Below, one piece after another: positions 1-64,000 of a DNA stretch of 64,000 nt. The stretch lies in NCBI RefSeq assembly GCF_007830635.1, contig NZ_VLLA01000001.1, positions 715,868 to 779,867 of the forward strand, in the 5' to 3' direction. The notes under the pieces were generated by a model. That model was not told where the DNA came from. It made no database searches and saw only the letters and a program-made list of their open reading frames with translations. The stretch comes from Bradyrhizobium huanghuaihaiense (lineage in GTDB: Bacteria > Pseudomonadota > Alphaproteobacteria > Rhizobiales > Xanthobacteraceae). The translations under genes and the position numbers were made by a program. How positions within the stretch are numbered: position 1 is the first letter of the stretch; the number at the start of each line of letters is the position of its first letter.

Positions 1-1
1 G

Positions 2-682
2 AGCGAGGAGGCTGCGCGCAACGGCGCGATCGAGCAGTGCCAGAAGCGCGCCGATGCCGCCCAATCGCCGCGGCGTTGCGAGCTCTATGCGGTCGGCAAC
101 AATGTCGTTTACGCGCACGGCAAGCCGCCGATGCCGCCGGCGCCCTACTTCCGGCACGACGCCATGACCGAGCGGGCGTTCGCCTCGAAGGATTTTCCGA
201 TCGTGCGCGATCCGCAAAAGGTCCGGCTCGAGAACATGTTCGTGCCGGCGGCGAAATCCCGCTCGGTCGCGCTCGGACCGGGCGGACAATATTTCATGGT
301 GCTGGGCGCATCATCCGCCGAGGACGCGGCGCGGCGTTCGCTGGAATCGTGCGGCGCGATCGCCGGCGTTGCCTGCATGATCGTCGGGATCGACGACAAT
401 TTCGTCGTGCCGATCCCGACGCTGCTGAGGATCACCGGCTTCTTCCACGCCGCGAGCAATCCCTCGATCGTGGCGGATGCCCGCGACGAGGTCGTGCGCA
501 AGCTCGGCGACGCCATGGGCTGGAACGCCGTCGCCGTCGGCACCGCCGGCCGCCCCGGCCTCGGCCTCAAGGCCGCCGACGAGCAGACCGCCGTCAACTC
601 CGCGCTCGCCGACTGCGCCAAGCGCGACAGCGACTGCCACGTCATCGCCATCGGCCCGTTCATCGTGGGACCGATCAATTAG
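2..682 (+). CDS. Partial secreted-type hypothetical protein (C-terminal part)
   Basis: The reading frame is already open at the left edge of the window, so the start lies outside it; about 226 residues are visible before the stop. The visible part contains regularly spaced cysteines and two similar segments of the form A-L-x-x-C...C-x-x-x-x-(I/V)-(A/V)-(V/I), including one near the C-terminus with C-A-K-R-D-S-D-C. This resembles DUF4189-like repeats found in secreted Bradyrhizobiaceae proteins, sometimes attached to caspase-like or peptidoglycan-binding domains. That family link comes from memory of the pattern and is tentative. Function unknown. The next gene is convergent. Confidence 0.6.
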   Translation, partial: SEEAARNGAIEQCQKRADAAQSPRRCELYAVGNNVVYAHGKPPMPPAPYFRHDAMTERAFASKDFPIVRDPQKVRLENMFVPAAKSRSVALGPGGQYFMVLGASSAEDAARRSLESCGAIAGVACMIVGIDDNFVVPIPTLLRITGFFHAASNPSIVADARDEVVRKLGDAMGWNAVAVGTAGRPGLGLKAADEQTAVNSALADCAKRDSDCHVIAIGPFIVGPIN

Positions 683-730
683 GGCGTGCCGGGATTAGGC
701 CCGACTAGCCGCGCCAACATCGGTGCGTTT

Positions 731-753
731 CCCTCCCCCGCAAGGGGGGAGGG
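731..753. terminator. GC-rich hairpin between convergent genes
   Basis: A CCCTCCCCC / GGGGGGAGGG stem with a short GCAA loop lies between the stop of the first gene and the stop of the facing Nudix gene. There is no clear T-tract, so it may be a bidirectional terminator or one copy of a small dispersed palindromic unit. Confidence 0.4.
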
Positions 754-851
754 AGCGAGAGAATGGTGCGCCCCTCACCCGCAAACCGTCGTCGAAAATC
801 TTCGAATGATTTCAACCCCGTTCTACTGTGCATGGGGTTGTTTTCGCAGTT

Positions 852-1352
852 TCAGTTTCCGAACGCCGCAAACTCCCGCGCCACCGCGCGGTAGACGTCG
901 CGGCGGAACGGCACCACAAGGTCGACGACGCGGTCGAGGCGCTCCCAGCGCCAGGCGTCGAACTCCGCGGGCTGGCCGTTGCGCGGCGTCAGCGGATCGA
1001 TCTCGTCATCCCTGCCGGTGAAGCGCAACGCGAACCATTTCTGGCGCTGGCCGCGAAACTTTGCGAGGCGATGCGTCTGCGGTCCGTCGTAGGGTGGGAA
1101 TTCATAAGTGAACCAGTCGGTCTCGCCGAGATAGTCGGCGCTGACGACGCTGGTCTCCTCCCACAGCTCGCGCGTCGCCGCGTCGCGCAAATTCTCGCCC
1201 TCGTCGACGCCGCCCTGCGGCATCTGCCAGTCGAGCCCCGGCAGGATGATCTCGGGCCCGTCGCCCTTGAAGCGGTGGCCGATCAGCACACGGCCGTCGG
1301 CGTTGAAGAGGGCGATGCCGACGTTGGGGCGGTAGGGCTTTTCGTTTGTCAC
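852..1352 (-). CDS. RppH-type Nudix hydrolase (RNA pyrophosphohydrolase family), copy 2
   Basis: 166 residues starting at a GTG preceded by AAGG. The family removes pyrophosphate from dinucleoside polyphosphates or from 5'-triphosphate RNA to trigger decay. Seen here: the N-terminal Y-R-P-N-V-G-I pattern, a Nudix box with G-G-V-D-E-G-E followed by R-E-L-x-E-E-T, and the R-G-Q-R-Q-K-W-F motif typical of RppH. An upstream in-frame extension to 1505 would run through a dispersed inverted repeat, so the GTG start is preferred. It is the second of two adjacent RppH-like genes and may be the specialised copy. Confidence 0.85.
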   Translation of the reverse strand: MTNEKPYRPNVGIALFNADGRVLIGHRFKGDGPEIILPGLDWQMPQGGVDEGENLRDAATRELWEETSVVSADYLGETDWFTYEFPPYDGPQTHRLAKFRGQRQKWFALRFTGRDDEIDPLTPRNGQPAEFDAWRWERLDRVVDLVVPFRRDVYRAVAREFAAFGN

Positions 1353-1366
1353 GCGTAACCTTCTAT

Positions 1367-1520
1367 CGTCATTCCGGGGCGCGCGGAGCGCGAGCCCGGA
1401 ATCCATAACCACAGGCGGCTGTCGGTTGAAAGCTCGCGGTTGACATCTGCCACGCCACCGCTCCTTGGGGTTATGGATCCCCGCCCCCCGTGCGCAATTG
1501 CGCACTAGGCGGGGGTGACG
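1367..1520. repeat. Dispersed inverted-repeat element (CGTCATTCCGGGG type)
   Basis: The element starts CGTCATTCCGGGGCGCG and contains GGAATCCATAACCAC on one side and GGTTATGGATCCCCG on the other, so it can fold into a long hairpin. It separates the two Nudix genes. It belongs to the intergenic palindromic elements common in Bradyrhizobium chromosomes; four related elements occur elsewhere in the first 18.3 kb. Confidence 0.7.
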
Positions 1521-1548
1521 AGCGGAGGGTTGGGATGGAGCTCGCCGT

Positions 1549-2052
1549 TCAACCCGCCAGAGCGGAAAATTCCTTCACCACGCGCTCATAGACCGGGCGC
1601 TTGAAGGGAATGATCAGCCCGGGGAGGTTCTTCATCGGCTCCCAGCGCCAGTTCACGAATTCGGCCTTGTGGCCGCCGCCGCCGGGCTTCTCGACGTTGA
1701 TCTCGCTGTCCTTGCCGGTGAAGCGGACCGCGAACCATTTCTGGCGCTGGCCGCGGTAGCGGCCCTTCCAGGCGCGGCCTGCGACCGTGCGCGGGATGTC
1801 GTAGATCAGCCAGTCCGGGACCTCGCCGAGCCGCTCGACCGAGCGCACGCTGGTCTCCTCATAGAGCTCGCGCTTGGCGGCCTCCCAGGTGTCCTCGCCG
1901 GGATCGACGCCGCCCTGCGGCATCTGCCAGACATGGGCGTCGTCGACATGCTCGATGCCACCGGCGCGGCGGCCGATGAACACCAGTCCCTTCGCATTGA
2001 TCAGCATCACACCGACGCAGGTCCGGTAGGGCAGATCCTCGTAACGCGCCAT
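1549..2052 (-). CDS. rppH: RppH, RNA pyrophosphohydrolase
   Basis: 167 residues starting [10 protein letters not shown]. RppH converts 5'-triphosphate mRNA ends to monophosphate, exposing them to RNase E-type decay. Visible motifs: Y-R-T-C-V-G-V at the N-terminus, W-Q-M-P-Q-G-G-V-D before the Nudix box (G-G-V-D-P-G-E then R-E-L-Y-E-E-T) and R-G-Q-R-Q-K-W-F. An upstream in-frame ATG at 2115 would add 21 residues not conserved in the family. It lies 73 bases downstream of the deacetylase gene and may share its transcript. Confidence 0.93.
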
Positions 2053-2124
2053 TCCGCCAGACCCTCTTGCCTGCACTTGGTGGGCATGCCGGTCCCGCGC
2101 GACCCGCCGTACCAATTCGTTGAT

Positions 2125-3336
2125 TTAGCTGGATTTTGATTTCAGCATCGCGGTTGTCAATGGCACCAAAAGGATACCTCGGTCGCCCAATGTCTTGGTC
2201 CAGGCACTGACGCGTTCGATCGAGACCGGCAGGGCCGAGGCGGTGCCGACGGCGACGCCGCGCTCGCGGGCCGTCGATTCGAGCTTGGTCAGGGCGCGGT
2301 CGATTTCGGTCGGGGTCGGAACCACGTCGATCGCGATGTCGCCCTTGCCGAACGGCATCGACGCGCTTGACGCGGCCTGGGGCGCGATGCTGCGCGGCGA
2401 GGAGCCGTCGTCGAAGAAGCCGAGGCCGCGCTTGGCCGCCTCGCGGATGATCGGCTGCATCGCCGGCTCCGTCGCGATGAAACGGGCGCCCATGAAATTG
2501 GCGAGGCCGGCATAGCCCTGCATCCGGCTGAGGTGCCAGTACAGGCGGTCCATGTTCTGGTCGGGGCTGAGCGAGGTCAGCAGCGTCTGCGGTCCCGGGT
2601 CGTTGTCCGGGAAGTCGTAGGGCTCCATCGGGATCTGCAGGAAGATCTCGTGGCGCTGGGCGCGGGCCCGCTCGGCGAGCTTGCCGGGATCGGCGCCGTA
2701 GGGCGTGAAGGCCAGCGTCACCGCCGGCGGCAGCTTCATGATCGCGTCGGTGGTCTTGGCGGCGCCGACGCCGAGGCCGCCGATCACGATGGCGACCACC
2801 GGCATCTTGGCGGCCTTGGCGCGGTCGGCATCGGCCGCATAGACGTTGAACGGCTTCAGGTCGCCGGCGACCACGGGGATCATGCCGTAGCGCGACTTCT
2901 CCAGCAGCTTGGGATCGATTCCGGCCATGACCGGCGGCGGGGCGGACGCTGCCTCGCCCTTGTCGGCGGCATCGCCCGCGCCGATCACCACGTCGCGCCG
3001 CGCGCCGGTCGAGCCGTCGATCATGGTGACGGTCTTCTGCTCACCGGGGGCAGCCTGCTTCGGCGCTTCCTTGGTGTCCTGCTTGCTCTCGTGCCTGGTA
3101 TCGGAGGCCGCCGGCTTCTCGTCCGTGGCTTTGGGCTCGCGGATCGCGATCCGCGTCATCGGCTCGCCGCCGAGCGGGTCCTTGTTGAAGATGGCGAAGC
3201 CCGCAAAGGTGACCAGGAACAGGCCGAGCAGCACGGCCAAGAGCTGCATGGCGGTGAACGGCAGCCGCAGCCGGCGCTTGCGGCGCGGCTTGTCCTGTCC
3301 GAGCGGGGCGCTCAGATCATCGGCCGTTTCAGTCAT
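2125..3336 (-). CDS. Divergent polysaccharide deacetylase family protein
   Basis: 403 residues. A cytoplasmic Arg/Lys-rich N-terminus is followed by one hydrophobic membrane segment (about residues 27-50), a Lys/Glu/Ala/Pro-rich periplasmic linker, and a C-terminal domain from about residue 165 with V-V-A-I-V-I-G-G-L-G-V-G, the signature start of the divergent polysaccharide deacetylase (YibQ-like) fold. The exact substrate is not known for the family; a cell-wall or periplasmic role is inferred. In alphaproteobacteria this gene often sits next to ctpA and envC-like genes, as here. Confidence 0.88.
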   Translation of the reverse strand: MTETADDLSAPLGQDKPRRKRRLRLPFTAMQLLAVLLGLFLVTFAGFAIFNKDPLGGEPMTRIAIREPKATDEKPAASDTRHESKQDTKEAPKQAAPGEQKTVTMIDGSTGARRDVVIGAGDAADKGEAASAPPPVMAGIDPKLLEKSRYGMIPVVAGDLKPFNVYAADADRAKAAKMPVVAIVIGGLGVGAAKTTDAIMKLPPAVTLAFTPYGADPGKLAERARAQRHEIFLQIPMEPYDFPDNDPGPQTLLTSLSPDQNMDRLYWHLSRMQGYAGLANFMGARFIATEPAMQPIIREAAKRGLGFFDDGSSPRSIAPQAASSASMPFGKGDIAIDVVPTPTEIDRALTKLESTARERGVAVGTASALPVSIERVSAWTKTLGDRGILLVPLTTAMLKSKSS

Positions 3337-3428
3337 GCGCGATCCCGAATCACTCGCCCCGACGATACCACGGCGGGGTCAAGCGGCGGCAGGCCGGGAT
3401 AGGCCGGAGACGGCAGGAGTTCCAAGCA

Positions 3429-3459
3429 AAAAGGGCGGCTCGAGGAGCCGCCCTTTTCG
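3429..3459 (-). terminator. Rho-independent terminator of ctpA
   Basis: Read on the minus strand this is GGGCGGCTC-CTC-GAGCCGCCC followed by a run of T. It lies just after the ctpA stop codon and before the deacetylase gene, so it should end the envC-ctpA transcript. Confidence 0.85.
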
Positions 3460-3481
3460 GAAGATCGCTTGATGCGCTGAC

Positions 3482-4837
3482 TCAGTTCGCCGCTTTGGGC
3501 TTGTCGGCCGCAGCCTTGTCGGTGCCCGGGGTGGGCGCGGCGGAGGCGCTGTTCTTGATGCCGTGGAGCAGGTCGTCGGCGAGCTTGAGCGCCTTGTCGT
3601 CCTTGGCGTCCGGCGGCACGTAGGACTGCGAGCCGGTCTTCTCGTCGCCGTCGTTCTTGAGGTGGCCGCGCAGCGAAGCCTCACCCTTGGTGTCGGTGCG
3701 CGACTTCAGCTCGTCCGGCACGTCCTGCAGCACTTCGATGTCGGGCACGATGCCCTTGGCCTGGATCGACTTGCCCGACGGCGTGTAGTAGCGCGCGGTG
3801 GTCAGGCGCAGCGCGCCGTTGCCCGAGCCGAGCGGGATGATGGTCTGCACCGAGCCCTTGCCGAACGAACGCGTGCCGACGATGGTCGCGCGCTTGTGGT
3901 CCTGCAGCGCGCCGGCGACGATTTCCGACGCCGAAGCCGAGCCGCCATTGACCAGCACGATGACCGGCTTGCCCTTGGTGAGGTCGCCGGCATGCGCGGT
4001 GCGGCGCTGGGTCTCCTCGGCATTGCGGCCGCGGGTCGAGACGATCTCGCCCTTCTCCAGGAAGGAGTCGGAGACGGTGACCGCTTCCTCGAGCAGGCCG
4101 CCCGGGTTGTTGCGGAGGTCGATGATGTAGCCCTTGAGCTTGTCGCCGATCTGATTCGAGAGGTTGGCGACCTCGCGCTTCAGGCCTTCGGTGGTCTGCT
4201 CGTTGAAGGTGGTGATGCGGATATAGCCGATGTCGTCGGCCTCGACGCGCGCGCGCACCGAGCGGACGCGGATGTTGTCGCGCACCAGCGTCACGTCGAG
4301 CGGATTGTCCTGGCCCTTGCGGATGATCTTGAGCTTGATCTTGGTGTTGACCGGACCGCGCATCTTCTCGACCGCCTGGTTCAGGGTGAGGCCCTGCACC
4401 GCCTCGTCGTCGAGATTGGTGATGATGTCGTTGGCCATGATGCCGGCGCGCGAGGCCGGCGTGTCGTCGATAGGCGAGACCACCTTGATCAGGCCGTCTT
4501 CCATCGTGACCTCGATGCCGAGGCCGCCGAACTCACCGCGGGTCTGCACCTGCATGTCGCGGAAGCTCTTGGCATCCATATAGCTCGAATGCGGATCGAG
4601 GCCGGTGAGCATGCCGCTGATGGCGGATTCGATCAGCTTGGTGTCGTCGGGCTTCTCGACATAATCGGAGCGCACGCGCTCGAACACGTCGCCGAACAGG
4701 TTGAGCTGGCGATAGGTGTCCGCGGTCGCGGCTCGCGCGCTGGAGCCCATGAACACCGCGCGCGGCTGGGTCACGAACAGCGTCAGCGCCGCACCGGTGG
4801 CTGCGCTGAGGAGGATTACTGAAGTCTTGCGCATCAT
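3482..4837 (-). CDS. ctpA: Carboxy-terminal processing protease CtpA (S41 family)
   Basis: 451 residues with an N-terminal signal or anchor sequence, a PDZ domain (about residues 95-180, F-G-G-L-G-I-E-V onwards) and the S41 serine protease domain. The catalytic serine is in G-S-A-S-A-S-E-I (about residue 303) and the catalytic lysine in S-F-G-K-G-S-V-Q-T about 25 residues later. The C-terminus is a Lys/Asp/Ala-rich tail. CtpA trims periplasmic proteins and often works with LytM-type activators. The start overlaps the end of the upstream envC-like gene by 4 bases, showing a two-gene operon. Confidence 0.95.
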   Translation of the reverse strand: MMRKTSVILLSAATGAALTLFVTQPRAVFMGSSARAATADTYRQLNLFGDVFERVRSDYVEKPDDTKLIESAISGMLTGLDPHSSYMDAKSFRDMQVQTRGEFGGLGIEVTMEDGLIKVVSPIDDTPASRAGIMANDIITNLDDEAVQGLTLNQAVEKMRGPVNTKIKLKIIRKGQDNPLDVTLVRDNIRVRSVRARVEADDIGYIRITTFNEQTTEGLKREVANLSNQIGDKLKGYIIDLRNNPGGLLEEAVTVSDSFLEKGEIVSTRGRNAEETQRRTAHAGDLTKGKPVIVLVNGGSASASEIVAGALQDHKRATIVGTRSFGKGSVQTIIPLGSGNGALRLTTARYYTPSGKSIQAKGIVPDIEVLQDVPDELKSRTDTKGEASLRGHLKNDGDEKTGSQSYVPPDAKDDKALKLADDLLHGIKNSASAAPTPGTDKAAADKPKAAN

Positions 4838-6198
4838 CCGCGAACCTTCTCGCCTTCATTTGCGGCCCACCATGGGCCTGGATCGATTGGAGTGCCGTCT
4901 TTACGGAACTCGACATACAGCACAGGTTGACTCGCGTTCGTGGCGAGAATGGAGGCGACTTGAGAGGTCGACCCCATGGTCGCGACAGGCTCCCCCGTGA
5001 GCACAAACTGTCCGATGTTGACCGAAATGCGCTCCATCCCGGCGATCAGGACATGATACCCGCCCCCGGCGTTGAGGATCAAGAGTTGTCCATAGCTGCG
5101 GAACGGGCCGGCATACACAACCCAGCCATCGCACGGCGTCGTGACCTGGGAGCCCGGCTTTGTCGCCAGCGAAATGCCCTTCTGCACCCCGCCGACCCCG
5201 TCGGAACCGCCAAAGTCCCTGATCTTGTTACCGTTAACCGGCAGGGGCAGGAGGCCCTTGGCCGAGGCGAAGGCGATCGCGGGGGTAGTCCGGGACCGGT
5301 CCTTGAAAGCGGCGGGGCCGGATTTGGCGCTGGCGGCCGCGTTTGCCGCTGCCAGCTTGGCCTCGGCCTGCCTTGCGGCCTCGGCGGCCTTCTCGGCCGC
5401 TTTGGCGGCGCTCTGCAGGTCCTGCTCCATCTTGGTGATCAGCCCCTGGAGATCGCCGACCTGCCTTGAGAGCGCGATCGCGCGCGAGCTTTCGGCGTCG
5501 AGGTCCTTTTCGCGCGCGGCCTGTTGGCGTTGCCGCTCGTCGATCAGCGCGGTGAGGCGGGTCTGGTCGCTCCGGACCTTGTCGCGGTCGGCGGCGAGCT
5601 GGTCGCGCTCGCTCGCGATGTTCTTGCGCAGGGCCACGAGCTCGCCGAGCTCGCCCGCGATCCTCTCCGCGCGGCCGCGCAATTCCGGCACGACGGCGCC
5701 GAGCAACATCGCGGTGCGCAAGGATTGCAGCGCATCCTCAGGTCGTACCAGCAGCGCCGGCGGCGTGCGCCGGCCGGCCCGTTGCAGTGCCGCCAGCACC
5801 TCGACGATGTCGGCGCGGCGCGAATCAAGCGAAGAGCGCATCTGCTGCTCGCGGCCGTTCAGCGTCTTCAGCCGCGCTTCGGTTTCGTCGATCTTGGTCT
5901 CGACGGTGCGCACATTGGTGGCGGTGTCGATCAGCTGCTGATTGAGCTGGGTGCGATCCTGGCCGAGCGCCGTGATCTCGGCCTTCAACTTGGCCTGCGC
6001 TTCCTCCGCGCTCTTTTGTCTGGCGCGCGCAGCTTCCAGCTCCTGCTCGCGCTGCTTGATGGCGTCAGGCGAGACGGCCGCGGTCTGGGGCGCCGGCGCT
6101 GCCGTCTGAGCTTGTGCGAGGCTTGTGCCTGCGAGGTCTGCGCCTGCGAGGCTTGCAATCAGCAGGTTGAGGACGGGCGCTCGCATCGCTTTAGGCAA
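4834..6198 (-). CDS. EnvC-like murein hydrolase activator (LytM/M23 domain)
   Basis: 454 residues: signal peptide (about 1-28), a long coiled coil (about 45-290, rich in Glu, Arg, Ala, Gln) and a C-terminal M23/LytM domain. The zinc-binding first motif expected in active M23 enzymes is replaced (G-V-G-G-V-Q-K-G-I-S), and only G-Y-H-V-L-I-A of the H-x-H region remains. This loss matches EnvC-type proteins, which activate amidases instead of cutting peptidoglycan. Likely periplasmic and linked to cell separation. It overlaps ctpA by 4 bases and follows rlmH. Confidence 0.9.
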   Translation of the reverse strand: MPKAMRAPVLNLLIASLAGADLAGTSLAQAQTAAPAPQTAAVSPDAIKQREQELEAARARQKSAEEAQAKLKAEITALGQDRTQLNQQLIDTATNVRTVETKIDETEARLKTLNGREQQMRSSLDSRRADIVEVLAALQRAGRRTPPALLVRPEDALQSLRTAMLLGAVVPELRGRAERIAGELGELVALRKNIASERDQLAADRDKVRSDQTRLTALIDERQRQQAAREKDLDAESSRAIALSRQVGDLQGLITKMEQDLQSAAKAAEKAAEAARQAEAKLAAANAAASAKSGPAAFKDRSRTTPAIAFASAKGLLPLPVNGNKIRDFGGSDGVGGVQKGISLATKPGSQVTTPCDGWVVYAGPFRSYGQLLILNAGGGYHVLIAGMERISVNIGQFVLTGEPVATMGSTSQVASILATNASQPVLYVEFRKDGTPIDPGPWWAANEGEKVRG

Positions 6199-6219
6199 AG
6201 GTGCTCGTTGTGGCGCGGA

Positions 6220-6702
6220 TCACGCGCGGTGATAAGGATGGCCGGCCAGGATGGTGGCGGCCCGATACAGCTGTTCCAGAAGCATGACGCGGACCATTTG
6301 GTGCGGCCAGGTCGCAGAGCCGAACGCGATCGCGAGCTTGGCCTTACGGCGCAATTCGGGCGAAAGTCCGTCCGCCCCTCCGATCATGAAGATAGTATGT
6401 CCGGCCCCCTCGTCGCGCCAGCGCCCGAGATGCCGTGCGAATACGGTGGAGTCGAGATTCTGGCCGCGCTCGTCCAGTGCCACCAGGATGGATTTTTCCG
6501 GAATATGCGCCGAGATCGCCGCGGCCTCTTCAGTCATCCGCGTCGCGGCGTCACGCGCGCGGCTCTCGGGAATCTCGTGAATGCTGAGCTCGCGGAATCC
6601 GAGCTTGCGGCCGGCCTCGTCGAACCGCTCGAAATAGCGGTCGGCAAGCTCCCGTTCGGGGCCCTGCTTCAGCCGGCCCACCGCAATGACAGCAACACGC
6701 AT
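6220..6702 (-). CDS. rlmH: RlmH, 23S rRNA pseudouridine-1915 N3-methyltransferase
   Basis: 160 residues, the normal RlmH length. It is a SPOUT methyltransferase that modifies pseudouridine 1915 in the 70S ribosome. Visible landmarks are I-F-M-I-G-G-A-D-G (the SAM-binding trefoil knot) and the C-terminal Q-M-V-R-V-M-L-L-E-Q-L-Y-R-A. Position between rsfS and envC is the usual alphaproteobacterial order. Confidence 0.96.
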   Translation of the reverse strand: MRVAVIAVGRLKQGPERELADRYFERFDEAGRKLGFRELSIHEIPESRARDAATRMTEEAAAISAHIPEKSILVALDERGQNLDSTVFARHLGRWRDEGAGHTIFMIGGADGLSPELRRKAKLAIAFGSATWPHQMVRVMLLEQLYRAATILAGHPYHRA

Positions 6703-6799
6703 GATGGTTTCAGCGTCGTGTTTTCGAGGTCGCGCGCATCAGGCGCGCGCACGACGCTAGCATGCGCGTCAGCCGATTCGAAATCGGCTTCGTCAGCCT

Positions 6800-7222
6800 C
6801 TAGATCGCCTTCGCCGCCCCTGGGCCCTGCGTGTACAACCTCTCGAGGTTGTAGAACTCGCGGACCTCGGGTCTGAACACGTGCACGATCACATCGCCGG
6901 AATCGATCAGCACCCAGTCGCAATTGGGCAAGCCCTCGACATGGATGTTCTTGATGCCGGTTTCCTTGAGGCCCTTCGTCACGTTCTCCGCGATCGCGCC
7001 AACGTGCCGGTTCACCCGGCCGGTGGTGACGATCATGTAGTCGGAGTATGCCGATTTGCCGCGAAGGTCGATGGTGACCGTCTCTTCCGCCTTCATGTCC
7101 TCGAGGCGGGAGAGGATCAGGCTCAGCGTCTTGTCGGCGTCGGGTTGCGCCTTCAAGGCCGCAGCTTTGGTCGATGTTTTACGCGTAGGCTTAGCAACCT
7201 TGGGTAAAACAGACTTGGACAA
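6800..7222 (-). CDS. rsfS: RsfS (RsfA/YbeB), ribosomal silencing factor
   Basis: 140 residues with a Lys/Thr-rich N-terminal extension followed by the conserved domain: D-Y-M-I-V-T-T-G-R, the C-D-W-V-L-I-D-S-G-D segment and V-I-V-H-V-F near the end. RsfS binds L14 and blocks subunit joining in poor growth conditions. It lies between nadD and rlmH. A start about 28 codons further in is possible because the extension is poorly conserved. Confidence 0.94.
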   Translation of the reverse strand: MSKSVLPKVAKPTRKTSTKAAALKAQPDADKTLSLILSRLEDMKAEETVTIDLRGKSAYSDYMIVTTGRVNRHVGAIAENVTKGLKETGIKNIHVEGLPNCDWVLIDSGDVIVHVFRPEVREFYNLERLYTQGPGAAKAI

Positions 7223-7364
7223 TACAGATGTGGCCAGGGACCATTCCTTTCACTGTATCGCGAGAGCCGAATCCGGCGCTCACGGGTGACACTACATCAT
7301 GTGGGGTTAAGGGTTTCAATATGCCAGAGAGGCCAAGGTCCCCACAACGCCCGGACACTCCGTC

Positions 7365-8009
7365 TCACTTCGTACCTTTCCAGCTCCCGTCCGGGTTCCG
7401 CAGACCGGTCGAGGACAGATTCAGCTTCAATCCGGTCAGGAACACCCAGGCCGGCGCCGACTGGTCCGCAAGCAGCGCTGCCTTGCTCTCCGGCAGACGG
7501 TAACGAGATAGCGCTTGGGCGGCGGGCGAGGCGAGGGCGCGAAAACTCTGCGGCGGGCGATCGATGACCGCCATCGGCACCTGGCCGGCGATCCGCCGCC
7601 AGTCCTGCCAACGATGGAATTGAGCGAGGTTGTCGGCGCCCATGATCCAGACAAAGCGCAAGCCCGAGAAGCGGCGGCGCAAGGTGTTGATCGTGTCGAT
7701 AGTATAGCGGGTGCGAATGACGGATTCGAGACAGCTCACCTCGATGCGCGGATCATCGGCGACATCGCGTGCGGCCTGCATGCGCGCGCCGAGCTCATGC
7801 AGGTTGCCATTCTCCTTGAGCGGATTGCCTGGGGTGACCAGCCACCAGACGCGATCGAGTTGCAATCGCCTAAGTGCGAACCGGCTGATCGCGCGATGCG
7901 CCTGATGCGGCGGGTTGAACGAACCGCCCAGCAGGCCGATGCGCATGCCCTCCGTATGGGGCGGGACCGCTTGCGCCACAAAACGCGGCACGACGAATTT
8001 GTTGCTCAA
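7365..8009 (-). CDS. nadD: NadD, nicotinate-nucleotide adenylyltransferase
   Basis: 214 residues. The nucleotidyltransferase signature [11 protein letters not shown] is present near residue 24, then [11 protein letters not shown] and [10 protein letters not shown]. NadD adenylates nicotinate mononucleotide in NAD synthesis. An internal Met (residue 21) directly before R-I-G-L-L-G-G is an alternative start; the 20-residue extension is frequent in Bradyrhizobium homologues. It lies 23 bases downstream of proA. Confidence 0.95.
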
Positions 8010-8032
8010 TGCCCCGCGCCTTGCAACGTTAC

Positions 8033-9328
8033 TTACGGCCGCGTCTGCCCGGTGCCGTGAACGCGATATTTGAAGCTCGTGAGTTGCTCGGCGCCGACCG
8101 GGCCGCGGGCGTGGAAGCGGCCGGTGGCGATGCCGATCTCGGCGCCGAAGCCGAACTCGCCGCCATCGGCGAACTGCGTCGAGGCGTTGTGCAGCACGAT
8201 CGCGGAATCGACCTCGCTCAGGAATTTCTTCGCCGCACGCTCGTCAGCGCTCACGATCGCATCGGTATGATGCGAGCCGTGATTCTGGATGTGTGCGATC
8301 GCGCCGTCGACGCCGTCCACCACCTTCGCCGCGATGATCGCGTCGAGATATTCGGTGTCCCAATCCTCGTCGTTTGCAGGCTTTACGCGCGCATCGGCCT
8401 TCTGCACGGCGTCGTCGCCGCGCACTTCGCAGCCGGCCTCGATCAGCATCTCGACCAGCGGCTTCAGGCTCGATGCAGCAGCCGCGCGATCGACCAGCAG
8501 CGTTTCGGCCGCGCCGCAGACGCCGGTGCGGCGCATCTTGGCGTTGAGCACGATCGACTTCGCCATGGCGAGGTCGGCGCTGGCATCGACATAGACGTGG
8601 TTGACGCCCTCGAGATGCGCGAACACAGGCACGCGCGCTTCCTGCTCGACGCGCGCGACGAGGCTCTTGCCCCCGCGCGGCACGATCACGTCGACGGCGC
8701 CGTTCAGGCCCGACAGCATCATGCCGACCGCTGCGCGGTCGCGTGTCGGCACCAGCGTGATCGCAGCTTCAGGCAGGCCGGCCTCGCGCAGGCCCTGCAC
8801 CAGGCATTCATGGATCGCGCGGCACGAGCGGAAACTGTCCGAGCCGCCGCGCAGGATCACGGCGTTGCCCGACTTCAGGCAGAGCACGCCGGCGTCCGCC
8901 GCAACGTTGGGACGGCTCTCGAAGATCACGCCGACGACGCCGAGCGGCACGCGCACGCGCTCGATGGTCATGCCGTTCGGCCGCTGCCAGCTCTCGGTGA
9001 CGACGCCGATGGGATCGGCGATGCCGCGCACGATGCCGATGCCTTCGGCCATTGACTCGACCCGCGCCGGCGTCAGCGTCAGGCGGTCGATGAAGGAGGA
9101 GGTCATGTTGCCGGAGGCGCGGGCCTCCGCGACGTCCTCGGCATTGGCGGCAAGAATCGCCGCCGCGTTGGCGCGGATTGCCCGCTCCATGGCCTCCAGC
9201 GCCCGGTTCTTCTGCTCCGGCGGCGCCAGCGCCAGCGCGCGCGCGGCAGCGCGGGCTTTGGCGGCGAGATCGGACATCAGCGCCTGGAGATCGGCATTGC
9301 CGTCAACGGCTTTGAGGGGGGCGGCCAT
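8033..9328 (-). CDS. proA: ProA, gamma-glutamyl phosphate reductase
   Basis: 431 residues. ProA reduces gamma-glutamyl phosphate to glutamate semialdehyde in proline synthesis. Motifs seen: the cofactor region with [10 protein letters not shown], the V-P-R-G-G-K segment, and the catalytic cysteine in [10 protein letters not shown]. About 20 residues with [10 protein letters not shown] look like a lineage-specific insertion. It is normally next to proB; here a ParDE pair lies between. Confidence 0.95.
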
Positions 9329-9496
9329 GGGAGTTCAACCTTCTGCTAAGGCGGTGTCCTAGCACGGAAATCCCGCTTTTGCGAAGGGTGGGGACGGTAT
9401 GGCAGGGGCCCGGCGGGCGCCGCCGGGTCGGCCAATGGCCTGGTCATGCCCAAGGTCGGACTGATCCTTGCGGGATGCTCAAATATCAATAAATAT

Positions 9497-9511
9497 CATT
9501 ATCTGATAATG
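9497..9511. promoter_or_regulatory. Perfect palindrome upstream of parD (probable ParD operator)
   Basis: CATTATC-T-GATAATG is a perfect 15-base palindrome 10 bases before the parD start, inside an AT-rich stretch containing two ATATCA-like repeats. Ribbon-helix-helix antitoxins usually repress their own promoter by binding such sites; the role here is inferred from position. Confidence 0.6.
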
Positions 9512-9521
9512 GAGCCATCCC

Positions 9522-9800
9522 ATGGCGAGCAGCTACAGCATTGGCAAGCATTTCGAGGACCTGATCGACAACCTGGTCGAGAGCGGGCGCTATGCCACCG
9601 CGAGCGAGGTGGTGCGCGAAGGCCTTCGCCTCGTCGAGGAGCGCGAGGAGCGGCGCAAGGTCAAGCTGGAGGCGCTGCGGGAGGAAATCCAGAAGGGCTT
9701 TGACAGCGGGCCGATGGAGGAGGTCGATGTCCAGGAATGGATGAACGACATCAAGGCGCGGGGACGGCAACGTTTGGCCGCGCGCAAACGTGGCAAATAG
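9522..9800 (+). CDS. parD: ParD-like ribbon-helix-helix antitoxin
   Basis: 92 residues. The N-terminal Y-S-I-G-K-H-F-E-D-L-I-D-N-L-V followed by Y-A-T-A-S-E-V-V-R-E-G-L-R is the standard ParD/CC2985-type ribbon-helix-helix pattern. The C-terminal half is a charged helix that would wrap the toxin. The stop codon overlaps the start of the downstream toxin gene by 11 bases, as is typical for a translationally coupled pair. It neutralises the ParE-like partner and probably represses the pair's promoter. Confidence 0.9.
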   Translation: MASSYSIGKHFEDLIDNLVESGRYATASEVVREGLRLVEEREERRKVKLEALREEIQKGFDSGPMEEVDVQEWMNDIKARGRQRLAARKRGK

Positions 9801-10086
9801 ATTTCGCAAAGCCCCGCAAGCAGACCTCGATCTCGATTCGATCTGGGACTTCATTGCTTCGGACAGCGTCAGGTCCGCCGACAAGCAGGTCGCGCGCATC
9901 GGCGAGATATTCGAAATGCTCCTGGAGAATCCACTCGCTGGGCGCGAGCGTCGGGAACTGAGGGCCGGCCTGCGCAGCTTCCCGGTTGGCAACTACGTGA
10001 TTTTCTATATCCCGTTGTCCGATGGTGTGGAGATCATCCGCGTGATGCACGGTCGACAGGATATCGCCTCCGACGACATGCAGTAG
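9790..10086 (+). CDS. parE: ParE/RelE-superfamily toxin
   Basis: 98 residues from a GTG start inside parD. Features: A-D-L-D-L-D-S-I-W-D-F-I at the N-terminus, L-L-E-N-P-L-A-G-R-E-R-R-E-L, then S-F-P-V-G-N-Y-V-I-F-Y-I, and a C-terminal I-I-R-V-M-H-G-R-Q-D-I. This is the full ParE arrangement; family members poison DNA gyrase, though some RelE relatives cut mRNA. The pair sits in the gap between proB and proA on the opposite strand. Confidence 0.9.
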   Translation: MANRFRKAPQADLDLDSIWDFIASDSVRSADKQVARIGEIFEMLLENPLAGRERRELRAGLRSFPVGNYVIFYIPLSDGVEIIRVMHGRQDIASDDMQ

Positions 10087-10092
10087 CAGGCC

Positions 10093-11214
10093 TTACCCGC
10101 CCACCACCAGATCGTCGCGGTGGATCATCTCGGCGCGGCCGCTGATGCCGAGGATGGCCATCACATCAGGGGAGGAGCGGCCCTTGATGCGCTCGGCATC
10201 GTCGGCGTCATAGGCGATCAGGCCGCGGCCGACCTCGCTGCTGTCGGGGCCGCGCACGACCACGGCATCGCCGCGGGCGAACTGGCCCTCGACCTTGATC
10301 ACGCCGGCCGGCAGCAGGCTGGCGCCGGCGCGCAGCGCGGTCACCGCGCCGGCGTCGATCGTCAGCGTGCCCTTCGGCTCCAGCGTGCCCGCGATCCAGC
10401 GCTTTCGCGACGTGATGGGATTGGCGGGCGTCAGGAACCAGGTGCAGCGGCCGCCATCGGCGATCGCCTGCAGGGGATGCTCGATCTTGCCGGAGGCGAT
10501 CAGCATGTGGGTGCCGCCTGTCGTCGCGATCTTGGCCGCCTCGACCTTGGTGCGCATGCCGCCGCGCGACAGCTCGGACTCGGCATCGCCCGCCACGGCC
10601 TCGATCTCCGAGGAGATGCTGTCGACGACCGGAATGAGCTTTGCGTTCGGGTTGTTCTTCGGCGGGGCGTCGTAGAGCCCGTCGATGTCGGACAGCAGCA
10701 CCAGCAGATCGGCGCTCGCCATGGTGGCGACGCGCGCGGCGAGGCGGTCGTTGTCGCCGTAGCGGATCTCGGTGGTCGCGACCGTGTCGTTCTCGTTGAT
10801 CACGGGGATGGCGCGCCACTCCAGCAGCTTGCCGATGGTGGAGCGCGCATTGAGATAGCGGCGGCGCTCCTCGGTGTCCTGAAGCGTCACCAGGATCTGG
10901 CCGGAGTCGATGCCGTGGGCCCCGAGCACCTCCGACCAGATCCGCGCCAGTGCGATCTGCCCGACCGCCGCCGCGGCCTGGCTCTCTTCCAGCTTCAACG
11001 GACCGCGCGGCAATTTCAGGCGGCTGCGGCCAAGCGCGATCGAGCCGGAGGACACCACGAGGACATCGCGCCCTTCCTTGTGCAGCTTGGCCATGTCGTC
11101 GGCGAGCGCGGCGAGCCAGGACGCCCGCACCTCGCCCTTGTCGGAATCGACCAGCAGCGCTGAGCCGACCTTGACGACGATGCGGCGGAATTGACTGAGT
11201 TCGGGGCTGGCCAT
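10093..11214 (-). CDS. proB: ProB, glutamate 5-kinase with PUA domain
   Basis: 373 residues from M-A-S-P-E-L. ProB phosphorylates glutamate in the first step of proline synthesis. The amino-acid-kinase domain shows [20 protein letters not shown] and the N-E-N-D motif, followed from about residue 280 by a PUA domain with G-D-A-V-V-V-R-G. In-frame codons extend 40 residues upstream but are Arg/Ser/Pro-rich and not conserved. The 3' end lies 7 bases from the convergent parE stop. Confidence 0.94.
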
Positions 11215-11438
11215 GTGTGTCTGTGCTGGCGCGTGTGACGAAATGCTCTGCGTTGGAAACGGCGGAGCGAGAGAGCGGCGCCGGTGAGGCCTGCTTTTGC
11301 AGCAGGACGATGGCCGGCGCAAGGCGGCCGGCATGGTAAACGGCGCGGGTCGGGCTTGTCTTTGATCCTGCCTTCAGACTTGTCTTGGTCGCCGGTCCGG
11401 TTCTAATGCCGCCAATCAAATGGGCTGGGGGGAAACGA

Positions 11439-12416
11439 ATGGATCGCCGCACATTCATGGCCGGATGTCTTGGAGGAGGACTTGGGCTGCCGCTGCTGGC
11501 GCCGGCAGGAGGGGCGCAAGCGCAGGCCGGGCTGACGAAGATCATCTTCCCGTTCGCGGCGGGAGCTGGCGGCGATACGTTGTGCCGGCTGATCGCGCAG
11601 GAGATGGCTCCCGTGCTGCAACGGACCATGGTGGTCGAGAACCGCACCGGCGGCGACGGCCTGATCGGCATCAAGGCGGTCAAGGGCGCGAGCCCCGACG
11701 GCAGCATGGTGCTGGTGACGACGGGGCCCACCATGTACCTGCTGCCGATGGTGGAGACGACGCCGAGCTTCGACACGTCGAAGGATTTCATGCCGGTGTC
11801 GCTGCTGGCGCGATTCGAATTTGCGCTCGTGATGGGGCCGGGCATCGATGCGACGGACTTCAAGGCATTCGTCGCCTGGCTGAAGGCGCATCCCGACAAG
11901 ACCTCGTTCGGGGTGCCGAGCAACGGCACCATTCCGCATTTCATGGGCTCCAGGCTCGAGAAGGATTTTGGCATTCCCCTAACCCGCGTGCCCTATCGCG
12001 GCAGCGCGCCGATCCTCAACGACCTCGTCGGCGGCCACATCTCATTTGGTATCACCACGCTGGCCGATGCACTGCCGCAGCATCGTGCCAAGGGCGTGAA
12101 GATCATCGCGGTCTCGAGCGCGGAACGTTCACCCTTCGCGCCCGACGTCCCGACGCTGAAGGAGAGCGGCATCGATCTCGTCGCTGACGCCTGGTACGGC
12201 ATGTGGCTTCCTGCCGGCAGCCCGCCGGATTTCGCCAGCAAGCTCGGCGCGGCCGCGAGCGCGGCACTCGCCAAGCCGGAGGTGAAAGAGAAGCTCACGG
12301 CGATCGGGTTGATCCCGGTCGGCAGCAATGCGGATGGATTGTCGAAGGAGCTCGCCGCCAACACGGCGTTCTGGCAGCCGATCGTGAAGGCGACGGGATA
12401 CAAGATCGAGAATTAG
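11439..12416 (+). CDS. TctC-type periplasmic solute-binding protein (Bug family)
   Basis: 325 residues with a GGGGG ribosome-binding site before the ATG. The N-terminus R-R-T-F-M followed by a hydrophobic stretch and A-Q-A looks like a Tat-type signal. Conserved family features: I-I-F-P-F-A-A-G-A-G-G-D-T, V-V-E-N-R-T-G-G-D-G and V-P-Y-R-G-S-A-P near the middle. Bug/TctC proteins bind carboxylates or other small molecules for TTT transporters; orphan copies without TctA/TctB, as here, are very common. Ligand unknown. Confidence 0.9.
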   Translation: MDRRTFMAGCLGGGLGLPLLAPAGGAQAQAGLTKIIFPFAAGAGGDTLCRLIAQEMAPVLQRTMVVENRTGGDGLIGIKAVKGASPDGSMVLVTTGPTMYLLPMVETTPSFDTSKDFMPVSLLARFEFALVMGPGIDATDFKAFVAWLKAHPDKTSFGVPSNGTIPHFMGSRLEKDFGIPLTRVPYRGSAPILNDLVGGHISFGITTLADALPQHRAKGVKIIAVSSAERSPFAPDVPTLKESGIDLVADAWYGMWLPAGSPPDFASKLGAAASAALAKPEVKEKLTAIGLIPVGSNADGLSKELAANTAFWQPIVKATGYKIEN

Positions 12417-12427
12417 GTCTCTCCTCC

Positions 12428-12543
12428 CGTCATTGCGAGAAGCTCGCGACAAAATTGCGTAGCAATTTTGCGCTGATGCGACGAAGCAATCCAGAATCTC
12501 TCCGGGGAAAGAACTGGATTGCTTCGCTGCGCTCGCAATGACG
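12428..12543. repeat. Dispersed inverted repeat (CGTCATTGCGAG type)
   Basis: CGTCATTGCGAG...GACGAAGCAATCCAG on the left is mirrored by CTGGATTGCTTCG...CTCGCAATGACG on the right, with a short unrelated centre. It fills the gap between the convergent tctC-like and sulfatase genes. The same family recurs at 17099. Confidence 0.8.
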
Positions 12544-12594
12544 GCGTGGATGGATGTTCGATTGTAGCGACGATGCAGACTCGCGAAGAGCAGC

Positions 12595-14226
12595 CTACAT
12601 CTTCGCGCGCTGCGCGATGCCGTCCTTGATCGCGGCGAGCTCTTTCTCATCCCAGATGCCGATCAAGACCCCGCCCTTCACCTGGAGTTGGTTGTCGGCA
12701 TAAGCTGCGATCTTCTCGCGTGGCGTGGTGATGTGGCCGCTCGGATGCAGCGCCCAGTCGAACAGTTCGGCCTGCAACCGCGCGATGATGCCGGCACAAT
12801 CCGGGTCGTCGCCGCGATCAACGTACTCCTCCGGATCGGTTTCGAGATCGTACAGCATCGGACGGAAGCCGGAGGCGTGGATGTATTTCCAGCGGCCGTC
12901 GAACACCATGAACAGGCGGCAGCGCTCGATCGGCTGATTCAGCTTCAGCCGCACGTCCTGCATGGCGTAGTCGTATTCGGAGAACGCCACCTTGCGCCAT
13001 TCGGGCTTCTCGCCGCGCAGCAGCGGCAGCAGCGAGCGTCCTTCGAGAATGTGGCTAGGGACCTTGCCGCCGAAGTAATCGACGAAGGTCGGCGCGAGAT
13101 CGATGCCCTCCACCAGTGCGTCGCTGCGCGTGCCACGCGTGGCGTCGGCTTCCCGGGAGGGATCGATGATGATCAGCGGGATCTTCGCCGACTGTTCGTG
13201 GAACAGGTCCTTCTCGCCCATCCAGTGATCGCCGAGATAGTCGCCGTGATCGGAGGTGAACACGATCATGGTGGTGTCCAGCAGACCGCGCTCCTCCAGG
13301 AACTTCATCAGCACGCCCATCTGATCGTCGATCTGGGTGATCAGGCCCATATAGGTCGGGATCACCTTCTCGCGGGCATCGTCGCGCGCCATGTTGCGGG
13401 AGTAGCGCATGTCCATATAGGCGCCGAACACCGGATGCGGATTTTGCCGCTCGCGTTCGGAGCGGATCACCGGGATCATGTCATCCGTCGAATACATGCT
13501 GGCGTAGGGCTCGGGCGCGATATAGGGCCAGTGCGGCTTGATGTAGGACAGGTGCAGGCACCACGGCCGGCCGTCGGTCTCGGCCTCGGTGATGAAGTCC
13601 ATCGCGCGCCGCGTCATGTAGGGCGTCTCGGAATGCTCCTCCGGCACGCGCGCGGCCTTGTCGGCATGCACCAGCAGCCAGCCGTTCTGCAAGGAGCCAT
13701 CTTCAGCGACGGCTGAATTGGCCCAATGCTCCCAGGGATTGGTCGCGTCAAAACCCTGCTGGCGCAGATACTCATCGTATTTCGGCCGCGGCCGTCCGGT
13801 CGGATGCAGGCCGTCGTCGCGCTCATAGGGCTCGAAGCCGCATTCGGCGACGTGCACGCCGATCATCGATTCCGGCGGGATGCCGAGCGCCTTCATGCCT
13901 TCGAGGTCGGGCGCCATGTGGGTCTTGCCGACCAGCACGTTGCGCACGCCGATCTTGTTCAGATGATCGCCGAGCGTGGGCTCGCCGACACGCAGCGGCC
14001 AGCCGTTCCAGTGCGAGCCATGCGAGCGCATGTAGCGCCCGGTGTAGAACGACATGCGCGACGGGCCGCAGATCGGCGATTGCACGTACGCCTTGGTGAA
14101 GAGCACGCCGCGCTTCGCCATGGCGTCGATGTTGGGCGTCTTCAGCGTGGGATGGCCGGTGCAGCCGAGATAATCATAGCGAAGCTGGTCGCACATGATC
14201 CAGAGAACGTTTTTCGCGCGCGCCAT
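12595..14226 (-). CDS. Type I sulfatase / phosphonate monoester hydrolase-like
   Basis: 543 residues. The formylglycine signature I-C-G-P-S-R is at residues 52-57, with Cys53 as the residue to be modified. Metal-binding motifs include the N-terminal M-C-D-Q-L-R and F-T-S-D-H-G-D-Y-L-G-D-H later. No signal peptide is seen, so the enzyme is probably cytoplasmic; length and layout resemble rhizobial phosphonate monoester hydrolases and arylsulfatases. Substrate cannot be told from sequence. The ATG at 14226 has AGGGA upstream. Confidence 0.9.
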   Translation of the reverse strand: MARAKNVLWIMCDQLRYDYLGCTGHPTLKTPNIDAMAKRGVLFTKAYVQSPICGPSRMSFYTGRYMRSHGSHWNGWPLRVGEPTLGDHLNKIGVRNVLVGKTHMAPDLEGMKALGIPPESMIGVHVAECGFEPYERDDGLHPTGRPRPKYDEYLRQQGFDATNPWEHWANSAVAEDGSLQNGWLLVHADKAARVPEEHSETPYMTRRAMDFITEAETDGRPWCLHLSYIKPHWPYIAPEPYASMYSTDDMIPVIRSERERQNPHPVFGAYMDMRYSRNMARDDAREKVIPTYMGLITQIDDQMGVLMKFLEERGLLDTTMIVFTSDHGDYLGDHWMGEKDLFHEQSAKIPLIIIDPSREADATRGTRSDALVEGIDLAPTFVDYFGGKVPSHILEGRSLLPLLRGEKPEWRKVAFSEYDYAMQDVRLKLNQPIERCRLFMVFDGRWKYIHASGFRPMLYDLETDPEEYVDRGDDPDCAGIIARLQAELFDWALHPSGHITTPREKIAAYADNQLQVKGGVLIGIWDEKELAAIKDGIAQRAKM

Positions 14227-14329
14227 GCGTTGTCCCTGCCGTTTCTTGTGTGATTGATGCTGCGATATCGGAACGGCGATGACAACCTCATTCCGAATGA
14301 ATGTGCGAGCTCGTCGCCCCACATTCAGT

Positions 14330-14450
14330 GTCGTCCCGGCGAAGGCCGGGACCCATACTCCTCAGAAGAGGTTATTGCGCGAGATGGCAATGACCAATCG
14401 TCGCCAAATCGCGTTCGGTGGTTATGGGTCCCGGCCTTCGCCGGGACGAC
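14330..14450. repeat. Dispersed inverted repeat (GTCGTCCCGGCGAAGG type)
   Basis: GTCGTCCCGGCGAAGGCCGG followed by GACCCATA on the left is matched by TATGGGTC then CCGGCCTTCGCCGGGACGAC on the right. The centre is unrelated sequence of about 60 bases. It lies between obgE and the sulfatase gene. Confidence 0.82.
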
Positions 14451-14452
14451 CA

Positions 14453-16356
<1,904 letters not shown>

Positions 16357-16462
16357 CGCGGGCCTTTGCGTACGGGCGGAGTGTGCACGGGCTTTGTCGG
16401 CACTTTCTCCGCCGCGGTTCACACGGTGCGGCCCGCTCCGCTCGCGCCGCGAGACGGCTCCG

Positions 16463-16942
16463 CTATCCCGGCCGGCGCCGGATCAGGAATTTCTGCATGC
16501 CCTCCAGCACCAGCTCCTTGCGCTGGTTGAACACGGTACTCCCTAGCGTGACCACGCCCGTCGTGCGTCCCGGCACCAGCTCGGTGACCTCGAGCGCGGG
16601 ATAGATGGTGTCGTCGGCGTACACGGGTTTGAGAAACCGGCTCGATTGCTCGAGGAAGCCGACGAGGGAGTCCTCGACCATGAACGGAAACAGGCCGGCG
16701 CCGGGCGCAGTGTGGATCAGGGTCTGGAAGCCGTGGGCGAGCAAATGCGGCATGCCGCGGCTGCGGCAATATTCCACATCGTAATGCACGGGATGGGTGT
16801 CGCCGCTCGCGGTCTGGAATGCTGCGAAGACCGCGGAGGTCTGGGTGCGGCTCGGCAGCACGAAGCGCTCACCGACCACGAAATCCTCAAACCAGCGTTG
16901 CGTGGGGATCATGCGATGTTGGTTCGGATCGAAATCGGTCAT
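16463..16942 (-). CDS. MaoC-type hot-dog dehydratase/thioesterase
   Basis: 159 residues with the hot-dog fold pattern: W-F-E-D-F-V-V-G-E-R-F, a central F-Q-T-A-S-G-D-T-H-P-V-H-Y-D containing the Asp/His hydratase motif, and a C-terminal V-F-N-Q-R-K-E-L-V-L-E-G. MaoC proteins hydrate or dehydrate acyl-CoA; the specific substrate is unknown. The frame is open far upstream but passes through an inverted repeat and lies antisense to the DMT gene, so the ATG at 16942 is used. Confidence 0.88.
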   Translation of the reverse strand: MTDFDPNQHRMIPTQRWFEDFVVGERFVLPSRTQTSAVFAAFQTASGDTHPVHYDVEYCRSRGMPHLLAHGFQTLIHTAPGAGLFPFMVEDSLVGFLEQSSRFLKPVYADDTIYPALEVTELVPGRTTGVVTLGSTVFNQRKELVLEGMQKFLIRRRPG

Positions 16943-17098
16943 GCCAAAGCTCTTTTTCTCGGTGCCGCCTCTATCGCTACCGCGATGCGAAGAGTGCGAC
17001 AATCCGTTCAATTCGGCGGGGGCGGGCTTGTCCCGCGCGTCCACGCCATTAAAACGGCCGCAAGCGACACTATTCGCCGATTCCTGATGCTCTCTCCC

Positions 17099-17184
17099 CG
17101 TCATTGCGAGGAGCGAAGCGACGAAGCGATCCAGACTGCCGCCGCGAAGACAGTCTGGATTGCTTCGCTTCGCTCGCAATGACG
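17099..17184. repeat. Dispersed inverted repeat (CGTCATTGCGAG type), second copy
   Basis: A near-perfect hairpin: CGTCATTGCGAGGAGCGAAG paired with CTTCGCTCGCAATGACG, with AGACTG/CAGTCT closing the loop. It occupies the space between the divergent MaoC-like and DMT genes and is related to the repeat at 12428. Confidence 0.85.
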
Positions 17185-17203
17185 ATCCCTCGCAGTTCGA
17201 TCG

Positions 17204-18118
17204 ATGCCCTTCTTCAAGAACCTCTCCGCCTACGACGACCGCTCCGCGCGCCTGGCCGGCATCGCGCTGATGGTGCTGTCGATCTTCATGTTCTCGTTCG
17301 GCGACGCCATGGGCAAGTTCCTGGTCGGGACCTATTCGGTGGGGCAGCTCTTGTTCCTGCGCGCCTGCGCGGCGCTGCTGTTGCTGTCGCCGCTGATCTG
17401 GAAGCAGCGCCATCAGTTCCTGCATCTGGAGCGGCCGGGCCTGCAGCTGTTTCGCGTCGTGCTCTCGACGCTGGAGGTCGCCGCCTTCTTCCTCGCCACG
17501 GTCTATCTGCCGCTCGCCGACGTCATCACCTATTATCTCGCAGGTCCCATCTTCGTCACCGCGATGTCGGCGATCTTTCTGGGCGAGAAGGTCGGTTGGC
17601 GGCGCTGGACCGCGATCCTGATCGGCTTCTGCGGTGTCTTGATCGCGCTGCGGCCGTCGGCCCAGACCGTCAGCCTGCCGGCGCTGATCGCGCTCGGCGG
17701 CAGTCTCTCCTTTGCAACCCTGATGCTGATCACGCGCAGCCTGCGCAAGACGCCAGACATCGTCATGGCGTCCTCGCAGTTCATCGGCACGTTCTCGCTT
17801 GGCGCGGTGCTGTCGACGTTCCACTGGGTGCCGCCGACCTCGGGCAGCCTGGTGATCTTCGCGTTGGCCGGGCTCATCTCGGTGACCGCGCTGTTCTGCG
17901 TCAACCGCTCGCTCAAGCTGGCACCGGCGAGCGTCGTGGTGCCGTATCAATATTCGATGATCGTCTGGGCCGTGATCTTCGGCTTCGTCGTGTTCGGCGA
18001 TGTCCCCTCGATCGCGACCATCGTCGGCGCGGCGATCATCAGCGGCGCGGGGTTCTATATCTACTTGCGTGAACGGGATTTGGGGCGCGCGAGCGCCGAG
18101 GTGAATCCGCCGGCATAG
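17204..18118 (+). CDS. DMT-superfamily (EamA) transporter
   Basis: 304 residues with about ten hydrophobic segments arranged as two repeats, the EamA layout of inner-membrane metabolite exporters. Recognisable positions include F-S-F-G-D-A-M-G-K-F in the first helix and V-V-P-Y-Q-Y near the start of the ninth. Substrate cannot be inferred. It is divergent from the MaoC gene. Confidence 0.9.
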   Translation: MPFFKNLSAYDDRSARLAGIALMVLSIFMFSFGDAMGKFLVGTYSVGQLLFLRACAALLLLSPLIWKQRHQFLHLERPGLQLFRVVLSTLEVAAFFLATVYLPLADVITYYLAGPIFVTAMSAIFLGEKVGWRRWTAILIGFCGVLIALRPSAQTVSLPALIALGGSLSFATLMLITRSLRKTPDIVMASSQFIGTFSLGAVLSTFHWVPPTSGSLVIFALAGLISVTALFCVNRSLKLAPASVVVPYQYSMIVWAVIFGFVVFGDVPSIATIVGAAIISGAGFYIYLRERDLGRASAEVNPPA

Positions 18119-18131
18119 CCGCGCCCACACT

Positions 18132-18262
18132 GTCGTCCCGGACAAGCGCAGCGCAGATCCGGGACCCATACCCACTGGGAGACGTTTTGCGAAGACTCGG
18201 AGTGGGAGCTTTGCCTCACACTCCTCCCTGTGGTTATGGGTCCCCGCGTTCGCGGGGACGAC
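18132..18262. repeat. Dispersed inverted repeat (GTCGTCCCGG type)
   Basis: GTCGTCCCGG...CCGGGACCCATA is mirrored by TTATGGGTCCCCGCG...CGGGGACGAC. It lies between the convergent DMT and acetyltransferase genes. Outer arms resemble those at 14330. Confidence 0.75.
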
Positions 18263-18290
18263 AGTTGTGTTTGCCGCTGTGCCCCGCGTC

Positions 18291-18905
18291 CTACCTCACC
18301 CGTCTCGCGCTGCTCCAGCTCTTCAGCGACGCCCACACGCCGCGGGAGAGGCGGAAGCAGTCGACCGGCGTGGAGGAGCCCAGCGCCAGGAAGCGGTGCA
18401 GCTGGACGCCGCTCCACTGGAAGCCGCACTTCTCCAGCACCTTGCGCGAGGCCGGGTTGGTGACGCGCGCGCCGGCATGGAGATGGTCGTCCTCGTACTC
18501 CTCGAAGAAGAAGTCGATCGCGCCGCGCGCAGCTTCGGTGGCGAAGCCCTGGCCCCAATGCTCGACGCCGAGCCAGTAGCCGAGCTCGGCGTTGCCGGGC
18601 TTGGAGCAGTCGATCCCGACCATGCCGACCGGGCCGCTGTCGTGCTCGATCAGGAACACGGTCTCGCTGCCGAGCTCGGACGTGGCGCGGATGAACTCGA
18701 CGGCGTCGTCCTGCGAATAGGGATGCGGCAGGCGGCGCGTGTTCTCGGCGACGCGGCGGTCGTTGGCGAGCCGGGCGATGGTCCTGACGTCGGCGAGGGT
18801 CGGCCGCCGCAACGTCAGCCGCTCGGTGGCGACAACGCTCGGTCTCGCCTCCCGCAAGGTCACGCTCGAGAAGTCCTGCAACATGTCCGGCTCCGTGAAA
18901 GTCAC
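18291..18905 (-). CDS. GNAT acetyltransferase (RimJ/RimL-like)
   Basis: 204 residues with the N-terminal R-L-T-L-R-R-P-T-L-A-D pattern, a core strand E-L-G-Y-W-L-G and the acetyl-CoA binding W-G-Q-G-F-A-T-E-A. This is the usual GNAT_3/RimJ layout. The acceptor is unknown. In Bradyrhizobium this type of gene commonly follows rpmA, as here. Confidence 0.9.
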   Translation of the reverse strand: MTFTEPDMLQDFSSVTLREARPSVVATERLTLRRPTLADVRTIARLANDRRVAENTRRLPHPYSQDDAVEFIRATSELGSETVFLIEHDSGPVGMVGIDCSKPGNAELGYWLGVEHWGQGFATEAARGAIDFFFEEYEDDHLHAGARVTNPASRKVLEKCGFQWSGVQLHRFLALGSSTPVDCFRLSRGVWASLKSWSSARRVR

Positions 18906-18922
18906 TAAGTCAAAGTGAGCAA

Positions 18923-18960
18923 GTCAAAGAAAAGGGGAGGCCGGTTTCCCGCCTCCCCTG
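18923..18960 (-). terminator. Rho-independent terminator of rplU-rpmA
   Basis: On the minus strand AGGGGAGGC and GCCTCCCCT form a stem, followed by TTTTCTTTG. It lies about 75 bases downstream of the rpmA stop. Confidence 0.85.
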
Positions 18961-19034
18961 GAGCCTTCGATCTGTTGATCTCTAGGACTCCGCCGGTTTG
19001 GTAGGACCCGGCGGACTCCAATTTGATCCACCGT

Positions 19035-19304
19035 CTATTCAGCCGCCTCTGCGATCGGGAGTACCGATACAAAGGTGCGGCCGTTGGCTTTGGCCTGGAA
19101 TGCAACACGACCTTCAACCTTGGCGAACAAAGTGTGGTCCGTGCCCATGCCGACATTAAGGCCGGGGTGCCAGGTGGTGCCGCGCTGACGCGCAATGATG
19201 TTGCCGGGAGTGACGATCTCCCCGCCGAACGCCTTGATGCCGAGGCGCTTGCCCTTCGAATCGCGTCCGTTACGCGATGAACCGCCTGCTTTTTTGTGAG
19301 CCAT
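19035..19304 (-). CDS. rpmA: Ribosomal protein L27
   Basis: 89 residues starting [16 protein letters not shown], the invariant L27 N-terminus that reaches the peptidyl transferase centre. The [18 protein letters not shown] segment is also diagnostic. It follows rplU by about 100 bases. Confidence 0.98.
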
Positions 19305-19406
19305 GGCTCGTCTCCGAAATCCTGCGTATTTCTAGATCAATTCCTTGACGGAATCATTTCACGATTTCTCACGCATCAATTCGTGAATTGGCGTGATCAA
19401 ATCCCG

Positions 19407-19793
19407 TTATTCGGCGGCTTCCTTTACGGACTCCTTGGCCACCTTCTCCTTCTTCGGACGCGGGCCCTTGGTGGGCTTGGCGCCGTCCGCCAGGATCTCG
19501 GAGATACGGAGGACCGTGATCTCGTCGCGATAGCCGCGCTTGCGGCGCGAATTCTTGCGGCGGCGCTTCTTGAACGCGATGACCTTCGGGCCGCGCTTGT
19601 GGTCGAGCACCTCGACCGCAACGGACGCGCCTGCGACCGTCGGAACGCCCAGCACCGGCGTGTCGCCGCCGAGCACCAGAACTTCATTCAACTGCACGAT
19701 CGAGCCGACTTCGCCTTCGATCTTGCCAACTTCGAGAACATCATCCGGCACGACGCGGTATTGCTTGCCGCCGGTTTTGATGACTGCGAACAT
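19407..19793 (-). CDS. rplU: Ribosomal protein L21
   Basis: 128 residues. M-F-A-V-I-K-T-G-G-K-Q-Y-R-V at the start and F-K-K-R-R-R-K-N-S-R-R-K-R-G-Y-R are L21 signatures. A Lys/Glu-rich C-terminal extension follows the core domain, as in other alphaproteobacteria. GGAGAAAG precedes the ATG. Transcribed with rpmA. Confidence 0.98.
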   Translation of the reverse strand: MFAVIKTGGKQYRVVPDDVLEVGKIEGEVGSIVQLNEVLVLGGDTPVLGVPTVAGASVAVEVLDHKRGPKVIAFKKRRRKNSRRKRGYRDEITVLRISEILADGAKPTKGPRPKKEKVAKESVKEAAE

Positions 19794-19958
19794 CGTTCTT
19801 TCTCCGTGTTCAATCCCGGCCTCGGGACGAGCATCGTCCGGGTCGGCTTTTTGTCAGTCGCTATGGGTTTATGTGCGTCTTGTGCGGGTGGGAGTTATCC
19901 CTTTGAAAACCCACGCAAAAACAAGCAGCGCGAGAAACGCCCCGCGCCGGCTGTGGGA

Positions 19959-19986
19959 CTTATAGCGGCCAACAGCCGCAAGTCAA
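19959..19986 (-). promoter_or_regulatory. Probable sigma-70 type promoter of rplU-rpmA
   Basis: On the minus strand TTGACT and TATAAG are separated by 16 bases, about 165 bases upstream of rplU. The rest of the 331-base gap between rplU and the divergent ROK gene holds one imperfect hairpin near 19820 and no gene that I can support. Confidence 0.5.
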
Positions 19987-20124
19987 GAAAAAGCGGGCGA
20001 AAATGGCCCGGATTTGAAGGATTTGGCTCTGCTGCCGGCCTTCCGCCAAATCTCGACCGGCCTTGCAACAAACCGGTTCCCCCGCCGTTAGTCCGCCGGA
20101 ACAGATAAGCGGGCAAGGGCTCCC

Positions 20125-21255
20125 ATGGCAACGGACGAACTGGTCAAGACGACGGGCATCGCCCAGCACGGGGCGAGCCGCCTGCCGTCAGTCGACGTCG
20201 ACAGCTTCAACATCGAGATCAAGGACGAGGACGGTTTTCTCGGCGATCGCGCCAGCAAGGGTGCGTTTCGCGAGATCCTCGAACAGTGGCGCAAGCCGTT
20301 GCGCAAGAGCGGCGAGGATCCGTTCGGCGACGAGCCATCCGACAAGATCAGCAAGAAGGCCCTCGATGCGGTTCTGGTCGGCGACGATACCGAGGCCACG
20401 GCGGTCGTCCATAGTGCGATCGAGGATTTCGCCCAGGAGCTCGCTTATGTCACCCGGCGGTTTCTCAAGACCAAGGCCTGGGCCAAGACCGAATGCATCG
20501 TGGTCGGTGGCGGCTTCCGTGCCAGCCGGCTCGGCGAAATCGCCATCGCCCGGGCCGAGATCATCCTGAAATCGGAAGGCTTCAAGGTCGACCTCGTGCC
20601 GATCCGCTTCGATCCGGATGATGCCGGCCTGATCGGCGCCCTGCATCTCGCGCCGTCCTGGATTTTCGAGGCCTATGACAGCATCCTCGCGGTCGACATC
20701 GGCGGGACCAACATCCGCTGCGGCATCGTCGAGACGCGTTGGAAGAAAGCGCCCGATCTGTCCAAGGCGGGGGTCTTCAAATCCGATCTATGGCGCCATG
20801 CCGATGACGAGCCGAGCCGCGAAGCCGCAGTCAAACGGCTGGTCAAGATGCTCGAAGGCCTGATCGAGGACGCCGAGGCCGAAGGCTTCAAGCTTGCGCC
20901 CTTCATCGGCATTGCCTGTCCCGGCGTGATCAACGCGGACGGCTCGATCGAAAAGGGCGCGCAGAACCTGCCGGGCAATTGGGAGAGCAGCAAGTTCAAC
21001 CTGCCGGCAAGCCTCGTCGAGGCCATCCCCGAGATCGGCGCGCATGACACCGCGATCCTGATGCACAATGACGGCGTGGTTCAGGGCCTCTCCGAGGTGC
21101 CGTTCATGCAGCATGTCGAGCGCTGGGGCGTGCTCACCATCGGGACCGGGCTCGGCAATGCGCGCTTCACCAACCGCCGCAAGGAGAACGGCAACGGAAA
21201 AGACAGGGATTCTACGGAGAACGGGAAGAAAAAAGGTAAGAACGACAAGGAGTAA
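20125..21255 (+). CDS. ROK/hexokinase-like family protein
   Basis: 376 residues. The actin-like ATPase phosphate-1 motif I-L-A-V-D-I-G-G-T-N-I-R-C-G is at about residue 190, followed by I-G-I-A-C-P-G-V-I-N and a glycine-rich L-T-I-G-T-G-L-G-N-A-R near the end. The first ~185 residues are an additional N-terminal domain that also has an I-V-V-G-G-G-F stretch. A sugar-kinase role is possible but unproven. The C-terminus is Lys/Asp-rich. Confidence 0.8.
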   Translation: MATDELVKTTGIAQHGASRLPSVDVDSFNIEIKDEDGFLGDRASKGAFREILEQWRKPLRKSGEDPFGDEPSDKISKKALDAVLVGDDTEATAVVHSAIEDFAQELAYVTRRFLKTKAWAKTECIVVGGGFRASRLGEIAIARAEIILKSEGFKVDLVPIRFDPDDAGLIGALHLAPSWIFEAYDSILAVDIGGTNIRCGIVETRWKKAPDLSKAGVFKSDLWRHADDEPSREAAVKRLVKMLEGLIEDAEAEGFKLAPFIGIACPGVINADGSIEKGAQNLPGNWESSKFNLPASLVEAIPEIGAHDTAILMHNDGVVQGLSEVPFMQHVERWGVLTIGTGLGNARFTNRRKENGNGKDRDSTENGKKKGKNDKE

Positions 21256-21431
21256 CCTTGATCGGTTAGGTTAAGGACCGGATTGCGTTGCGGGGCGCAG
21301 GCTGCACGCTAGGGTCGAATCGTCGCTTCACCTGGCCGGCGAAGCCGCCCTTCACGGCCAGCATTGCAATGAGCGGCACGGGACCGCCAGTGTTTACCGC
21401 GTCTGGCGGTCCCACCCGTTCTTCCGATGTC

Positions 21432-22295
21432 TCAGCTCCAGCCGATGCGCTGAAAGAACGCCGCGATCTCCGCCGCCGCGCGATCCGGGTCTTCCCGATG
21501 CGGGAAGTGGCCGACGCCGGGAAACTTCGCGAGATCGAGCGCACTGAAGGTCTCGGAGAGCCGATCGGTCCACGCATAGGGAAACAGCGGATCGTGCTCG
21601 GCCCAGCGCACGCAGGTCGGCACGTCGATCGGTGGAAGCTGTGGTGCTTCGCCCTTCATCATCGCGACCCGCCCGGCATGCGAGGCCCGATAATGCGCAA
21701 AGCCGCCGACGAGATTGCCGTCTTTGAAGAAATTGTCGGCAAAGGCGTCGAGGACGTCGTCGAAGGCGTTCTTGCGATGCGCCCAGCCCTTCAGGAAGTG
21801 GCCGATATAGAGCCGGCAGTTTTCGCGGCTCGCACCGACCAGCGCCGGCGCCATCTCCATCTGCTGGAAGGACTGGTACCAGATGTGGTTGAGCCGATCA
21901 GGCGCCGCCATGCGCGGCCCGATGCCGGGATAGACGAAATCGAAGAAGAACAGCCCGGCGAGCCGCCCCGCTGCCTGCCGCGCCAGCGGCTGCATCACGG
22001 CGCCGCCGACATCGTGCCCGACCACGCCGAATCGGTCGATGCCGAGCCCCTCCATCAGCGCCAGCATGTCGGCCGCATGGCCGTCCGGCCCAAAAGGCCC
22101 ATCCGGCTTGTCGCTGTCGCCGAAGCCGCGCAGGTCAGGCGCGATCAGGGTGAAGCGGTCCGAAAGCCTGGATATCACCGGCTCCCAGGTCAGCCAGAAT
22201 TCCGGCCATCCATGCAGCAAAAGCAGCGGTTTTCCGCTTCCGGCGCGAACCACGTGGAATTTGGCGCTATTGGCCGTGACCGTCAGATGCTCCAT
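21432..22295 (-). CDS. Alpha/beta hydrolase, epoxide-hydrolase or dehalogenase-like
   Basis: 287 residues. H-G-W-P-E (about residues 28-32) is the oxyanion motif of epoxide hydrolases; the nucleophile elbow G-H-D-V-G-G carries Asp95 instead of serine; the catalytic His is in G-V-G-H-F-P-H near residue 265. Two cap-domain aromatic residues would be expected but I have not identified them. Likely cytosolic. It is the last core gene before the tRNA that carries the island. Confidence 0.87.
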   Translation of the reverse strand: MEHLTVTANSAKFHVVRAGSGKPLLLLHGWPEFWLTWEPVISRLSDRFTLIAPDLRGFGDSDKPDGPFGPDGHAADMLALMEGLGIDRFGVVGHDVGGAVMQPLARQAAGRLAGLFFFDFVYPGIGPRMAAPDRLNHIWYQSFQQMEMAPALVGASRENCRLYIGHFLKGWAHRKNAFDDVLDAFADNFFKDGNLVGGFAHYRASHAGRVAMMKGEAPQLPPIDVPTCVRWAEHDPLFPYAWTDRLSETFSALDLAKFPGVGHFPHREDPDRAAAEIAAFFQRIGWS

Positions 22296-22432
22296 GGCAG
22301 TTCCTTCCCAGGGAGGCGGGATGGAGGTGAAAGAGGCAGCGGATTTTCCCCTTTCGCGCCTTGTCTGGCCCGCCATCCTCGCCTATTAACGCCCCCAACC
22401 ACAGGGGCCGCAGCTCCTATATGGCGCCTTCA

Positions 22433-22523
22433 GGAGAGGTGGCAGAGTGGTTGAATGCACCGCACTCGAAATGCGGCATAGGTGCAAGCCTATCGGGGGT
22501 TCGAATCCCTCCCTCTCCGCCAC
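22433..22523 (+). tRNA. tRNA-Ser(CGA), island attachment locus
   Basis: A 91-base cloverleaf including encoded CCA. Acceptor stem GGAGAGG/CCTCTCC, anticodon loop CTCGAAA with anticodon CGA, a long variable arm typical of tRNA-Ser, and a T-arm GGTTCGAATCC. The integrase gene begins 93 bases downstream in the same direction. Confidence 0.95.
22495..22523 (+). other. Probable left attachment site (tRNA-Ser 3' end)
   Basis: Tyrosine integrases usually recombine within the 3' half of the tRNA gene, restoring it. This T-arm to CCA segment is the likely attL/attB core. I did not see a second copy in the remaining 41 kb by eye, so the right end is probably beyond the window. Confidence 0.5.
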
Positions 22524-22616
22524 CCCCCTCGAAAACCCCTAGAAAACAGCGGACCTTTTGAATCCAAAGGGTTTTCCGGATCCACCGTTGGTACACAACG
22601 TCGGTACACACGGATC

Positions 22617-23930
22617 ATGGTTAACGCATCGTTTACGCCGAAGCGCCATCCGGAAAGCGGAATCTATCTGTTCCGGAAACGCGTCCCCGAACGATTGAAG
22701 GACGTCGTCGGCAGGAGCGAGATCAAGTTCTCGCTGCAGACGCGCGATCCCGCCATGGCGCGGATCCGCAACCTCGAAGAGCTGGCGCGGCTCGAGCGCG
22801 CATGGGCCGAGATCGACGGCACGCGCATCACGAATTCGGAGCGCTTCGCCTCCTATTTGGACGCCAAGTTCTCGCGCGTGTCCGCGGCGGGCCGCGAGCC
22901 GGAGCCGGCGGCCACCGACACTGCGTCGGTGCCGGCCGCGCCCGCTTTGTCACCGGTGTCCGTGACGGCAGTCTCGCCCACGGCGCCGGCCGCAGGCGCG
23001 CCGAAGCCGCCGGTGCCGCTGCGCCTCCTCTTCAAGTCCTACGCAAAGGAAGCCCAGCTCTCGCCCGCCACCGTCAAGCGCTGGACCCCGGTCGTCGAGC
23101 GGCTGATCGGTCATCTCGGTCATGACGATGCCGCGGCGATCACGCGCGCCGACATCGTCGCCTGGAAGGACACGCTGCTCGAAGGCGGCATGAAGAACAT
23201 CACGATCCGGGACGTCTACCTCGCCGCGACCAAGGCGCTGCTTCAGTTCGCCGTCGACCAGGGGCTGCTCGCCGGAAACCCCGCCAAGGAGGTGAAGGTG
23301 CGTGTCAAGAAGAAGGTCAAGGAGCGCGAGAAGGGCTTTGACGGCGTCGAGGCGGCGAAGATCCTGACCGCGACGCTGCGGCCGTTCTCGCACCTGATCA
23401 GCGAGGAGATGGCGGCGGCGCGCCGCTGGCTGCCCTGGATCGGCGCCTACACGGGCGCGCGCATCAACGAACTGACGCCGCTGACGGCCGCCGAGTTCGT
23501 CAAGCGCGACGGCATCTGGATGATCCGCATCCGCGGCGCCAACAACAAGTTGCGCACGTTCCGCGAGGTGCCGCTGCACGGCCACCTGATCGAGCAGGGA
23601 CTGCTCGACTACGCGAAGTCGCGCGGCAAGCGGCCGCTGTTCTACGACCCCGGCCGCGGCCGCGGCGGCAAGGATGCGAATCCGCACCATAAGAAGGTCG
23701 CGGAGCGCATCGCGGAATGGGTGCGCTCGCTCGGCATCGACGCCGGCGTCGCGCCGTCCCACGGCTGGCGCCACCGCTTCTCCAGCGTCGCCCGCTTCGT
23801 CGGCATGCCGGAGGACGTCCGCAACATCATCCAGGGTCACGCCGGGGCGAAGGTCGCCGACGACTACGGCGAGACCTGGCCGCTCGTCGCGCTCCGCGAG
23901 ATCGAGAAACTGCCCCGTTACGTGGTCTAG
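22617..23930 (+). CDS. Phage-type tyrosine integrase of the island
   Basis: 437 residues. A short N-terminal arm-binding region and an Ala/Pro-rich linker (about 100-130) precede a SAM-like core-binding domain and the catalytic domain. Catalytic residues are visible: Arg in T-G-A-R-I-N-E-L (about 282), H-G-W-R-H (about 381), the Q-G-H-A-G motif, and Tyr417 in D-D-Y-G-E-T-W. Starts upstream would lie within the tRNA gene, so the ATG at 22617 is used. It should catalyse integration at tRNA-Ser(CGA). Confidence 0.93.
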   Translation: MVNASFTPKRHPESGIYLFRKRVPERLKDVVGRSEIKFSLQTRDPAMARIRNLEELARLERAWAEIDGTRITNSERFASYLDAKFSRVSAAGREPEPAATDTASVPAAPALSPVSVTAVSPTAPAAGAPKPPVPLRLLFKSYAKEAQLSPATVKRWTPVVERLIGHLGHDDAAAITRADIVAWKDTLLEGGMKNITIRDVYLAATKALLQFAVDQGLLAGNPAKEVKVRVKKKVKEREKGFDGVEAAKILTATLRPFSHLISEEMAAARRWLPWIGAYTGARINELTPLTAAEFVKRDGIWMIRIRGANNKLRTFREVPLHGHLIEQGLLDYAKSRGKRPLFYDPGRGRGGKDANPHHKKVAERIAEWVRSLGIDAGVAPSHGWRHRFSSVARFVGMPEDVRNIIQGHAGAKVADDYGETWPLVALREIEKLPRYVV

Positions 23931-23940
23931 AGGAATCGCG

Positions 23941-24312
23941 ATGTCGAAAGTCACCTACACCATGTTCATCGACAACGGCGACGGTGCCGCCGCCGTCGTG
24001 GCGTGCGGCGTGCCGCTGCCCCGTGCGCTGGTCCTCGCGTTGGAATATGGAGGCAAGGGCAGGGCCACGATCGTCCACAGCGACATCGGTCCCTTGCGCC
24101 AATTCGCGATCGGACGACGCCCCGCAGGCGGAGGCGACTTCGAATGCGCGACGTACACCATGGTGCGCCGCTCGGGCTCTCCCGGTCTCGATGCGGATCG
24201 GGCGATGGAGGTCTTCGAGCAGGTGCTGCTGCAGCATCCTTACCAGTTCTGGAACGGCCGCGTCGTGACCGACGAAGATTTCGCGCGCCGGCATACCGCA
24301 GGGAGCGCATGA
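23941..24312 (+). CDS. Island-specific small protein, family A member 1
   Basis: 123 residues. Begins 10 bases after the integrase stop. The N-terminal pattern (short strand, then V-V-A-C-G-V-P-L-P-R-A-L-V-L-A-L-E-Y) recurs in three other genes of this cluster. Its closest relative in the window is the gene at 25720, sharing also a central F-x-x-Y/F-A/V-I-G-R-R segment and a C-terminal F-E-x-x-L...F-x-x-G-R. No enzyme motif is visible. Function unknown. First member of a tightly spaced plus-strand operon. Confidence 0.7.
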   Translation: MSKVTYTMFIDNGDGAAAVVACGVPLPRALVLALEYGGKGRATIVHSDIGPLRQFAIGRRPAGGGDFECATYTMVRRSGSPGLDADRAMEVFEQVLLQHPYQFWNGRVVTDEDFARRHTAGSA

Positions 24313-24313
24313 C

Positions 24314-25015
24314 ATGACCGGGACGACGAGATTGACGACGTTCCTGCCGGGCTTCGGCGGCTTCCACGGCACCCGCTGGGAGAATCTGTTCCCGTTTTCG
24401 CTGGACAGGTGCGCGGAGCGCTTCGCGAGGTACGAGGGCGCCGACGAACTGACCGCCGCCGATCTCGATGCGATCCTGCGCGAGACCAGCGAGGCCTCGC
24501 GCTTCTTCGCCGCGCTCGCCACGCGCTACTGCCGCCGCTTCGACGCGGACATTTCGCGATGGCTGGGGTTCGAGCTCGGATTGACGTTCTCCGAATTCGA
24601 CATCCCGGCGGCCGCGGGCGGCGGCACCACCGACTTCATCCTCGCCACGATGCCGATCGGCAGCGCCGGCAAGCTGCTCGAACGCAGCGCGAAAGAGGGG
24701 CACCAACGGCTCCTCGGGTCGATCCGCGACCGCTTCGCGCCCCACGACGGTGTCGTTCCCTATCCCGAGGATGCCGTGGAGCAGTGGCTCGCCGAACCCG
24801 TCGAACGCTGGGGGCGGGTCGAACTCTGCGACCTGCTCGCCGGCTTCGTCGATCCCGAGATCGAGGAGCGGCTGTACGCCGAGATGACGGGCGGCGACGA
24901 CGTCCGCCTGTCGTTCGAGGAGGCCGTCGACTGGACGCGGTTCGCGGACCTCGTCTCCACCCGCCGGAAGGCATCGTCACAGCCCGGTCCCCACCACCCG
25001 GAACAGCGCGCGTAG
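24314..25015 (+). CDS. Island-specific protein, family B member 1
   Basis: 233 residues, starting one base after the previous stop. The N-terminal F-L-P-G-F-G-G-F motif resembles the start of phage and plasmid accessory proteins of unknown function (my recollection, not checked). A central L-A-T-R-Y-C-R-R-F-D segment and a P-I-G-S-A-G-K-L-L-E-R motif align with the next gene, so the two are paralogues. No catalytic motif or membrane segment is seen. Confidence 0.7.
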   Translation: MTGTTRLTTFLPGFGGFHGTRWENLFPFSLDRCAERFARYEGADELTAADLDAILRETSEASRFFAALATRYCRRFDADISRWLGFELGLTFSEFDIPAAAGGGTTDFILATMPIGSAGKLLERSAKEGHQRLLGSIRDRFAPHDGVVPYPEDAVEQWLAEPVERWGRVELCDLLAGFVDPEIEERLYAEMTGGDDVRLSFEEAVDWTRFADLVSTRRKASSQPGPHHPEQRA

Positions 25016-25034
25016 CGCGAGAGAGGAAATCGAA

Positions 25035-25709
25035 ATGAGTCTGCTTCCGACGCTCGAGGGCTATATGAGCGACTTCTCCGGCTTCTCGTCGCCGGCCTGG
25101 GCGCCGCTGCTGTCCGGTGCGCGCGATCGCGCCGCCGGGGCAAGCGCGTTTCTGCAGATGCATGACGAATTCGACCGCGACGACTTTCTGAAGTTCTTCG
25201 CGGAAACGGCCGACCCCGCCAAGCAGTGCGCGACGCTCGCGAAATCGTTCTGCCAGACCTTCGCGATCCAGCTGGCGCTCAAGCTCGGAATTCCGCACGG
25301 CGTCCGCTTCGACCGGTACGATCCCGCGTCCGATCGCATCGTGGTGCTCGTCCCGCTCGGGACCGTGCGCAGGCTCCTCGACCGTTGCGCGGAAAAGCGC
25401 CACCGGTCGCTCGACGGCCTGCGGCCCGGCGAGTTCGAGGCGCTTTGGGACTTCGACTGGGAGGCGGGCGCGCGCCAGAGCGAGGCGGTGAGCCGGGCGC
25501 TCGAGAGGATGGATGCCGTCGCGGTCGGCAAGTTGCTGCGCGCGTTCGCCAGCCCCGGCATCGAGAAGAAGGCGATCAGGGAGATCTCGGTCGAGGCCGC
25601 GGCGCAGGCGTTCGCGGACTCGATCGACCCGAACAAGTACCGGGCCGCGAAGGAACGCCGCCGGCGCGAGAAGCACGCGTTCGCGTTCGGTCGCCCGGGG
25701 CACGCATAG
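25035..25709 (+). CDS. Island-specific protein, family B member 2
   Basis: 224 residues, with GAGGAAAT before the ATG. It aligns over most of its length with the preceding gene: L-A-K-S-F-C-Q-T-F-A in the middle, then L-G-I-P-H-G-V and P-L-G-T-V-R-R-L-L-D-R-C-A. The N-terminal Leu-Pro motif is degraded (L-P-T-L-E-G-Y) and the C-terminus is Arg/Lys-rich. Function unknown; a tandem duplication that has diverged. Confidence 0.68.
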   Translation: MSLLPTLEGYMSDFSGFSSPAWAPLLSGARDRAAGASAFLQMHDEFDRDDFLKFFAETADPAKQCATLAKSFCQTFAIQLALKLGIPHGVRFDRYDPASDRIVVLVPLGTVRRLLDRCAEKRHRSLDGLRPGEFEALWDFDWEAGARQSEAVSRALERMDAVAVGKLLRAFASPGIEKKAIREISVEAAAQAFADSIDPNKYRAAKERRRREKHAFAFGRPGHA

Positions 25710-25719
25710 GAGCGCGAAC

Positions 25720-26178
25720 ATGGACAAGACACCGACAACCGAACGCGGCCCGTCGATCGACCACCCCTGGCGCTCGGTCTATATCGCCACGCCGCGCCGC
25801 ATGGACGGCAAGAAGTACGCGATGATCATCAAGCGCGATGGCGGCGAGGAGACCATCGCGCACAATGTGACGATCGCTCAGGCTCTCGTCATCGCGCTGG
25901 AGCATCGCCGCGAGCACGGCGCCGCCATGTTCTACCGCGACCGGACCGACTTCCGTGAGTACGTCATCGGTCGCCGTCGGTTGGACGGCGGCGTCTTCGA
26001 GCCCGTCCTGCGCGGCGTGGTCCCGCGGACCGCCCTCGTCGCGGCCGACCACGTCCGCGCGCTCGAATTCTTCGAAGAGATCATGGAGGACGACCCGCGC
26101 ATATTCTTCGAGGGGCGCCTAACCAGGACGACGAAGCGCGCGATGCGCCGGGTTGACGTCAACGGAGAAGCGACATGA
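25720..26178 (+). CDS. Island-specific small protein, family A member 2
   Basis: 152 residues. Shares with 23941 the pattern I-A-H-N-V-T-I-A-Q-A-L-V-I-A-L-E-H, the segment R-E-Y-V-I-G-R-R-R and a C-terminal F-F-E-E-I-M...I-F-F-E-G-R. It overlaps the next gene by 4 bases (ATGA). No function can be assigned. Confidence 0.7.
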   Translation: MDKTPTTERGPSIDHPWRSVYIATPRRMDGKKYAMIIKRDGGEETIAHNVTIAQALVIALEHRREHGAAMFYRDRTDFREYVIGRRRLDGGVFEPVLRGVVPRTALVAADHVRALEFFEEIMEDDPRIFFEGRLTRTTKRAMRRVDVNGEAT

Positions 26179-26624
26179 CCGAAGGAACTACGACGAGCAA
26201 GACGAAAGCGGAGGCGCCTGCGAAGCGTTTCTTCGCCTACTGCAAGGTCGAGCGCCCGCCGTCGGTCGAAAAGCAGCGCGAGCTTTGTCGGACCTTCGTC
26301 GCCGCACAGGGCGGCGCTATCGTCGACGAGGCGTTTGACGTCGGGGCCGGCGCCGTAGTGGAGATGCCTGGATACGCACGTCTCTACGATGCTCTGGAAG
26401 GAGGAACGGTCGACGCCTTCGTGACGGACATGACGGTGTTCGGTCCCACCATGATCCTCGGCTTGTTCGCGGTGTGCACCGTCGGCGGCGTCGAGATATG
26501 GGACCTCACCCGAGGACGCGTCACCGCCGACCAGATCCATGCGCTCGGCGAGTCGCTCCGGCATGGGCTCGAGTCGAACGAAACCGTGCACGACATGCTG
26601 GGCCCGAAAAGGTCGGTGAACTGA
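26175..26624 (+). CDS. Resolvase-fold protein lacking the catalytic serine
   Basis: 149 residues. The order of elements matches the serine recombinase N-terminal domain: an opening F-A-Y-C-K-V-E, P-S-V-E-K-Q-R-E-L-C, Q-G-G-A-I-V-D-E, a P-G-Y-A-R-L-Y-D-A-L segment and T-V-D-A-F-V-T-D. In active enzymes the first motif is Y-A-R-V-S; here Arg is Lys and the catalytic Ser is Glu, so recombination activity is unlikely. There is no DNA-binding C-terminal domain. It may be a regulator or a decoy partner. Confidence 0.6.
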   Translation: MTEGTTTSKTKAEAPAKRFFAYCKVERPPSVEKQRELCRTFVAAQGGAIVDEAFDVGAGAVVEMPGYARLYDALEGGTVDAFVTDMTVFGPTMILGLFAVCTVGGVEIWDLTRGRVTADQIHALGESLRHGLESNETVHDMLGPKRSVN

Positions 26625-26638
26625 CGAAAGGAAAAGAG

Positions 26639-26749
26639 ATGACCAAGAGAACGATCGTGGACACCTTCCTCCCGAGCTTCGGCGGATTCCGGCACAAGAA
26701 GATGAAGAAGTTCCTGGAAAATCTGGAATTCGACGGCGAGACATCATGA
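26639..26749 (+). CDS. Mini-protein carrying the family B N-terminal motif
   Basis: 36 residues, with AAAGGAAAAG before the ATG and an ATGA overlap with the next gene. It carries T-F-L-P-S-F-G-G-F-R followed by Lys-rich helix, the same motif that opens the 233-residue protein at 24314. It could be a truncated family B copy kept for translational coupling, or a small functional peptide. Confidence 0.5.
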   Translation: MTKRTIVDTFLPSFGGFRHKKMKKFLENLEFDGETS

Positions 26750-27534
26750 CCAAGACGCAGACCTACACTCTCTACCTTCCCGAGGACTACATCGACAAGG
26801 ACGACACCGTGATCGCACGGGGGCTGTCGGCCACGGAGGCGATGAAGGTCGTCTTCGGCTACGAAAGCGGCTGGAAGACCAACGTGCACGAGAGCGATTA
26901 TGGGACCTTCACGCACTACGTCCTGACGGCCTTTCCCGACAAGCGCCGGGCCGACAGGGCCTTCAACGAACGGCTGCACGCCACCGTCGTCCGCGGCGGC
27001 GACGCGGACCGCGACAGGGCGGCGGCGATGGAGATGATCGCGGCCCAGGTCATCCGGTTCAACCATCTCTACTGGGAAGGCCGGGTCGACGGCGACACGA
27101 GCTTCGACGAACGCCTCGGCCGGGTGGCTAGGGCGCGCGAGGTGCGCCGGATCGACCGCGAGATCGCGACAAAGCTCGTCGACGCCTTGTTGGCGGACGG
27201 CTACACGATCACCTGCGACCTGCAGGACGACGAGCCGGAGTTCGAGCATTCGACCGATCGCGACGGCATCCTCGACTATCTCTGGCAGGTCGAGTGCGCC
27301 GAACTGGCCGTCCACAAGGGAAAAAAGAACGGCTCCATCAGCCTGACGTTCGACGAGGACGGGTGGGATGTCGTTCGCGACTACAGCGTCGATCTCGAAC
27401 GCATCATCGATCCGATCTGCGAACCGTATTTGCCGTGGAATCAGCCGGATGCCGACCAGCGCGACCACGGGATCCGCGTGCTCGTGCTGAACTCGCCCGA
27501 CGACGTCCTCAAGATCGAGAAGATGCTGAAATGA
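26746..27534 (+). CDS. Island-specific protein, family A long form 1
   Basis: 262 residues. The N-terminal half has the family A pattern (Y-T-L-Y-L-P...V-I-A-R-G-L-S-A-T-E-A-M-K). A middle segment reads R-E-V-R-R-I-D-R-E-I-A-T-K-L-V-D-A-L-L-A-D-G-Y, and the C-terminus L-T-F-D-E-D-G-W-D-V-V-R-D-Y. It is clearly paralogous to the next gene along its full length. No enzymatic motif recognised. Confidence 0.72.
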   Translation: MTKTQTYTLYLPEDYIDKDDTVIARGLSATEAMKVVFGYESGWKTNVHESDYGTFTHYVLTAFPDKRRADRAFNERLHATVVRGGDADRDRAAAMEMIAAQVIRFNHLYWEGRVDGDTSFDERLGRVARAREVRRIDREIATKLVDALLADGYTITCDLQDDEPEFEHSTDRDGILDYLWQVECAELAVHKGKKNGSISLTFDEDGWDVVRDYSVDLERIIDPICEPYLPWNQPDADQRDHGIRVLVLNSPDDVLKIEKMLK

Positions 27535-28313
27535 CCGATCAGGCCGATAAGCGCACGTTCACGGTCTACCTCGCCCCCGCCGACATCGGCGACGACCACA
27601 TTGTCGTCGCCCACAATCTCTCGGGTCTCGAAGCGATCAAGACCGCGCTCGAACTCGGCGGAGCCTGGGGCGTCCACGACTGGGAGGACGAATACGAGAC
27701 GTTCAGGCTCTACCGGTGGCGACCCCACGCCAAGCAGTGGCCGAAGGACGGCCGCGAACCCGACTCGCTGTACGCCACCGTGGTCAAGACGACGGACCGG
27801 GTTCGCGATCGTGCGGTCGGCATGTCCATGATCGTCGATCAGTTCCTGCGTCAGAGCAGAAAATATTCGAAGGCGCATGTCGAAACCGACCACGAGTTCG
27901 ACAAGCGGCTTCTCCATGTCGCGAAGCGGCGGGAGGTCCATCGCCTCGACAGGGTGATCGCCACGAAGCTGATCGATGCGTTGCTCGCCGAAGGTTACGT
28001 CGTCACCGACGCGTCTTACGAGGAGTTCGAACGCTCCGCCGACCGGGAGGCGATCCTCGAGATCCTGCTGGACGTCGATCGGATCGAACTCTTCGTCGAA
28101 AGGAACGACGAGGAGTCCTGGATGCGGCTGATCTTCGGCGAGAACGGATGGGACCTCGTGCAGGACTACACCGTCGACCTCGGCTACCTGATCGATCCCA
28201 TCGTCGAGCCGCTCCTGCCGTGGAAGCGGGATCGCGCCGGCCGCCGCGAAGGGTCCGACGCCCTTGCGTCGAGCCCCGAGATCCCTCCCGAAACGGAGAG
28301 GGTGCCGAAATGA
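27531..28313 (+). CDS. Island-specific protein, family A long form 2
   Basis: 260 residues, overlapping the previous gene by 4 bases. It matches that gene in V-V-A-H-N-L-S-G-L-E-A-I-K, in R-R-E-V-H-R-L-D-R-V-I-A-T-K-L-I-D-A-L-L-A and in G-E-N-G-W-D-L-V-Q-D-Y. A Pro/Ser/Glu-rich tail is unique to it. The conserved Asp-rich C-terminal block suggests a folded domain; function unknown. Confidence 0.72.
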   Translation: MTDQADKRTFTVYLAPADIGDDHIVVAHNLSGLEAIKTALELGGAWGVHDWEDEYETFRLYRWRPHAKQWPKDGREPDSLYATVVKTTDRVRDRAVGMSMIVDQFLRQSRKYSKAHVETDHEFDKRLLHVAKRREVHRLDRVIATKLIDALLAEGYVVTDASYEEFERSADREAILEILLDVDRIELFVERNDEESWMRLIFGENGWDLVQDYTVDLGYLIDPIVEPLLPWKRDRAGRREGSDALASSPEIPPETERVPK

Positions 28314-28460
28314 CGGAGGAAACACGATCGACCGCCGGAAGAACGCTTCCTCGACGAGATGGTCGAGGGATATGGGCGGGCTTAGGGAATATTTCACGGA
28401 TCGGGGCGCAAATGGACGGCTGCCGGCCGGCACCCGCCGCCGGGCACCGGTGGGCGTCTC

Positions 28461-30128
28461 GTGCACAAGAAGGAAGAGAAGGAGCGAGGACCGATCCGCG
28501 ACAGCGGCGGCGTGTACCATTACCGTCGCCGGATTCCCGACGACGTCCGACGCGTGCTGCGCGAACTGGACGCGAACTCCGGGGGCAAAGGTCCGAAGCG
28601 CGACAAACGTGAGGAAAAGAAGCGCCTCGGGCGAAACGAGGCCTTCGCCAAGGCGGCGTGGGAAAAGCACGACCAGGCCGTCGAAGCCAGGTGGGCGGAA
28701 TTGCGGAGCGGCCGATCGACCGAACTCACGCGAGTCCATATCCAGGCGCTGGCCGGAGAGATCCATCGACGCTGGCTCAAGCTCTATCCGCCAGGCGACG
28801 CGAACACGCGCGAGGGCGCGGGCCATACGCTGCGCGTCATGCAGGAGATCGACGGCGAGATCGAGCGGGAGTTCACCTCTCCCGGTTTCGATGACGATCG
28901 CCTCGAATTCCTCCACGGCGATCATGTCGACGCCGTGCTGGCCGCGCGCGGGCTGATCGTGAGCTTCGGCGTCCGATGGGGATTGATCGAAGCCGCGCAG
29001 GACGCCGCCAAGCACGCATGTCGCGTCGCCATCAGGAAAGCGGGCGGCGACCTTCGGGCCGATAAGGACGAAGATCTCTATCCCGATTGGCCCAACGCCG
29101 AGAGCACCACGCTGTCGGGCCTGTGCGCCGCGTGGACCCGGCGGACGCCGACCGTAAAGCCCGAAACCCACGCCTCGTTCAAGGCGTGCGTCGACCAGTT
29201 CATTGCCTTCGCCGGACACAACGAAGTGTCCGAGGTGACGGTCGATCAACTTCGCAAATGGATCGAGCACCTGAAGATCGTGCGGAGACTGAGCGATCTG
29301 CGCATCAAGGACGGATACTTCGCCGCAATCAAGACGATCTTCAATTCTGCGCGAAAGCAGGGCCTTATCCGCGTCAATCCGTGCGATGCGATCGTCCCCG
29401 ACGGCGAGCCGCTGCCCCGCAAGAGGGAGAAGGACCTGCGAGACGGCGAGGTCTACGCGATCCTGAAGGCCAGCCTCAAGTCTCACGCCGACGTCTCCGA
29501 GGATGTCGCCAACACGCGCCGCTGGGTGCCCTGGCTGCTCGCCTACACCGGCGCGCGCGTCGCCGAGATGACCCGACTGGAGTCGAGGAACATCGTGTTC
29601 GAAGCCGGCGCATGGGCGATCGACATCGAGGAGAGCAAGAACGGTCGACCGCGCATCGTTCCGATCCACCGCCATCTCGTCGAGCAGGGCTTCCTGGAAT
29701 TCGTCGAACGACGCGAGGGGATGCCCTTGTTTTTCGGAGCCGAAAAACTGAAGGACGAGCGCCTCATCGTGCACAAGACGCGCGCCGAAGGCCTCGCCGA
29801 GTGGGCGCGCAAGGTCGCCGAAATAGAGAAAGGCACGGTTGCGCCCAACCACGGATGGAGACATCGGTTCAGAACCGAGTGCCGCCGAATTTCGATGGAC
29901 CGCGAGGTGCGCCTCTATATCCAGGGACACGCGTTCAAAATGGAAGGCGAGAAATACGGCTTCTTTCCGGTCGACGTCACCTCGGCCTGGATGGATCTAT
30001 TTCCGACGTACGACGTCCACGGAAGCGCACTGCGGGTGGAACGGGTGGTCGGTAACGACGTCTTCGAGCGAGCTCTGGCGTTCCTCCACAACGATCGACG
30101 GTCACGAACGTCGGACAAGGCTGCCTAA
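28461..30128 (+). CDS. Second tyrosine recombinase/integrase (long form)
   Basis: 555 residues from a GTG start; ATG alternatives downstream would delete conserved V-Y-H-Y-R-R-R-I-P. A charged N-terminal region (1-220) precedes the core-binding and catalytic domains. Catalytic residues: Arg in T-G-A-R-V-A-E-M (about 363), H-G-W-R-H (about 464), Q-G-H-A and Tyr499 in E-K-Y-G-F-F. The catalytic half resembles the first integrase (V-P-W-L-L-A-Y-T-G-A-R versus L-P-W-I-G-A-Y-T-G-A-R). It may mobilise a nested element or act with the first enzyme. Confidence 0.9.
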   Translation: MHKKEEKERGPIRDSGGVYHYRRRIPDDVRRVLRELDANSGGKGPKRDKREEKKRLGRNEAFAKAAWEKHDQAVEARWAELRSGRSTELTRVHIQALAGEIHRRWLKLYPPGDANTREGAGHTLRVMQEIDGEIEREFTSPGFDDDRLEFLHGDHVDAVLAARGLIVSFGVRWGLIEAAQDAAKHACRVAIRKAGGDLRADKDEDLYPDWPNAESTTLSGLCAAWTRRTPTVKPETHASFKACVDQFIAFAGHNEVSEVTVDQLRKWIEHLKIVRRLSDLRIKDGYFAAIKTIFNSARKQGLIRVNPCDAIVPDGEPLPRKREKDLRDGEVYAILKASLKSHADVSEDVANTRRWVPWLLAYTGARVAEMTRLESRNIVFEAGAWAIDIEESKNGRPRIVPIHRHLVEQGFLEFVERREGMPLFFGAEKLKDERLIVHKTRAEGLAEWARKVAEIEKGTVAPNHGWRHRFRTECRRISMDREVRLYIQGHAFKMEGEKYGFFPVDVTSAWMDLFPTYDVHGSALRVERVVGNDVFERALAFLHNDRRSRTSDKAA

Positions 30129-30486
30129 GAGGGAAATTCTGCCATCCAGCCTGCGGTCGACTTGCTCGTCGCAGAGAAGTTCCTGCGGTTCGAAACTCCA
30201 TCGATCAAGCGTCGAAAAGGCAGTTGATCGAATTCTTGCAGAGGCGCAACCGGAAGCCTTGCAAATGTCATCTTGAAAAGAAACTTTCATCGATGAAAGC
30301 GGTGGATTGCTGCGCGCCGACCGTACTCACCTGCGATACGGACGGCCCGGCAAACCCGTAAGAAGCGGGAGCGTACGGACGCCGGAGACCCGGGCTATCG
30401 ACGATTTTAACCACAGCTCGATCACGCCGCTAGGCCAATCCGGCGGAAGATCCTTCTGAATACGGTATGGACATATCGCCACCTGT
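30129..30486. other. Intergenic gap with a 16-base palindrome
   Basis: This 358-base stretch between the convergent second integrase and SF2 helicase genes has no gene that I can support. It contains the perfect palindrome CTTTCATCGATGAAAG at 30284-30299. No clear terminator with a T-tract was seen. A minus-strand frame at 30327-30563 was considered and not accepted. Confidence 0.4.
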
Positions 30487-33483
30487 CTATTCTCGGTGTT
30501 TGCGATGCGAAAATGCCGAAAGGTCCAGTGTGAGAGTTCGCAACTCCTTCGCGCTTTCGGCATCGTGATTGGTCAGAAGATCCACCAGATCCTCCTGATC
30601 AGGTTGTCCCAGCGCGAGGCGATAGAGCAGCCGCTGATTTCGCAATCGCGCGAACCGATTCAAATCGCGGCTCTGCGGAAGCGCGAAGAGATGACGTTTG
30701 AATTCGGCGTTCGGCATCGTCCACCACGGGCTCATGCCCGTCTCGTCGCCGTAGGACTTGTCCGCCTCCCGCGCGATCGTATCCCAAGGCGACGATCCAA
30801 GTTCACGCGATTCCCGCAACGCCGTCCTTCCGAGAGCTTCGGCCAGAGGCCTACGAACGGTCAGGCCGCCGAACCGCTGGATGCGTCCTTCGCGCTGTTC
30901 GAGATCGACCGGGCTCGAACACAGGTCCCAGTGACCCAACCGATCGCACCAGCTATGGAAATCAAGGCCTTCTTGCCCGACTGACGTCGTCACCAGGACA
31001 TGCGGCCAGAACGGAGTGTTGAAGGCGGCGCGGATTTCTTCGGCTCGTGCCGGCGGCGGTTCGTCGGTACCGCGGTCCTGTCGCTGTGTCTCGCTTTCCG
31101 TCGCGCCGAACGGCACTGCTGCGTGGCATCTTATTCGGAGCCGGTCCTTCTCTCCGACGTCCTTGAACGCAAATGTGCCAACGTTCGCCCCGAGTGCGGC
31201 TGCGAGATCGTCGATCAGTGCCTCTGAATCTACCTTGGATTTTCGCAGCCAGAAGTGCTCGTCCAGGGTCGCTTCCAGACACCCCTCGACGCAAGCACGC
31301 TGGAATTTCTCGGTTGCGCTTTCGCCCGGTAACACGGACCAAAAGACTGGGCGGTCGAGGTAGGGTCGGAAACGAGACCAGCAGAAACGGACGAGGCGCA
31401 GGTAATGATCATGGTCGAACTCGAAAAGCGCGGGAAGGTGTCGAAAGAGCGCACGACCGACAACGTTGCCGGGAGCTCCCAGGGCTAGGTCGACCAACGC
31501 ATCCAGTTCCCAAGTGGAGATCCAAGCGACTGGCTCGGCTTCGTGACGTTGCTTCAGAAGCAATTGCAGTGTGCCATCGGTGACCGCAGCTTTCTTCCAA
31601 ACCTTCCGAATGGACTCGTAGTCGCGCGTCCGAACACCCGACTGCGCGCGCTCGATCGCCGCCAGCACGGCCCACGCGGGCCTGCGCCGGCGATTGTCGC
31701 GCGCATTGGGCGCCTGCGGCGAGATGGACTTCGGAAGCGCCCTGACGATTTGCTGGCGCACTGATAGCCGTATCTGTTTCATCGTCGCGTTCTCCCTCGC
31801 ACGAAGGGGATCGACAGACATGATCAGAAACGGGGATGGATGGAAAAGGGCCAGCGTCGGCCCTTGATCCGGCTTCGGATTGAGATGCCGTTTCCTCCAA
31901 GCGCGAGCGTAGGACAGATGTTTCTTTCCCCCGTAACGACGTTCCACTTCGAGACTCGTCAGCGCCGCGACGCTTTGAGGGGTCGCACGGAACCGACTGA
32001 AGATCAGCATCTTCGAAGAAGTCTCGACCTTCGCCCAAGGCCCGGAAGGGGTCCACCAGGGGAGCGACGGCGCCACCCACGGCAACGCAATTGCGCTTGC
32101 GGGAGCGAGCGCGTTCAGTGCCCGTAGCTTTGCGCTTCCCCAGCCGTCCTTCGGTGCCTTGAAGCAGTTGGTGACGTTGAGGCGAGGCACGCTTCGAGAC
32201 ACGGGGAAATCGACCCCGCGCGAGATCTGATAGCGGTCGCCGAGCGCTTGAGCGGGAAGTGGCACGGACAACCAGTAAGAGATCGCGCACCCCTTGAACT
32301 TGTCCTGAACGTGCTCAGCGAAATGTCGGTAAACGTCGAGATCGTGCGGCTCCATAGTCGTCGGCCGCGGCAATTCTCCGACGTGCGTTGCGACGGGTCT
32401 CTCGGTCCGAGACATGAGCGGCGTCAGCATCTTCTCCAGCGCAAGCTTGATTTCGCGCGCTTCGGCCATCGGTCCCGACCTTTCGCCGGGCATGAGCCGT
32501 CCAATCGCATGCAGCAAATCTCCGAACCTCCGGAACATATTCTGGGCGGAGGTTCGCACCGACTTTCCACCCAAAAACTCTATGATGTCGAAGAACTCGT
32601 CATGAGGCTGCGCCCCTGCCCCCGACTCCCATCGCTCAGCATAAAAGCGATAGGGCGTGGCCGACAGCAGCAAAAGAGGTGGAGGCGCTCCGCCTTCCGG
32701 GCCGTCGAGCAAGGCTCGCGCGAGCTGATTGTTCGCGGCCGGATCGAACAGCTCCCGGTAGCACTGAAACTCGTCGAACACGACAAGGTCAGGGGGCGTC
32801 GCTGCGAGGGCCGCTTGGGCAAGCGCCTTTCGAAGACGTCCGAGCGTGTGCCCGGGCTTCGCGTCCTTAACAACCTTAAGGATGGCGTCTCTTACAGAAG
32901 GACCGAATTCCGTGCGCAACGCGCTGCCGTATGCGTCGACGAAGCGACGCGATACGTTCTCCATCCTCTCGCTTGCTTCCCTGTGGGCCCACGGCCAACT
33001 GGATGTCGCGCCGTGTTCGAGGAAGCCTTTCGGGAATTCCGATCTTAAACCGGGATATCGCTCGTCGAGCAGGCAACCGATGAAGGCACGCTCGACTGCC
33101 TTTCCACCGTAGAGCCGCCGCGATCCGGAGAAAGACGTCTTTGGCGTGAACGCATAGAGCCGCATTTTCCGTGGAGCGGACTCGAAGGGCATGAGGCCGA
33201 CTCGATCGACGTTGGATAGCGCGGCTTTCGCTTCCTCGTCTTCCAGAAATCGCAGCAATTCCGACTTGTTCTGGTCCGCGACCTTGAGACCGCTGGTAAT
33301 GTAGTAGACGATGAACTTGCGGGCGCCGTTTGTCAGTGCAGCGATCGTATCCCGAGCAACAACCGTCTTCCCGAGCCCAACCTCGTCGGCAATTAGAAAA
33401 CGGCGGAGGGCATTGCCGCCACGCAACGCTGCAGTCGCCGCTTCCACCGTCGCTTGTTGAAAAGGTTTGACGCGGGCGGTCAC
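30487..33483 (-). CDS. SF2 (SNF2/DEAD-like) helicase of a defence-type cassette
   Basis: 998 residues from a GTG overlapping the upstream stop (GTGA). Motif I is A-D-E-V-G-L-G-K-T (about 32-40), motif II V-V-F-D-E-F-Q (about 235), motif III L-L-S-A-T-P-Y (about 275), and motifs V/VI G-Q-E-G-L-D-F-H...E-Q-R-E-G-R-I-Q-R-F near residue 850. A long insertion of about 450 residues separates the two RecA-like lobes. The family couples ATP hydrolysis to movement on duplex DNA; its place after PLD and DUF6361 genes suggests a shared DNA-targeting role. Last gene of the leftward operon. Confidence 0.85.
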   Translation of the reverse strand: MTARVKPFQQATVEAATAALRGGNALRRFLIADEVGLGKTVVARDTIAALTNGARKFIVYYITSGLKVADQNKSELLRFLEDEEAKAALSNVDRVGLMPFESAPRKMRLYAFTPKTSFSGSRRLYGGKAVERAFIGCLLDERYPGLRSEFPKGFLEHGATSSWPWAHREASERMENVSRRFVDAYGSALRTEFGPSVRDAILKVVKDAKPGHTLGRLRKALAQAALAATPPDLVVFDEFQCYRELFDPAANNQLARALLDGPEGGAPPPLLLLSATPYRFYAERWESGAGAQPHDEFFDIIEFLGGKSVRTSAQNMFRRFGDLLHAIGRLMPGERSGPMAEAREIKLALEKMLTPLMSRTERPVATHVGELPRPTTMEPHDLDVYRHFAEHVQDKFKGCAISYWLSVPLPAQALGDRYQISRGVDFPVSRSVPRLNVTNCFKAPKDGWGSAKLRALNALAPASAIALPWVAPSLPWWTPSGPWAKVETSSKMLIFSRFRATPQSVAALTSLEVERRYGGKKHLSYARAWRKRHLNPKPDQGPTLALFHPSPFLIMSVDPLRARENATMKQIRLSVRQQIVRALPKSISPQAPNARDNRRRRPAWAVLAAIERAQSGVRTRDYESIRKVWKKAAVTDGTLQLLLKQRHEAEPVAWISTWELDALVDLALGAPGNVVGRALFRHLPALFEFDHDHYLRLVRFCWSRFRPYLDRPVFWSVLPGESATEKFQRACVEGCLEATLDEHFWLRKSKVDSEALIDDLAAALGANVGTFAFKDVGEKDRLRIRCHAAVPFGATESETQRQDRGTDEPPPARAEEIRAAFNTPFWPHVLVTTSVGQEGLDFHSWCDRLGHWDLCSSPVDLEQREGRIQRFGGLTVRRPLAEALGRTALRESRELGSSPWDTIAREADKSYGDETGMSPWWTMPNAEFKRHLFALPQSRDLNRFARLRNQRLLYRLALGQPDQEDLVDLLTNHDAESAKELRTLTLDLSAFSHRKHRE

Positions 33484-35285
33484 GAGGCGAGTCGCTCGCG
33501 TGCCATTGCCCAGATCAAAGACAATTCATGCAGATCGGCTTTGTCCGCATCGCTGAGGTTCTCGCCGTGCGCAAGGATCGCCTCAACGTAAGGACCGAAA
33601 TGGCGATCAACCCGCTCGAAGGCTCTGTTATCTCTTGCCCACGCAGACAGGATGTCTTCCAGGGTAAGTCGATCATAGACGGAAGAACTCCTTCCCCGGA
33701 GCCTCTTGCCCGGTTCCTCGTCCCACGGCGTGTCGTCCGAGGGCAAGGTGTCGCCGTTGAGCCTCGTGCGCATCCACTCGTGAAAGGCACGAAGGCCCAT
33801 GTGGCGCGCGAGTGCGGCGAGATCGCGGCCCTTTTCCAGCCCCGGGGTAACTTCGACGCGCTGCATCCATCCGAGCTCGTCCGTCGGTCCTGAGATGCGG
33901 ACGTGGACGAATTCGCTTTGGAGCGAGAGCGGAACGGATCCGAGCTCGAGGACGCTCGCGCCGATGGGCCAGGGAAGCAGATCGCCGTTCGCGTGTCCGA
34001 CCTCGAGCTTGTGATCGGCATGCGCGAGCTCCGGCACGATCCCGGCGTCCAGCGTGAATTTTTCTCCGTCGCGCAACAGCCGCGGATTCCACGTCGCCAC
34101 CAGGCGCCGACGCGACTTTTCGAGCGCATCGGCGGCGCTCTTGTCGGTCGGCCGCATGTTTGCGAGTTCATCGACGATGACGGGAGTAGCCAAGCCGGTC
34201 AGAAACTGAAGGCCTCGGCGAAACTCGGCGCCTGCGCCCAATTCTACCATGATCTCGGAGTTTCTGCCTGACCAGGCCCGATCCGTCGCGTTCGCGCTGC
34301 CGACCCTGATGATGCAGTCCGCGCCCATGTCGAAGCTGTAGATCTTCGCATGTAGGGACAGCGGTGCGGGTTCGGCGTCGTCTTCCGCGGTGGCGTCCGC
34401 TTCGCCTCGCGCAGCCGCTCCTTCATCGAGGGCCGGGTCGGGAACCGCGTAAGCGAGAATCTTCGAGAAGCCGGCGAGAGGGTTGCCTGCCCGGTTTGCC
34501 AGCTCGACTAGCGACGGCATCGTGGAAATCAAAGTTCTTGCACCGTCGGGTCCCCATCCCGACGCCGTCTTCACGAAGGCCGGGGATAGGAAGGGACTTA
34601 CGATGGTCACGCCGTGGAGCTTACCCGGTGGTGGTTCCGGCGGGAGGACGACGCCCTCGCCGAGGCCGTCGAGCAGCGAGCGGACCGCGTATCCGGACGG
34701 TGCTTCCCACCATGTTTGTTCGAGCTCCGCCGCCAAAGTTTCGCCGTCGGATCGTCCCGCATCGTTCGCAAGTCTCGCGGCGACCGAGCCGATTCCGGGA
34801 AGAAGTACTTTGTTCTTTCCGCGTTTCGATCCTCCGGTCAGCAGAACGCCGACATCCAGATCGCGGGAACGCGTCAGGTTTCGACTTCCGATCCAGAGCT
34901 TCCAACCGCTTGGTGCGGACAGCACGTCGTATGCGACGAGCGCGATCTTTGGATGCCAGCTTCGCGTCTGCTCATCGTGAGGCTGCTCGATAATGAATTG
35001 ATCGAGGATGCCGGCGATCTTTGGAAGGGCGACTGGCCGTGCGATACGCCCGCGCTGGATGAGGATTTGGACTTTGCCCGCCAGATGGTCTATCGCCTGG
35101 GCGAAATCGACCGCCGTTCCGCTTCCTTTTTCGTTGTTCTTGCCGATGAGCGCGAGCAGGGTCGCTGCCACCGCCGAGACGTCCACTGAATAGCTCGCGA
35201 ACAGCGCGATGCGCACCGAAGCGGACGGGTCTGGGCGCAATTCGTCAAGATAGGGCTGCCCTTGCCACGCGTGCCGCTCGCTCAT
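33480..35285 (-). CDS. Phospholipase D-like nuclease family protein
   Basis: 601 residues from the ATG at 35285, which overlaps the DUF6361 stop by 4 bases. Two HKD-type motifs are visible: W-H-P-K-I...G-S-R-N-L-T-R-S-R-D near residue 110 and L-H-A-K-I-Y...G-S-A-N-A-T-D near residue 315. This is the arrangement of PLD-superfamily nucleases such as those in several restriction and DISARM-type loci. Cleavage of nucleic acid is an inference; the partner helicase overlaps at the 3' end. Confidence 0.83.
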   Translation of the reverse strand: MSERHAWQGQPYLDELRPDPSASVRIALFASYSVDVSAVAATLLALIGKNNEKGSGTAVDFAQAIDHLAGKVQILIQRGRIARPVALPKIAGILDQFIIEQPHDEQTRSWHPKIALVAYDVLSAPSGWKLWIGSRNLTRSRDLDVGVLLTGGSKRGKNKVLLPGIGSVAARLANDAGRSDGETLAAELEQTWWEAPSGYAVRSLLDGLGEGVVLPPEPPPGKLHGVTIVSPFLSPAFVKTASGWGPDGARTLISTMPSLVELANRAGNPLAGFSKILAYAVPDPALDEGAAARGEADATAEDDAEPAPLSLHAKIYSFDMGADCIIRVGSANATDRAWSGRNSEIMVELGAGAEFRRGLQFLTGLATPVIVDELANMRPTDKSAADALEKSRRRLVATWNPRLLRDGEKFTLDAGIVPELAHADHKLEVGHANGDLLPWPIGASVLELGSVPLSLQSEFVHVRISGPTDELGWMQRVEVTPGLEKGRDLAALARHMGLRAFHEWMRTRLNGDTLPSDDTPWDEEPGKRLRGRSSSVYDRLTLEDILSAWARDNRAFERVDRHFGPYVEAILAHGENLSDADKADLHELSLIWAMARERLAS

Positions 35286-36496
35286 GCGGCGCCCGTCAGA
35301 TCGCCTAGCAGGCGCTTCACGTTGTTCCAGCGATAGTGCAGCGGCTCTGCTTTGCCGTGCTTTGCCGCCTGCCATTCCAACCGTCGGTCCACCCCGAACT
35401 GGTTGTCGCTCAGCCGGGTCCGGTCCTGCTTCCTGCTCCGCTCGGCCCGCGCGTAGGGCTCTAGCAATTGCATGGGATCCCGTCCGCCCTTCTTTACCCA
35501 TTCGTGCGTGTCTACCAGCACCGTCTTGACCGCCGGGGGCAGGCTGCCGACATCGTCGAGGAACGCCTCAAGGTTCAGGGCCGCCGCCTTCTTGCCCCAC
35601 AACGCGATCGTTTCAGGCAAGTGATCACGATGAATGACGGTCGGCGCCCGTTTGTCGCGAACGCATTTAATCGTCTCGACCTGGGCCGCGTAGACAGCGC
35701 GTCCGATCGCGGACAATGCGGCGGCCTGCCCGGCACGCGACAGCATGGGAGCTTCGTCACCCGCCAACGCTATGATAGATTTGTCCCAGCAGTATGTCGC
35801 ATCTTCGATGCCTCGACCGACCAACCGCGCGAGTAGGGAAGGTCGCGTCTGATCGGCGGGAGAGCGCACGGCCTTCAACTTGCGAAAGAGAAATTGCCGT
35901 TCGGCCTTCGGCATCGCCAGCGACATCTTCCCGTTTCCGCTCCAGTCGCTCGGTAGATCGGGCAGTCCGGCAATCGGCCACGGAACTGTCTCGAGCGGTC
36001 TTCCGTCGTCGTCGAGCAGGGTACGGCTTCTGGACGCGGCGAGAAGACGTGCTATGTCAGTGCGGCTCCAGGGGCGCCCGTCCGGACGGGTACCGATGAG
36101 TCCCCATTTGGCGAGGGCCGTCCAGTAGACGTAGGCCGGAGGTTGGCTGATCGCCTTCGGGTAGACTTCGCCGCCTATGACTCCGTCCTTCTCGCCTGCC
36201 TCACCGTTGAATTTCAGACGCCCCGTTATCGCGTGCTCCAGATCGATATACGCCTGGCCGAAGTCGCGAGGCGATGGCCTTCTTTCGCGAAGGGTTTCGA
36301 AAATCCACGGGATCAGAAGAGCGTAGCGCAAACGCGTATGCAGCACTGAGGTGCCCGGAAAGAAGTGATCCGCGTAGCGTTGGTGGATGATAAGGAAGCC
36401 GACCTCGTCGCGTACTCCGGCGGTGCCGCCCAACATCGATTGCTCAGCCTGTCCCAACGCCTTGCGGGACAGGAATGTAAATCCGAACGACGACAT
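35282..36496 (-). CDS. DUF6361 family protein
   Basis: 404 residues starting M-S-S-F-G-F, with a strong GGAGG ribosome-binding site. The N-terminal block with R-D-E...H-F-F-P-G-T-S-V-L-H-T-R-L-R-Y-A and I-P-W-I-F matches my knowledge of DUF6361. No catalytic motif is recognised. DUF6361 genes are often found beside PLD-like and helicase genes in variable defence regions; the three overlapping genes here form one unit. An upstream in-frame start at 36610 would lose the good ribosome-binding site. Confidence 0.75.
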   Translation of the reverse strand: MSSFGFTFLSRKALGQAEQSMLGGTAGVRDEVGFLIIHQRYADHFFPGTSVLHTRLRYALLIPWIFETLRERRPSPRDFGQAYIDLEHAITGRLKFNGEAGEKDGVIGGEVYPKAISQPPAYVYWTALAKWGLIGTRPDGRPWSRTDIARLLAASRSRTLLDDDGRPLETVPWPIAGLPDLPSDWSGNGKMSLAMPKAERQFLFRKLKAVRSPADQTRPSLLARLVGRGIEDATYCWDKSIIALAGDEAPMLSRAGQAAALSAIGRAVYAAQVETIKCVRDKRAPTVIHRDHLPETIALWGKKAAALNLEAFLDDVGSLPPAVKTVLVDTHEWVKKGGRDPMQLLEPYARAERSRKQDRTRLSDNQFGVDRRLEWQAAKHGKAEPLHYRWNNVKRLLGDLTGAA

Positions 36497-36655
36497 GTTA
36501 CCTCCAGTTGCGGCGTCGAATTTGCTGCCTCGTCTGCTTGCCGACGGTTGTAGTCTTTCCGCATAACAATCGACAAGCGGGGTCTGTCGAAACATTAGAC
36601 TCGTATTCATTGAGCCAATTTGCTTGGAATACCTGGAGTCAAACAGCCGTGTCCT

Positions 36656-39600
36656 TCAAGCCGCTAAGGTCAGCGCTGACGGAGAGACGGCAATCACCCT
36701 TCCAGTCGTCATCAGAACGATGAGGCCATACTCGGCGCCGCTCATGTCAAGATAGTCTCGGACCTGCGCCCGATAATGATTTAGCTTTTCTGGGTCGGCG
36801 TTGACGTCACTCTTCCAATCGACGACCACGACAGGACGGCCTTCCGGACTCACCGTAAGCGCGTCCGCGATACCGGCAATTGCAACCTCTTCGCCCTCTG
36901 CGGTCCGAATGGCATAGACGGGGAATTCGGCGAGAAGTTGGGGCCGCAAGGCCATGATTTCCCGCAGTGCCAGGGTTCTCGAGACACATTTCGCCAGTTC
37001 CTCGGCGGACAGACCTACGGCCTCGTCCTCGACCGGGGTCCTACCGAGTGCACGGATGAGTTCGATCGCTCGCTCACGGAGCGCTGTCGGCGCTTCGCCG
37101 ATTTCTCCGGTCAGCACCTCTTCCATGAGTTTGTGAAGAATGAGCCCGCGCTCGCGACCACCTTGGACGGTTATACTCGTTTCGAGATCTGGCGGCGGGC
37201 CTTCGGCCGAGCCGGTCCAGATATCAGGTTCTTCCTCTTGCAACAGTGCCCCGGTGGCGCGTTCGTCCCGGCTGGGCGCGAGCCATGTCAGGCGCATCCG
37301 GCGATCGGCGATGGCGGCCGCCTCGGCCGCGAATACGTCACGGGTTTGGGTATTGCCGGCACCCGCGATCGCTGCGGTTGCGTCGACCGGCAGATGCGAG
37401 ACGTCGAGGCTCGGCAGATCCGCGAGCGAAAGATCGACGAGACCGATCCAGCTCGACTTTGAGGGCGTCGTATCGAGCCGGGGAAGGACGAGGAGCTCGC
37501 GCGCGCGCGTTACGGCGACATACCAAAGCCGAACGCGTTCGCGATCCAGTTCGTCCTTCTCGGCCCGGCGTGCGGCGTCATAACCATCGGGCGCGACACC
37601 CAGAACCGGACAGTAGAGCGTATCGGTCTGGCGATCGATTACCGCGGAGTCCGGCGTCATGACGCCGGTCATCGTATTGACGGGGATGACGATCGGCCAT
37701 TCGAGGCCCTTGGCGGCGTGCATCGTGAAGAGCGCGACGGCCTCCTCCTGTGCGTCGGGCCGGCCTTCTACGGCGCGCGTCTCGTCGGTCCAGGCGGCCG
37801 TCATCGCTTCGGCGAAAGCGCGGAGACCGCGGACCGCATAACCGGTCGACAGGCTGAGATAGAGATCGACGTTGGCGAGCGCGCGCTCGGCCTGGCCACG
37901 ATGCCGCTCAAGCAGGAGAGCCCGCATCCTCAGGGCGTCCACGGCCTGCGAGAGCAGTTCGTGTGGCGTCGTACTGCCGCCCCGCCGGTAAAGCGCCTGC
38001 AACTTTTCGAGGATGTCACGCGCCAGCGGATGCCTGATAACCGCCGGGTCGACGCCGAGATCGAGGCGGGGAAATCGGTCCGGCTCTTCCTCGGACCGCG
38101 GAAGCGCCCAGACTATGTCCAGCAGTTCTTCTTCGGTGAGTCCGACCAGTGGACCGCGTAGCAGCGCGCCGAGCGCCAGCGTGTCGCGCCGATCAGCGAG
38201 GACACGGGTCACCGCGATCAGGTCTTGGACTTCCTGCCGGCGGAACAGGCCTTTCCCGGCCTGCGTTGCCACGGGAATGCCCCGTCGTTCAAGCGCCTCC
38301 TCATAACGCCAAAGGTCCGCACCGGTCGGTGCCAACAGGCCGATGTCACCCGGCTGGCAAAGTCTTTCCGCGCCGTTGCGTCGGTCGAGGATGGACTGGC
38401 TGCCGATCAGCCGCGCGCAGAGTTCGGCCACGGCATCGGCTTCGGCATCGCGTTGCTGTTCGGTGCTGGACTTTCCGTTTTCGTCCGCCACCGCTACGTC
38501 GAGCGCCGCGACGCACAGGTTTTCGCCGTGGTCTTCATGAAACGGGTCGAGCAGGGTAAAGCCGGGTTGCCCGTCCGCCGACAGCACGGACTCGAAGCGC
38601 TCGTTGACGAAGGTCAGGATCGAGGCGCACGAGCGAAAGTTGGTCGAGATCGACAGCAGGCTGTCGGCATCCCGAATCCGAAAGGCGTCACGCGCCTGCA
38701 CATAGGCACCGATATCGGCACCGCGGAAACGGTAGATGGCCTGCTTGGGGTCGCCCACAAGAAAAAGCGCGCCCGGCCGAATCCGAAAGGAGGTCCAGTT
38801 TGCGTCGGCATTAATAGGATCGCCGCAGAGCCGCCAGAAGATCTCCGTTTGCAAGGGATCAGTGTCCTGGAACTCGTCAACGAGGACGCGTGCGAACCGA
38901 CGTCCCAGCGCGCGCCGGACCTCGTCATGGTCGCGCAGCAGATCGCGGGCCGCGAAGATGAGATCGTCGAAGTCGAGCTGGGCGCTTGCGCGCTTATGGC
39001 CGCGATAGCGATCGAGGATCGGCCGCGCTTCGTCGATCAGAGCCGCCAGAACCTGGCTGGCGGCTCCCTGAAGAAGCGAGATCCAGGCAGCGGTGCATGT
39101 TTCGTAGTGGACTTCGGCGGCATCGTTCAGCCGATCTCCGTCGGCCTTGGAAAGACCTGCCCGCTTTGCGGCAGCCGACCACTTGCCCTTCTTGCGATAA
39201 GAGGCAAAGGCACCGGCCTTGGTGCAAAGGTCCGGGTGCGGACGAGAGACCAGTAGCCGAACCAGGCCCGAAGGTATCGCACAATCAGGACCTGCCGCCA
39301 ACGCCGTGGCCATCTCGGCCAGCCGCGCGGCGATCGCCTCCGTCTCCGGCTCGCTGGCCGTGGCTCCGCGGATGAAGGCCGCCATATCGGCAGTTGCCTG
39401 CCGGAAGGCCGTCAGTTGACCATTTAGCGGCGGTCCAGCCGGCGCTGCGAGGGTACGGCGACGGCGGAGATTTTCCGCGATTTTGTGAATGAGCAATACG
39501 GTCTCGCCGGGATTGTGCAGGACCATTTCGGCGAGGATGCCGCCCTGATCGCCGGAGAGGCGTTCACGCAGCCAGACGTCAACAATTTCGAGGAAGGTGA

Positions 39601-40051
39601 GATCGGCCTGATTGCGATCCATGACGGCGGCCCCCGGGTCGATATCAGCCTCGGCTGGATAGGGCTTGATTAGGCGCTGACAGAAGCCGTGGATGGTCGA
39701 GCAGGTGATTTCGTCGATCGCAGCGCTTGCGGCGGCGAGATTGTCGCGCTGCGCCTGCGACAGGCCATTGGGCAGCGCCACGCGCAGCTCGGGCGCGACA
39801 TGGCCAGCCGAAAGGTCGGTGACAAAATCGTGGACACGCGAAAGAAGCTCACTCGCCGCCAACTCGGTGAAGGTAACGGCCGCGATCTCGCGCGGCGGGA
39901 CGCCCTCAGCCAGCATGACGGCGATGCGCCCGGCCATGACGGCCGTCTTGCCCGAACCTGCACCCGCCTCGACCAGGATGGAGCGATCATGGTGGCTGAT
40001 CGCGTCGCGGCGAGCTCCATCATCCTTGAGAACTTTGGACACGCTGCTCAT
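36656..40051 (-). CDS. AddA-like UvrD/RecB-family helicase-nuclease
   Basis: 1131 residues. SF1 helicase motifs: E-A-G-A-G-S-G-K-T (about 28-36), V-D-E-F-Q-D-T-D (about 390), G-D-P-K-Q-A-I-Y-R-F-R-G, H-A-A-K-G-L-E-W (about 775) and Y-V-A-V-T-R-A-R (about 845). The C-terminal PD-(D/E)XK nuclease has V-V-V-D-W-K-S-D (about 1075). It is therefore a complete AddA/RecB-type enzyme that processes DNA ends. The start overlaps the AddB-like stop by one base (TAATG). It is likely distinct from a housekeeping AddA because of its island location. Confidence 0.88.
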   Translation of the reverse strand: MSSVSKVLKDDGARRDAISHHDRSILVEAGAGSGKTAVMAGRIAVMLAEGVPPREIAAVTFTELAASELLSRVHDFVTDLSAGHVAPELRVALPNGLSQAQRDNLAAASAAIDEITCSTIHGFCQRLIKPYPAEADIDPGAAVMDRNQADLTFLEIVDVWLRERLSGDQGGILAEMVLHNPGETVLLIHKIAENLRRRRTLAAPAGPPLNGQLTAFRQATADMAAFIRGATASEPETEAIAARLAEMATALAAGPDCAIPSGLVRLLVSRPHPDLCTKAGAFASYRKKGKWSAAAKRAGLSKADGDRLNDAAEVHYETCTAAWISLLQGAASQVLAALIDEARPILDRYRGHKRASAQLDFDDLIFAARDLLRDHDEVRRALGRRFARVLVDEFQDTDPLQTEIFWRLCGDPINADANWTSFRIRPGALFLVGDPKQAIYRFRGADIGAYVQARDAFRIRDADSLLSISTNFRSCASILTFVNERFESVLSADGQPGFTLLDPFHEDHGENLCVAALDVAVADENGKSSTEQQRDAEADAVAELCARLIGSQSILDRRNGAERLCQPGDIGLLAPTGADLWRYEEALERRGIPVATQAGKGLFRRQEVQDLIAVTRVLADRRDTLALGALLRGPLVGLTEEELLDIVWALPRSEEEPDRFPRLDLGVDPAVIRHPLARDILEKLQALYRRGGSTTPHELLSQAVDALRMRALLLERHRGQAERALANVDLYLSLSTGYAVRGLRAFAEAMTAAWTDETRAVEGRPDAQEEAVALFTMHAAKGLEWPIVIPVNTMTGVMTPDSAVIDRQTDTLYCPVLGVAPDGYDAARRAEKDELDRERVRLWYVAVTRARELLVLPRLDTTPSKSSWIGLVDLSLADLPSLDVSHLPVDATAAIAGAGNTQTRDVFAAEAAAIADRRMRLTWLAPSRDERATGALLQEEEPDIWTGSAEGPPPDLETSITVQGGRERGLILHKLMEEVLTGEIGEAPTALRERAIELIRALGRTPVEDEAVGLSAEELAKCVSRTLALREIMALRPQLLAEFPVYAIRTAEGEEVAIAGIADALTVSPEGRPVVVVDWKSDVNADPEKLNHYRAQVRDYLDMSGAEYGLIVLMTTGRVIAVSPSALTLAA

Positions 40052-42708
40052 TATTCCGCCTCCCAGATCCGGGTGAATTCGCCGAGCCGTTCCGCCGCGG
40101 CCGGTTGCTTGCGTTTGCAGTAAGTGGCGCCGGCGTAGGCCGGCAGGGCGAAGGCGAAATCGTCATAGTCGCCGCCCGTGTCGGGACCTTGCAACGCTGC
40201 GCCGCCGGCAAGGCTGGTTCTCGCTGCGCGGAGATATTCTGTGATTTCGGCGAGCGCAGCTTCGGGATCGCCGAGCTGGAGATCGACCGGCTCGCGCGGG
40301 TACAGCAATGAGGCGCTGATCGCGACGTCGTCTCCGAGAAGTGCCTTCACCGCGAAAGCGTAGAGGCAGCGCTGAAGCTCGCGACCGCCATTCAGCCGGA
40401 TGTCGCCTCGCGGGGCGCGGCCGGTCTTGTAGTCACGGACGAGCGCGCGTTTGCCGTCGCCGGAAATGTCGAGGCGGTCGATGTAGCCGGCGATGTTGAA
40501 CCCCGTGTCCGGAATTGTGACAGGTGCGCTTGCGTCCCAAGGCGCCTCGGCCTCCGACTTCGACTTGGATCCGCCGAACGGAACCTCGCCGTAGGATCGA
40601 GCGTCGGGCAGACGATCGTCACCATAGGTGAGGGCTCGACCCGCTAGAAGTCGGGCGTCGTCCAGGGTGCGTCCCCAGATGACGGCAGGCGGGATCGGGC
40701 GTTGGCTTTCCCAATCGGCCGCCACAATAGCCGCTGCTCGGTTCACCGCGGCCTCGATCGCCGCGACGTTGGCGGTCGCCACTCCGCCCACGACCTCCAG
40801 ATCGCGCAAAGCGCGGTCGAGCACCATATGAATCAGATCGCCGATGCCGAGCGCGTCGAGCACCAGAGGGTCTGCGCTGCTCTGCGGCGCTTTCCAACCG
40901 AACGCATACCTCCACACGAAACCTATCGGGCTGCGCAGCAAGCTCTTCAGCGAACTTGCCGATTGCGTTCGCGCGAGGATCGCGAGAATGAGCGGATGAT
41001 CGGCCCGGACGAGGCCGTCATGCGCTGTGATCTCTGCACGCCGCCAATCACGCCAGCAAGTTTGCGCGCTTGTCGCTTGCGGGTGGCCGCCAAACTCCTG
41101 CGGCCGGGCGATGAGGCGATCGGTCTCGCTGAAGGCATGTTCCGGCACGGCGTTGCGGCGGAGATACGTTTCCACGCCATGCCCGGCCAGCAGCGGACTG
41201 CGCCCGAGGAGGCGCCCATCGCCGTCGCGCCGGGCGCGTGAGAGAACGACTTCGCTAGACGTAGTGGCCAGGATGGTCTGGAAGTCGCGGCGATCGGCGA
41301 CATTCACCGGAAGTGGATCGAGGTCGGCGGTCCGGATGATGTGATCCGGGATCAGCCGGTCTTCGGCGATCCCGCGCGGCCAGCGCGAAGAATTGAGTCC
41401 GATCAGGCGCACGAATCGACGAGGAGAGGCAGCAAGTGCACTGGCCGGCATCCAGGCGACGGACACACAGGCTTCCAACCCGTCATCCTGCTTCAGGTCT
41501 GCGAGGGTTGCGTCAATGGAGGCAGCAGGCCCTGTGAGCAGCGCCTTGCGCCAGATGGCGAGCGCTCGACCCTTAAGGAAGGTATCGCCGATTTCGGACG
41601 CTGCTTCCGGTCCCTTCGCGAGAAGTTCAGCCAGTGTGCGTAGTCCGGCGTTGTGATCGACACCGTCGGGCCAATCTTCACGCTTCAGCCGGGCAAGCAG
41701 ACGGTTCCAGGCGCTGAACGTCGACAGGGGCGCATCCGTCGGCAGGACGCGCAACCAACCTTCGGGCAACGCTTCGAACGGCGCAGAATCCCGACACAGT
41801 GAGGCAAGTCGACGGAGGCGCGGCTGCGACAAGCCGCGAACGACGATGTCGGCGAGCGCTGCGGTCGCCTGTCCTTCGCGGGTTGTTACGGTCCTGACCC
41901 CGTGGACGAAATGCAGGTCGAAGTTCGCGTCGGCGCGCAGGGCCAGGAAGTGGTCGTCGTACTCCGCCGGCGACGCAGTGGCGATGGCGATTTCCGAAGG
42001 CGCCACCCCCGAGGCCAGCAGCGACCGCACCCAGCGCAAGGCCTCGATGGCTTCGTGATAGGCAGTCGCTGCGCATATGGCGCTGAGCGCCGGTGTTTGG
42101 GCGACCCCGCTTGCGATGGCGACACCTGTGTCCGCAAGCCAGGCGGGCACGACTCGCGGTCCGGCCGTCCACTGCACGGGAACGTTTGCGGCAAGCCCCT
42201 TCAGCAGCGGTCGCCAGCACGGCGACAACTCGGTCAGGCCGACGATCTCCATCGGCCCGAGGACGCTCGGCGCCTGGGCGATGCGGCTGCTTGCAGCGGC
42301 GACAATATCGACCGGACGCATCATGCCGGGCGGAAGCTTACCGAGAACTGAGGCTTCCAGGCGTGCGATGGCATCTATGCGCGGATGGTCGGCTGCGCGT
42401 GCAGCCAAGTCGATGCCCGCGCGCCACGCCTTGTGGAGCGTGTCGGCCGCGGCGTCGATCATGCCGGGAAGCGCCTTGATGCTCTCCAGCTCTCCCATCG
42501 AGGTGGTGGGCAAAACCGCCTGGATCGTCGCGCGCAGGCTTTCGTCGTCGATCGAACGGGCGAAGCCGCCGGCGAGGCGCACTGCAGCTTGCTCAAAGGA
42601 CATGATCTGAAGGCCATGACAGGAGCGGCGGGCCGCCGCGAGGCGGCCCTCCCGCATAGCGAGACGGCCGTGGACGACTAGGGTGGATCGACTTAGTGCG
42701 GCGGCCAT
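40051..42708 (-). CDS. AddB-like PD-(D/E)XK nuclease partner
   Basis: 885 residues. The N-terminal V-V-H-G-R-L-A-M-R-E...L-A-A-A-R and F-E-Q-A-A-V-R-L-A-G-G look like an inactivated helicase-like N-terminus of AddB/RexB proteins. The nuclease motif A-L-V-R-D-Y-K-T-G-R is near residue 759, followed by G-R-E-L-Q-R-C-L-Y-A. A conserved C-terminal Y-C-K-R-K is present, but I do not see the four-cysteine iron-sulfur set of AddB. It should form a two-subunit helicase-nuclease with the downstream gene. Confidence 0.82.
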   Translation of the reverse strand: MAAALSRSTLVVHGRLAMREGRLAAARRSCHGLQIMSFEQAAVRLAGGFARSIDDESLRATIQAVLPTTSMGELESIKALPGMIDAAADTLHKAWRAGIDLAARAADHPRIDAIARLEASVLGKLPPGMMRPVDIVAAASSRIAQAPSVLGPMEIVGLTELSPCWRPLLKGLAANVPVQWTAGPRVVPAWLADTGVAIASGVAQTPALSAICAATAYHEAIEALRWVRSLLASGVAPSEIAIATASPAEYDDHFLALRADANFDLHFVHGVRTVTTREGQATAALADIVVRGLSQPRLRRLASLCRDSAPFEALPEGWLRVLPTDAPLSTFSAWNRLLARLKREDWPDGVDHNAGLRTLAELLAKGPEAASEIGDTFLKGRALAIWRKALLTGPAASIDATLADLKQDDGLEACVSVAWMPASALAASPRRFVRLIGLNSSRWPRGIAEDRLIPDHIIRTADLDPLPVNVADRRDFQTILATTSSEVVLSRARRDGDGRLLGRSPLLAGHGVETYLRRNAVPEHAFSETDRLIARPQEFGGHPQATSAQTCWRDWRRAEITAHDGLVRADHPLILAILARTQSASSLKSLLRSPIGFVWRYAFGWKAPQSSADPLVLDALGIGDLIHMVLDRALRDLEVVGGVATANVAAIEAAVNRAAAIVAADWESQRPIPPAVIWGRTLDDARLLAGRALTYGDDRLPDARSYGEVPFGGSKSKSEAEAPWDASAPVTIPDTGFNIAGYIDRLDISGDGKRALVRDYKTGRAPRGDIRLNGGRELQRCLYAFAVKALLGDDVAISASLLYPREPVDLQLGDPEAALAEITEYLRAARTSLAGGAALQGPDTGGDYDDFAFALPAYAGATYCKRKQPAAAERLGEFTRIWEAE

Positions 42709-42726
42709 TTCTATCTTCCCCGAGGG

Positions 42727-42870
42727 TTACTTCTTGTTCGGACGCTGGGTCAGGGCCGACGCCGCGGCGGTCTTCGCAGCTTTGCTGCTCCTGGGGTCCC
42801 GCATAACCTTGGACGCGGCGCTTGCCGCCTTCTTGCTAGTAACTTCGCGATTTGAACTGCGTTTCGGCAT
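42727..42870 (-). CDS. Small Lys/Ala-rich conserved protein
   Basis: 47 residues, M-P-K-R-S-S-N-R-E-V followed by S-K-K-A-A-S-A-A-S-K and ending Q-R-P-N-K-K. AAGGA lies 7 bases before the ATG. The K-A-A-S-x-A-S-K-V-(L/M)-R-D/N-P-R pattern recalls short basic proteins found in many rhizobial accessory regions; function unknown, possibly nucleic-acid binding. It is the first gene of the leftward addB-addA operon, ending 18 bases before the addB-like start. Confidence 0.65.
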   Translation of the reverse strand: MPKRSSNREVTSKKAASAASKVMRDPRSSKAAKTAAASALTQRPNKK

Positions 42871-42900
42871 TGCTTTTCCTTGCAAATTTGCCCCAGCCAC

Positions 42901-42995
42901 CTTGACCAGAGGCGCGATATGGATACTATATATACGGGTCGTAAGAATATGTCCATATACTTTTTATACCCATTTGACAACGGAGGTGGATAACA
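42901..42995. promoter_or_regulatory. Divergent promoter/operator of WYL regulator 1
   Basis: An AT-rich island of about 70 bases lies between the small basic gene and the WYL gene. A possible rightward promoter is TTGACC at 42903 with TACTAT 16 bases on. The half-sites ATATGGATA (42917-42925) and TGTCCATAT (42950-42958) form an inverted repeat with one mismatch, 33 bases apart, three helical turns. A leftward TTGTCA/TATGGA promoter (17-base spacing) overlaps the second half-site. Confidence 0.5.
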
Positions 42996-43880
42996 ATGTT
43001 GGACGAGACCACGGTGTTGAAATGGGGTGTCGAGCGTCGGCTCGAATTCATCGAGTTCCGACTGTTCTGGGAGGGCGGCGTCAACCGCTCCGACATCATT
43101 GCGATGTTCGATGTGTCCGTCCCGCAGGCGTCAAAAGATCTGACGCTCTATCAGGAGCGTGCTCCGCAAAACGCCATCTACGACAAAAGCGCCAAACGCT
43201 ACGTCGCTGGTCCGCAATTCTCGCCCATATTCCTGAAACCTGATCCGGACGCCTATCTGTCCCGCCTTCGCTCGCTGGCAGAAGGACTCACCGAGCCCGC
43301 TGAGTCCTGGATCGCAAGTCCGCCCGAAACCGACATAGCGCTGTCGCCGCGCCGCCAAGTCGACATAGCCGTACTTCAGGCAGTTCTCGGAGCGGTGCGG
43401 AAAAGCCAGTCACTCGAAGTTCGGTACCAGTCGATGAGCCGGGAACGAGCAGATCCCCTTTGGCGCCGCATGACGCCGCACGCCTTCGGATACGACGGTT
43501 TTCGATGGCATGTCCGGGCCTATTGTCACATCGACCATAAGTTCAAAGATTTTCTGCTGCCGCGGATTTTGGGTGTGCGCGATCCAAGCACCCCCGGGAG
43601 CTCACCTGCGCAAGATACGCAATGGAACGAGAGGTTCGAAGTCGAAATCGGACCCCATCCAGATCTGACGCCGAGTCAGAAGGCAGTTGTCGCCAAGGAC
43701 TTCGGAATGAAAAATGACCGAGCTGTACTGAGAGTGCGATACGCAATGTTGTTCTATGTCCTTAAGCGTCTCGGTTTGTTGGGAGACGCGACGAAGCAAA
43801 GCGCCCGAACACAACATATTGTGACGCTTAACCGGAAAGCGACGGACGAAGCATTGCGCGTAGCCGAATTACAGCTCTGA
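42996..43880 (+). CDS. BrxR/CapW-like HTH-WYL transcriptional regulator 1
   Basis: 294 residues with GGAGGTG before the ATG. An N-terminal winged helix (R-R-L-E-F-I-E-F-R-L-F-W-E-G-G-V-N-R-S-D-I) is followed by a WYL domain (L-E-V-R-Y-Q-S-M-S, then P-H-A-F-G-Y-D-G-F-R-W-H-V-R-A-Y) and a WCX-like C-terminus. Such proteins repress defence operons and respond to nucleic-acid or nucleotide ligands. It is divergent from the addB/addA/DUF6361/PLD/helicase operon, which is its probable target. Confidence 0.9.
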   Translation: MLDETTVLKWGVERRLEFIEFRLFWEGGVNRSDIIAMFDVSVPQASKDLTLYQERAPQNAIYDKSAKRYVAGPQFSPIFLKPDPDAYLSRLRSLAEGLTEPAESWIASPPETDIALSPRRQVDIAVLQAVLGAVRKSQSLEVRYQSMSRERADPLWRRMTPHAFGYDGFRWHVRAYCHIDHKFKDFLLPRILGVRDPSTPGSSPAQDTQWNERFEVEIGPHPDLTPSQKAVVAKDFGMKNDRAVLRVRYAMLFYVLKRLGLLGDATKQSARTQHIVTLNRKATDEALRVAELQL

Positions 43881-44007
43881 CCTCTTGGGTGCGGCGGTAA
43901 AAGCCCCGACAGACACTCCACACAACCCGGTCCAAACTAGCCGGTTCGCATTGTCCCGGAGCTCCGATCCTTGTTGCGTTGCCTCCGAACCTGACCAGGA
44001 GGAATAC

Positions 44008-44198
44008 ATGGCGGTAGAGAAAAAGGCGAAGACGGCGCGGGCGCAGCAGGATCGAGCCCGGGTGGCGGGCAACCAAGGCTACGAAGTCCGGTACGAATCC
44101 AAGAAGACCGGAAGTCCGCGTCTGCCGTGAAGAAGGCAGTCAAGAAGGTCGGTAACGCCCGCAAGAATGTCGAGAAGCAGCTGGTCTGTAAAAAGTAA
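44008..44198 (+). pseudogene. Frameshifted small Lys-rich protein (DUF3606-like)
   Basis: The frame starts M-A-V-E-K-K-A-K-T-A-R-A with AGGAGGAA upstream, and runs to Y-E-S-K-K-T-G before an early stop. Moving one frame after about 44109 gives K-S-A-S-A-V-K-K-A-V-K-K-V-G-N-A-R-K ending at 44198, which restores the expected ~60-residue basic protein. A single-base deletion near 44109 explains this. Sequencing error cannot be excluded. Confidence 0.6.
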
Positions 44199-44213
44199 AG
44201 AGTCTGGCCGCCG

Positions 44214-44477
44214 TCATCGAGGCGGGCACTCGGGGCAGGTATCGCCGATCGAATCTATGATTTCCCGGATTTCGGCAGCCGCGGATTCCGGAGAAAGACC
44301 TGGCGGTGGGTATCGGCGGGCAATGTCGAAGGCGTATTCCCGGGCGTGCGGATCGGTGCGGTCTTGCATCCAGCCATGGTCCTCGCACTCGCGGATGGCA
44401 CCGGCTTCCTGCAGCAGGGCGATTGCCCACCCGCGAGACGTCCGGTTCGGCGGCGGCCGTTTTTTGCTCATCAGCAT
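44214..44477 (-). CDS. Small conserved rhizobial protein
   Basis: 87 residues with AGGAG 8 bases before the ATG. Notable segments: R-G-W-A-I-A-L-L-Q-E-A-G-A-I-R-E-C and H-G-W-M-Q-D-R-T-D-P-H-A-R-E. The frame is open further upstream but overlaps the gene before it and lacks a good ribosome-binding site. The family appears common in Bradyrhizobium (from memory); function unknown. It lies 97 bases downstream of the fourth pPIWI-RE operon gene and could be cotranscribed. Confidence 0.65.
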   Translation of the reverse strand: MLMSKKRPPPNRTSRGWAIALLQEAGAIRECEDHGWMQDRTDPHAREYAFDIARRYPPPGLSPESAAAEIREIIDSIGDTCPECPPR

Positions 44478-44574
44478 CGAGATCGCTCCTTCGCCGGGAC
44501 GAATCCTTGAGACTCGGTTACGTTCCGCGGCCGCAGCGGGCTTGAGAGCGTTCCTCGGTTCAGGGCAGGGACCC

Positions 44575-46221
44575 TTATTGGCTGGAGATGGGAACTTGCG
44601 CGCGCAGATCGACGACCTGAATGTCAGGGCGTCCGTCTCCATCCAAGGCCGCAATGACCTTGACGGGGAAAATATCGTCATATTTTTCCACGATCCCCCG
44701 CCCTGCGCGCCACCCGGCATCCCTCAGCTTTTCCGCACGGGGCCTGTCGATGATCACGTACCGGATCCCGACATCCGGAGGCGCGATCGAGATCTGCCGA
44801 AGTCGGTGTTCCGCTTCGACATGCATGGCGTCGACGATGACGTCGCGTCCTTCTTCGAGTATCTTCGAACTAGCGGCCCGGACCCGATGGAAGATGCCCG
44901 CCTGGCTGCCCGGCGTCTCCCCGTCGGGGTTCGTTTCTTTCCTGATCTCGTCCGAAGAAACGACCTCGACGCCCTGTGCGGCCGACCACCTCGACTTTCC
45001 TCCCCCGGACGGCCCGACGGTCAGTATCATGGACTGGCCGCATCGGGGCCAATTCCAGCCTGGAACGTCGGCCTCGACCAGTTCGCGGTGGGCCTCGTAG
45101 TAGTCCGAGATTCTCGCGATCTGATCCGGTTTGACAAGATCCGGGTGGGCGACCTTGTTTCGAATGGCGTGCGCGACGCGTCTTAATTCAGCTTCCTCGG
45201 GCGACAGGATGTTTTCCGTAAGCTGTTGAAAGTCGTAGAATTCGAGTTTCCAATAGTCGACGACGGGTACTTCCCTCGTTCCGTATTTCTTAATCCAAGG
45301 CTTCTGGGGTGACACTTTTTTTGCCAAAAAATCTTCATGACGCCGGATGAGTGACCGCAGTATCCGATAGGCAAAGGGGAGAAGCACGCCCGCCTGCGCG
45401 CTCCATAGCCGCCTGCGCAAATGATCGTGCATCCCGTATTTGACGGCGGCGACGGCGTGGACAGCCGGTTCGTCGTCCCAATAATCGACGAGTCCGTTCT
45501 CCCAGCACGGAAAGCGGAGGTTCGATGCCTGCGCCGCGCGTTCAAGCAGCGCGAACGGATCGATCTGGTCCGAAACCTCCCACGCGAGCATGTTTTCAAG
45601 AAGCTCGCGGGACCAGGCCGCCAGATCGATCGTCGTCGCGTGTCCGACGCGGGAAACCAGATCGGCTGACGGTCGGGTCCCGATCTGCGCGGCGTAACTG
45701 ATTGCGTCGTATCGACCTACGGAGCCCTGCGTCGACAGAAACCTCGCCGACCCGTTCAATACCGCGAGTTCGTCGCGGTTCAGCCCGGTCGGCACAAGCA
45801 CGATGACAACGGGGCCGACGATCATCTCTTCGGAACGAGACAGATGAAGCTGCCGTAGGAACAGACCCCATCGTCGCAAGGCGCTGCGCTCTATTCCGTC
45901 TACGATGAGGACCTGGTCGGCGAGTCCGGGATGCGACGCGAATTCGCCGACCGAGCCGATCTCAACGGCTGGGACGCCGAGAGATCCGGCCAAGAGATGC
46001 GGAATGGGTTGCGTCTGGTCTTCGCGGGAGACGTCCAGCGTGGCGCATTCGAGCGAAAGCTCGCTCCTGAGCTTCCGTTCGATCGCCCCGGACAATCCCG
46101 CGGGACGAGGGTTCGGCGCCGCCAGGCACAGCACCCTCTCGCGGTTTCCGACCGCCTGCACGATCTTGTTGATGATGCTGGACGGGCCCGCCAGATTCCA
46201 CCAGATGTCGAGACGGTCCAT
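44575..46221 (-). CDS. ATPase-like, HEPN-like and polynucleotide-kinase-like multidomain protein
   Basis: 548 residues, starting 4 bases after the giant gene's stop. Three parts are visible. The N-terminal ~200 residues look like a degenerate P-loop fold (V-L-C-L-A-A-P and a Walker B-like V-L-I-V-D-G-I-E). A central helical region carries I-R-N-K-V-A-H-P-D (near residue 354), fitting the HEPN ribonuclease R-x4-H motif. The C-terminus is a T4-Pnk/zeta-type kinase: V-G-P-S-G-G-G-K-S (near 404), S-S-D-E-I-R and V-I-V-D-A-M-H. Its position makes it a likely effector or partner of the PIWI-RE system; domain calls are inference. Confidence 0.7.
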   Translation of the reverse strand: MDRLDIWWNLAGPSSIINKIVQAVGNRERVLCLAAPNPRPAGLSGAIERKLRSELSLECATLDVSREDQTQPIPHLLAGSLGVPAVEIGSVGEFASHPGLADQVLIVDGIERSALRRWGLFLRQLHLSRSEEMIVGPVVIVLVPTGLNRDELAVLNGSARFLSTQGSVGRYDAISYAAQIGTRPSADLVSRVGHATTIDLAAWSRELLENMLAWEVSDQIDPFALLERAAQASNLRFPCWENGLVDYWDDEPAVHAVAAVKYGMHDHLRRRLWSAQAGVLLPFAYRILRSLIRRHEDFLAKKVSPQKPWIKKYGTREVPVVDYWKLEFYDFQQLTENILSPEEAELRRVAHAIRNKVAHPDLVKPDQIARISDYYEAHRELVEADVPGWNWPRCGQSMILTVGPSGGGKSRWSAAQGVEVVSSDEIRKETNPDGETPGSQAGIFHRVRAASSKILEEGRDVIVDAMHVEAEHRLRQISIAPPDVGIRYVIIDRPRAEKLRDAGWRAGRGIVEKYDDIFPVKVIAALDGDGRPDIQVVDLRAQVPISSQ

Positions 46222-46225
46222 GGCG

Positions 46226-49200
46226 TCACTCCGGCCGCAACAGAGCGGCGTGGACCAGAGCATTCAGGTCCACCTTGCGAATTCCCTGTCCTGATTGGTC
46301 CGGAGGAAAAGAGATGATCCCCAAGAGGTCGCTGTAGATGCCCACCACGCGCGGGGAGACATTGCGACCGTCGAACGTACAGAGACTCTGAAAGTCCGTC
46401 GTCGTGATGGTGGACCCGTCGGCATAAGCGGCGAGATCCCGGTAGAAGCCGATCAGCTGTTGCGGAATCCCCAGCCGATCGAGCAGATCTGACGACGTCA
46501 GGATAGCCTCTCTCTCCTGCTTGATCAGGTCCGGTGCATGCCGGGTGTCGTCGACGATCCGCGAGAGGAGCGGGCCCGCGATCTCGGACCATCCCCCCGT
46601 AGCTTGCATGATACGGTCGACGAGCTCCCCCGCCAATTGCAGCGACTCGATCCGGCTTCCGAGGTAGGACCTTGCCCAAGGGCGTAGTTTGACGATCTTG
46701 ATCTGAGGAAGCACGCGCTGAAGCACCGTCCGGTCCCTCGACCATTCCTCGGCATGCCCGGGATCTCCGATGAAGATCAGACGGACTTCGCCTTTGCGGA
46801 CCCTACCTACGCGTTCGGCCTCCACCACCCAATCGGGCCGCCAGGCGGTCTTCGGAGAGACGACCACAACTTTGAGCAGACGCTGGCCTTTGATCGCTTT
46901 CTTGATGTCGTCCAGCATGTCCTTCTTCGACTCGTAGTTCTTGATCTCGACGTCGACCAGTCTGTCCTTGACGCGTCGCGCATCCAGCAGTGCAGCTTCG
47001 ACGAAGCGGACGCCGGCATATTCGGTCCCGAAGACGACGCCGACTCCGCCTGCCGGCGTCGCGTCATGCGCGTTGTCGGCGGCGATCTGAAGCGGGGCGA
47101 GGAGGTCCGCCTCCTGGCCGTCGGTAAGCGGAGAGATGCGATCGCCACCGCCCGTCCCGGATCGCGGTTTTCCTATCGCACGACGGACGTTCTTCGGATC
47201 GAACGCCCTCGGCGGGGCCTTCAGCGTCTTGTAGCTCTCCAGCCGGCGTTCCAGATCGGCCTCGGTCGCGGCCATCAATTCCAGCAGGCTTCTCGATCGC
47301 AAGGCGAAGGATCCGGCGACCGTACGCCTGGCGATTCCAAAGCCTTCCATCTCCTCGAGCAGATATTCCAGTTCGTTGGGATCGGTCCCCCTTGGAAATG
47401 CCGCCGGCCAGCACTCCATCGCCCGTTCCGTGACCTCCGCCGCCGTCATCCCCTCCGCGGCCATGCCCGAGTCCCGCTCGCGAAGTTCGCGAACGGCCAG
47501 GATGTACGTCAGCAGTTCGTATCGTCCCTCGATGTGACCGATCGTCTTGTAGAATGTCTCGAAGAGTTTGTTCCGGATATCGGCTGAGCGCAGAGCGCGC
47601 TCCACAAGCGTGGTGCCGATGATTCCGGGAAGCTGCCCGGTCTTCTGCGCCTGATCGTGAATCAGCGAGAGCAGCTCCTTGCAGAAGACCTGGATCAGCA
47701 CGGGATAGTAGTTGGTGAACGTAAGGATTCGCCAAACGTCTTCGCGCTTGTCGAACTCGAAACCCATGGCCGCCAGGGGACCCCTGACCAGAAACTCGGC
47801 ATCGTCGACGTCGCGGTTGAGCAGAGGGCCGATCTGGAGGGGGTTGTTCGATATCTGCACCAGCGGCGAATTCTCGACCCGCACCATGCGCGACACGTTG
47901 TGAAGTCCGGCCAGCACGAACTTGAACCGGTTCTTCGTGTCGGCCATCAGCTTGAGCAACGTCTGCACGCAGACGAACTCCGTTTCGGCCTCTTTGCGGA
48001 CGAATCTGTCGGCTTCGTCGATCAACAGGAGAAGACGTCGCCGATCGTCCGCATCGAGCCATCCGCCGACTGCGGCGGCGAACTCCTCTCCCGAGCGCGC
48101 GGGAGTCTTGAACACGCCGGTCCCGATCGTTTTCGAGAATTGCTCGAAGGCGTCCGAAGCGTCGCTGACGAGGTCGAGATCGACGTAGGCGAATATGGCG
48201 TTCGAGGGTTGCGTCGCGTGGATCTGCTGCAGCAACGCCGTTTTGCCGAGCCGCCGTCCGCCAAACACGACGTAGGAGCCGAACGGATCGACGATGGCGC
48301 TTCGTTCCCAGGAGCGCCCCTTGAACATTTCCGCGGGGACCGCCGATTTGCCGTGATCCTTGTAGGGATCGGCGCTCGAATATGCCTGTGCGATGTCGAT
48401 GATCGCGCGGCGACGGTCGCTGGGGTCCGCGATCGCGAAGGCCAAGGCGGCCTCGTCGACCACTAGCATCGCCTGCTTCCGCTTGATCAGATCCAGCCGA
48501 AGCTGCTTGCGCCGCTCCACGTTCAGGACGCCGCGGTAGAGGACGAGGACGCCCCTATGTCCGGCTCCGTCCGCCAGATCCAGCAGGCCCTGCGGCGAGA
48601 TTGCAGACGTTACGACGCACATGCGCCACGACCCCTGTGTCTGGCTCCCGAACTCCGGGAGCAGAAGCGACGCCGGATCCGTCGGCGGCATCGATACCTT
48701 CGCGTCGAAGACGAAGATCTGTTGCCGCGGCCTGGTGAGGAGGGGGTCTTCGTCGCAGCGCAGGACCTCGAAGAGGAGCTGGGAGACGATCTCGCTGACG
48801 TTCGGTGCAATCTGTGCGGCGGAAGCGTTCTTCGGGGGCTTCAATTTCGTGAAGGATCTGGCGATGGTCGCTGCCTGTTGCCTGTGCTCCGGATCGAGTG
48901 CGCCGTAGTTGAGAGGTCCGTACTGCGTCCCGAGCTCGATGTTCCTGGCGACCTGCAGCAGGTCCACCTTGTCCAGTTGCGGCAGCATCGATCTGAACTC
49001 AGACAACCGCCAATTGATCGAGCCACTGGGTAGCAATGGCTTCCAGGTTTGACCGGTCCGCAGCATGTTCAGCCGGTCGGCCAGTGTCGTGAATTCCCGT
49101 CCCTCCAGCAGATGACGCAACTCGACGACCGTTTCGGCCTCGAGCCTCGTGTCGCGTTCGAGATGGTCGATGCTCGAGGTATATTCGGACATCGACTTGT

Positions 49201-52200
49201 CGAATTCGCGCTCGGCCTCCGTTTCGACGTCGTGGATCCGGGCGAGGGCCGCATTGAAATCCTCGATCCGATCGCCGGTCAGGGTCTCGGGAAGAAAGGT
49301 CGGCGGGAGCTCGACGGGAAGGTTTTCGGGATTGACCGTCGACAGGGTCTCCCTGAGGCGGGCGGACTGCTCGAGCGAGCCCACGGCCATGCGTCGCATG
49401 CGGTCGATCTTGCGTTCCGCCTCCTCGAGCAATCTCTTGATCTGGTGCTTCTTGGCCTCCTTGTCCGCGTCGAGCTCCGCTCTCCATGCGTCGGATTTTG
49501 CCTGCTCGATACCGAACCAGTGGGCGATGTTCAGCAGCATGTAGGCCGGTACGAAGGCCGACTCGCTGCGGCGTGCCTCGAAGGCGGCATGAATTGAGGA
49601 TGCGGGGTCGTCGCCGATGAGGGGGATGGGAACGACGAGGGCTTCTTGAAGGATCTTCTCCGGTACGTAGGGAGAGGGCTGCCAGCCGCCTGTCCAGGTC
49701 AGATCCCGCAGCCAGAGAAGCGGGCTGTGCAGTCCGACGGCGAGCGGGGGAACGTCCCGACCGATGGATCCGTTGCCCTTCAGCACGCCACGCATCATCT
49801 CGAAGATGGCTTCCGCTTGGCGCAGCGCGGAAGCGGTCAACGGATCAGACTTGGTCGAGTGGAAGCCGGAGATCGCCTCCGAAATCCCGGCCAGGGCATT
49901 ATCTCGAAGGCGCTTGACCGCTTCGACCCGTGAAGCCGACTTGCGCAAAACGGCGAATCCGTCGACCGACTGGACCAGATCGTGACACTGTTGACCGACG
50001 CGCGAAAGCAGCGCGAAGATGCGCTCGCGCGACGGCGCGTCGAGATCGATTCCGCCGCCGACTGTTTCGACCAGCTTTGCGATAAAGGCGACGACCTTGT
50101 CCCGCCCGCGAAGGAGTTCGTTCGCTTCGTGCGCGATTGCCTGGTCGTTCTCGGTCAGACGGGAGTCGAGCATGCCCAGCAGTCCATCGGGCTGGAGCAG
50201 CGCCTGTCGGACGCGCTCGCCGGATTGAAATCGGAAGCGCGCGGAGCGTAAACTCGCGACGGTATCTTTGATCGACGCGACGGCCTCGCCGATGAAATTG
50301 GCCTCCCGCGAGTGGGCTTGGACCGCCATGAGATTTGCGGGCGTCAACTGGAAATTCAGCTTCCGGTTCTCTTCCACCACAGAAAGAAGCTTCCGGTAAT
50401 GCTCGAAGCCTGGCTGGCGGCCCGCGCGCTCGACCAGAAGCACGGCGGCCACGTCGTCGGACCGGAAGAGCGCCGCCGGTAGGGCGCCGGCAATGAGAAG
50501 CGACAGACGCGCCACGGACCGGTCATCGTCAAGGCCCTCCAGCGACTGGGCGATGGGGAGAGCTTCGCTCCTCGATTCCGCGAGGAGGCTCAGGTCTTGG
50601 GAGGACAGGCCGATGGTTCGCCCGCCTGCTGACGCCAACCGAAGCTCCACAGGCGTATAGGTGTCGCTCGCCTGAGGCATCATCGACAGGACCGCCGAAC
50701 TCAAATGGAAGGCCAATCCGAATTCCCCGACTGAAAAGAGGTGGTCGAGACGGGCGGCAACCTCGTTTCGAAGCGGATCGCTAGGCGTAACATCGGGCAG
50801 CCCTTGTTCGGGCGCCGGGACGATCGGCGCGACCTCGATATCCTCCTCGGGTGCCTCATCTTCGGTGGCCTCAACCGGCAGGTCCGCTTCTTCCTCCGAT
50901 TCGCCAGTCGGTGACGGCGATGCAAGGACATCTTCCGTGGGTTCGACGGGGTCCGGAGCGTCAACGGTGGTTTGCGGTGGCACGTCGGGCGGCTCGGCCG
51001 GCGCCGCGAAGATCGCCAGAGCTTCCTCGACGAACCGAAGTGCGCGACGGAGCGACTGCTCCTGGGCATCCAGAAGCGGCGTCGTCCGCTCTCGGGCCTG
51101 CCTGGTTGGGAGGGTGGCTTCGAGGTCTGCGATCTCGATGGCGATGGCTTTCGCGTCGGCCACAGCGCTCTCCGCAATCTCGCGCCGAGTGGTCGCCTCC
51201 TCTAGATCAGCGAGTGGTGCTTCTTCGGGCAACTCGAACAGGCGGGAAAGAATCGACGGAGCGGTCAACTGCTCGCCGATCAGAGCATTCAATTCCGCAG
51301 ATATTCTGGTCGTCAGCCGTCGGATCGCCTCCCGCAGATCGGCGGTGTTGCCGAGGGCAGGCATAAGCTCCGCTGCATATCTCTCGAGATTTTCGAGGAC
51401 TTCCAACGACTCGCGCATGGCCGAGACGTGATTGCCGGTGGGGCCGTCGGATTTGCTCAGGTCGGCGAGCGCAAGCAGCCGGTCGCATTCGCGGCTCCAC
51501 GCCTCATTGATTTCGGCCATGCTCGATCTTGGCGAGAGGGTCGCGACATCGGCGATGTCTGTGGTCACTTCCGCTGCGGGCGGAGCCTCCTCCACGGCCG
51601 AGGCTCGATCGACCGTCGGGCCGATCGAGGCGATTTCCGGGTGGTTCAGAGCATACGGAGTCACGATCTCGTCGATGACCTCGCCGATCGTCCGCTCGTC
51701 TCCGAACCTTTCGAACTGGCCGACTACGGCTCGGAGATAGCGGCCCAGATCGCCCCATTCTCCTTCGCGAGCTTCGAGGCGGTCGAGACCTGCGGTAGCT
51801 CTCGCGCAGGGAGATCTCCACGCGGCCTGTCCTGGCAAGCCGAGCACATCCGCAAGGAGAGCGTCCTTGTCGCCACCGTTGTCGGCGGAGTGGAGTGCTC
51901 GCAAGGCGGCGAGTTGGTCTTCTGCCTTCGGAAGCGGCTTTTTCCTCCGCAACTGGGACCAGAAGTCCATGACCTTCTGGATGATCGCCCTTTTGGGCAG
52001 TCCCCTCCCGTTGTCGTCGGGGAAGAATTGATGCTGGAATACGATCGCGAACGCCGGATATCTCAGCGCATCCAGATACAAGCTCGGAATTTCCTGAAGG
52101 AGCGGACGCTCCTCGGGCCAGGGAAATCCCGTCACTTTCCGGATCCACTCCCGGTTTTCGTGCATCCGACGCGCGTCCGAATTGACGAGATGCATGGCGC

Positions 52201-55200
52201 CGGTGAGGAATTCCTCGTCGACGAAGGACGGCAGCGGAGCGGACGGTGATCTCAGCAAGCGGACGAGTGCCGCTACCTCGGCCTCTTCCCATGCCGGACC
52301 TTGGTTTTCCTCGATCGTCACTTTCGGCTCCGGTACTGCCATGGTCGCGGTCTCAATTGGGAATTTCGATGTTTCGGTGTTCGTGACGATTTCTGGTGTG
52401 CCGGTCGGAATCGCCGCCCACTGAGGAGGCCCGGTCATCGGCGGCGGGTCCGAAGAATCTTCCTCGAACGGCGGAATGTCGGCTTCGCCGAAGTCAGACG
52501 TGCCTTCGAACCAACGCCGCGTTTCCCCGTAGCTGGGAATGCTTCTGACCGGTTCCTCGTCGCTGGGGAGATCCGGATCCTCGTCGATGGCCAGGCCGTC
52601 GTCCGGCTCGTCGTCCTCCGGGGCGGAGGCATACCGGTCCATGTAGTCGAGAATCTTCGATCGGAAGGACAGCGGCGCCGGCAGGAAAGTACCGTCGGCC
52701 GTATGGGAATATCCGTTGCGAAGAGCCGAGACGAGCGTGGCCGCGGAATCCTCGTCGTCTCCGAGCTGCGATGGCAGGACCGTTATCTCGAGCGTGACGG
52801 GAATCCGCGAAGGCGTGCGCCACACATCGTTCACTCCGCGTCGCGAGAGTACCCTGTTGCTGAATTTGGCCTTACCCTTCGGCGTGTGCGCGTTCGCCCC
52901 TAGGAAACCCGGCTTCCGCCGGTAGACGGATTGTCCGCGGGCTCCCTGATTCCGGACGTCGAAGCCATGTGCGGTTAGGTAGTGGCGGGTCCGGGCGTTT
53001 CCCTCGGGCAGACTTTCGACCACGCGGGAGATGGCCGTGGCGTAGACCTCGTCAACGATCGCGCCCGCACGCTCGTTTCCTTCCTTCGTGACGGGGATCC
53101 AATTGCGCCTGCTTTCCGTCGCCAATCTGCCGGACGACCTCTCCCTGACGCGCACGAACCGCAAGGATTTCCACGACGCGGGTGGTCTTGCGGCCGCATC
53201 CTCGAGATACACGTCCGACGAGATGTTCTCGTCGGCGAGCCAGGTCCACAGAGATCTCGCGGTGGTGGATTCCACGAGGATCAGCGCATTCGGGTCGTCG
53301 CCGGCGACCTCGTCGATGACGGTCCGGACGAACGAAAGGAAATTCTTGCGGCGATCCGGTTGTTTGTCGCCCAGCGACGTCAGACCCGCCGATGCGACTT
53401 CGACGAGAGTGCGGGAGAGGGTCTGAAATGCTCCGCGGTCCATGGTGCCGTTCTTGAGCCGCCCGATGCGCCCGGAAATCCGCCCAGTTGCAACATCGAT
53501 CTTCGTCGCTACCGCCAGCACGGCGCCTTCCGGCCGACCGCCGCGGCTTGCCGATTGGGAGACGACCGAAATTCCGATGATCGACTTGGGACGGGCGCGC
53601 TCGTCGAAGGTCGAAGTCACGAGCTCCGACGGATTGGGTCCCAATCCAGCGTGTCCGAACAGAAGATCGTACAACGCGGCCTGGACCCGATGCATGTAGT
53701 CGGCCGCCTCTCCGTCTCCGGGCGGCAGCAGATACTGCACATTGCATCCTGCGAAGGTGGCGAGCGTGTTCCGCCCGACATCCTTGTTGACGCTGTCCTC
53801 TTCGATGCCGTCGTACTTCCGGGCAGCCTGGACAATGACGGGCGAGTTCGGGAATTCTTGGCGGATCTGCTCCGCAAGCGGAAGCCAGGCATCGCGTCGC
53901 ACACCCGCGCGCTGCGTTCTGGTCAATCTGGCCTCGCCGTCGAGAATCTTTCGCGTGCCGTGTACGCCGTCGGGGATCGCATGGCGGACGACATTGATAC
54001 GATCGCCGAAAAGCAGGGACACGGCCGAACGGAAGATGACCTCCTCGGATTCTCGCCGGCACACGAACATCAGGTCTATTCCCGTGCGGGGTCCGAAAGC
54101 CCTGTCGAGCAGTTCCCGGTTCGCCTGTCGCAACGGTTCGAGATCGACGGTCTTGATCGGCTTGGGCCTGCCTCGCGCCTTCTTCTCCGCGGAGCCGAAT
54201 AGTTCTTCGACTCGCGTCGGCACGTCTTCTTCCGGCACCTGCCCGAAGTGATGGGTGATCAGATTGTGGAGGTTCGCCTGCACACGGAATTCCTCCGGGC
54301 GGGCGGTGGCTCGGTCGAGAACACGCAGCCGGGACTCGGTGAAACCATATCTTGCGATGCGCTGGTGCACGACACGGGTAAGGTCGACCTGATCCTGCAG
54401 CGTGACGCCGAATTGGATCTTCGGAACGGGCCTGTAGCCGTATCTGAACGGAACCCCGACGAATAGATCGGGCATCCGCCCCCTATTCCTGACGAGTTCG
54501 GGCAGGTCTTCCGTCAACGAATCCTCGGAGGCCCGCTGCGCCTCGAAGAGCAAGGCGTCCAGATCCGGCTTCGGAACGCCCCTGTCGAGCCTGACGGAAA
54601 GCGTCGTCGCTCGGACGCGATCGCCTCGCTTGACAACCCGGACGGAGATGCGGCGGCGGCCGAACAGTTGATTGGCAGCCGGAAATTCGTTGCACCAGAT
54701 CCGTTTGGAGGCTCGGACGACGAGGTACGGCAGTCGAGAAGATGGACGGGTCTCGACGGATATTTCAGCGACCATGGAAAATAGATCGTCGCCGGCGTCG
54801 GGCAACGTCGTCGGCCAGGTTTCGAAGGCGATCGAATTGCCGTAGTCGCGGTCGAGCACGCGGTGAACCGGTCCGAGACCGGGGAAGAGTTCGGCTCCCT
54901 CGAGCTCCGGCGCGGCGATCGCCAAAAGAATATCCGCGAAATCGTGAAAATCGGTCCGAAGGGCGTCCGGCACTTGTCCTTCGGATGGCATGACCGGAGA
55001 CGGTAGTTGTTCGAGCAGCGCTCCTTCCAGTGCCCTGGTCTCCAGCAGATCGATGTCTCCGCAATCCGTTCCGAGCCGTTCGGCCCAAGGGCGCAGCGTA
55101 AGCTGACACCAGGAGGAGATCGATCTGTGGGCTGCGGATTGGACGTCGGCAGGTTTTCCGCTTGCGGCGAACAGCGGACGGCCTTGGTCCCGCGAATGGA

Positions 55201-55474
55201 TCCTCCCTTCGAGAAGGACCATGCCGATCACTCGGGCCTGCAGCGCGGCCCTCAAATCGGAATAAGGAAATTCCTTTCCCTCCGGACGTCCGGAGCCGAG
55301 AGCGATGCGGCGGACCCTGTCGATCAAGCTCTTGGCCGTTTCTGTCCAGCCGAAGCGGACGGGCGGAATGGGCGACGGGATCGACGGGGGCAGGCCGCGC
55401 CAGACGAGTGCGCATTCCAGCGTCTGGTTGTCGCGCGGCTGCTTCTTTACGTAGAATTCCTCGTCCCCGCTCAT
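46226..55474 (-). CDS. Giant pPIWI-RE protein fused to coiled-coil/AAA ATPase region
   Basis: 3082 residues from the ATG at 55474, which overlaps the helicase stop (ATGA). Residues about 1-450 fit the pPIWI-RE N-terminal X region; about 460-900 fit the MID-PIWI-like module, with L-M-F-V-C-R-R-E-S-E-E-V (near 470), S-I-I-G-I-S-V-V (near 632; the Asp expected in an active RNase H strand is Ser) and a terminal R-T-P-S-R-I-P-V-T-L-E-I near 888 that may hold the family's Arg and Glu. Acidic Pro-rich linkers lie near 960-1060 and 1500-1570. Helical sequence fills 1060-2380. An AAA-type ATPase follows: G-G-R-R-L-G-K-T (near 2406) and L-L-L-L-I-D-E-A-D (near 2483). Standard pPIWI-RE proteins are about 1,000 residues. 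No internal start with a ribosome-binding site was found at the junction. Confidence 0.82.
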   Translation of the reverse strand: MSGDEEFYVKKQPRDNQTLECALVWRGLPPSIPSPIPPVRFGWTETAKSLIDRVRRIALGSGRPEGKEFPYSDLRAALQARVIGMVLLEGRIHSRDQGRPLFAASGKPADVQSAAHRSISSWCQLTLRPWAERLGTDCGDIDLLETRALEGALLEQLPSPVMPSEGQVPDALRTDFHDFADILLAIAAPELEGAELFPGLGPVHRVLDRDYGNSIAFETWPTTLPDAGDDLFSMVAEISVETRPSSRLPYLVVRASKRIWCNEFPAANQLFGRRRISVRVVKRGDRVRATTLSVRLDRGVPKPDLDALLFEAQRASEDSLTEDLPELVRNRGRMPDLFVGVPFRYGYRPVPKIQFGVTLQDQVDLTRVVHQRIARYGFTESRLRVLDRATARPEEFRVQANLHNLITHHFGQVPEEDVPTRVEELFGSAEKKARGRPKPIKTVDLEPLRQANRELLDRAFGPRTGIDLMFVCRRESEEVIFRSAVSLLFGDRINVVRHAIPDGVHGTRKILDGEARLTRTQRAGVRRDAWLPLAEQIRQEFPNSPVIVQAARKYDGIEEDSVNKDVGRNTLATFAGCNVQYLLPPGDGEAADYMHRVQAALYDLLFGHAGLGPNPSELVTSTFDERARPKSIIGISVVSQSASRGGRPEGAVLAVATKIDVATGRISGRIGRLKNGTMDRGAFQTLSRTLVEVASAGLTSLGDKQPDRRKNFLSFVRTVIDEVAGDDPNALILVESTTARSLWTWLADENISSDVYLEDAAARPPASWKSLRFVRVRERSSGRLATESRRNWIPVTKEGNERAGAIVDEVYATAISRVVESLPEGNARTRHYLTAHGFDVRNQGARGQSVYRRKPGFLGANAHTPKGKAKFSNRVLSRRGVNDVWRTPSRIPVTLEITVLPSQLGDDEDSAATLVSALRNGYSHTADGTFLPAPLSFRSKILDYMDRYASAPEDDEPDDGLAIDEDPDLPSDEEPVRSIPSYGETRRWFEGTSDFGEADIPPFEEDSSDPPPMTGPPQWAAIPTGTPEIVTNTETSKFPIETATMAVPEPKVTIEENQGPAWEEAEVAALVRLLRSPSAPLPSFVDEEFLTGAMHLVNSDARRMHENREWIRKVTGFPWPEERPLLQEIPSLYLDALRYPAFAIVFQHQFFPDDNGRGLPKRAIIQKVMDFWSQLRRKKPLPKAEDQLAALRALHSADNGGDKDALLADVLGLPGQAAWRSPCARATAGLDRLEAREGEWGDLGRYLRAVVGQFERFGDERTIGEVIDEIVTPYALNHPEIASIGPTVDRASAVEEAPPAAEVTTDIADVATLSPRSSMAEINEAWSRECDRLLALADLSKSDGPTGNHVSAMRESLEVLENLERYAAELMPALGNTADLREAIRRLTTRISAELNALIGEQLTAPSILSRLFELPEEAPLADLEEATTRREIAESAVADAKAIAIEIADLEATLPTRQARERTTPLLDAQEQSLRRALRFVEEALAIFAAPAEPPDVPPQTTVDAPDPVEPTEDVLASPSPTGESEEEADLPVEATEDEAPEEDIEVAPIVPAPEQGLPDVTPSDPLRNEVAARLDHLFSVGEFGLAFHLSSAVLSMMPQASDTYTPVELRLASAGGRTIGLSSQDLSLLAESRSEALPIAQSLEGLDDDRSVARLSLLIAGALPAALFRSDDVAAVLLVERAGRQPGFEHYRKLLSVVEENRKLNFQLTPANLMAVQAHSREANFIGEAVASIKDTVASLRSARFRFQSGERVRQALLQPDGLLGMLDSRLTENDQAIAHEANELLRGRDKVVAFIAKLVETVGGGIDLDAPSRERIFALLSRVGQQCHDLVQSVDGFAVLRKSASRVEAVKRLRDNALAGISEAISGFHSTKSDPLTASALRQAEAIFEMMRGVLKGNGSIGRDVPPLAVGLHSPLLWLRDLTWTGGWQPSPYVPEKILQEALVVPIPLIGDDPASSIHAAFEARRSESAFVPAYMLLNIAHWFGIEQAKSDAWRAELDADKEAKKHQIKRLLEEAERKIDRMRRMAVGSLEQSARLRETLSTVNPENLPVELPPTFLPETLTGDRIEDFNAALARIHDVETEAEREFDKSMSEYTSSIDHLERDTRLEAETVVELRHLLEGREFTTLADRLNMLRTGQTWKPLLPSGSINWRLSEFRSMLPQLDKVDLLQVARNIELGTQYGPLNYGALDPEHRQQAATIARSFTKLKPPKNASAAQIAPNVSEIVSQLLFEVLRCDEDPLLTRPRQQIFVFDAKVSMPPTDPASLLLPEFGSQTQGSWRMCVVTSAISPQGLLDLADGAGHRGVLVLYRGVLNVERRKQLRLDLIKRKQAMLVVDEAALAFAIADPSDRRRAIIDIAQAYSSADPYKDHGKSAVPAEMFKGRSWERSAIVDPFGSYVVFGGRRLGKTALLQQIHATQPSNAIFAYVDLDLVSDASDAFEQFSKTIGTGVFKTPARSGEEFAAAVGGWLDADDRRRLLLLIDEADRFVRKEAETEFVCVQTLLKLMADTKNRFKFVLAGLHNVSRMVRVENSPLVQISNNPLQIGPLLNRDVDDAEFLVRGPLAAMGFEFDKREDVWRILTFTNYYPVLIQVFCKELLSLIHDQAQKTGQLPGIIGTTLVERALRSADIRNKLFETFYKTIGHIEGRYELLTYILAVRELRERDSGMAAEGMTAAEVTERAMECWPAAFPRGTDPNELEYLLEEMEGFGIARRTVAGSFALRSRSLLELMAATEADLERRLESYKTLKAPPRAFDPKNVRRAIGKPRSGTGGGDRISPLTDGQEADLLAPLQIAADNAHDATPAGGVGVVFGTEYAGVRFVEAALLDARRVKDRLVDVEIKNYESKKDMLDDIKKAIKGQRLLKVVVVSPKTAWRPDWVVEAERVGRVRKGEVRLIFIGDPGHAEEWSRDRTVLQRVLPQIKIVKLRPWARSYLGSRIESLQLAGELVDRIMQATGGWSEIAGPLLSRIVDDTRHAPDLIKQEREAILTSSDLLDRLGIPQQLIGFYRDLAAYADGSTITTTDFQSLCTFDGRNVSPRVVGIYSDLLGIISFPPDQSGQGIRKVDLNALVHAALLRPE

Positions 55475-58400
55475 TCGCGTCGCGTCTCCGGGAAGATCAC
55501 GTTCTGACAGGCGCGAAGAGGGTGGAGGAACGGTTCGTAGAGCAGGCGATAGATCTCGCGCTCGACGGCATCGTTCGAGTCGAGAAGCTCGGCCAATACG
55601 TCGCGCATCGCGACGATCATGCTGCTCCTGTTGCCGTCGCGTTTTTCCTTGGCCGAATTGGGTGCGAACGATGCGTCCACGAAATGCACGCGCGTCTTGC
55701 AGCCGTTGCGCATGGCGCGCCCGATCGTTTGGAGCAGGTCGACCATGCCGTCGGCCACGAACGGCTGTATCATGGGGCCCAGCCTGCTGATCTGCTGCGG
55801 CCGGCGGAGCAGCCACCGCAGCGAGTCGAGCGCTTCGTCCCGGGCACCGCGCCATTGCCTGACGAGTTGCGCGACGTCCGCGCTGGGGTCGATGGTTCGT
55901 CTGTCGAATTTCAGGGCCAATTGTCCGGCCAGCCCCCCGGTGAATGCGAGGCTGTCCGCCGTCGGATGGGGCCGGATGAAGAAAGCCACGTTGCCCAACA
56001 CCGCGTCCCGGACCCGAGGTCCGTCGGAGAACACTATGTTCACGCCTCGACCGATGGCCTTCATGGGAAACACCAATGCGTCCCAATCGTCTCTGGCGCC
56101 TAGAGTCTCCACTTGGCTGGCCGACACCCACTCTCCCCGTTCAGACGACGGAACCTTCCTGATGTCCGAAGTGACGCCGACCACGCGGTGCGCGGAAGAG
56201 GAAGTTCTTCTGAGATGCGCCTTGATGAACGTGACCTGGTCGTAGGAATTCACCACGATGCCTGTCCGACGACCCGGATCGAACTGGTCTTCGCGCAGTT
56301 GCCGGACGAGCGGATCTGCACCGCCGAAGTAGTGGTCCGTCAGTAGCCGCAGCGAGTGCTGCCGCTCTCGTTCGGATCCAGCGCCGCTCACGCGAACGTA
56401 TTCGCCGGGCCGGTCCGGATCGTTCACGGGGCGGAAGGAGTACACGCTCTCGCGCCAAGCCTCGCTCTCGCCTTCCCTGCGCAAAATGTAATTCGGCCGG
56501 ACGGGGACGTGATAACTTGGGCTCGGCGCAAGATAGCTGGTCGCCGATGCCATCAGGACGGCAGGCCCCTTGATACCGTCCTCCGTCAGCATTTCGGATA
56601 GGTGGTAGAGGAGGAGCCGCGGCACGCCGGCGAACGAGAGATACTGCAAGGCCAGGGATTTCTGCCCGCGATCGTTCGTTTCGTAGGAGAACCGGATTCC
56701 GGACAGCCGTCCGATCAGGGATTCCGGCAGATTTCGTCTCAAGTCAGCCGACACCCCCTGGCCGAAGACCCTCTCTGTGTGGACGCCTTCCGCGATCATC
56801 GCGTACTGGGCGGGCACCAGCGCGAGGAATTGTAGGACCACCGTCGTCACTTCGACTAGGAAGCGGAAAAGGATTCGCGCCTCTTCCGGGTCCAGCCCCT
56901 CTCGGGGTGGAATGATTCCGAAGAACGCATCCTTCATCTCGTCGTAATTCTCCTCGAACCGCTCGACGAGGCGTGCGCTCAGCAGCCGAAACAGTGCCGT
57001 CCGGAATCTATCCACGGCCGCGTCGAGCTCGCGCCGATCGACCTCCAGGTCCCGGGCCACCCGTTCGAGGTTAAGCTCGGTCAGATCGTCCTCTCCGTCG
57101 CCCCCCACCTCGTTGGTGAGGACCGAACGTACCAACTGTTCGAAGAAACGCCTGAGGCCGTCGAAACGGACGCTTCTATGCTCGTCCTCATCGGTTTCCG
57201 GATTGAGATACATCGTCGCGAGGATCGAATTGCCCGTGACGAAGGCGTCCTTGAACCTCGCCAGAATTCCGCCCTCTTCTGCCATTCGTTCCAGCAGATG
57301 AGCGCGCAAGGCCCGGTTGAGACGCATGAAACGATTGGACGCCAACGTGTAGTTCTCGATCGAAGCGGAAAGCCCGAACCCTCGTCCAGAGGCGACGGGG
57401 TCGAATACGTCGTCGAGAAGCATCGATTCGTAGGATTCGGACGAGCCGAAGAGATCCAGTTCGGCGATTCCCTTTCCATCCAGTGCCGCCTGCGCTCCGT
57501 CAACTTCGTCGATGATGACGAGGTCGCTCGTTCTCGCGACTCTCTCGAAGTGACGCATGCGCTCCGCGTGGAAGTGGGGCGAGACCGACACGTCCGTGGA
57601 GATGACGTGCCCGATGTGCACGAGCGCTTCGGCGTCCGCCAATCTGCGCGCGGAACGCTGCCGGCCGCAGGAAGTCGCAAGCGGGCAGAGTCGTTTGCCC
57701 TCCTGCCCTTCCTTGCCGTCCTTCTTCAGCTTGGCTTGCCGTATCGAAGTGCATGGAGGCCTGTCGTGGGGGAAGTCGAAGGACGGCGGTGGGACGGAAA
57801 CAAATCCAGACAAGGCGCAGCGCGTGCCAAGCAGTTCGGCTCCCGCCGCGGTCTGACCGAACCCTCCGCTGTCCATCGTCGCGATCCGTTCGGCCAGCCG
57901 GGTGGCGTGACTTCTTCGCGCATCGGGCGACTGCCCGACCAGAAGTGCCGTCGGGACGGAATAACGCGCTAGGTCGGCGTCGATCGCCAAGGCGAACTCG
58001 ATGGACGGCACAAGTAGCGTGACCCTCCGCCCCCGCCTGGCGAGCGCGACTATCAACAGGAAGATCAATGTGGATTTGCCGGCTCCCGGCAGGCCGATCA
58101 TGTGACTGACGCCGTCGAGCGTTATCGTGGAATTCGGTGCGAGCCGATTTCCTTGCGGCGATAGGACCGAAAAGACCGGATCGCCCCCGACCGATCTCAA
58201 CCTGGTCAGGAAATTGCGCGGAGGGCGGGTCGGGTCGCGGGCGTCTTCCTCGTCGAGCACCTTCGCGATCGCTTCGAGGTCGGCGAGGGTGATCGCGATC
58301 GGGTCGCGCTCGCGCTTGTCGGGGGCGACGGGCAGTATGGGCCGCAGAACCTGGATGTCCCGTGTATCGCAGATCGCGTCCGGGCTGTTGTCGCCGTCGG

Positions 58401-58851
58401 CGCGAAACCGGAATGGGCGCGTATGGTCCGCGGCCGAGCGTTTTTCGGCTTCTTGCGGCAGAGATCGCAGCAGCTCCTGCAGCATGTTCTGGCGCCGCGG
58501 GTCGCTTGCGCGCACCCTTTCTCTGATCGTGAAGCCCGTTGCAGGATCCGTCGAGATCTCGAACGGCGGCTCCCGGTAGTCGTCGTCGGAGGCATGATCC
58601 TCCTCCCAGACACGCGCTTCCATCACGGCTTCCTGGAGGTGCGCGTCGGATTCGATATTCATCCCGATCAGACGGAGATTGCGCAGCGCGATGCGCGCGC
58701 TTCCGAGAGCGGGATGGCGGGTTATCGATCGATAGCCGGACAGAAGCGCGGACGCGCCCGATAGCGTCTTCATCCCGAGGATGTCGTGCATGACGCAGGC
58801 AAGCCACTGCGCGCGCAGCGCCGGAACGAAGGCGTCGGGAGACGTCCTCAT
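55471..58851 (-). CDS. DinG-type helicase of the pPIWI-RE module
   Basis: 1126 residues; the start overlaps the endonuclease stop and the end overlaps the giant gene start, each by 4 bases. Motif I is G-L-P-G-A-G-K-S-T (near 255), motif II V-I-I-D-E-V-D (near 447), motif VI Q-T-I-G-R-A-M-R-N-G (near 1044). Four cysteines (T-R-C-A, P-P-C-T, R-L-C-P-L-A-T-S-C) lie between motifs I and II at about 345-395, where DinG/XPD helicases hold an iron-sulfur cluster. DinG enzymes unwind R-loops and 5' overhangs, which fits RNA-guided restriction of transcribed DNA. Confidence 0.85.
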   Translation of the reverse strand: MRTSPDAFVPALRAQWLACVMHDILGMKTLSGASALLSGYRSITRHPALGSARIALRNLRLIGMNIESDAHLQEAVMEARVWEEDHASDDDYREPPFEISTDPATGFTIRERVRASDPRRQNMLQELLRSLPQEAEKRSAADHTRPFRFRADGDNSPDAICDTRDIQVLRPILPVAPDKRERDPIAITLADLEAIAKVLDEEDARDPTRPPRNFLTRLRSVGGDPVFSVLSPQGNRLAPNSTITLDGVSHMIGLPGAGKSTLIFLLIVALARRGRRVTLLVPSIEFALAIDADLARYSVPTALLVGQSPDARRSHATRLAERIATMDSGGFGQTAAGAELLGTRCALSGFVSVPPPSFDFPHDRPPCTSIRQAKLKKDGKEGQEGKRLCPLATSCGRQRSARRLADAEALVHIGHVISTDVSVSPHFHAERMRHFERVARTSDLVIIDEVDGAQAALDGKGIAELDLFGSSESYESMLLDDVFDPVASGRGFGLSASIENYTLASNRFMRLNRALRAHLLERMAEEGGILARFKDAFVTGNSILATMYLNPETDEDEHRSVRFDGLRRFFEQLVRSVLTNEVGGDGEDDLTELNLERVARDLEVDRRELDAAVDRFRTALFRLLSARLVERFEENYDEMKDAFFGIIPPREGLDPEEARILFRFLVEVTTVVLQFLALVPAQYAMIAEGVHTERVFGQGVSADLRRNLPESLIGRLSGIRFSYETNDRGQKSLALQYLSFAGVPRLLLYHLSEMLTEDGIKGPAVLMASATSYLAPSPSYHVPVRPNYILRREGESEAWRESVYSFRPVNDPDRPGEYVRVSGAGSERERQHSLRLLTDHYFGGADPLVRQLREDQFDPGRRTGIVVNSYDQVTFIKAHLRRTSSSAHRVVGVTSDIRKVPSSERGEWVSASQVETLGARDDWDALVFPMKAIGRGVNIVFSDGPRVRDAVLGNVAFFIRPHPTADSLAFTGGLAGQLALKFDRRTIDPSADVAQLVRQWRGARDEALDSLRWLLRRPQQISRLGPMIQPFVADGMVDLLQTIGRAMRNGCKTRVHFVDASFAPNSAKEKRDGNRSSMIVAMRDVLAELLDSNDAVEREIYRLLYEPFLHPLRACQNVIFPETRRE

Positions 58852-59960
58852 CCGACGACGAGCCCCACCACGTCGCCCACTTTCGCGAAAACGACGGACG
58901 TGCTTCCCCGGTAGGCGAGCCGAAGATCCTCCAGGTAATGCGGCCTTCGGTTCACCATCGCGTCGGGGACGGCGACGTAGCGGCGATTGAACGTCGCAAG
59001 TCCGCCGAGACGCTCGGAAAGCGTTTCACCGAGCAGCCGTGGGCAGGAATAGCTTTTGACGTCGATTCCCAGTTCATGCGAGCGCCCTACGTCGGCGGCG
59101 TCGTCCCGCGGGTAGAGGACGACATCGACGCCCGCCTCGCGCAGTTCGTCATGCAGCTGTATTTCCGAAAGGCCGGGCCCGACCCAATAGGCGAGAATGT
59201 CGTCGGCGTAGACCCGCCAGCCCGAGGCGCTCTCTATCGTCGCGCCCGCCCTTGAGGACGGCAGTTCTTCAAGACAGGGGCCTATCCGGCATCGGCCTTC
59301 GGGGAACGCCGTCGTGTCGCGATGAGGGTAGAGAAGTCCGCCGCAATTGCCGCAAATGTTGAACGATCCGTCACGACGCATCGCGCCGAGGGGAATTTCG
59401 GTGGACCAGCGACGCAGAACCTCGTCGGCTACGACCACCCCATTCTCTTCGAGAAAATCCGATAGTTCTCGCCTTTCGTACACGGGCTTGCGGACGATGC
59501 GCTCGCGCAAGATCGAGTAGATCTGCAATCGCTGCTCGGTCCTCACCCGCTGCACGATCTCGCGCAGCTGTCGATGATGGATGTCCTCGAAGGCGTCGTC
59601 TGGTTGCCCCTTCGCCGCCAACGCCCGGCATTCTTCGGTCGGAGCGACGGGTTCGGGTGACAGCAGCTTCACTTCGGCGAAACGGAAGGGCGCGGCCAAT
59701 GCCGGTACACCCCAACCGCCTACGGGAAGCCGACGCGCCATGTCAGAAAGGCAGTGGATGCTGTCGGCTATGTCCCCGACCGCCGACGTCAGGCAGAGCC
59801 GGGACAGCATTTGCATTCCGGTGCCCATGGACTCGGGTAGCTGGAAGGGGTCGACGATCTCCCCGGACCGAACGCCAAGATGCAGGTCGACGAAGCCCCT
59901 GCTCAGCATTCTGAGCGCGACCTCGACCGTATCCTCCGAATCTGCTTGCGTAGTCACCAT
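58848..59960 (-). CDS. PD-(D/E)XK endonuclease of the pPIWI-RE module
   Basis: 370 residues. A helical N-terminal half is followed by a four-cysteine element (I-C-G-N-C-G near 201, then R-C-R-I-G-P-C near 230), probably a zinc ribbon. The C-terminal restriction-endonuclease fold shows E-I-Q-L-H-D-E-L-R, G-V-D-V-V-L-Y-P-R and the catalytic I-D-V-K-S-Y near residue 300. This matches the REase that is encoded with pPIWI-RE and DinG genes. The ribosome-binding site is weak. First gene of the leftward operon. Confidence 0.85.
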   Translation of the reverse strand: MVTTQADSEDTVEVALRMLSRGFVDLHLGVRSGEIVDPFQLPESMGTGMQMLSRLCLTSAVGDIADSIHCLSDMARRLPVGGWGVPALAAPFRFAEVKLLSPEPVAPTEECRALAAKGQPDDAFEDIHHRQLREIVQRVRTEQRLQIYSILRERIVRKPVYERRELSDFLEENGVVVADEVLRRWSTEIPLGAMRRDGSFNICGNCGGLLYPHRDTTAFPEGRCRIGPCLEELPSSRAGATIESASGWRVYADDILAYWVGPGLSEIQLHDELREAGVDVVLYPRDDAADVGRSHELGIDVKSYSCPRLLGETLSERLGGLATFNRRYVAVPDAMVNRRPHYLEDLRLAYRGSTSVVFAKVGDVVGLVVG

Positions 59961-59984
59961 GCGATCATTAAAACTTAATATACG
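59961..59984. promoter_or_regulatory. 24-base divergent control region with ATTAA inverted repeat
   Basis: The endonuclease and WYL regulator 2 start codons are only 24 bases apart. ATTAA-AAC-TTAAT (59967-59979) is an inverted repeat with 5-base arms. Promoter elements for each gene must therefore extend into the other's coding region, unless the WYL protein starts at the internal Met (60015). Confidence 0.45.
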
Positions 59985-60893
59985 ATGTCTGTAAAGTCAC
60001 TATCCGAACTAGATATGAAGCGGGGCGGGGCAGCGCTCAGGGCTCGCTTGAAGTACATCGATGACCGGCTGGTCTGGTTTGGCTTTTTGCGACTCGTCGA
60101 CTATGCCGCAAAATTTGGCATATCGGACGTGCAAGGCAAAATAGATATAAAGACTTACCGCAACCTATCGTCCACTCCGCCACCCGAGCGCAAGCCCGGA
60201 CCGGCCGCAGCGGGTGCGTCACCTGTGGGTACGTACGGGCGTCCCGACGATTTCGTCCCGCTCTTCGAGGGAGTGCGCTCGCTAGACGACCTCTGGCTGA
60301 CGAGGCTGGAGGACGCACGTCCGGACGAATCCTTGACCGTCGAGCGTCTGGTCATGCCGGCGCGCAGCATCCATCCGGATGGCGTCAGATCGCTCCTCGC
60401 CGCCACCGAACTCCGCGAGAGTTGCCAGCTCGGCTATCAGTCGATGACCAGCGCGGAGACCAGCGATCGAACCGTCTGCCCTCACGTGCTGGTCAAGGCG
60501 TCGGGTCGCTATCACGTCAGGGCGTTCGACTTCTCGCGGAAGCGGTTCATCGACTTCTCCCTTTCGCGCGTCCTTACTTCGGTGCCGCTCGTCGGCGACG
60601 CGCCGGTTCCGTCCACATTGGACGACGATTGGCATGCGATGATCGACGTCGAGTTCGTCCCCCATCCGAGGCTTTCTCCGGCCCAGCGTCATACGATCGC
60701 CCGGGAATTCAGCATGGTCGGCGGCGCAAAGATCGTCAGGGTACGCAGGGCGTTGTTGTTCTATCTGTTGGACGAGATGAGATTGCTGGCGGCGGTCAGG
60801 CTCCTAGATGCGGAACTTGCCGATGTGGCCGTCTGGATCAAGGACCCGCGCCGTGTCGCTTCCGAACTCACGTCGATGGAGAGCGGTAGCTGA
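59985..60893 (+). CDS. BrxR/CapW-like HTH-WYL transcriptional regulator 2
   Basis: 302 residues. The N-terminal helix-turn-helix-like part (R-A-R-L-K-Y-I-D-D-R-L-V-W-F-G-F-L) is followed by a Pro-rich linker and a WYL domain (C-Q-L-G-Y-Q-S-M-T, V-K-A-S-G-R-Y-H-V-R-A-F-D-F), then a WCX-like region (V-R-R-A-L-L-F-Y-L-L-D-E-M-R-L). It resembles regulator 1 in order and spacing (L-E-V-R-Y-Q-S-M-S versus C-Q-L-G-Y-Q-S-M-T). It is divergent from the endonuclease operon and probably represses it. A start at 60015 is an alternative. Confidence 0.87.
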   Translation: MSVKSLSELDMKRGGAALRARLKYIDDRLVWFGFLRLVDYAAKFGISDVQGKIDIKTYRNLSSTPPPERKPGPAAAGASPVGTYGRPDDFVPLFEGVRSLDDLWLTRLEDARPDESLTVERLVMPARSIHPDGVRSLLAATELRESCQLGYQSMTSAETSDRTVCPHVLVKASGRYHVRAFDFSRKRFIDFSLSRVLTSVPLVGDAPVPSTLDDDWHAMIDVEFVPHPRLSPAQRHTIAREFSMVGGAKIVRVRRALLFYLLDEMRLLAAVRLLDAELADVAVWIKDPRRVASELTSMESGS

Positions 60894-60976
60894 CTGTCCC
60901 GATCGTTCCAACTCGCCACCGTGCCGATTGCCTCTTTGGCGGGCATGTCGCAAAAAATCGCTTTTCCAGGCTACCG

Positions 60977-61396
60977 ATGTTTGAAGACGGTATGAATCTG
61001 GCCGCGATGGCCGAAGCCTTGGGCAGGTCCGCGGACTACCGCGTGTTGCGCCGTTTGATTCCCCGAGCGCTCTCCATGCCGGCCGGCGATCAAGGCACGA
61101 AGACGGCCGTCCTGCTCGACACGGAGACCACGGGTCTGGACGCACAAATCGACGAGATCATCGAGCTCGGCATGGTGAAATTCGACTATATGGCCGACGG
61201 TCGCATCGTCGGGGTCAGGGACGCTTACTCTTCGTTCGCGAACCGTCCGTGCCGATACCAGCCGAGGTGACCGCGCTCACCGGCCCCTCAGTGACGAAAT
61301 GATCGCCGGGCATCGGATTGACGAAAATGCCGTTTCGACCTTCGTCGAGGAAGCGGTGATCGTCATCTCGCACAAACGCGGGTTTGGTTTTGACCA
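60977..61396 (+). pseudogene. Frameshifted DEDDh 3'-5' exonuclease
   Basis: The intact start includes V-L-L-D-T-E-T-T-G-L-D (exonuclease I motif) and D-E-I-I-E-L-G-M-V. After about 61237 the frame fails, but the next frame gives P-I-P-A-E-V-T-A-L-T-G, and a third frame from about 61288 gives M-I-A-G-H-R-I-D-E-N-A-V and V-I-V-I-S-H-K-R-G-F-G-F-D. Two indels and then an end near 61396, with the remaining motifs absent, mark a degraded gene. The protein would have resembled Bradyrhizobium exonucleases. Confidence 0.75.
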
Positions 61397-61592
61397 TTGA
61401 AGCCCGCGGGAGCGAAGGTCCTGCTCCAGTCCAACTATACGTCATGGGGTCCTGCCGGTGAACCATGTCTACTAGGTACGGCCAGCGATTTTTCGCGAAT
61501 CCGATTCACCGACGGCGTTGGCCGATCCCGATTTTCCCCAATGCATCCCAATCAATCGTTTGGAGCCATGATTGCTCGTGAGCGGCGTTCGA
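61397..61592. other. Short intergenic gap
   Basis: No coding or structural signal that I can support. It separates the exonuclease pseudogene from the convergent regulator. Confidence 0.4.
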
Positions 61593-61961
61593 TCAGACGT
61601 CCTTCGCCGTCGCCGAGGCATTCCGCCCTTTCAGCGGCGGCACCAGCAATTCGGCAACAGCAACCCCGAGCGCCTTGGCGAGGCTCTCGATCGCCACGAT
61701 CGTGGGATTGGAGCGCCGATTTTCGATAAGACTGATGGCGTTCTGGTCTACCCTGGCTTCGCGCGCCAGGGTGTCCTGACTCCAGCCGCGCAGCTTGCGC
61801 AGACGCTTAAGATTGGCAGCGAGCGTGCGTATAGCCACCGATTTCCGCGCCGGGAATCTGTCTTTGAAGGGCTTCTGCTCTTTCTCTTGGGCCACGCGCG
61901 CGATCGATCGGTCGTTAGTGTTAACCACGATGATAGACGCATCGCATGAGATGACAAACAT
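61593..61961 (-). CDS. XRE-family helix-turn-helix regulator
   Basis: 122 residues from M-F-V-I-S-C. A single HTH_3 domain occupies about 48-105: L-K-R-L-R-K-L-R-G-W-S-Q-D-T-L-A, V-D-Q-N-A-I-S-L-I-E-N and P-T-I-V-A-I-E-S-L-A-K-A-L-G. The N-terminal 40 residues are basic and unlike other members; starts nearer the domain are possible. Likely a DNA-binding repressor; target unknown. Confidence 0.8.
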   Translation of the reverse strand: MFVISCDASIIVVNTNDRSIARVAQEKEQKPFKDRFPARKSVAIRTLAANLKRLRKLRGWSQDTLAREARVDQNAISLIENRRSNPTIVAIESLAKALGVAVAELLVPPLKGRNASATAKDV

Positions 61962-62587
61962 TTTCCTCTTCGAGATCGAAGCGTGGTTCACCAAGGAGGA
62001 GGTGTCTTTCGCCGGCCGTCGGCTTGCCCGCGTGGCATGGCCCGACCACAGGTGGGAATGCGCGTCACTGCGACCCGAGAACGGTCGTTCGATGAATCGA
62101 CCTCCAAGGACCTCGATGCGCGGCAAGTGATCTCGCCAGGCGCAGGTGGAATCGCCCGCGCTCTTCGAGCGGTCGGTGGGCGCAGGCTGGCTGTACCGAC
62201 TCGCACGCGCGATGCGACCGGTTTGTAACTGGAGGGAGGCGAGTCCCTACGGGCTGACGCTGTCCCGGTCAAGCTGTCCTGGTCGGTCACTGTCTACGAT
62301 GCCGGGACGCGCTCCGAGATCGCCACCGTCATGCCGCGATTAGACGAGCGGCCGCCTTCGACGGAAACTGGAGACCCACCAACTTCGCAGAAGTGAAATG
62401 AGTAAGGCCGAAGGAAGCAAATGAGGGGTTTGTTCTGGATTTAATCGCTCGACGACAGTGGCTTCGGGCGGGGCTGCCACCAAACATCGATCAAATTCAG
62501 TAATTGACCCCGGTTGGAGTGTCTTGGACGCCGCCGATCCACTGGCCGTAGACCGTCCCGGCGGGAAAGCCGTCCCCGTCCTGGATA
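61962..62587. other. Gene-poor decayed stretch
   Basis: 626 bases between the XRE gene and the serine recombinase stop. Short frames exist, for instance plus-strand L-S-W-S-V-T-V-Y-D-A-G-T-R-S near 62277 and minus-strand D-G-D-G-F-P-A-G-T-V-Y-G near 62560, which look like debris of coding sequence. No complete gene is supported. Confidence 0.35.
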
Positions 62588-63532
62588 TCAGGCAGCGGTC
62601 CGTTCGCCGGCATGACACTTCTGAACAGCGTCGAATACTTCGGCCGCCACGATCGGCTCGTGTCGCCCTTTGGCGATTTTCCATTCCGCGCGGGGCTTAA
62701 GGACCCGCATACATGCTCCGGTAGTTGCGTCTTCGAACGTTTCGTACATGCCGCAGATGACAAGGCCCGTGTAGGTCATGTCGTGCAGCACGCCGCAAAT
62801 GCCGTCCTCCGACAGCATCGTCACGTTCCATTTTCCTCCGCGAGGCGATGGGACGCAAATCTCGTTCAGCTCTTTCACGATCGCCGACAGGGACGGTCCG
62901 GCGAGGTAGGAGTGGTAGATCCTGCTGACGATGCGCGCCTCTTCAAGACAGATTTTCAGAATACCGTTTTGCCCGGCGGCCCGATCCACGTCGTATCCGT
63001 ATGGCGGACGGCCGATATGGCGACCGTCCTTGTTCATGGCTTCGTGCCTGCGCACGGTTCGGCTACGCCGGTCGTCAAGCCCCAAACCGGCGACCATCTG
63101 CAGCGCGACGGCCATCATATTCGTAATCCGGCCGATAGTGGTCGTCCAAACCTCGACGCCGTAACGCTCGGCCAAGCCGATCAACTCGGCGAGGTCGGAG
63201 TGCCTCCGGCTCAAACGACTCGGCTCCGTCGCCAGCACGACGTCGACCTGACCGTCGCGCATGGCTTGTTCGATCTGCCGGAGCGCCGGCCGCTTGCGCA
63301 GCGTCCTGCCGCCCTGGGAGTCGATGACCTTGCCCGCCGCGACCCAGCCCTTTTGGTTCGAGCTGTACTCGGCCATAATGATCATCTGATCCTCGATCGA
63401 GATATCGTACGGTTTGTTCGAGGTGCTGGCATAGAAAATGACACGTACGGCCCTCGCGTACTGCGGGCTCCGTTCGGTCAACAGTTCACCCTTGCCATTA
63501 TTTGCCGAATTCGCCGTTTCAGGTTTGGTCAT
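62588..63532 (-). CDS. Serine recombinase/resolvase, short and with altered motifs
   Basis: 314 residues from an ATG preceded by GAAGGA. Catalytic N-terminal domain: V-R-V-I-F-Y-A-S-T-S, I-S-I-E-D-Q, R-P-A-L-R-Q-I-E-Q-A-M, V-V-L-A-T-E-P-S-R-L-S-R. In active enzymes the first motif is Y-A-R-V-S; the serine is kept but the Arg is Ser here. A recombinase domain follows (H-I-G-R-P-P-Y-G-Y-D, then M-L-S-E-D-G-I-C-G-V-L-H). Large serine recombinases are about 450-550 residues, so the C-terminal zinc/coiled-coil region is missing. It may be a truncated mobile-element remnant. Confidence 0.75.
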   Translation of the reverse strand: MTKPETANSANNGKGELLTERSPQYARAVRVIFYASTSNKPYDISIEDQMIIMAEYSSNQKGWVAAGKVIDSQGGRTLRKRPALRQIEQAMRDGQVDVVLATEPSRLSRRHSDLAELIGLAERYGVEVWTTTIGRITNMMAVALQMVAGLGLDDRRSRTVRRHEAMNKDGRHIGRPPYGYDVDRAAGQNGILKICLEEARIVSRIYHSYLAGPSLSAIVKELNEICVPSPRGGKWNVTMLSEDGICGVLHDMTYTGLVICGMYETFEDATTGACMRVLKPRAEWKIAKGRHEPIVAAEVFDAVQKCHAGERTAA

Positions 63533-63699
63533 CACTGCAATCCTTCTCAGAACTTTCGCTTGTTCGACGGCGCTTCCAGTATCGAGCTTTCGGGTGCCTA
63601 ACCTTCCGGCCAAACTTTAATTCTCGCCTACCGTCCCTACGAGTTCGCCGGACTGCTTAAGTTTCGGTTGCCCGGACGTGGTTAGCCTTCCGTGAAGGG

Positions 63700-63957
63700 C
63701 TATGATTTGATCGATTCCGCACGAGATATCGCCGTCGGTCCGGGCAACGCTCGATCCGAACGAAGCTTTTGAGTCCGCCGCCGGACCTCTCCGTCGACCG
63801 CCGCAAGCGCCATGACAGCCAAGACGCTCCGCAGCAGTTGCTCTCGCTCGGGCGAAAGGGGGTGCGGTGTTTCGATCTTCTTCCGCTCGAGTCGGTGTGC
63901 ATCGGTGCCTTCTCGGTTTTCCGCTACCTTTCGGTCCCCGGCTTCATAATTATCCAT
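63700..63957 (-). CDS. Small hypothetical protein
   Basis: 85 residues with AGGAG 6 bases before the ATG. Charged N-terminus, then S-P-E-R-E-Q-L-L-R-S-V-L-A-V-M-A-L-A-A-V-D-G, an amphipathic helix. No known family recognised. A frame on the opposite strand covers the same bases but has no comparable ribosome-binding site. Confidence 0.45.
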   Translation of the reverse strand: MDNYEAGDRKVAENREGTDAHRLERKKIETPHPLSPEREQLLRSVLAVMALAAVDGEVRRRTQKLRSDRALPGPTAISRAESIKS

Positions 63958-64000
63958 TGTGCTCTCCTGCGTTGCTGTTCGTGGTCGACGCCATAGGCAG

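Follow-up and report, generated by a model that had tools for sequence, protein, structure and literature searches.

What pPIWI-RE restriction islands do in the cell, and how the Argonaute-like proteins of bacteria obtain their guides, are two questions in the field on which a locus of Bradyrhizobium huanghuaihaiense bears. The window, which is the whole stretch of 64,000 nucleotides analyzed in the present study, contains one operon in which a pPIWI-RE protein is linked with STAND, an immune switch of a known type, and with a predicted RNase and 5'-end kinase. Its four leftward genes, REase, DinG, a giant gene, and gene 4, form one run (Table 1).

Table 1. Genes and domains of the operon, with positions in the window
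Feature	Position	Strand	Details
WYL gene	59985-60893	+	divergent; 24 bp from the REase start
REase gene	58848-59960	-	370 aa
DinG gene	55471-58851	-	1126 aa
Giant fusion gene	46226-55474	-	3082 aa; pPIWI-RE N-terminus, acidic linker, STAND-type ATPase module
pPIWI-RE part	52595..55474	-	residues 1-960: X region, MID 489-615, RNase H fold 632-945
ATPase module	46229..52237	-	about residues 1080-3082; also exists alone
STAND-type ATPase core and winged helix	47219..48370	-	residues 2369-2752; Walker A GGRRLGKT 2405, Walker B LLLIDEAD 2482
Gene 4	44575-46221	-	548 aa; an upstream ATG would give 562 aa
HEPN Rx4H motif RNKVAH	45145..45162	-	residue 368 in the 562-aa frame
Polynucleotide-kinase-like domain	44584..45042	-	GPSGGGKS, SSDEIR, lid GWR

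An earlier note, made from the letters of the window, had recognized a restriction island of the order REase-DinG-PIWI with overlaps of 4 bases, followed 4 bases past the giant gene by a fourth gene with kinase and HEPN-like features and accompanied by a divergent WYL gene. This layout was confirmed: the REase/DinG and DinG/giant overlaps are 4 bases each, as is the gap between the giant gene and gene 4; pPIWI-RE models matched all three island proteins, including the N-terminus of the giant protein, and unrelated systems gave no better match to the nuclease or the helicase; gene 4 matched AAA_33 (1e-11) and bears the RNKVAH motif; and the WYL gene matched PF13280 (2.2e-8). Two claims need to be amended. 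What was called a PIWI-RE-like N-terminus does match PIWI profiles, but it belongs to a third protein in which pPIWI-RE is fully fused to an ATPase module, and this module is also found separately. The extended layout was regarded as uncommon, and pPIWI-RE is rare, with counts, each including the window's own genome, of 2/397 genomes of the order, 2/385 of the class, and 3/398 of the phylum (one below the cut-off), whereas gene 4 is constant in fused loci (14/14). The note missed the merger of two systems, a pPIWI-RE island and a STAND-ATPase/HEPN pair. "RNA-guided restriction" as the sole label understates the operon because one or more catalytic Asp residues of PIWI seem to be missing and the operon also carries a predicted effector that cuts RNA.

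Proteins of the operon

Regarding the REase, the Pfam profiles pPIWI_RE_REase (PF18154, 1.4e-14) and pPIWI_RE_Y (PF18156, 7.6e-8) and the PADLOC profile PprRE (3.2e-44) were matched by a PD-(D/E)XK nuclease with a GIDVK motif (IDVK at residue 299) and a zinc ribbon (C203xxC / C224xxxxC), and the Cys and D/DxK columns are kept in fused and standard islands alike in the alignment. Used as the only query in a check for phage origin, it hit none of 50,697 phage records at E 1e-5. The DinG helicase (PADLOC PprDinG, 8.6e-162) has an N-terminal pPIWI_RE_Z region (PF18155, 1.6e-5), a Walker A motif GAGKST (256), a DEVD box (448), and a Cys cluster (367-395). The WYL protein is likely to be a repressor or ligand-responsive regulator; a homologue was present within the fetched stretch at 6 of the 14 fused loci, in a divergent, co-oriented, or downstream position.

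The PIWI matches of the giant protein comprise RNaseH_pPIWI_RE (PF13032, 2.1e-22), MID_pPIWI_RE (PF18157, 2.4e-9), and PADLOC PprPIWI (2.7e-40, over residues 62-943), together with pPIWI_RE_X (PF13111) at an E of 1.9e-5, which is under its curated cut-off. A member of the same family from P. stutzeri is reported to perform RNA-guided DNA cleavage and DNA-guided RNA cleavage in vitro with the catalytic residues D525 and D610 (PMC10991935). In columns that were set without an active reference, the first expected catalytic Asp is Ser in the giant protein, with no Asp in any aligned row, and the second is Glu (E735), with Asp in most rows. Since the columns taken to match D525 and D610 read S and E, the PIWI part is more likely to be a binder than a nuclease. 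Candidates for the hallmark Arg and Glu of the family are an Arg strand, FVRVRE (773-778), and E896, which roughly match the residue spacing of the P. stutzeri protein in an alignment without a mapped reference, and the Glu column is variable among relatives. Rfam at the gathering threshold, which an undescribed guide locus could escape, found only tRNA-Ser in the window and no guide-RNA gene.

The remainder of the chain consists, in order, of an N-terminal domain, an acidic stretch, a helical region, a STAND ATPase with a winged helix, and C-terminal alpha/beta and helical domains. The STAND assignment was based on fold matches to an AF2 model of residues 2240-3082 (pLDDT 88.6) and on the invariant Walker motifs; at E up to 0.01, Pfam gave nSTAND1 in 12/58 ATPase members and AAA_22 in 58/58. 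Unfused homologues start at the equivalent of about residue 1040-1080 of the giant protein, which is a pPIWI-RE protein fused in one chain to a STAND-type ATPase of approximately 2,000 aa. The start of the unfused protein P0038 corresponds to a Met in the linker of P0034, from which the idea of an internal start arose; Met1045 was rejected as such a start because no Shine-Dalgarno-like sequence lies ahead of it and none is consistently found at the matching place in the 14 fused loci.

The gene 4 product (AF2 model, pLDDT 93.6) is composed of an N-terminal alpha/beta domain, a HEPN-type domain, and a C-terminal polynucleotide-kinase-like domain. The N-terminal domain has no Walker A motif, as in 58/59 homologues. 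The R and H of the HEPN motif are invariant in 59/59 aligned homologues and in 57/57 of a second alignment, and are present in 100/101 database homologues; in the model, R354 lies within helix 341-358 and H359 just after it. The HEPN_Swt1 profile was matched at E up to 1 by 17/67 gene 4 members (best 3.1e-4), the window protein itself giving no match. The kinase domain possesses a Walker A motif, an acceptor DxxR, a lid Arg, and a kinase fold of the Pnkp/T4 type; it filled the VIA list for gene 4, and its nearest fold is the bacterial Pnkp kinase.

Recurrence of the fusion and of the ATPase/gene 4 pair

The PIWI part is also present on 43 of 119 other homologues, among the matches listed, of residues 1100-3082, and 41 of these proteins have at least 2,800 aa. 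The same gene order and fusion were found at 14 genome loci of other species and also on complete plasmids, and, thus, the fused operon is not a chance arrangement. These 14 belong to a sample of 79 ATPase loci kept from 505 related stretches. All of them contain DinG, REase (12 by ORF and 2 by profile on translated DNA), and gene 4 with the kinase.

Gene 4 was counted at the 74 loci that had 900 or more bases downstream, 5/79 being dropped for lack of room, and adjoins the ATPase module in 57, with 10 of the 17 misses being cyanobacterial. In 43 of the 57 loci having the pair, which come from several phyla, PIWI is absent. The ATPase module is a widespread, independent unit often partnered with a gene 4 homologue. 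These counts bear on a conventional explanation, in which the operon performs ordinary pPIWI-RE DNA restriction, the ATPase is an ORC/MuB-like loading or remodelling motor for the REase and DinG, and gene 4 is an accessory protein that processes nucleic-acid ends and is not an abortive effector. We consider this unlikely because a pair that occurs without PIWI at 43/57 loci is independent of DNA-restriction partners, and because the HEPN R/H pair is the invariant part of gene 4.

It is also improbable that two independent defence systems simply share one promoter and one chain with no functional coupling. Each half is found without the other, and further defence-type genes are present in the window island, both of which are consistent with that explanation; however, the tree shows that the fusion persists across deep branches, PIWI and ATPase identities correlate (r = 0.973, 136 pairs, 17 loci), and the kinase tracks the PIWI lineage. 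The homologues on large plasmids, some of which were typed as conjugative, and an integrase-like gene that lies at tRNA-Ser close to the island of the window raise the further idea that the locus has no role in defence and serves the maintenance of an element or competition between genomes. Some neighbours are defence systems, namely, Zac in the window and, at related loci, Druantia III and a cyclase of the CBASS type, which argues against it, and we assign this idea a very low probability.

Decay of the kinase in one clade without PIWI

Only the lineage that bears PIWI and the loci closest to it have the kinase. Among the 43 unfused loci with gene 4, 40 have no kinase and the remaining three (L005, L006, and L015) are close kin of the fused loci; at L015, the ATPase ORF is shortened and the contig breaks off directly upstream of it. 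Three loci with the kinase and without PIWI, L005, L006, and L082, have a whole ATPase gene and known surroundings. They form one clade (100/98) beside the fused locus L009, within the clade of all fused rows, and PF13032 was not found in the two whole genomes and one plasmid searched for them. Since they are nested in this manner and PF13032 was not detected, their state reads as a loss of the PIWI cassette. P0038 and other unfused database ORFs were set aside as proof of such a loss because a broken upstream frame would look identical.

In all three of these loci, the acceptor DxxR is broken (SADCIS, STESIT, and SSSTMG) and the HEPN R and H are retained. The DxxR is intact in 14/14 fused loci, the window, three fused plasmid loci, and four further fused loci of the genus. 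The kinase half was better conserved than the N-half in 151/153 gene 4 pairs between fused loci (mean difference +0.133), 50/54 fused/PIWI-less pairs (+0.064), and 1/3 PIWI-less pairs (-0.035), the pairs not being independent of one another. When compared with L009, the kinase half was the better conserved in 17/17 fused partners; it was the less conserved half in L005 and L006, and in L082 the halves did not differ to two decimals. Decay of the kinase active site is seen in the one clade in which PIWI was lost and the ATPase gene is whole. The loss of PIWI followed by decay of the kinase site, with the HEPN motif kept, in this one clade suggests that the kinase serves the PIWI half of the system.

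Bacterial Pnkp kinases are RNA-repair enzymes, and the kinase of gene 4 may instead repair RNA or act like an antitoxin, as a safeguard that keeps HEPN damage in check and is unrelated to guides. The fold is in accordance with such a role, as are other PIWI-less remnants, in which the ATPase gene is broken and the kinase motif is intact. However, 40 of the 43 unfused loci have gene 4 without the kinase, the active site has decayed in the three PIWI-less loci that keep the HEPN motif and a whole ATPase gene, and the profiles run detected neither a ligase nor a phosphatase domain in any protein of the operon. We regard a safeguard as unlikely, and it is likely that the kinase phosphorylates RNA guides and thereby helps to make them.

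Proposed mechanism and comparison with known systems

The sequences show the domains, the fusion, the frequent partnership of the ATPase module with gene 4, and the decay of the kinase site; from these, we infer that the operon has a defence role and that guides and signalling are involved. The reading that we favor, with a probability just short of even, is that of a guide-based sensor of invaders that would switch on the cutting of DNA together with abortive cutting of RNA through the fusion of PIWI to STAND and the HEPN/kinase protein. The PIWI domain, presumably nuclease-dead, would hold a short guide and find nucleic acid of the invader in an R-loop that DinG helps to open. Recognition would allow the REase to cut invader DNA and, via the covalent fusion, trigger the ATP-driven assembly of the STAND part, which would activate the HEPN RNase of gene 4, resulting in RNA cleavage and halting of the cell. 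The RNAs cut by HEPN should have 5'-OH ends, and the kinase on the same protein would phosphorylate them for loading as PIWI guides, such that detection is fed forward. An abortive-infection switch of the STAND/HEPN type may have captured a guide-based PIWI sensor.

A bolder proposal, which is tentative and which we consider to be possible at best, is an immune system of the Argonaute family that makes its own guides and has a built-in kill switch. The HEPN domain would cut transcripts, the kinase would phosphorylate the 5'-OH fragments, the PIWI sensor would load these as guides, and recognition of a target would fire the attached STAND ATPase and so drive further HEPN cutting in a feed-forward loop, with the REase and DinG destroying invader DNA. 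Loss of the PIWI cassette would leave a STAND/HEPN alarm, in which the kinase decays, as observed in the clade of three loci. The locus makes two questions direct: whether PIWI-bound guides depend on the HEPN and kinase residues, and whether a PIWI module that recognizes its target can trigger STAND assembly.

In the open-licence PMC literature, which leaves most subscription journals outside, we did not recognize, among the papers listed, a description of a PIWI-RE/STAND fusion or a PIWI-linked HEPN-kinase; the STAND-HEPN pair resembles published nSTAND2 two-gene systems. The available part of a study on EVE domains (PMC7641849) contains irrelevant mentions of "Piwi-related" only, and that of PMC7159879 added nothing.

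The pPIWI-RE island was described as an REase, a DinG-type helicase, and pPIWI-RE with a patchy distribution (Burroughs, Iyer, and Aravind, 2013, PMC3702460). In the portion of that study available, catalytic residues are often lost, such that only some members of the family retain the RNase H Asp residues, and PIWI proteins are encoded by single genes or within the triad and in rare cases have a zincin domain fused at the N-terminus. The gene order, X/MID/RNase H regions, and overlapping genes of the window agree with that description, whereas the approximately 2,000 aa of STAND ATPase in the chain and the constant HEPN-kinase gene do not. In five standard islands, PIWI proteins have 908-1,064 aa and no fusion; a sixth, L091, was left out because its PIWI gene is in pieces.

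As for the kinase, its fold and active-site motifs are common to the 5'-polynucleotide kinase domain of bacterial Pnkp, whereas it is attached to a HEPN-type protein and no phosphatase or ligase module was found in gene 4. The DUF499/Hma BREX-related ATPase with a fused HEPN (PMC12839542; Ava_2192, PMC3710099) similarly combines an ATPase and a HEPN RNase in one defence locus; in the available parts of these sources, it has another ATPase family name, is methyltransferase-based, and lacks PIWI. A likeness in description exists to the nSTAND2 system (eLife 2021, PMC8195603), a mobile two-gene operon with one active STAND NTPase and a partner described as an inactive STAND module fused to an effector, most often GT4 or a HEPN RNase; unlike the window operon, it is presented in the available portion of that article without a PIWI, REase, DinG, kinase, or WYL part. 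In comparison with the STAND immune NTPases Avs3, CED-4, and plant resistosomes, the candidate sensor of the window protein is its fused PIWI module.

The operon and the architecture of its largest product

The profile search proposed in the earlier note assigned the first three genes to a pPIWI-RE island (Pfam, PADLOC), and the gene coordinates bear out the REase, DinG and PIWI-RE layout described there, in which the genes are joined by 4-base overlaps and followed, after a 4-base gap, by a fourth gene, with a WYL gene on the opposite strand. Five genes, four leftward and the WYL gene rightward, thus make up the finding (see table). The X-domain was the sole pPIWI-RE island match under its curated cut-off in Pfam, and the zinc ribbon and D/DxK motif of the REase are kept across the aligned fused and standard islands. 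The earlier interpretation is partly supported: the pPIWI-RE island stands; what had gone unrecognised is the ATPase fusion of the third protein and the separate ATPase/gene-4 pair.

Features of the window (-, leftward; +, rightward)
Feature	Position	Strand	Remarks
REase	58848-59960	-	pPIWI-RE island by Pfam and PADLOC
DinG-type helicase	55471-58851	-	pPIWI-RE island by Pfam and PADLOC
Giant protein, 3,082 aa	46226-55474	-	pPIWI-RE island by Pfam and PADLOC
Gene 4, 548 aa	44575-46221	-	
WYL gene	59985-60893	+	
Second WYL regulator	42996-43880		between UvrD/PD-(D/E)XK pair and gene 4
UvrD helicase with PD-(D/E)XK end and second PD-(D/E)XK protein	36659-42708		
Zac-like system and ResIII/Helicase_C protein	30487-36610		ZacA 2.2e-86, ZacB 3.4e-106
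tRNA-Ser with tyrosine-integrase-like ORF	22433-23930		DUF6538, Phage_int_SAM_1; starts at tRNA-Ser
Serine recombinase	62588-63613		beyond WYL gene, ~40 kb from tRNA-Ser

The giant protein is a fusion of pPIWI-RE (residues 1-945 by Pfam and PADLOC, followed by an acidic linker) with an ATPase module that begins at approximately residue 1040-1080 and is also found as a separate protein of approximately 1,750-2,100 aa. When residues 1100-3082 were used as the query and 120 of 125 homologues, query included, were considered, 43 of the 119 others among the matches listed carried a PIWI part (41 of at least 2,800 aa) and 76 did not. A third architecture occurs in cyanobacteria, in which an N-terminal sigma-70 factor precedes the module; ten of the compared module proteins show sigma similarity (L019, L020, L022-L025, L027-L029 and L033), with Pfam sigma regions 1.2-4 in L028. 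This fusion of a STAND-like switch to a sigma factor is worth a separate study.

The ATPase/gene-4 pair and the PIWI cassette

As a pair, the ATPase and gene 4 stand on their own. In a scan with one genome per species, from which the best 79 loci of 505 related stretches were taken, a gene-4 homologue adjoins the ATPase gene in 57 of the 74 loci with at least 900 bases downstream, and the pair spans Acidobacteriota, Planctomycetota, Cyanobacteria, Pseudomonadota and others. Ten of the 17 misses are cyanobacterial and include the sigma-fused loci with downstream room (eight of ten, all eight without an adjoining gene 4); in another, L034, gene 4 lies 3.7 kb further on.

The order REase, DinG, fusion, gene 4 was found in all 14 fused loci among these best 79 of 505. 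Sequence identity in the PIWI part closely tracks that in the ATPase part (r = 0.973, 136 pairs from 17 loci), and the other operon parts correlate similarly (0.95-0.98; 0.85-0.89 for WYL, with fewer pairs), which is expected from a single capture followed by joint descent. ATPase and gene 4 occur without the cassette in Phyllobacterium (L005), Mesorhizobium (L006) and on an Agrobacterium plasmid (L082). A WYL gene directly precedes the ATPase gene in L005 and L082; at this place the fused locus L009 carries WYL followed by REase, DinG and PIWI. In L006 the WYL gene lies downstream, on the opposite strand. These three loci form one clade (100/98) beside L009, within the clade holding all fused rows, and no pPIWI-RE was found in the two whole genomes and the one plasmid searched. 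Therefore, the cassette was most likely lost in this clade while the ATPase-HEPN pair persisted; the cassette is a plug-in to the pair.

The kinase domain and a proposed mechanism

All 14 fused loci encode the kinase domain in gene 4; of the 43 unfused gene-4 loci, three do so, namely L005, L006 and L015, in the last of which the ATPase ORF is shortened and the contig stops immediately upstream of it. The acceptor motif, SSDxIR, is broken differently in L005, L006 and L082 (SADCIS, STESIT and SSSTMG, respectively) and the kinase lid is also degraded, with the HEPN R and H retained. Conservation of the kinase half exceeds that of the N-half in 151 of 153 pairs of gene-4 proteins from fused loci (mean +0.133), 50 of 54 fused/PIWI-less pairs (mean +0.064) and one of three PIWI-less pairs (mean -0.035). 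In comparisons with L009, the kinase half is more conserved than the N-half for all 17 fused partners and less conserved for L005 and L006; for L082 the two halves give the same value to two decimals. Since these pairs are interdependent and the loss represents one clade, the pattern is a hint, not proof, that the kinase follows the PIWI part. As counter-evidence, the remnants L087, L101 and L102, which lack PIWI and have a broken ATPase gene, retain an intact DxxR, which is also intact in 95 of the 99 site-covering sequences among 101 database gene-4 homologues.

None of the aligned rows, fused or standard, has Asp in the first expected PIWI catalytic column, and the second column has Glu in the window and Asp in most relatives; the PIWI part is probably non-cutting, judging from columns assigned in an alignment lacking an active reference sequence.

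The published island model, in the part drawn on here, involves R-loop recognition, DinG recruitment and REase cleavage (PMC3702460). To this, the fusion would add a switch together with an effector predicted to cut RNA, with target recognition leading to STAND assembly and then HEPN activation. We tentatively favour a guide-based PIWI sensor that switches on DNA cutting and abortive HEPN RNA cutting through the fused STAND module. HEPN RNases produce 5'-OH ends, and a Pnkp-type kinase on the HEPN protein, retained along with PIWI, would most simply supply 5'-phosphorylated RNAs for the MID pocket. HEPN fragments phosphorylated in this manner may even become the PIWI guides, with recognition firing STAND in a feed-forward loop; we regard this as unlikely. 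The similar affinity of a characterised PIWI-RE for 5'-OH and 5'-P guides, in the portion of PMC10991935 considered, counts against kinase-made guides, and the remnants with intact DxxR and the 50 of 54 count make both the sensor and the feed-forward loop less likely. The absence of the kinase from 40 of the 43 unfused gene-4 loci weakens the case for a repair or antitoxin function. The mechanism proposed for the fused operon is unusually testable.

Genomic setting, distribution and relation to known systems

Fused copies occur on large plasmids in B. elkanii, Azospirillum and Microvirga; the A. ramasamyi annotation splits the giant into two genes. The integrase-like ORF at tRNA-Ser and the serine recombinase may mark the borders of a mobile defence island or form part of it. 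On the B. elkanii plasmid pK07G (L085), a DUF6361/PLD/helicase set immediately follows the WYL gene of the pPIWI-RE operon, and a UvrD/PD-(D/E)XK pair is again near the operon.

With the genome of the window included, pPIWI-RE was detected in two genomes among 397 of the order, in two among 385 of the class, where one match is a 75-aa frame, and in three among 398 of the phylum, where one match falls under the cut-off. The ATPase module was matched in 10 of 265 genomes of the genus, as five long fusions, one separate module (1,962-aa frame) and four partial matches; a PIWI-less module as query gave two matches in the 397 genomes of the order, both long frames also matching PF13032. Partial module or gene-4 copies occur in the genus and on Bradyrhizobium plasmids (L100-L102, L104, L087 and L088), and thus the system appears to have been lost often.

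Druantia III genes adjoin the pair in L054 and L062. ATPase/HEPN pairs lie beside Druantia type III-like DruE (a helicase of approximately 2,000 aa) and DruH in L054, L062, L063 and L079, these calls being by profile for DruE in L054 and L062 and DruH in L062, and by clustering only for the rest. A CBASS-type cyclase is near the pair in L005. Directly after the PIWI-less pair of L082, a hypothetical protein, a ThiF-type adenylyltransferase and a patatin-like phospholipase (16763-21271 of that locus) are reminiscent of a CBASS set. The nSTAND2 two-gene system, in the portion of its description used here, combines an active STAND NTPase with an eroded STAND module fused to GT4 or HEPN (PMC8195603); likened by this description, the ATPase/gene-4 pair fits that published class.
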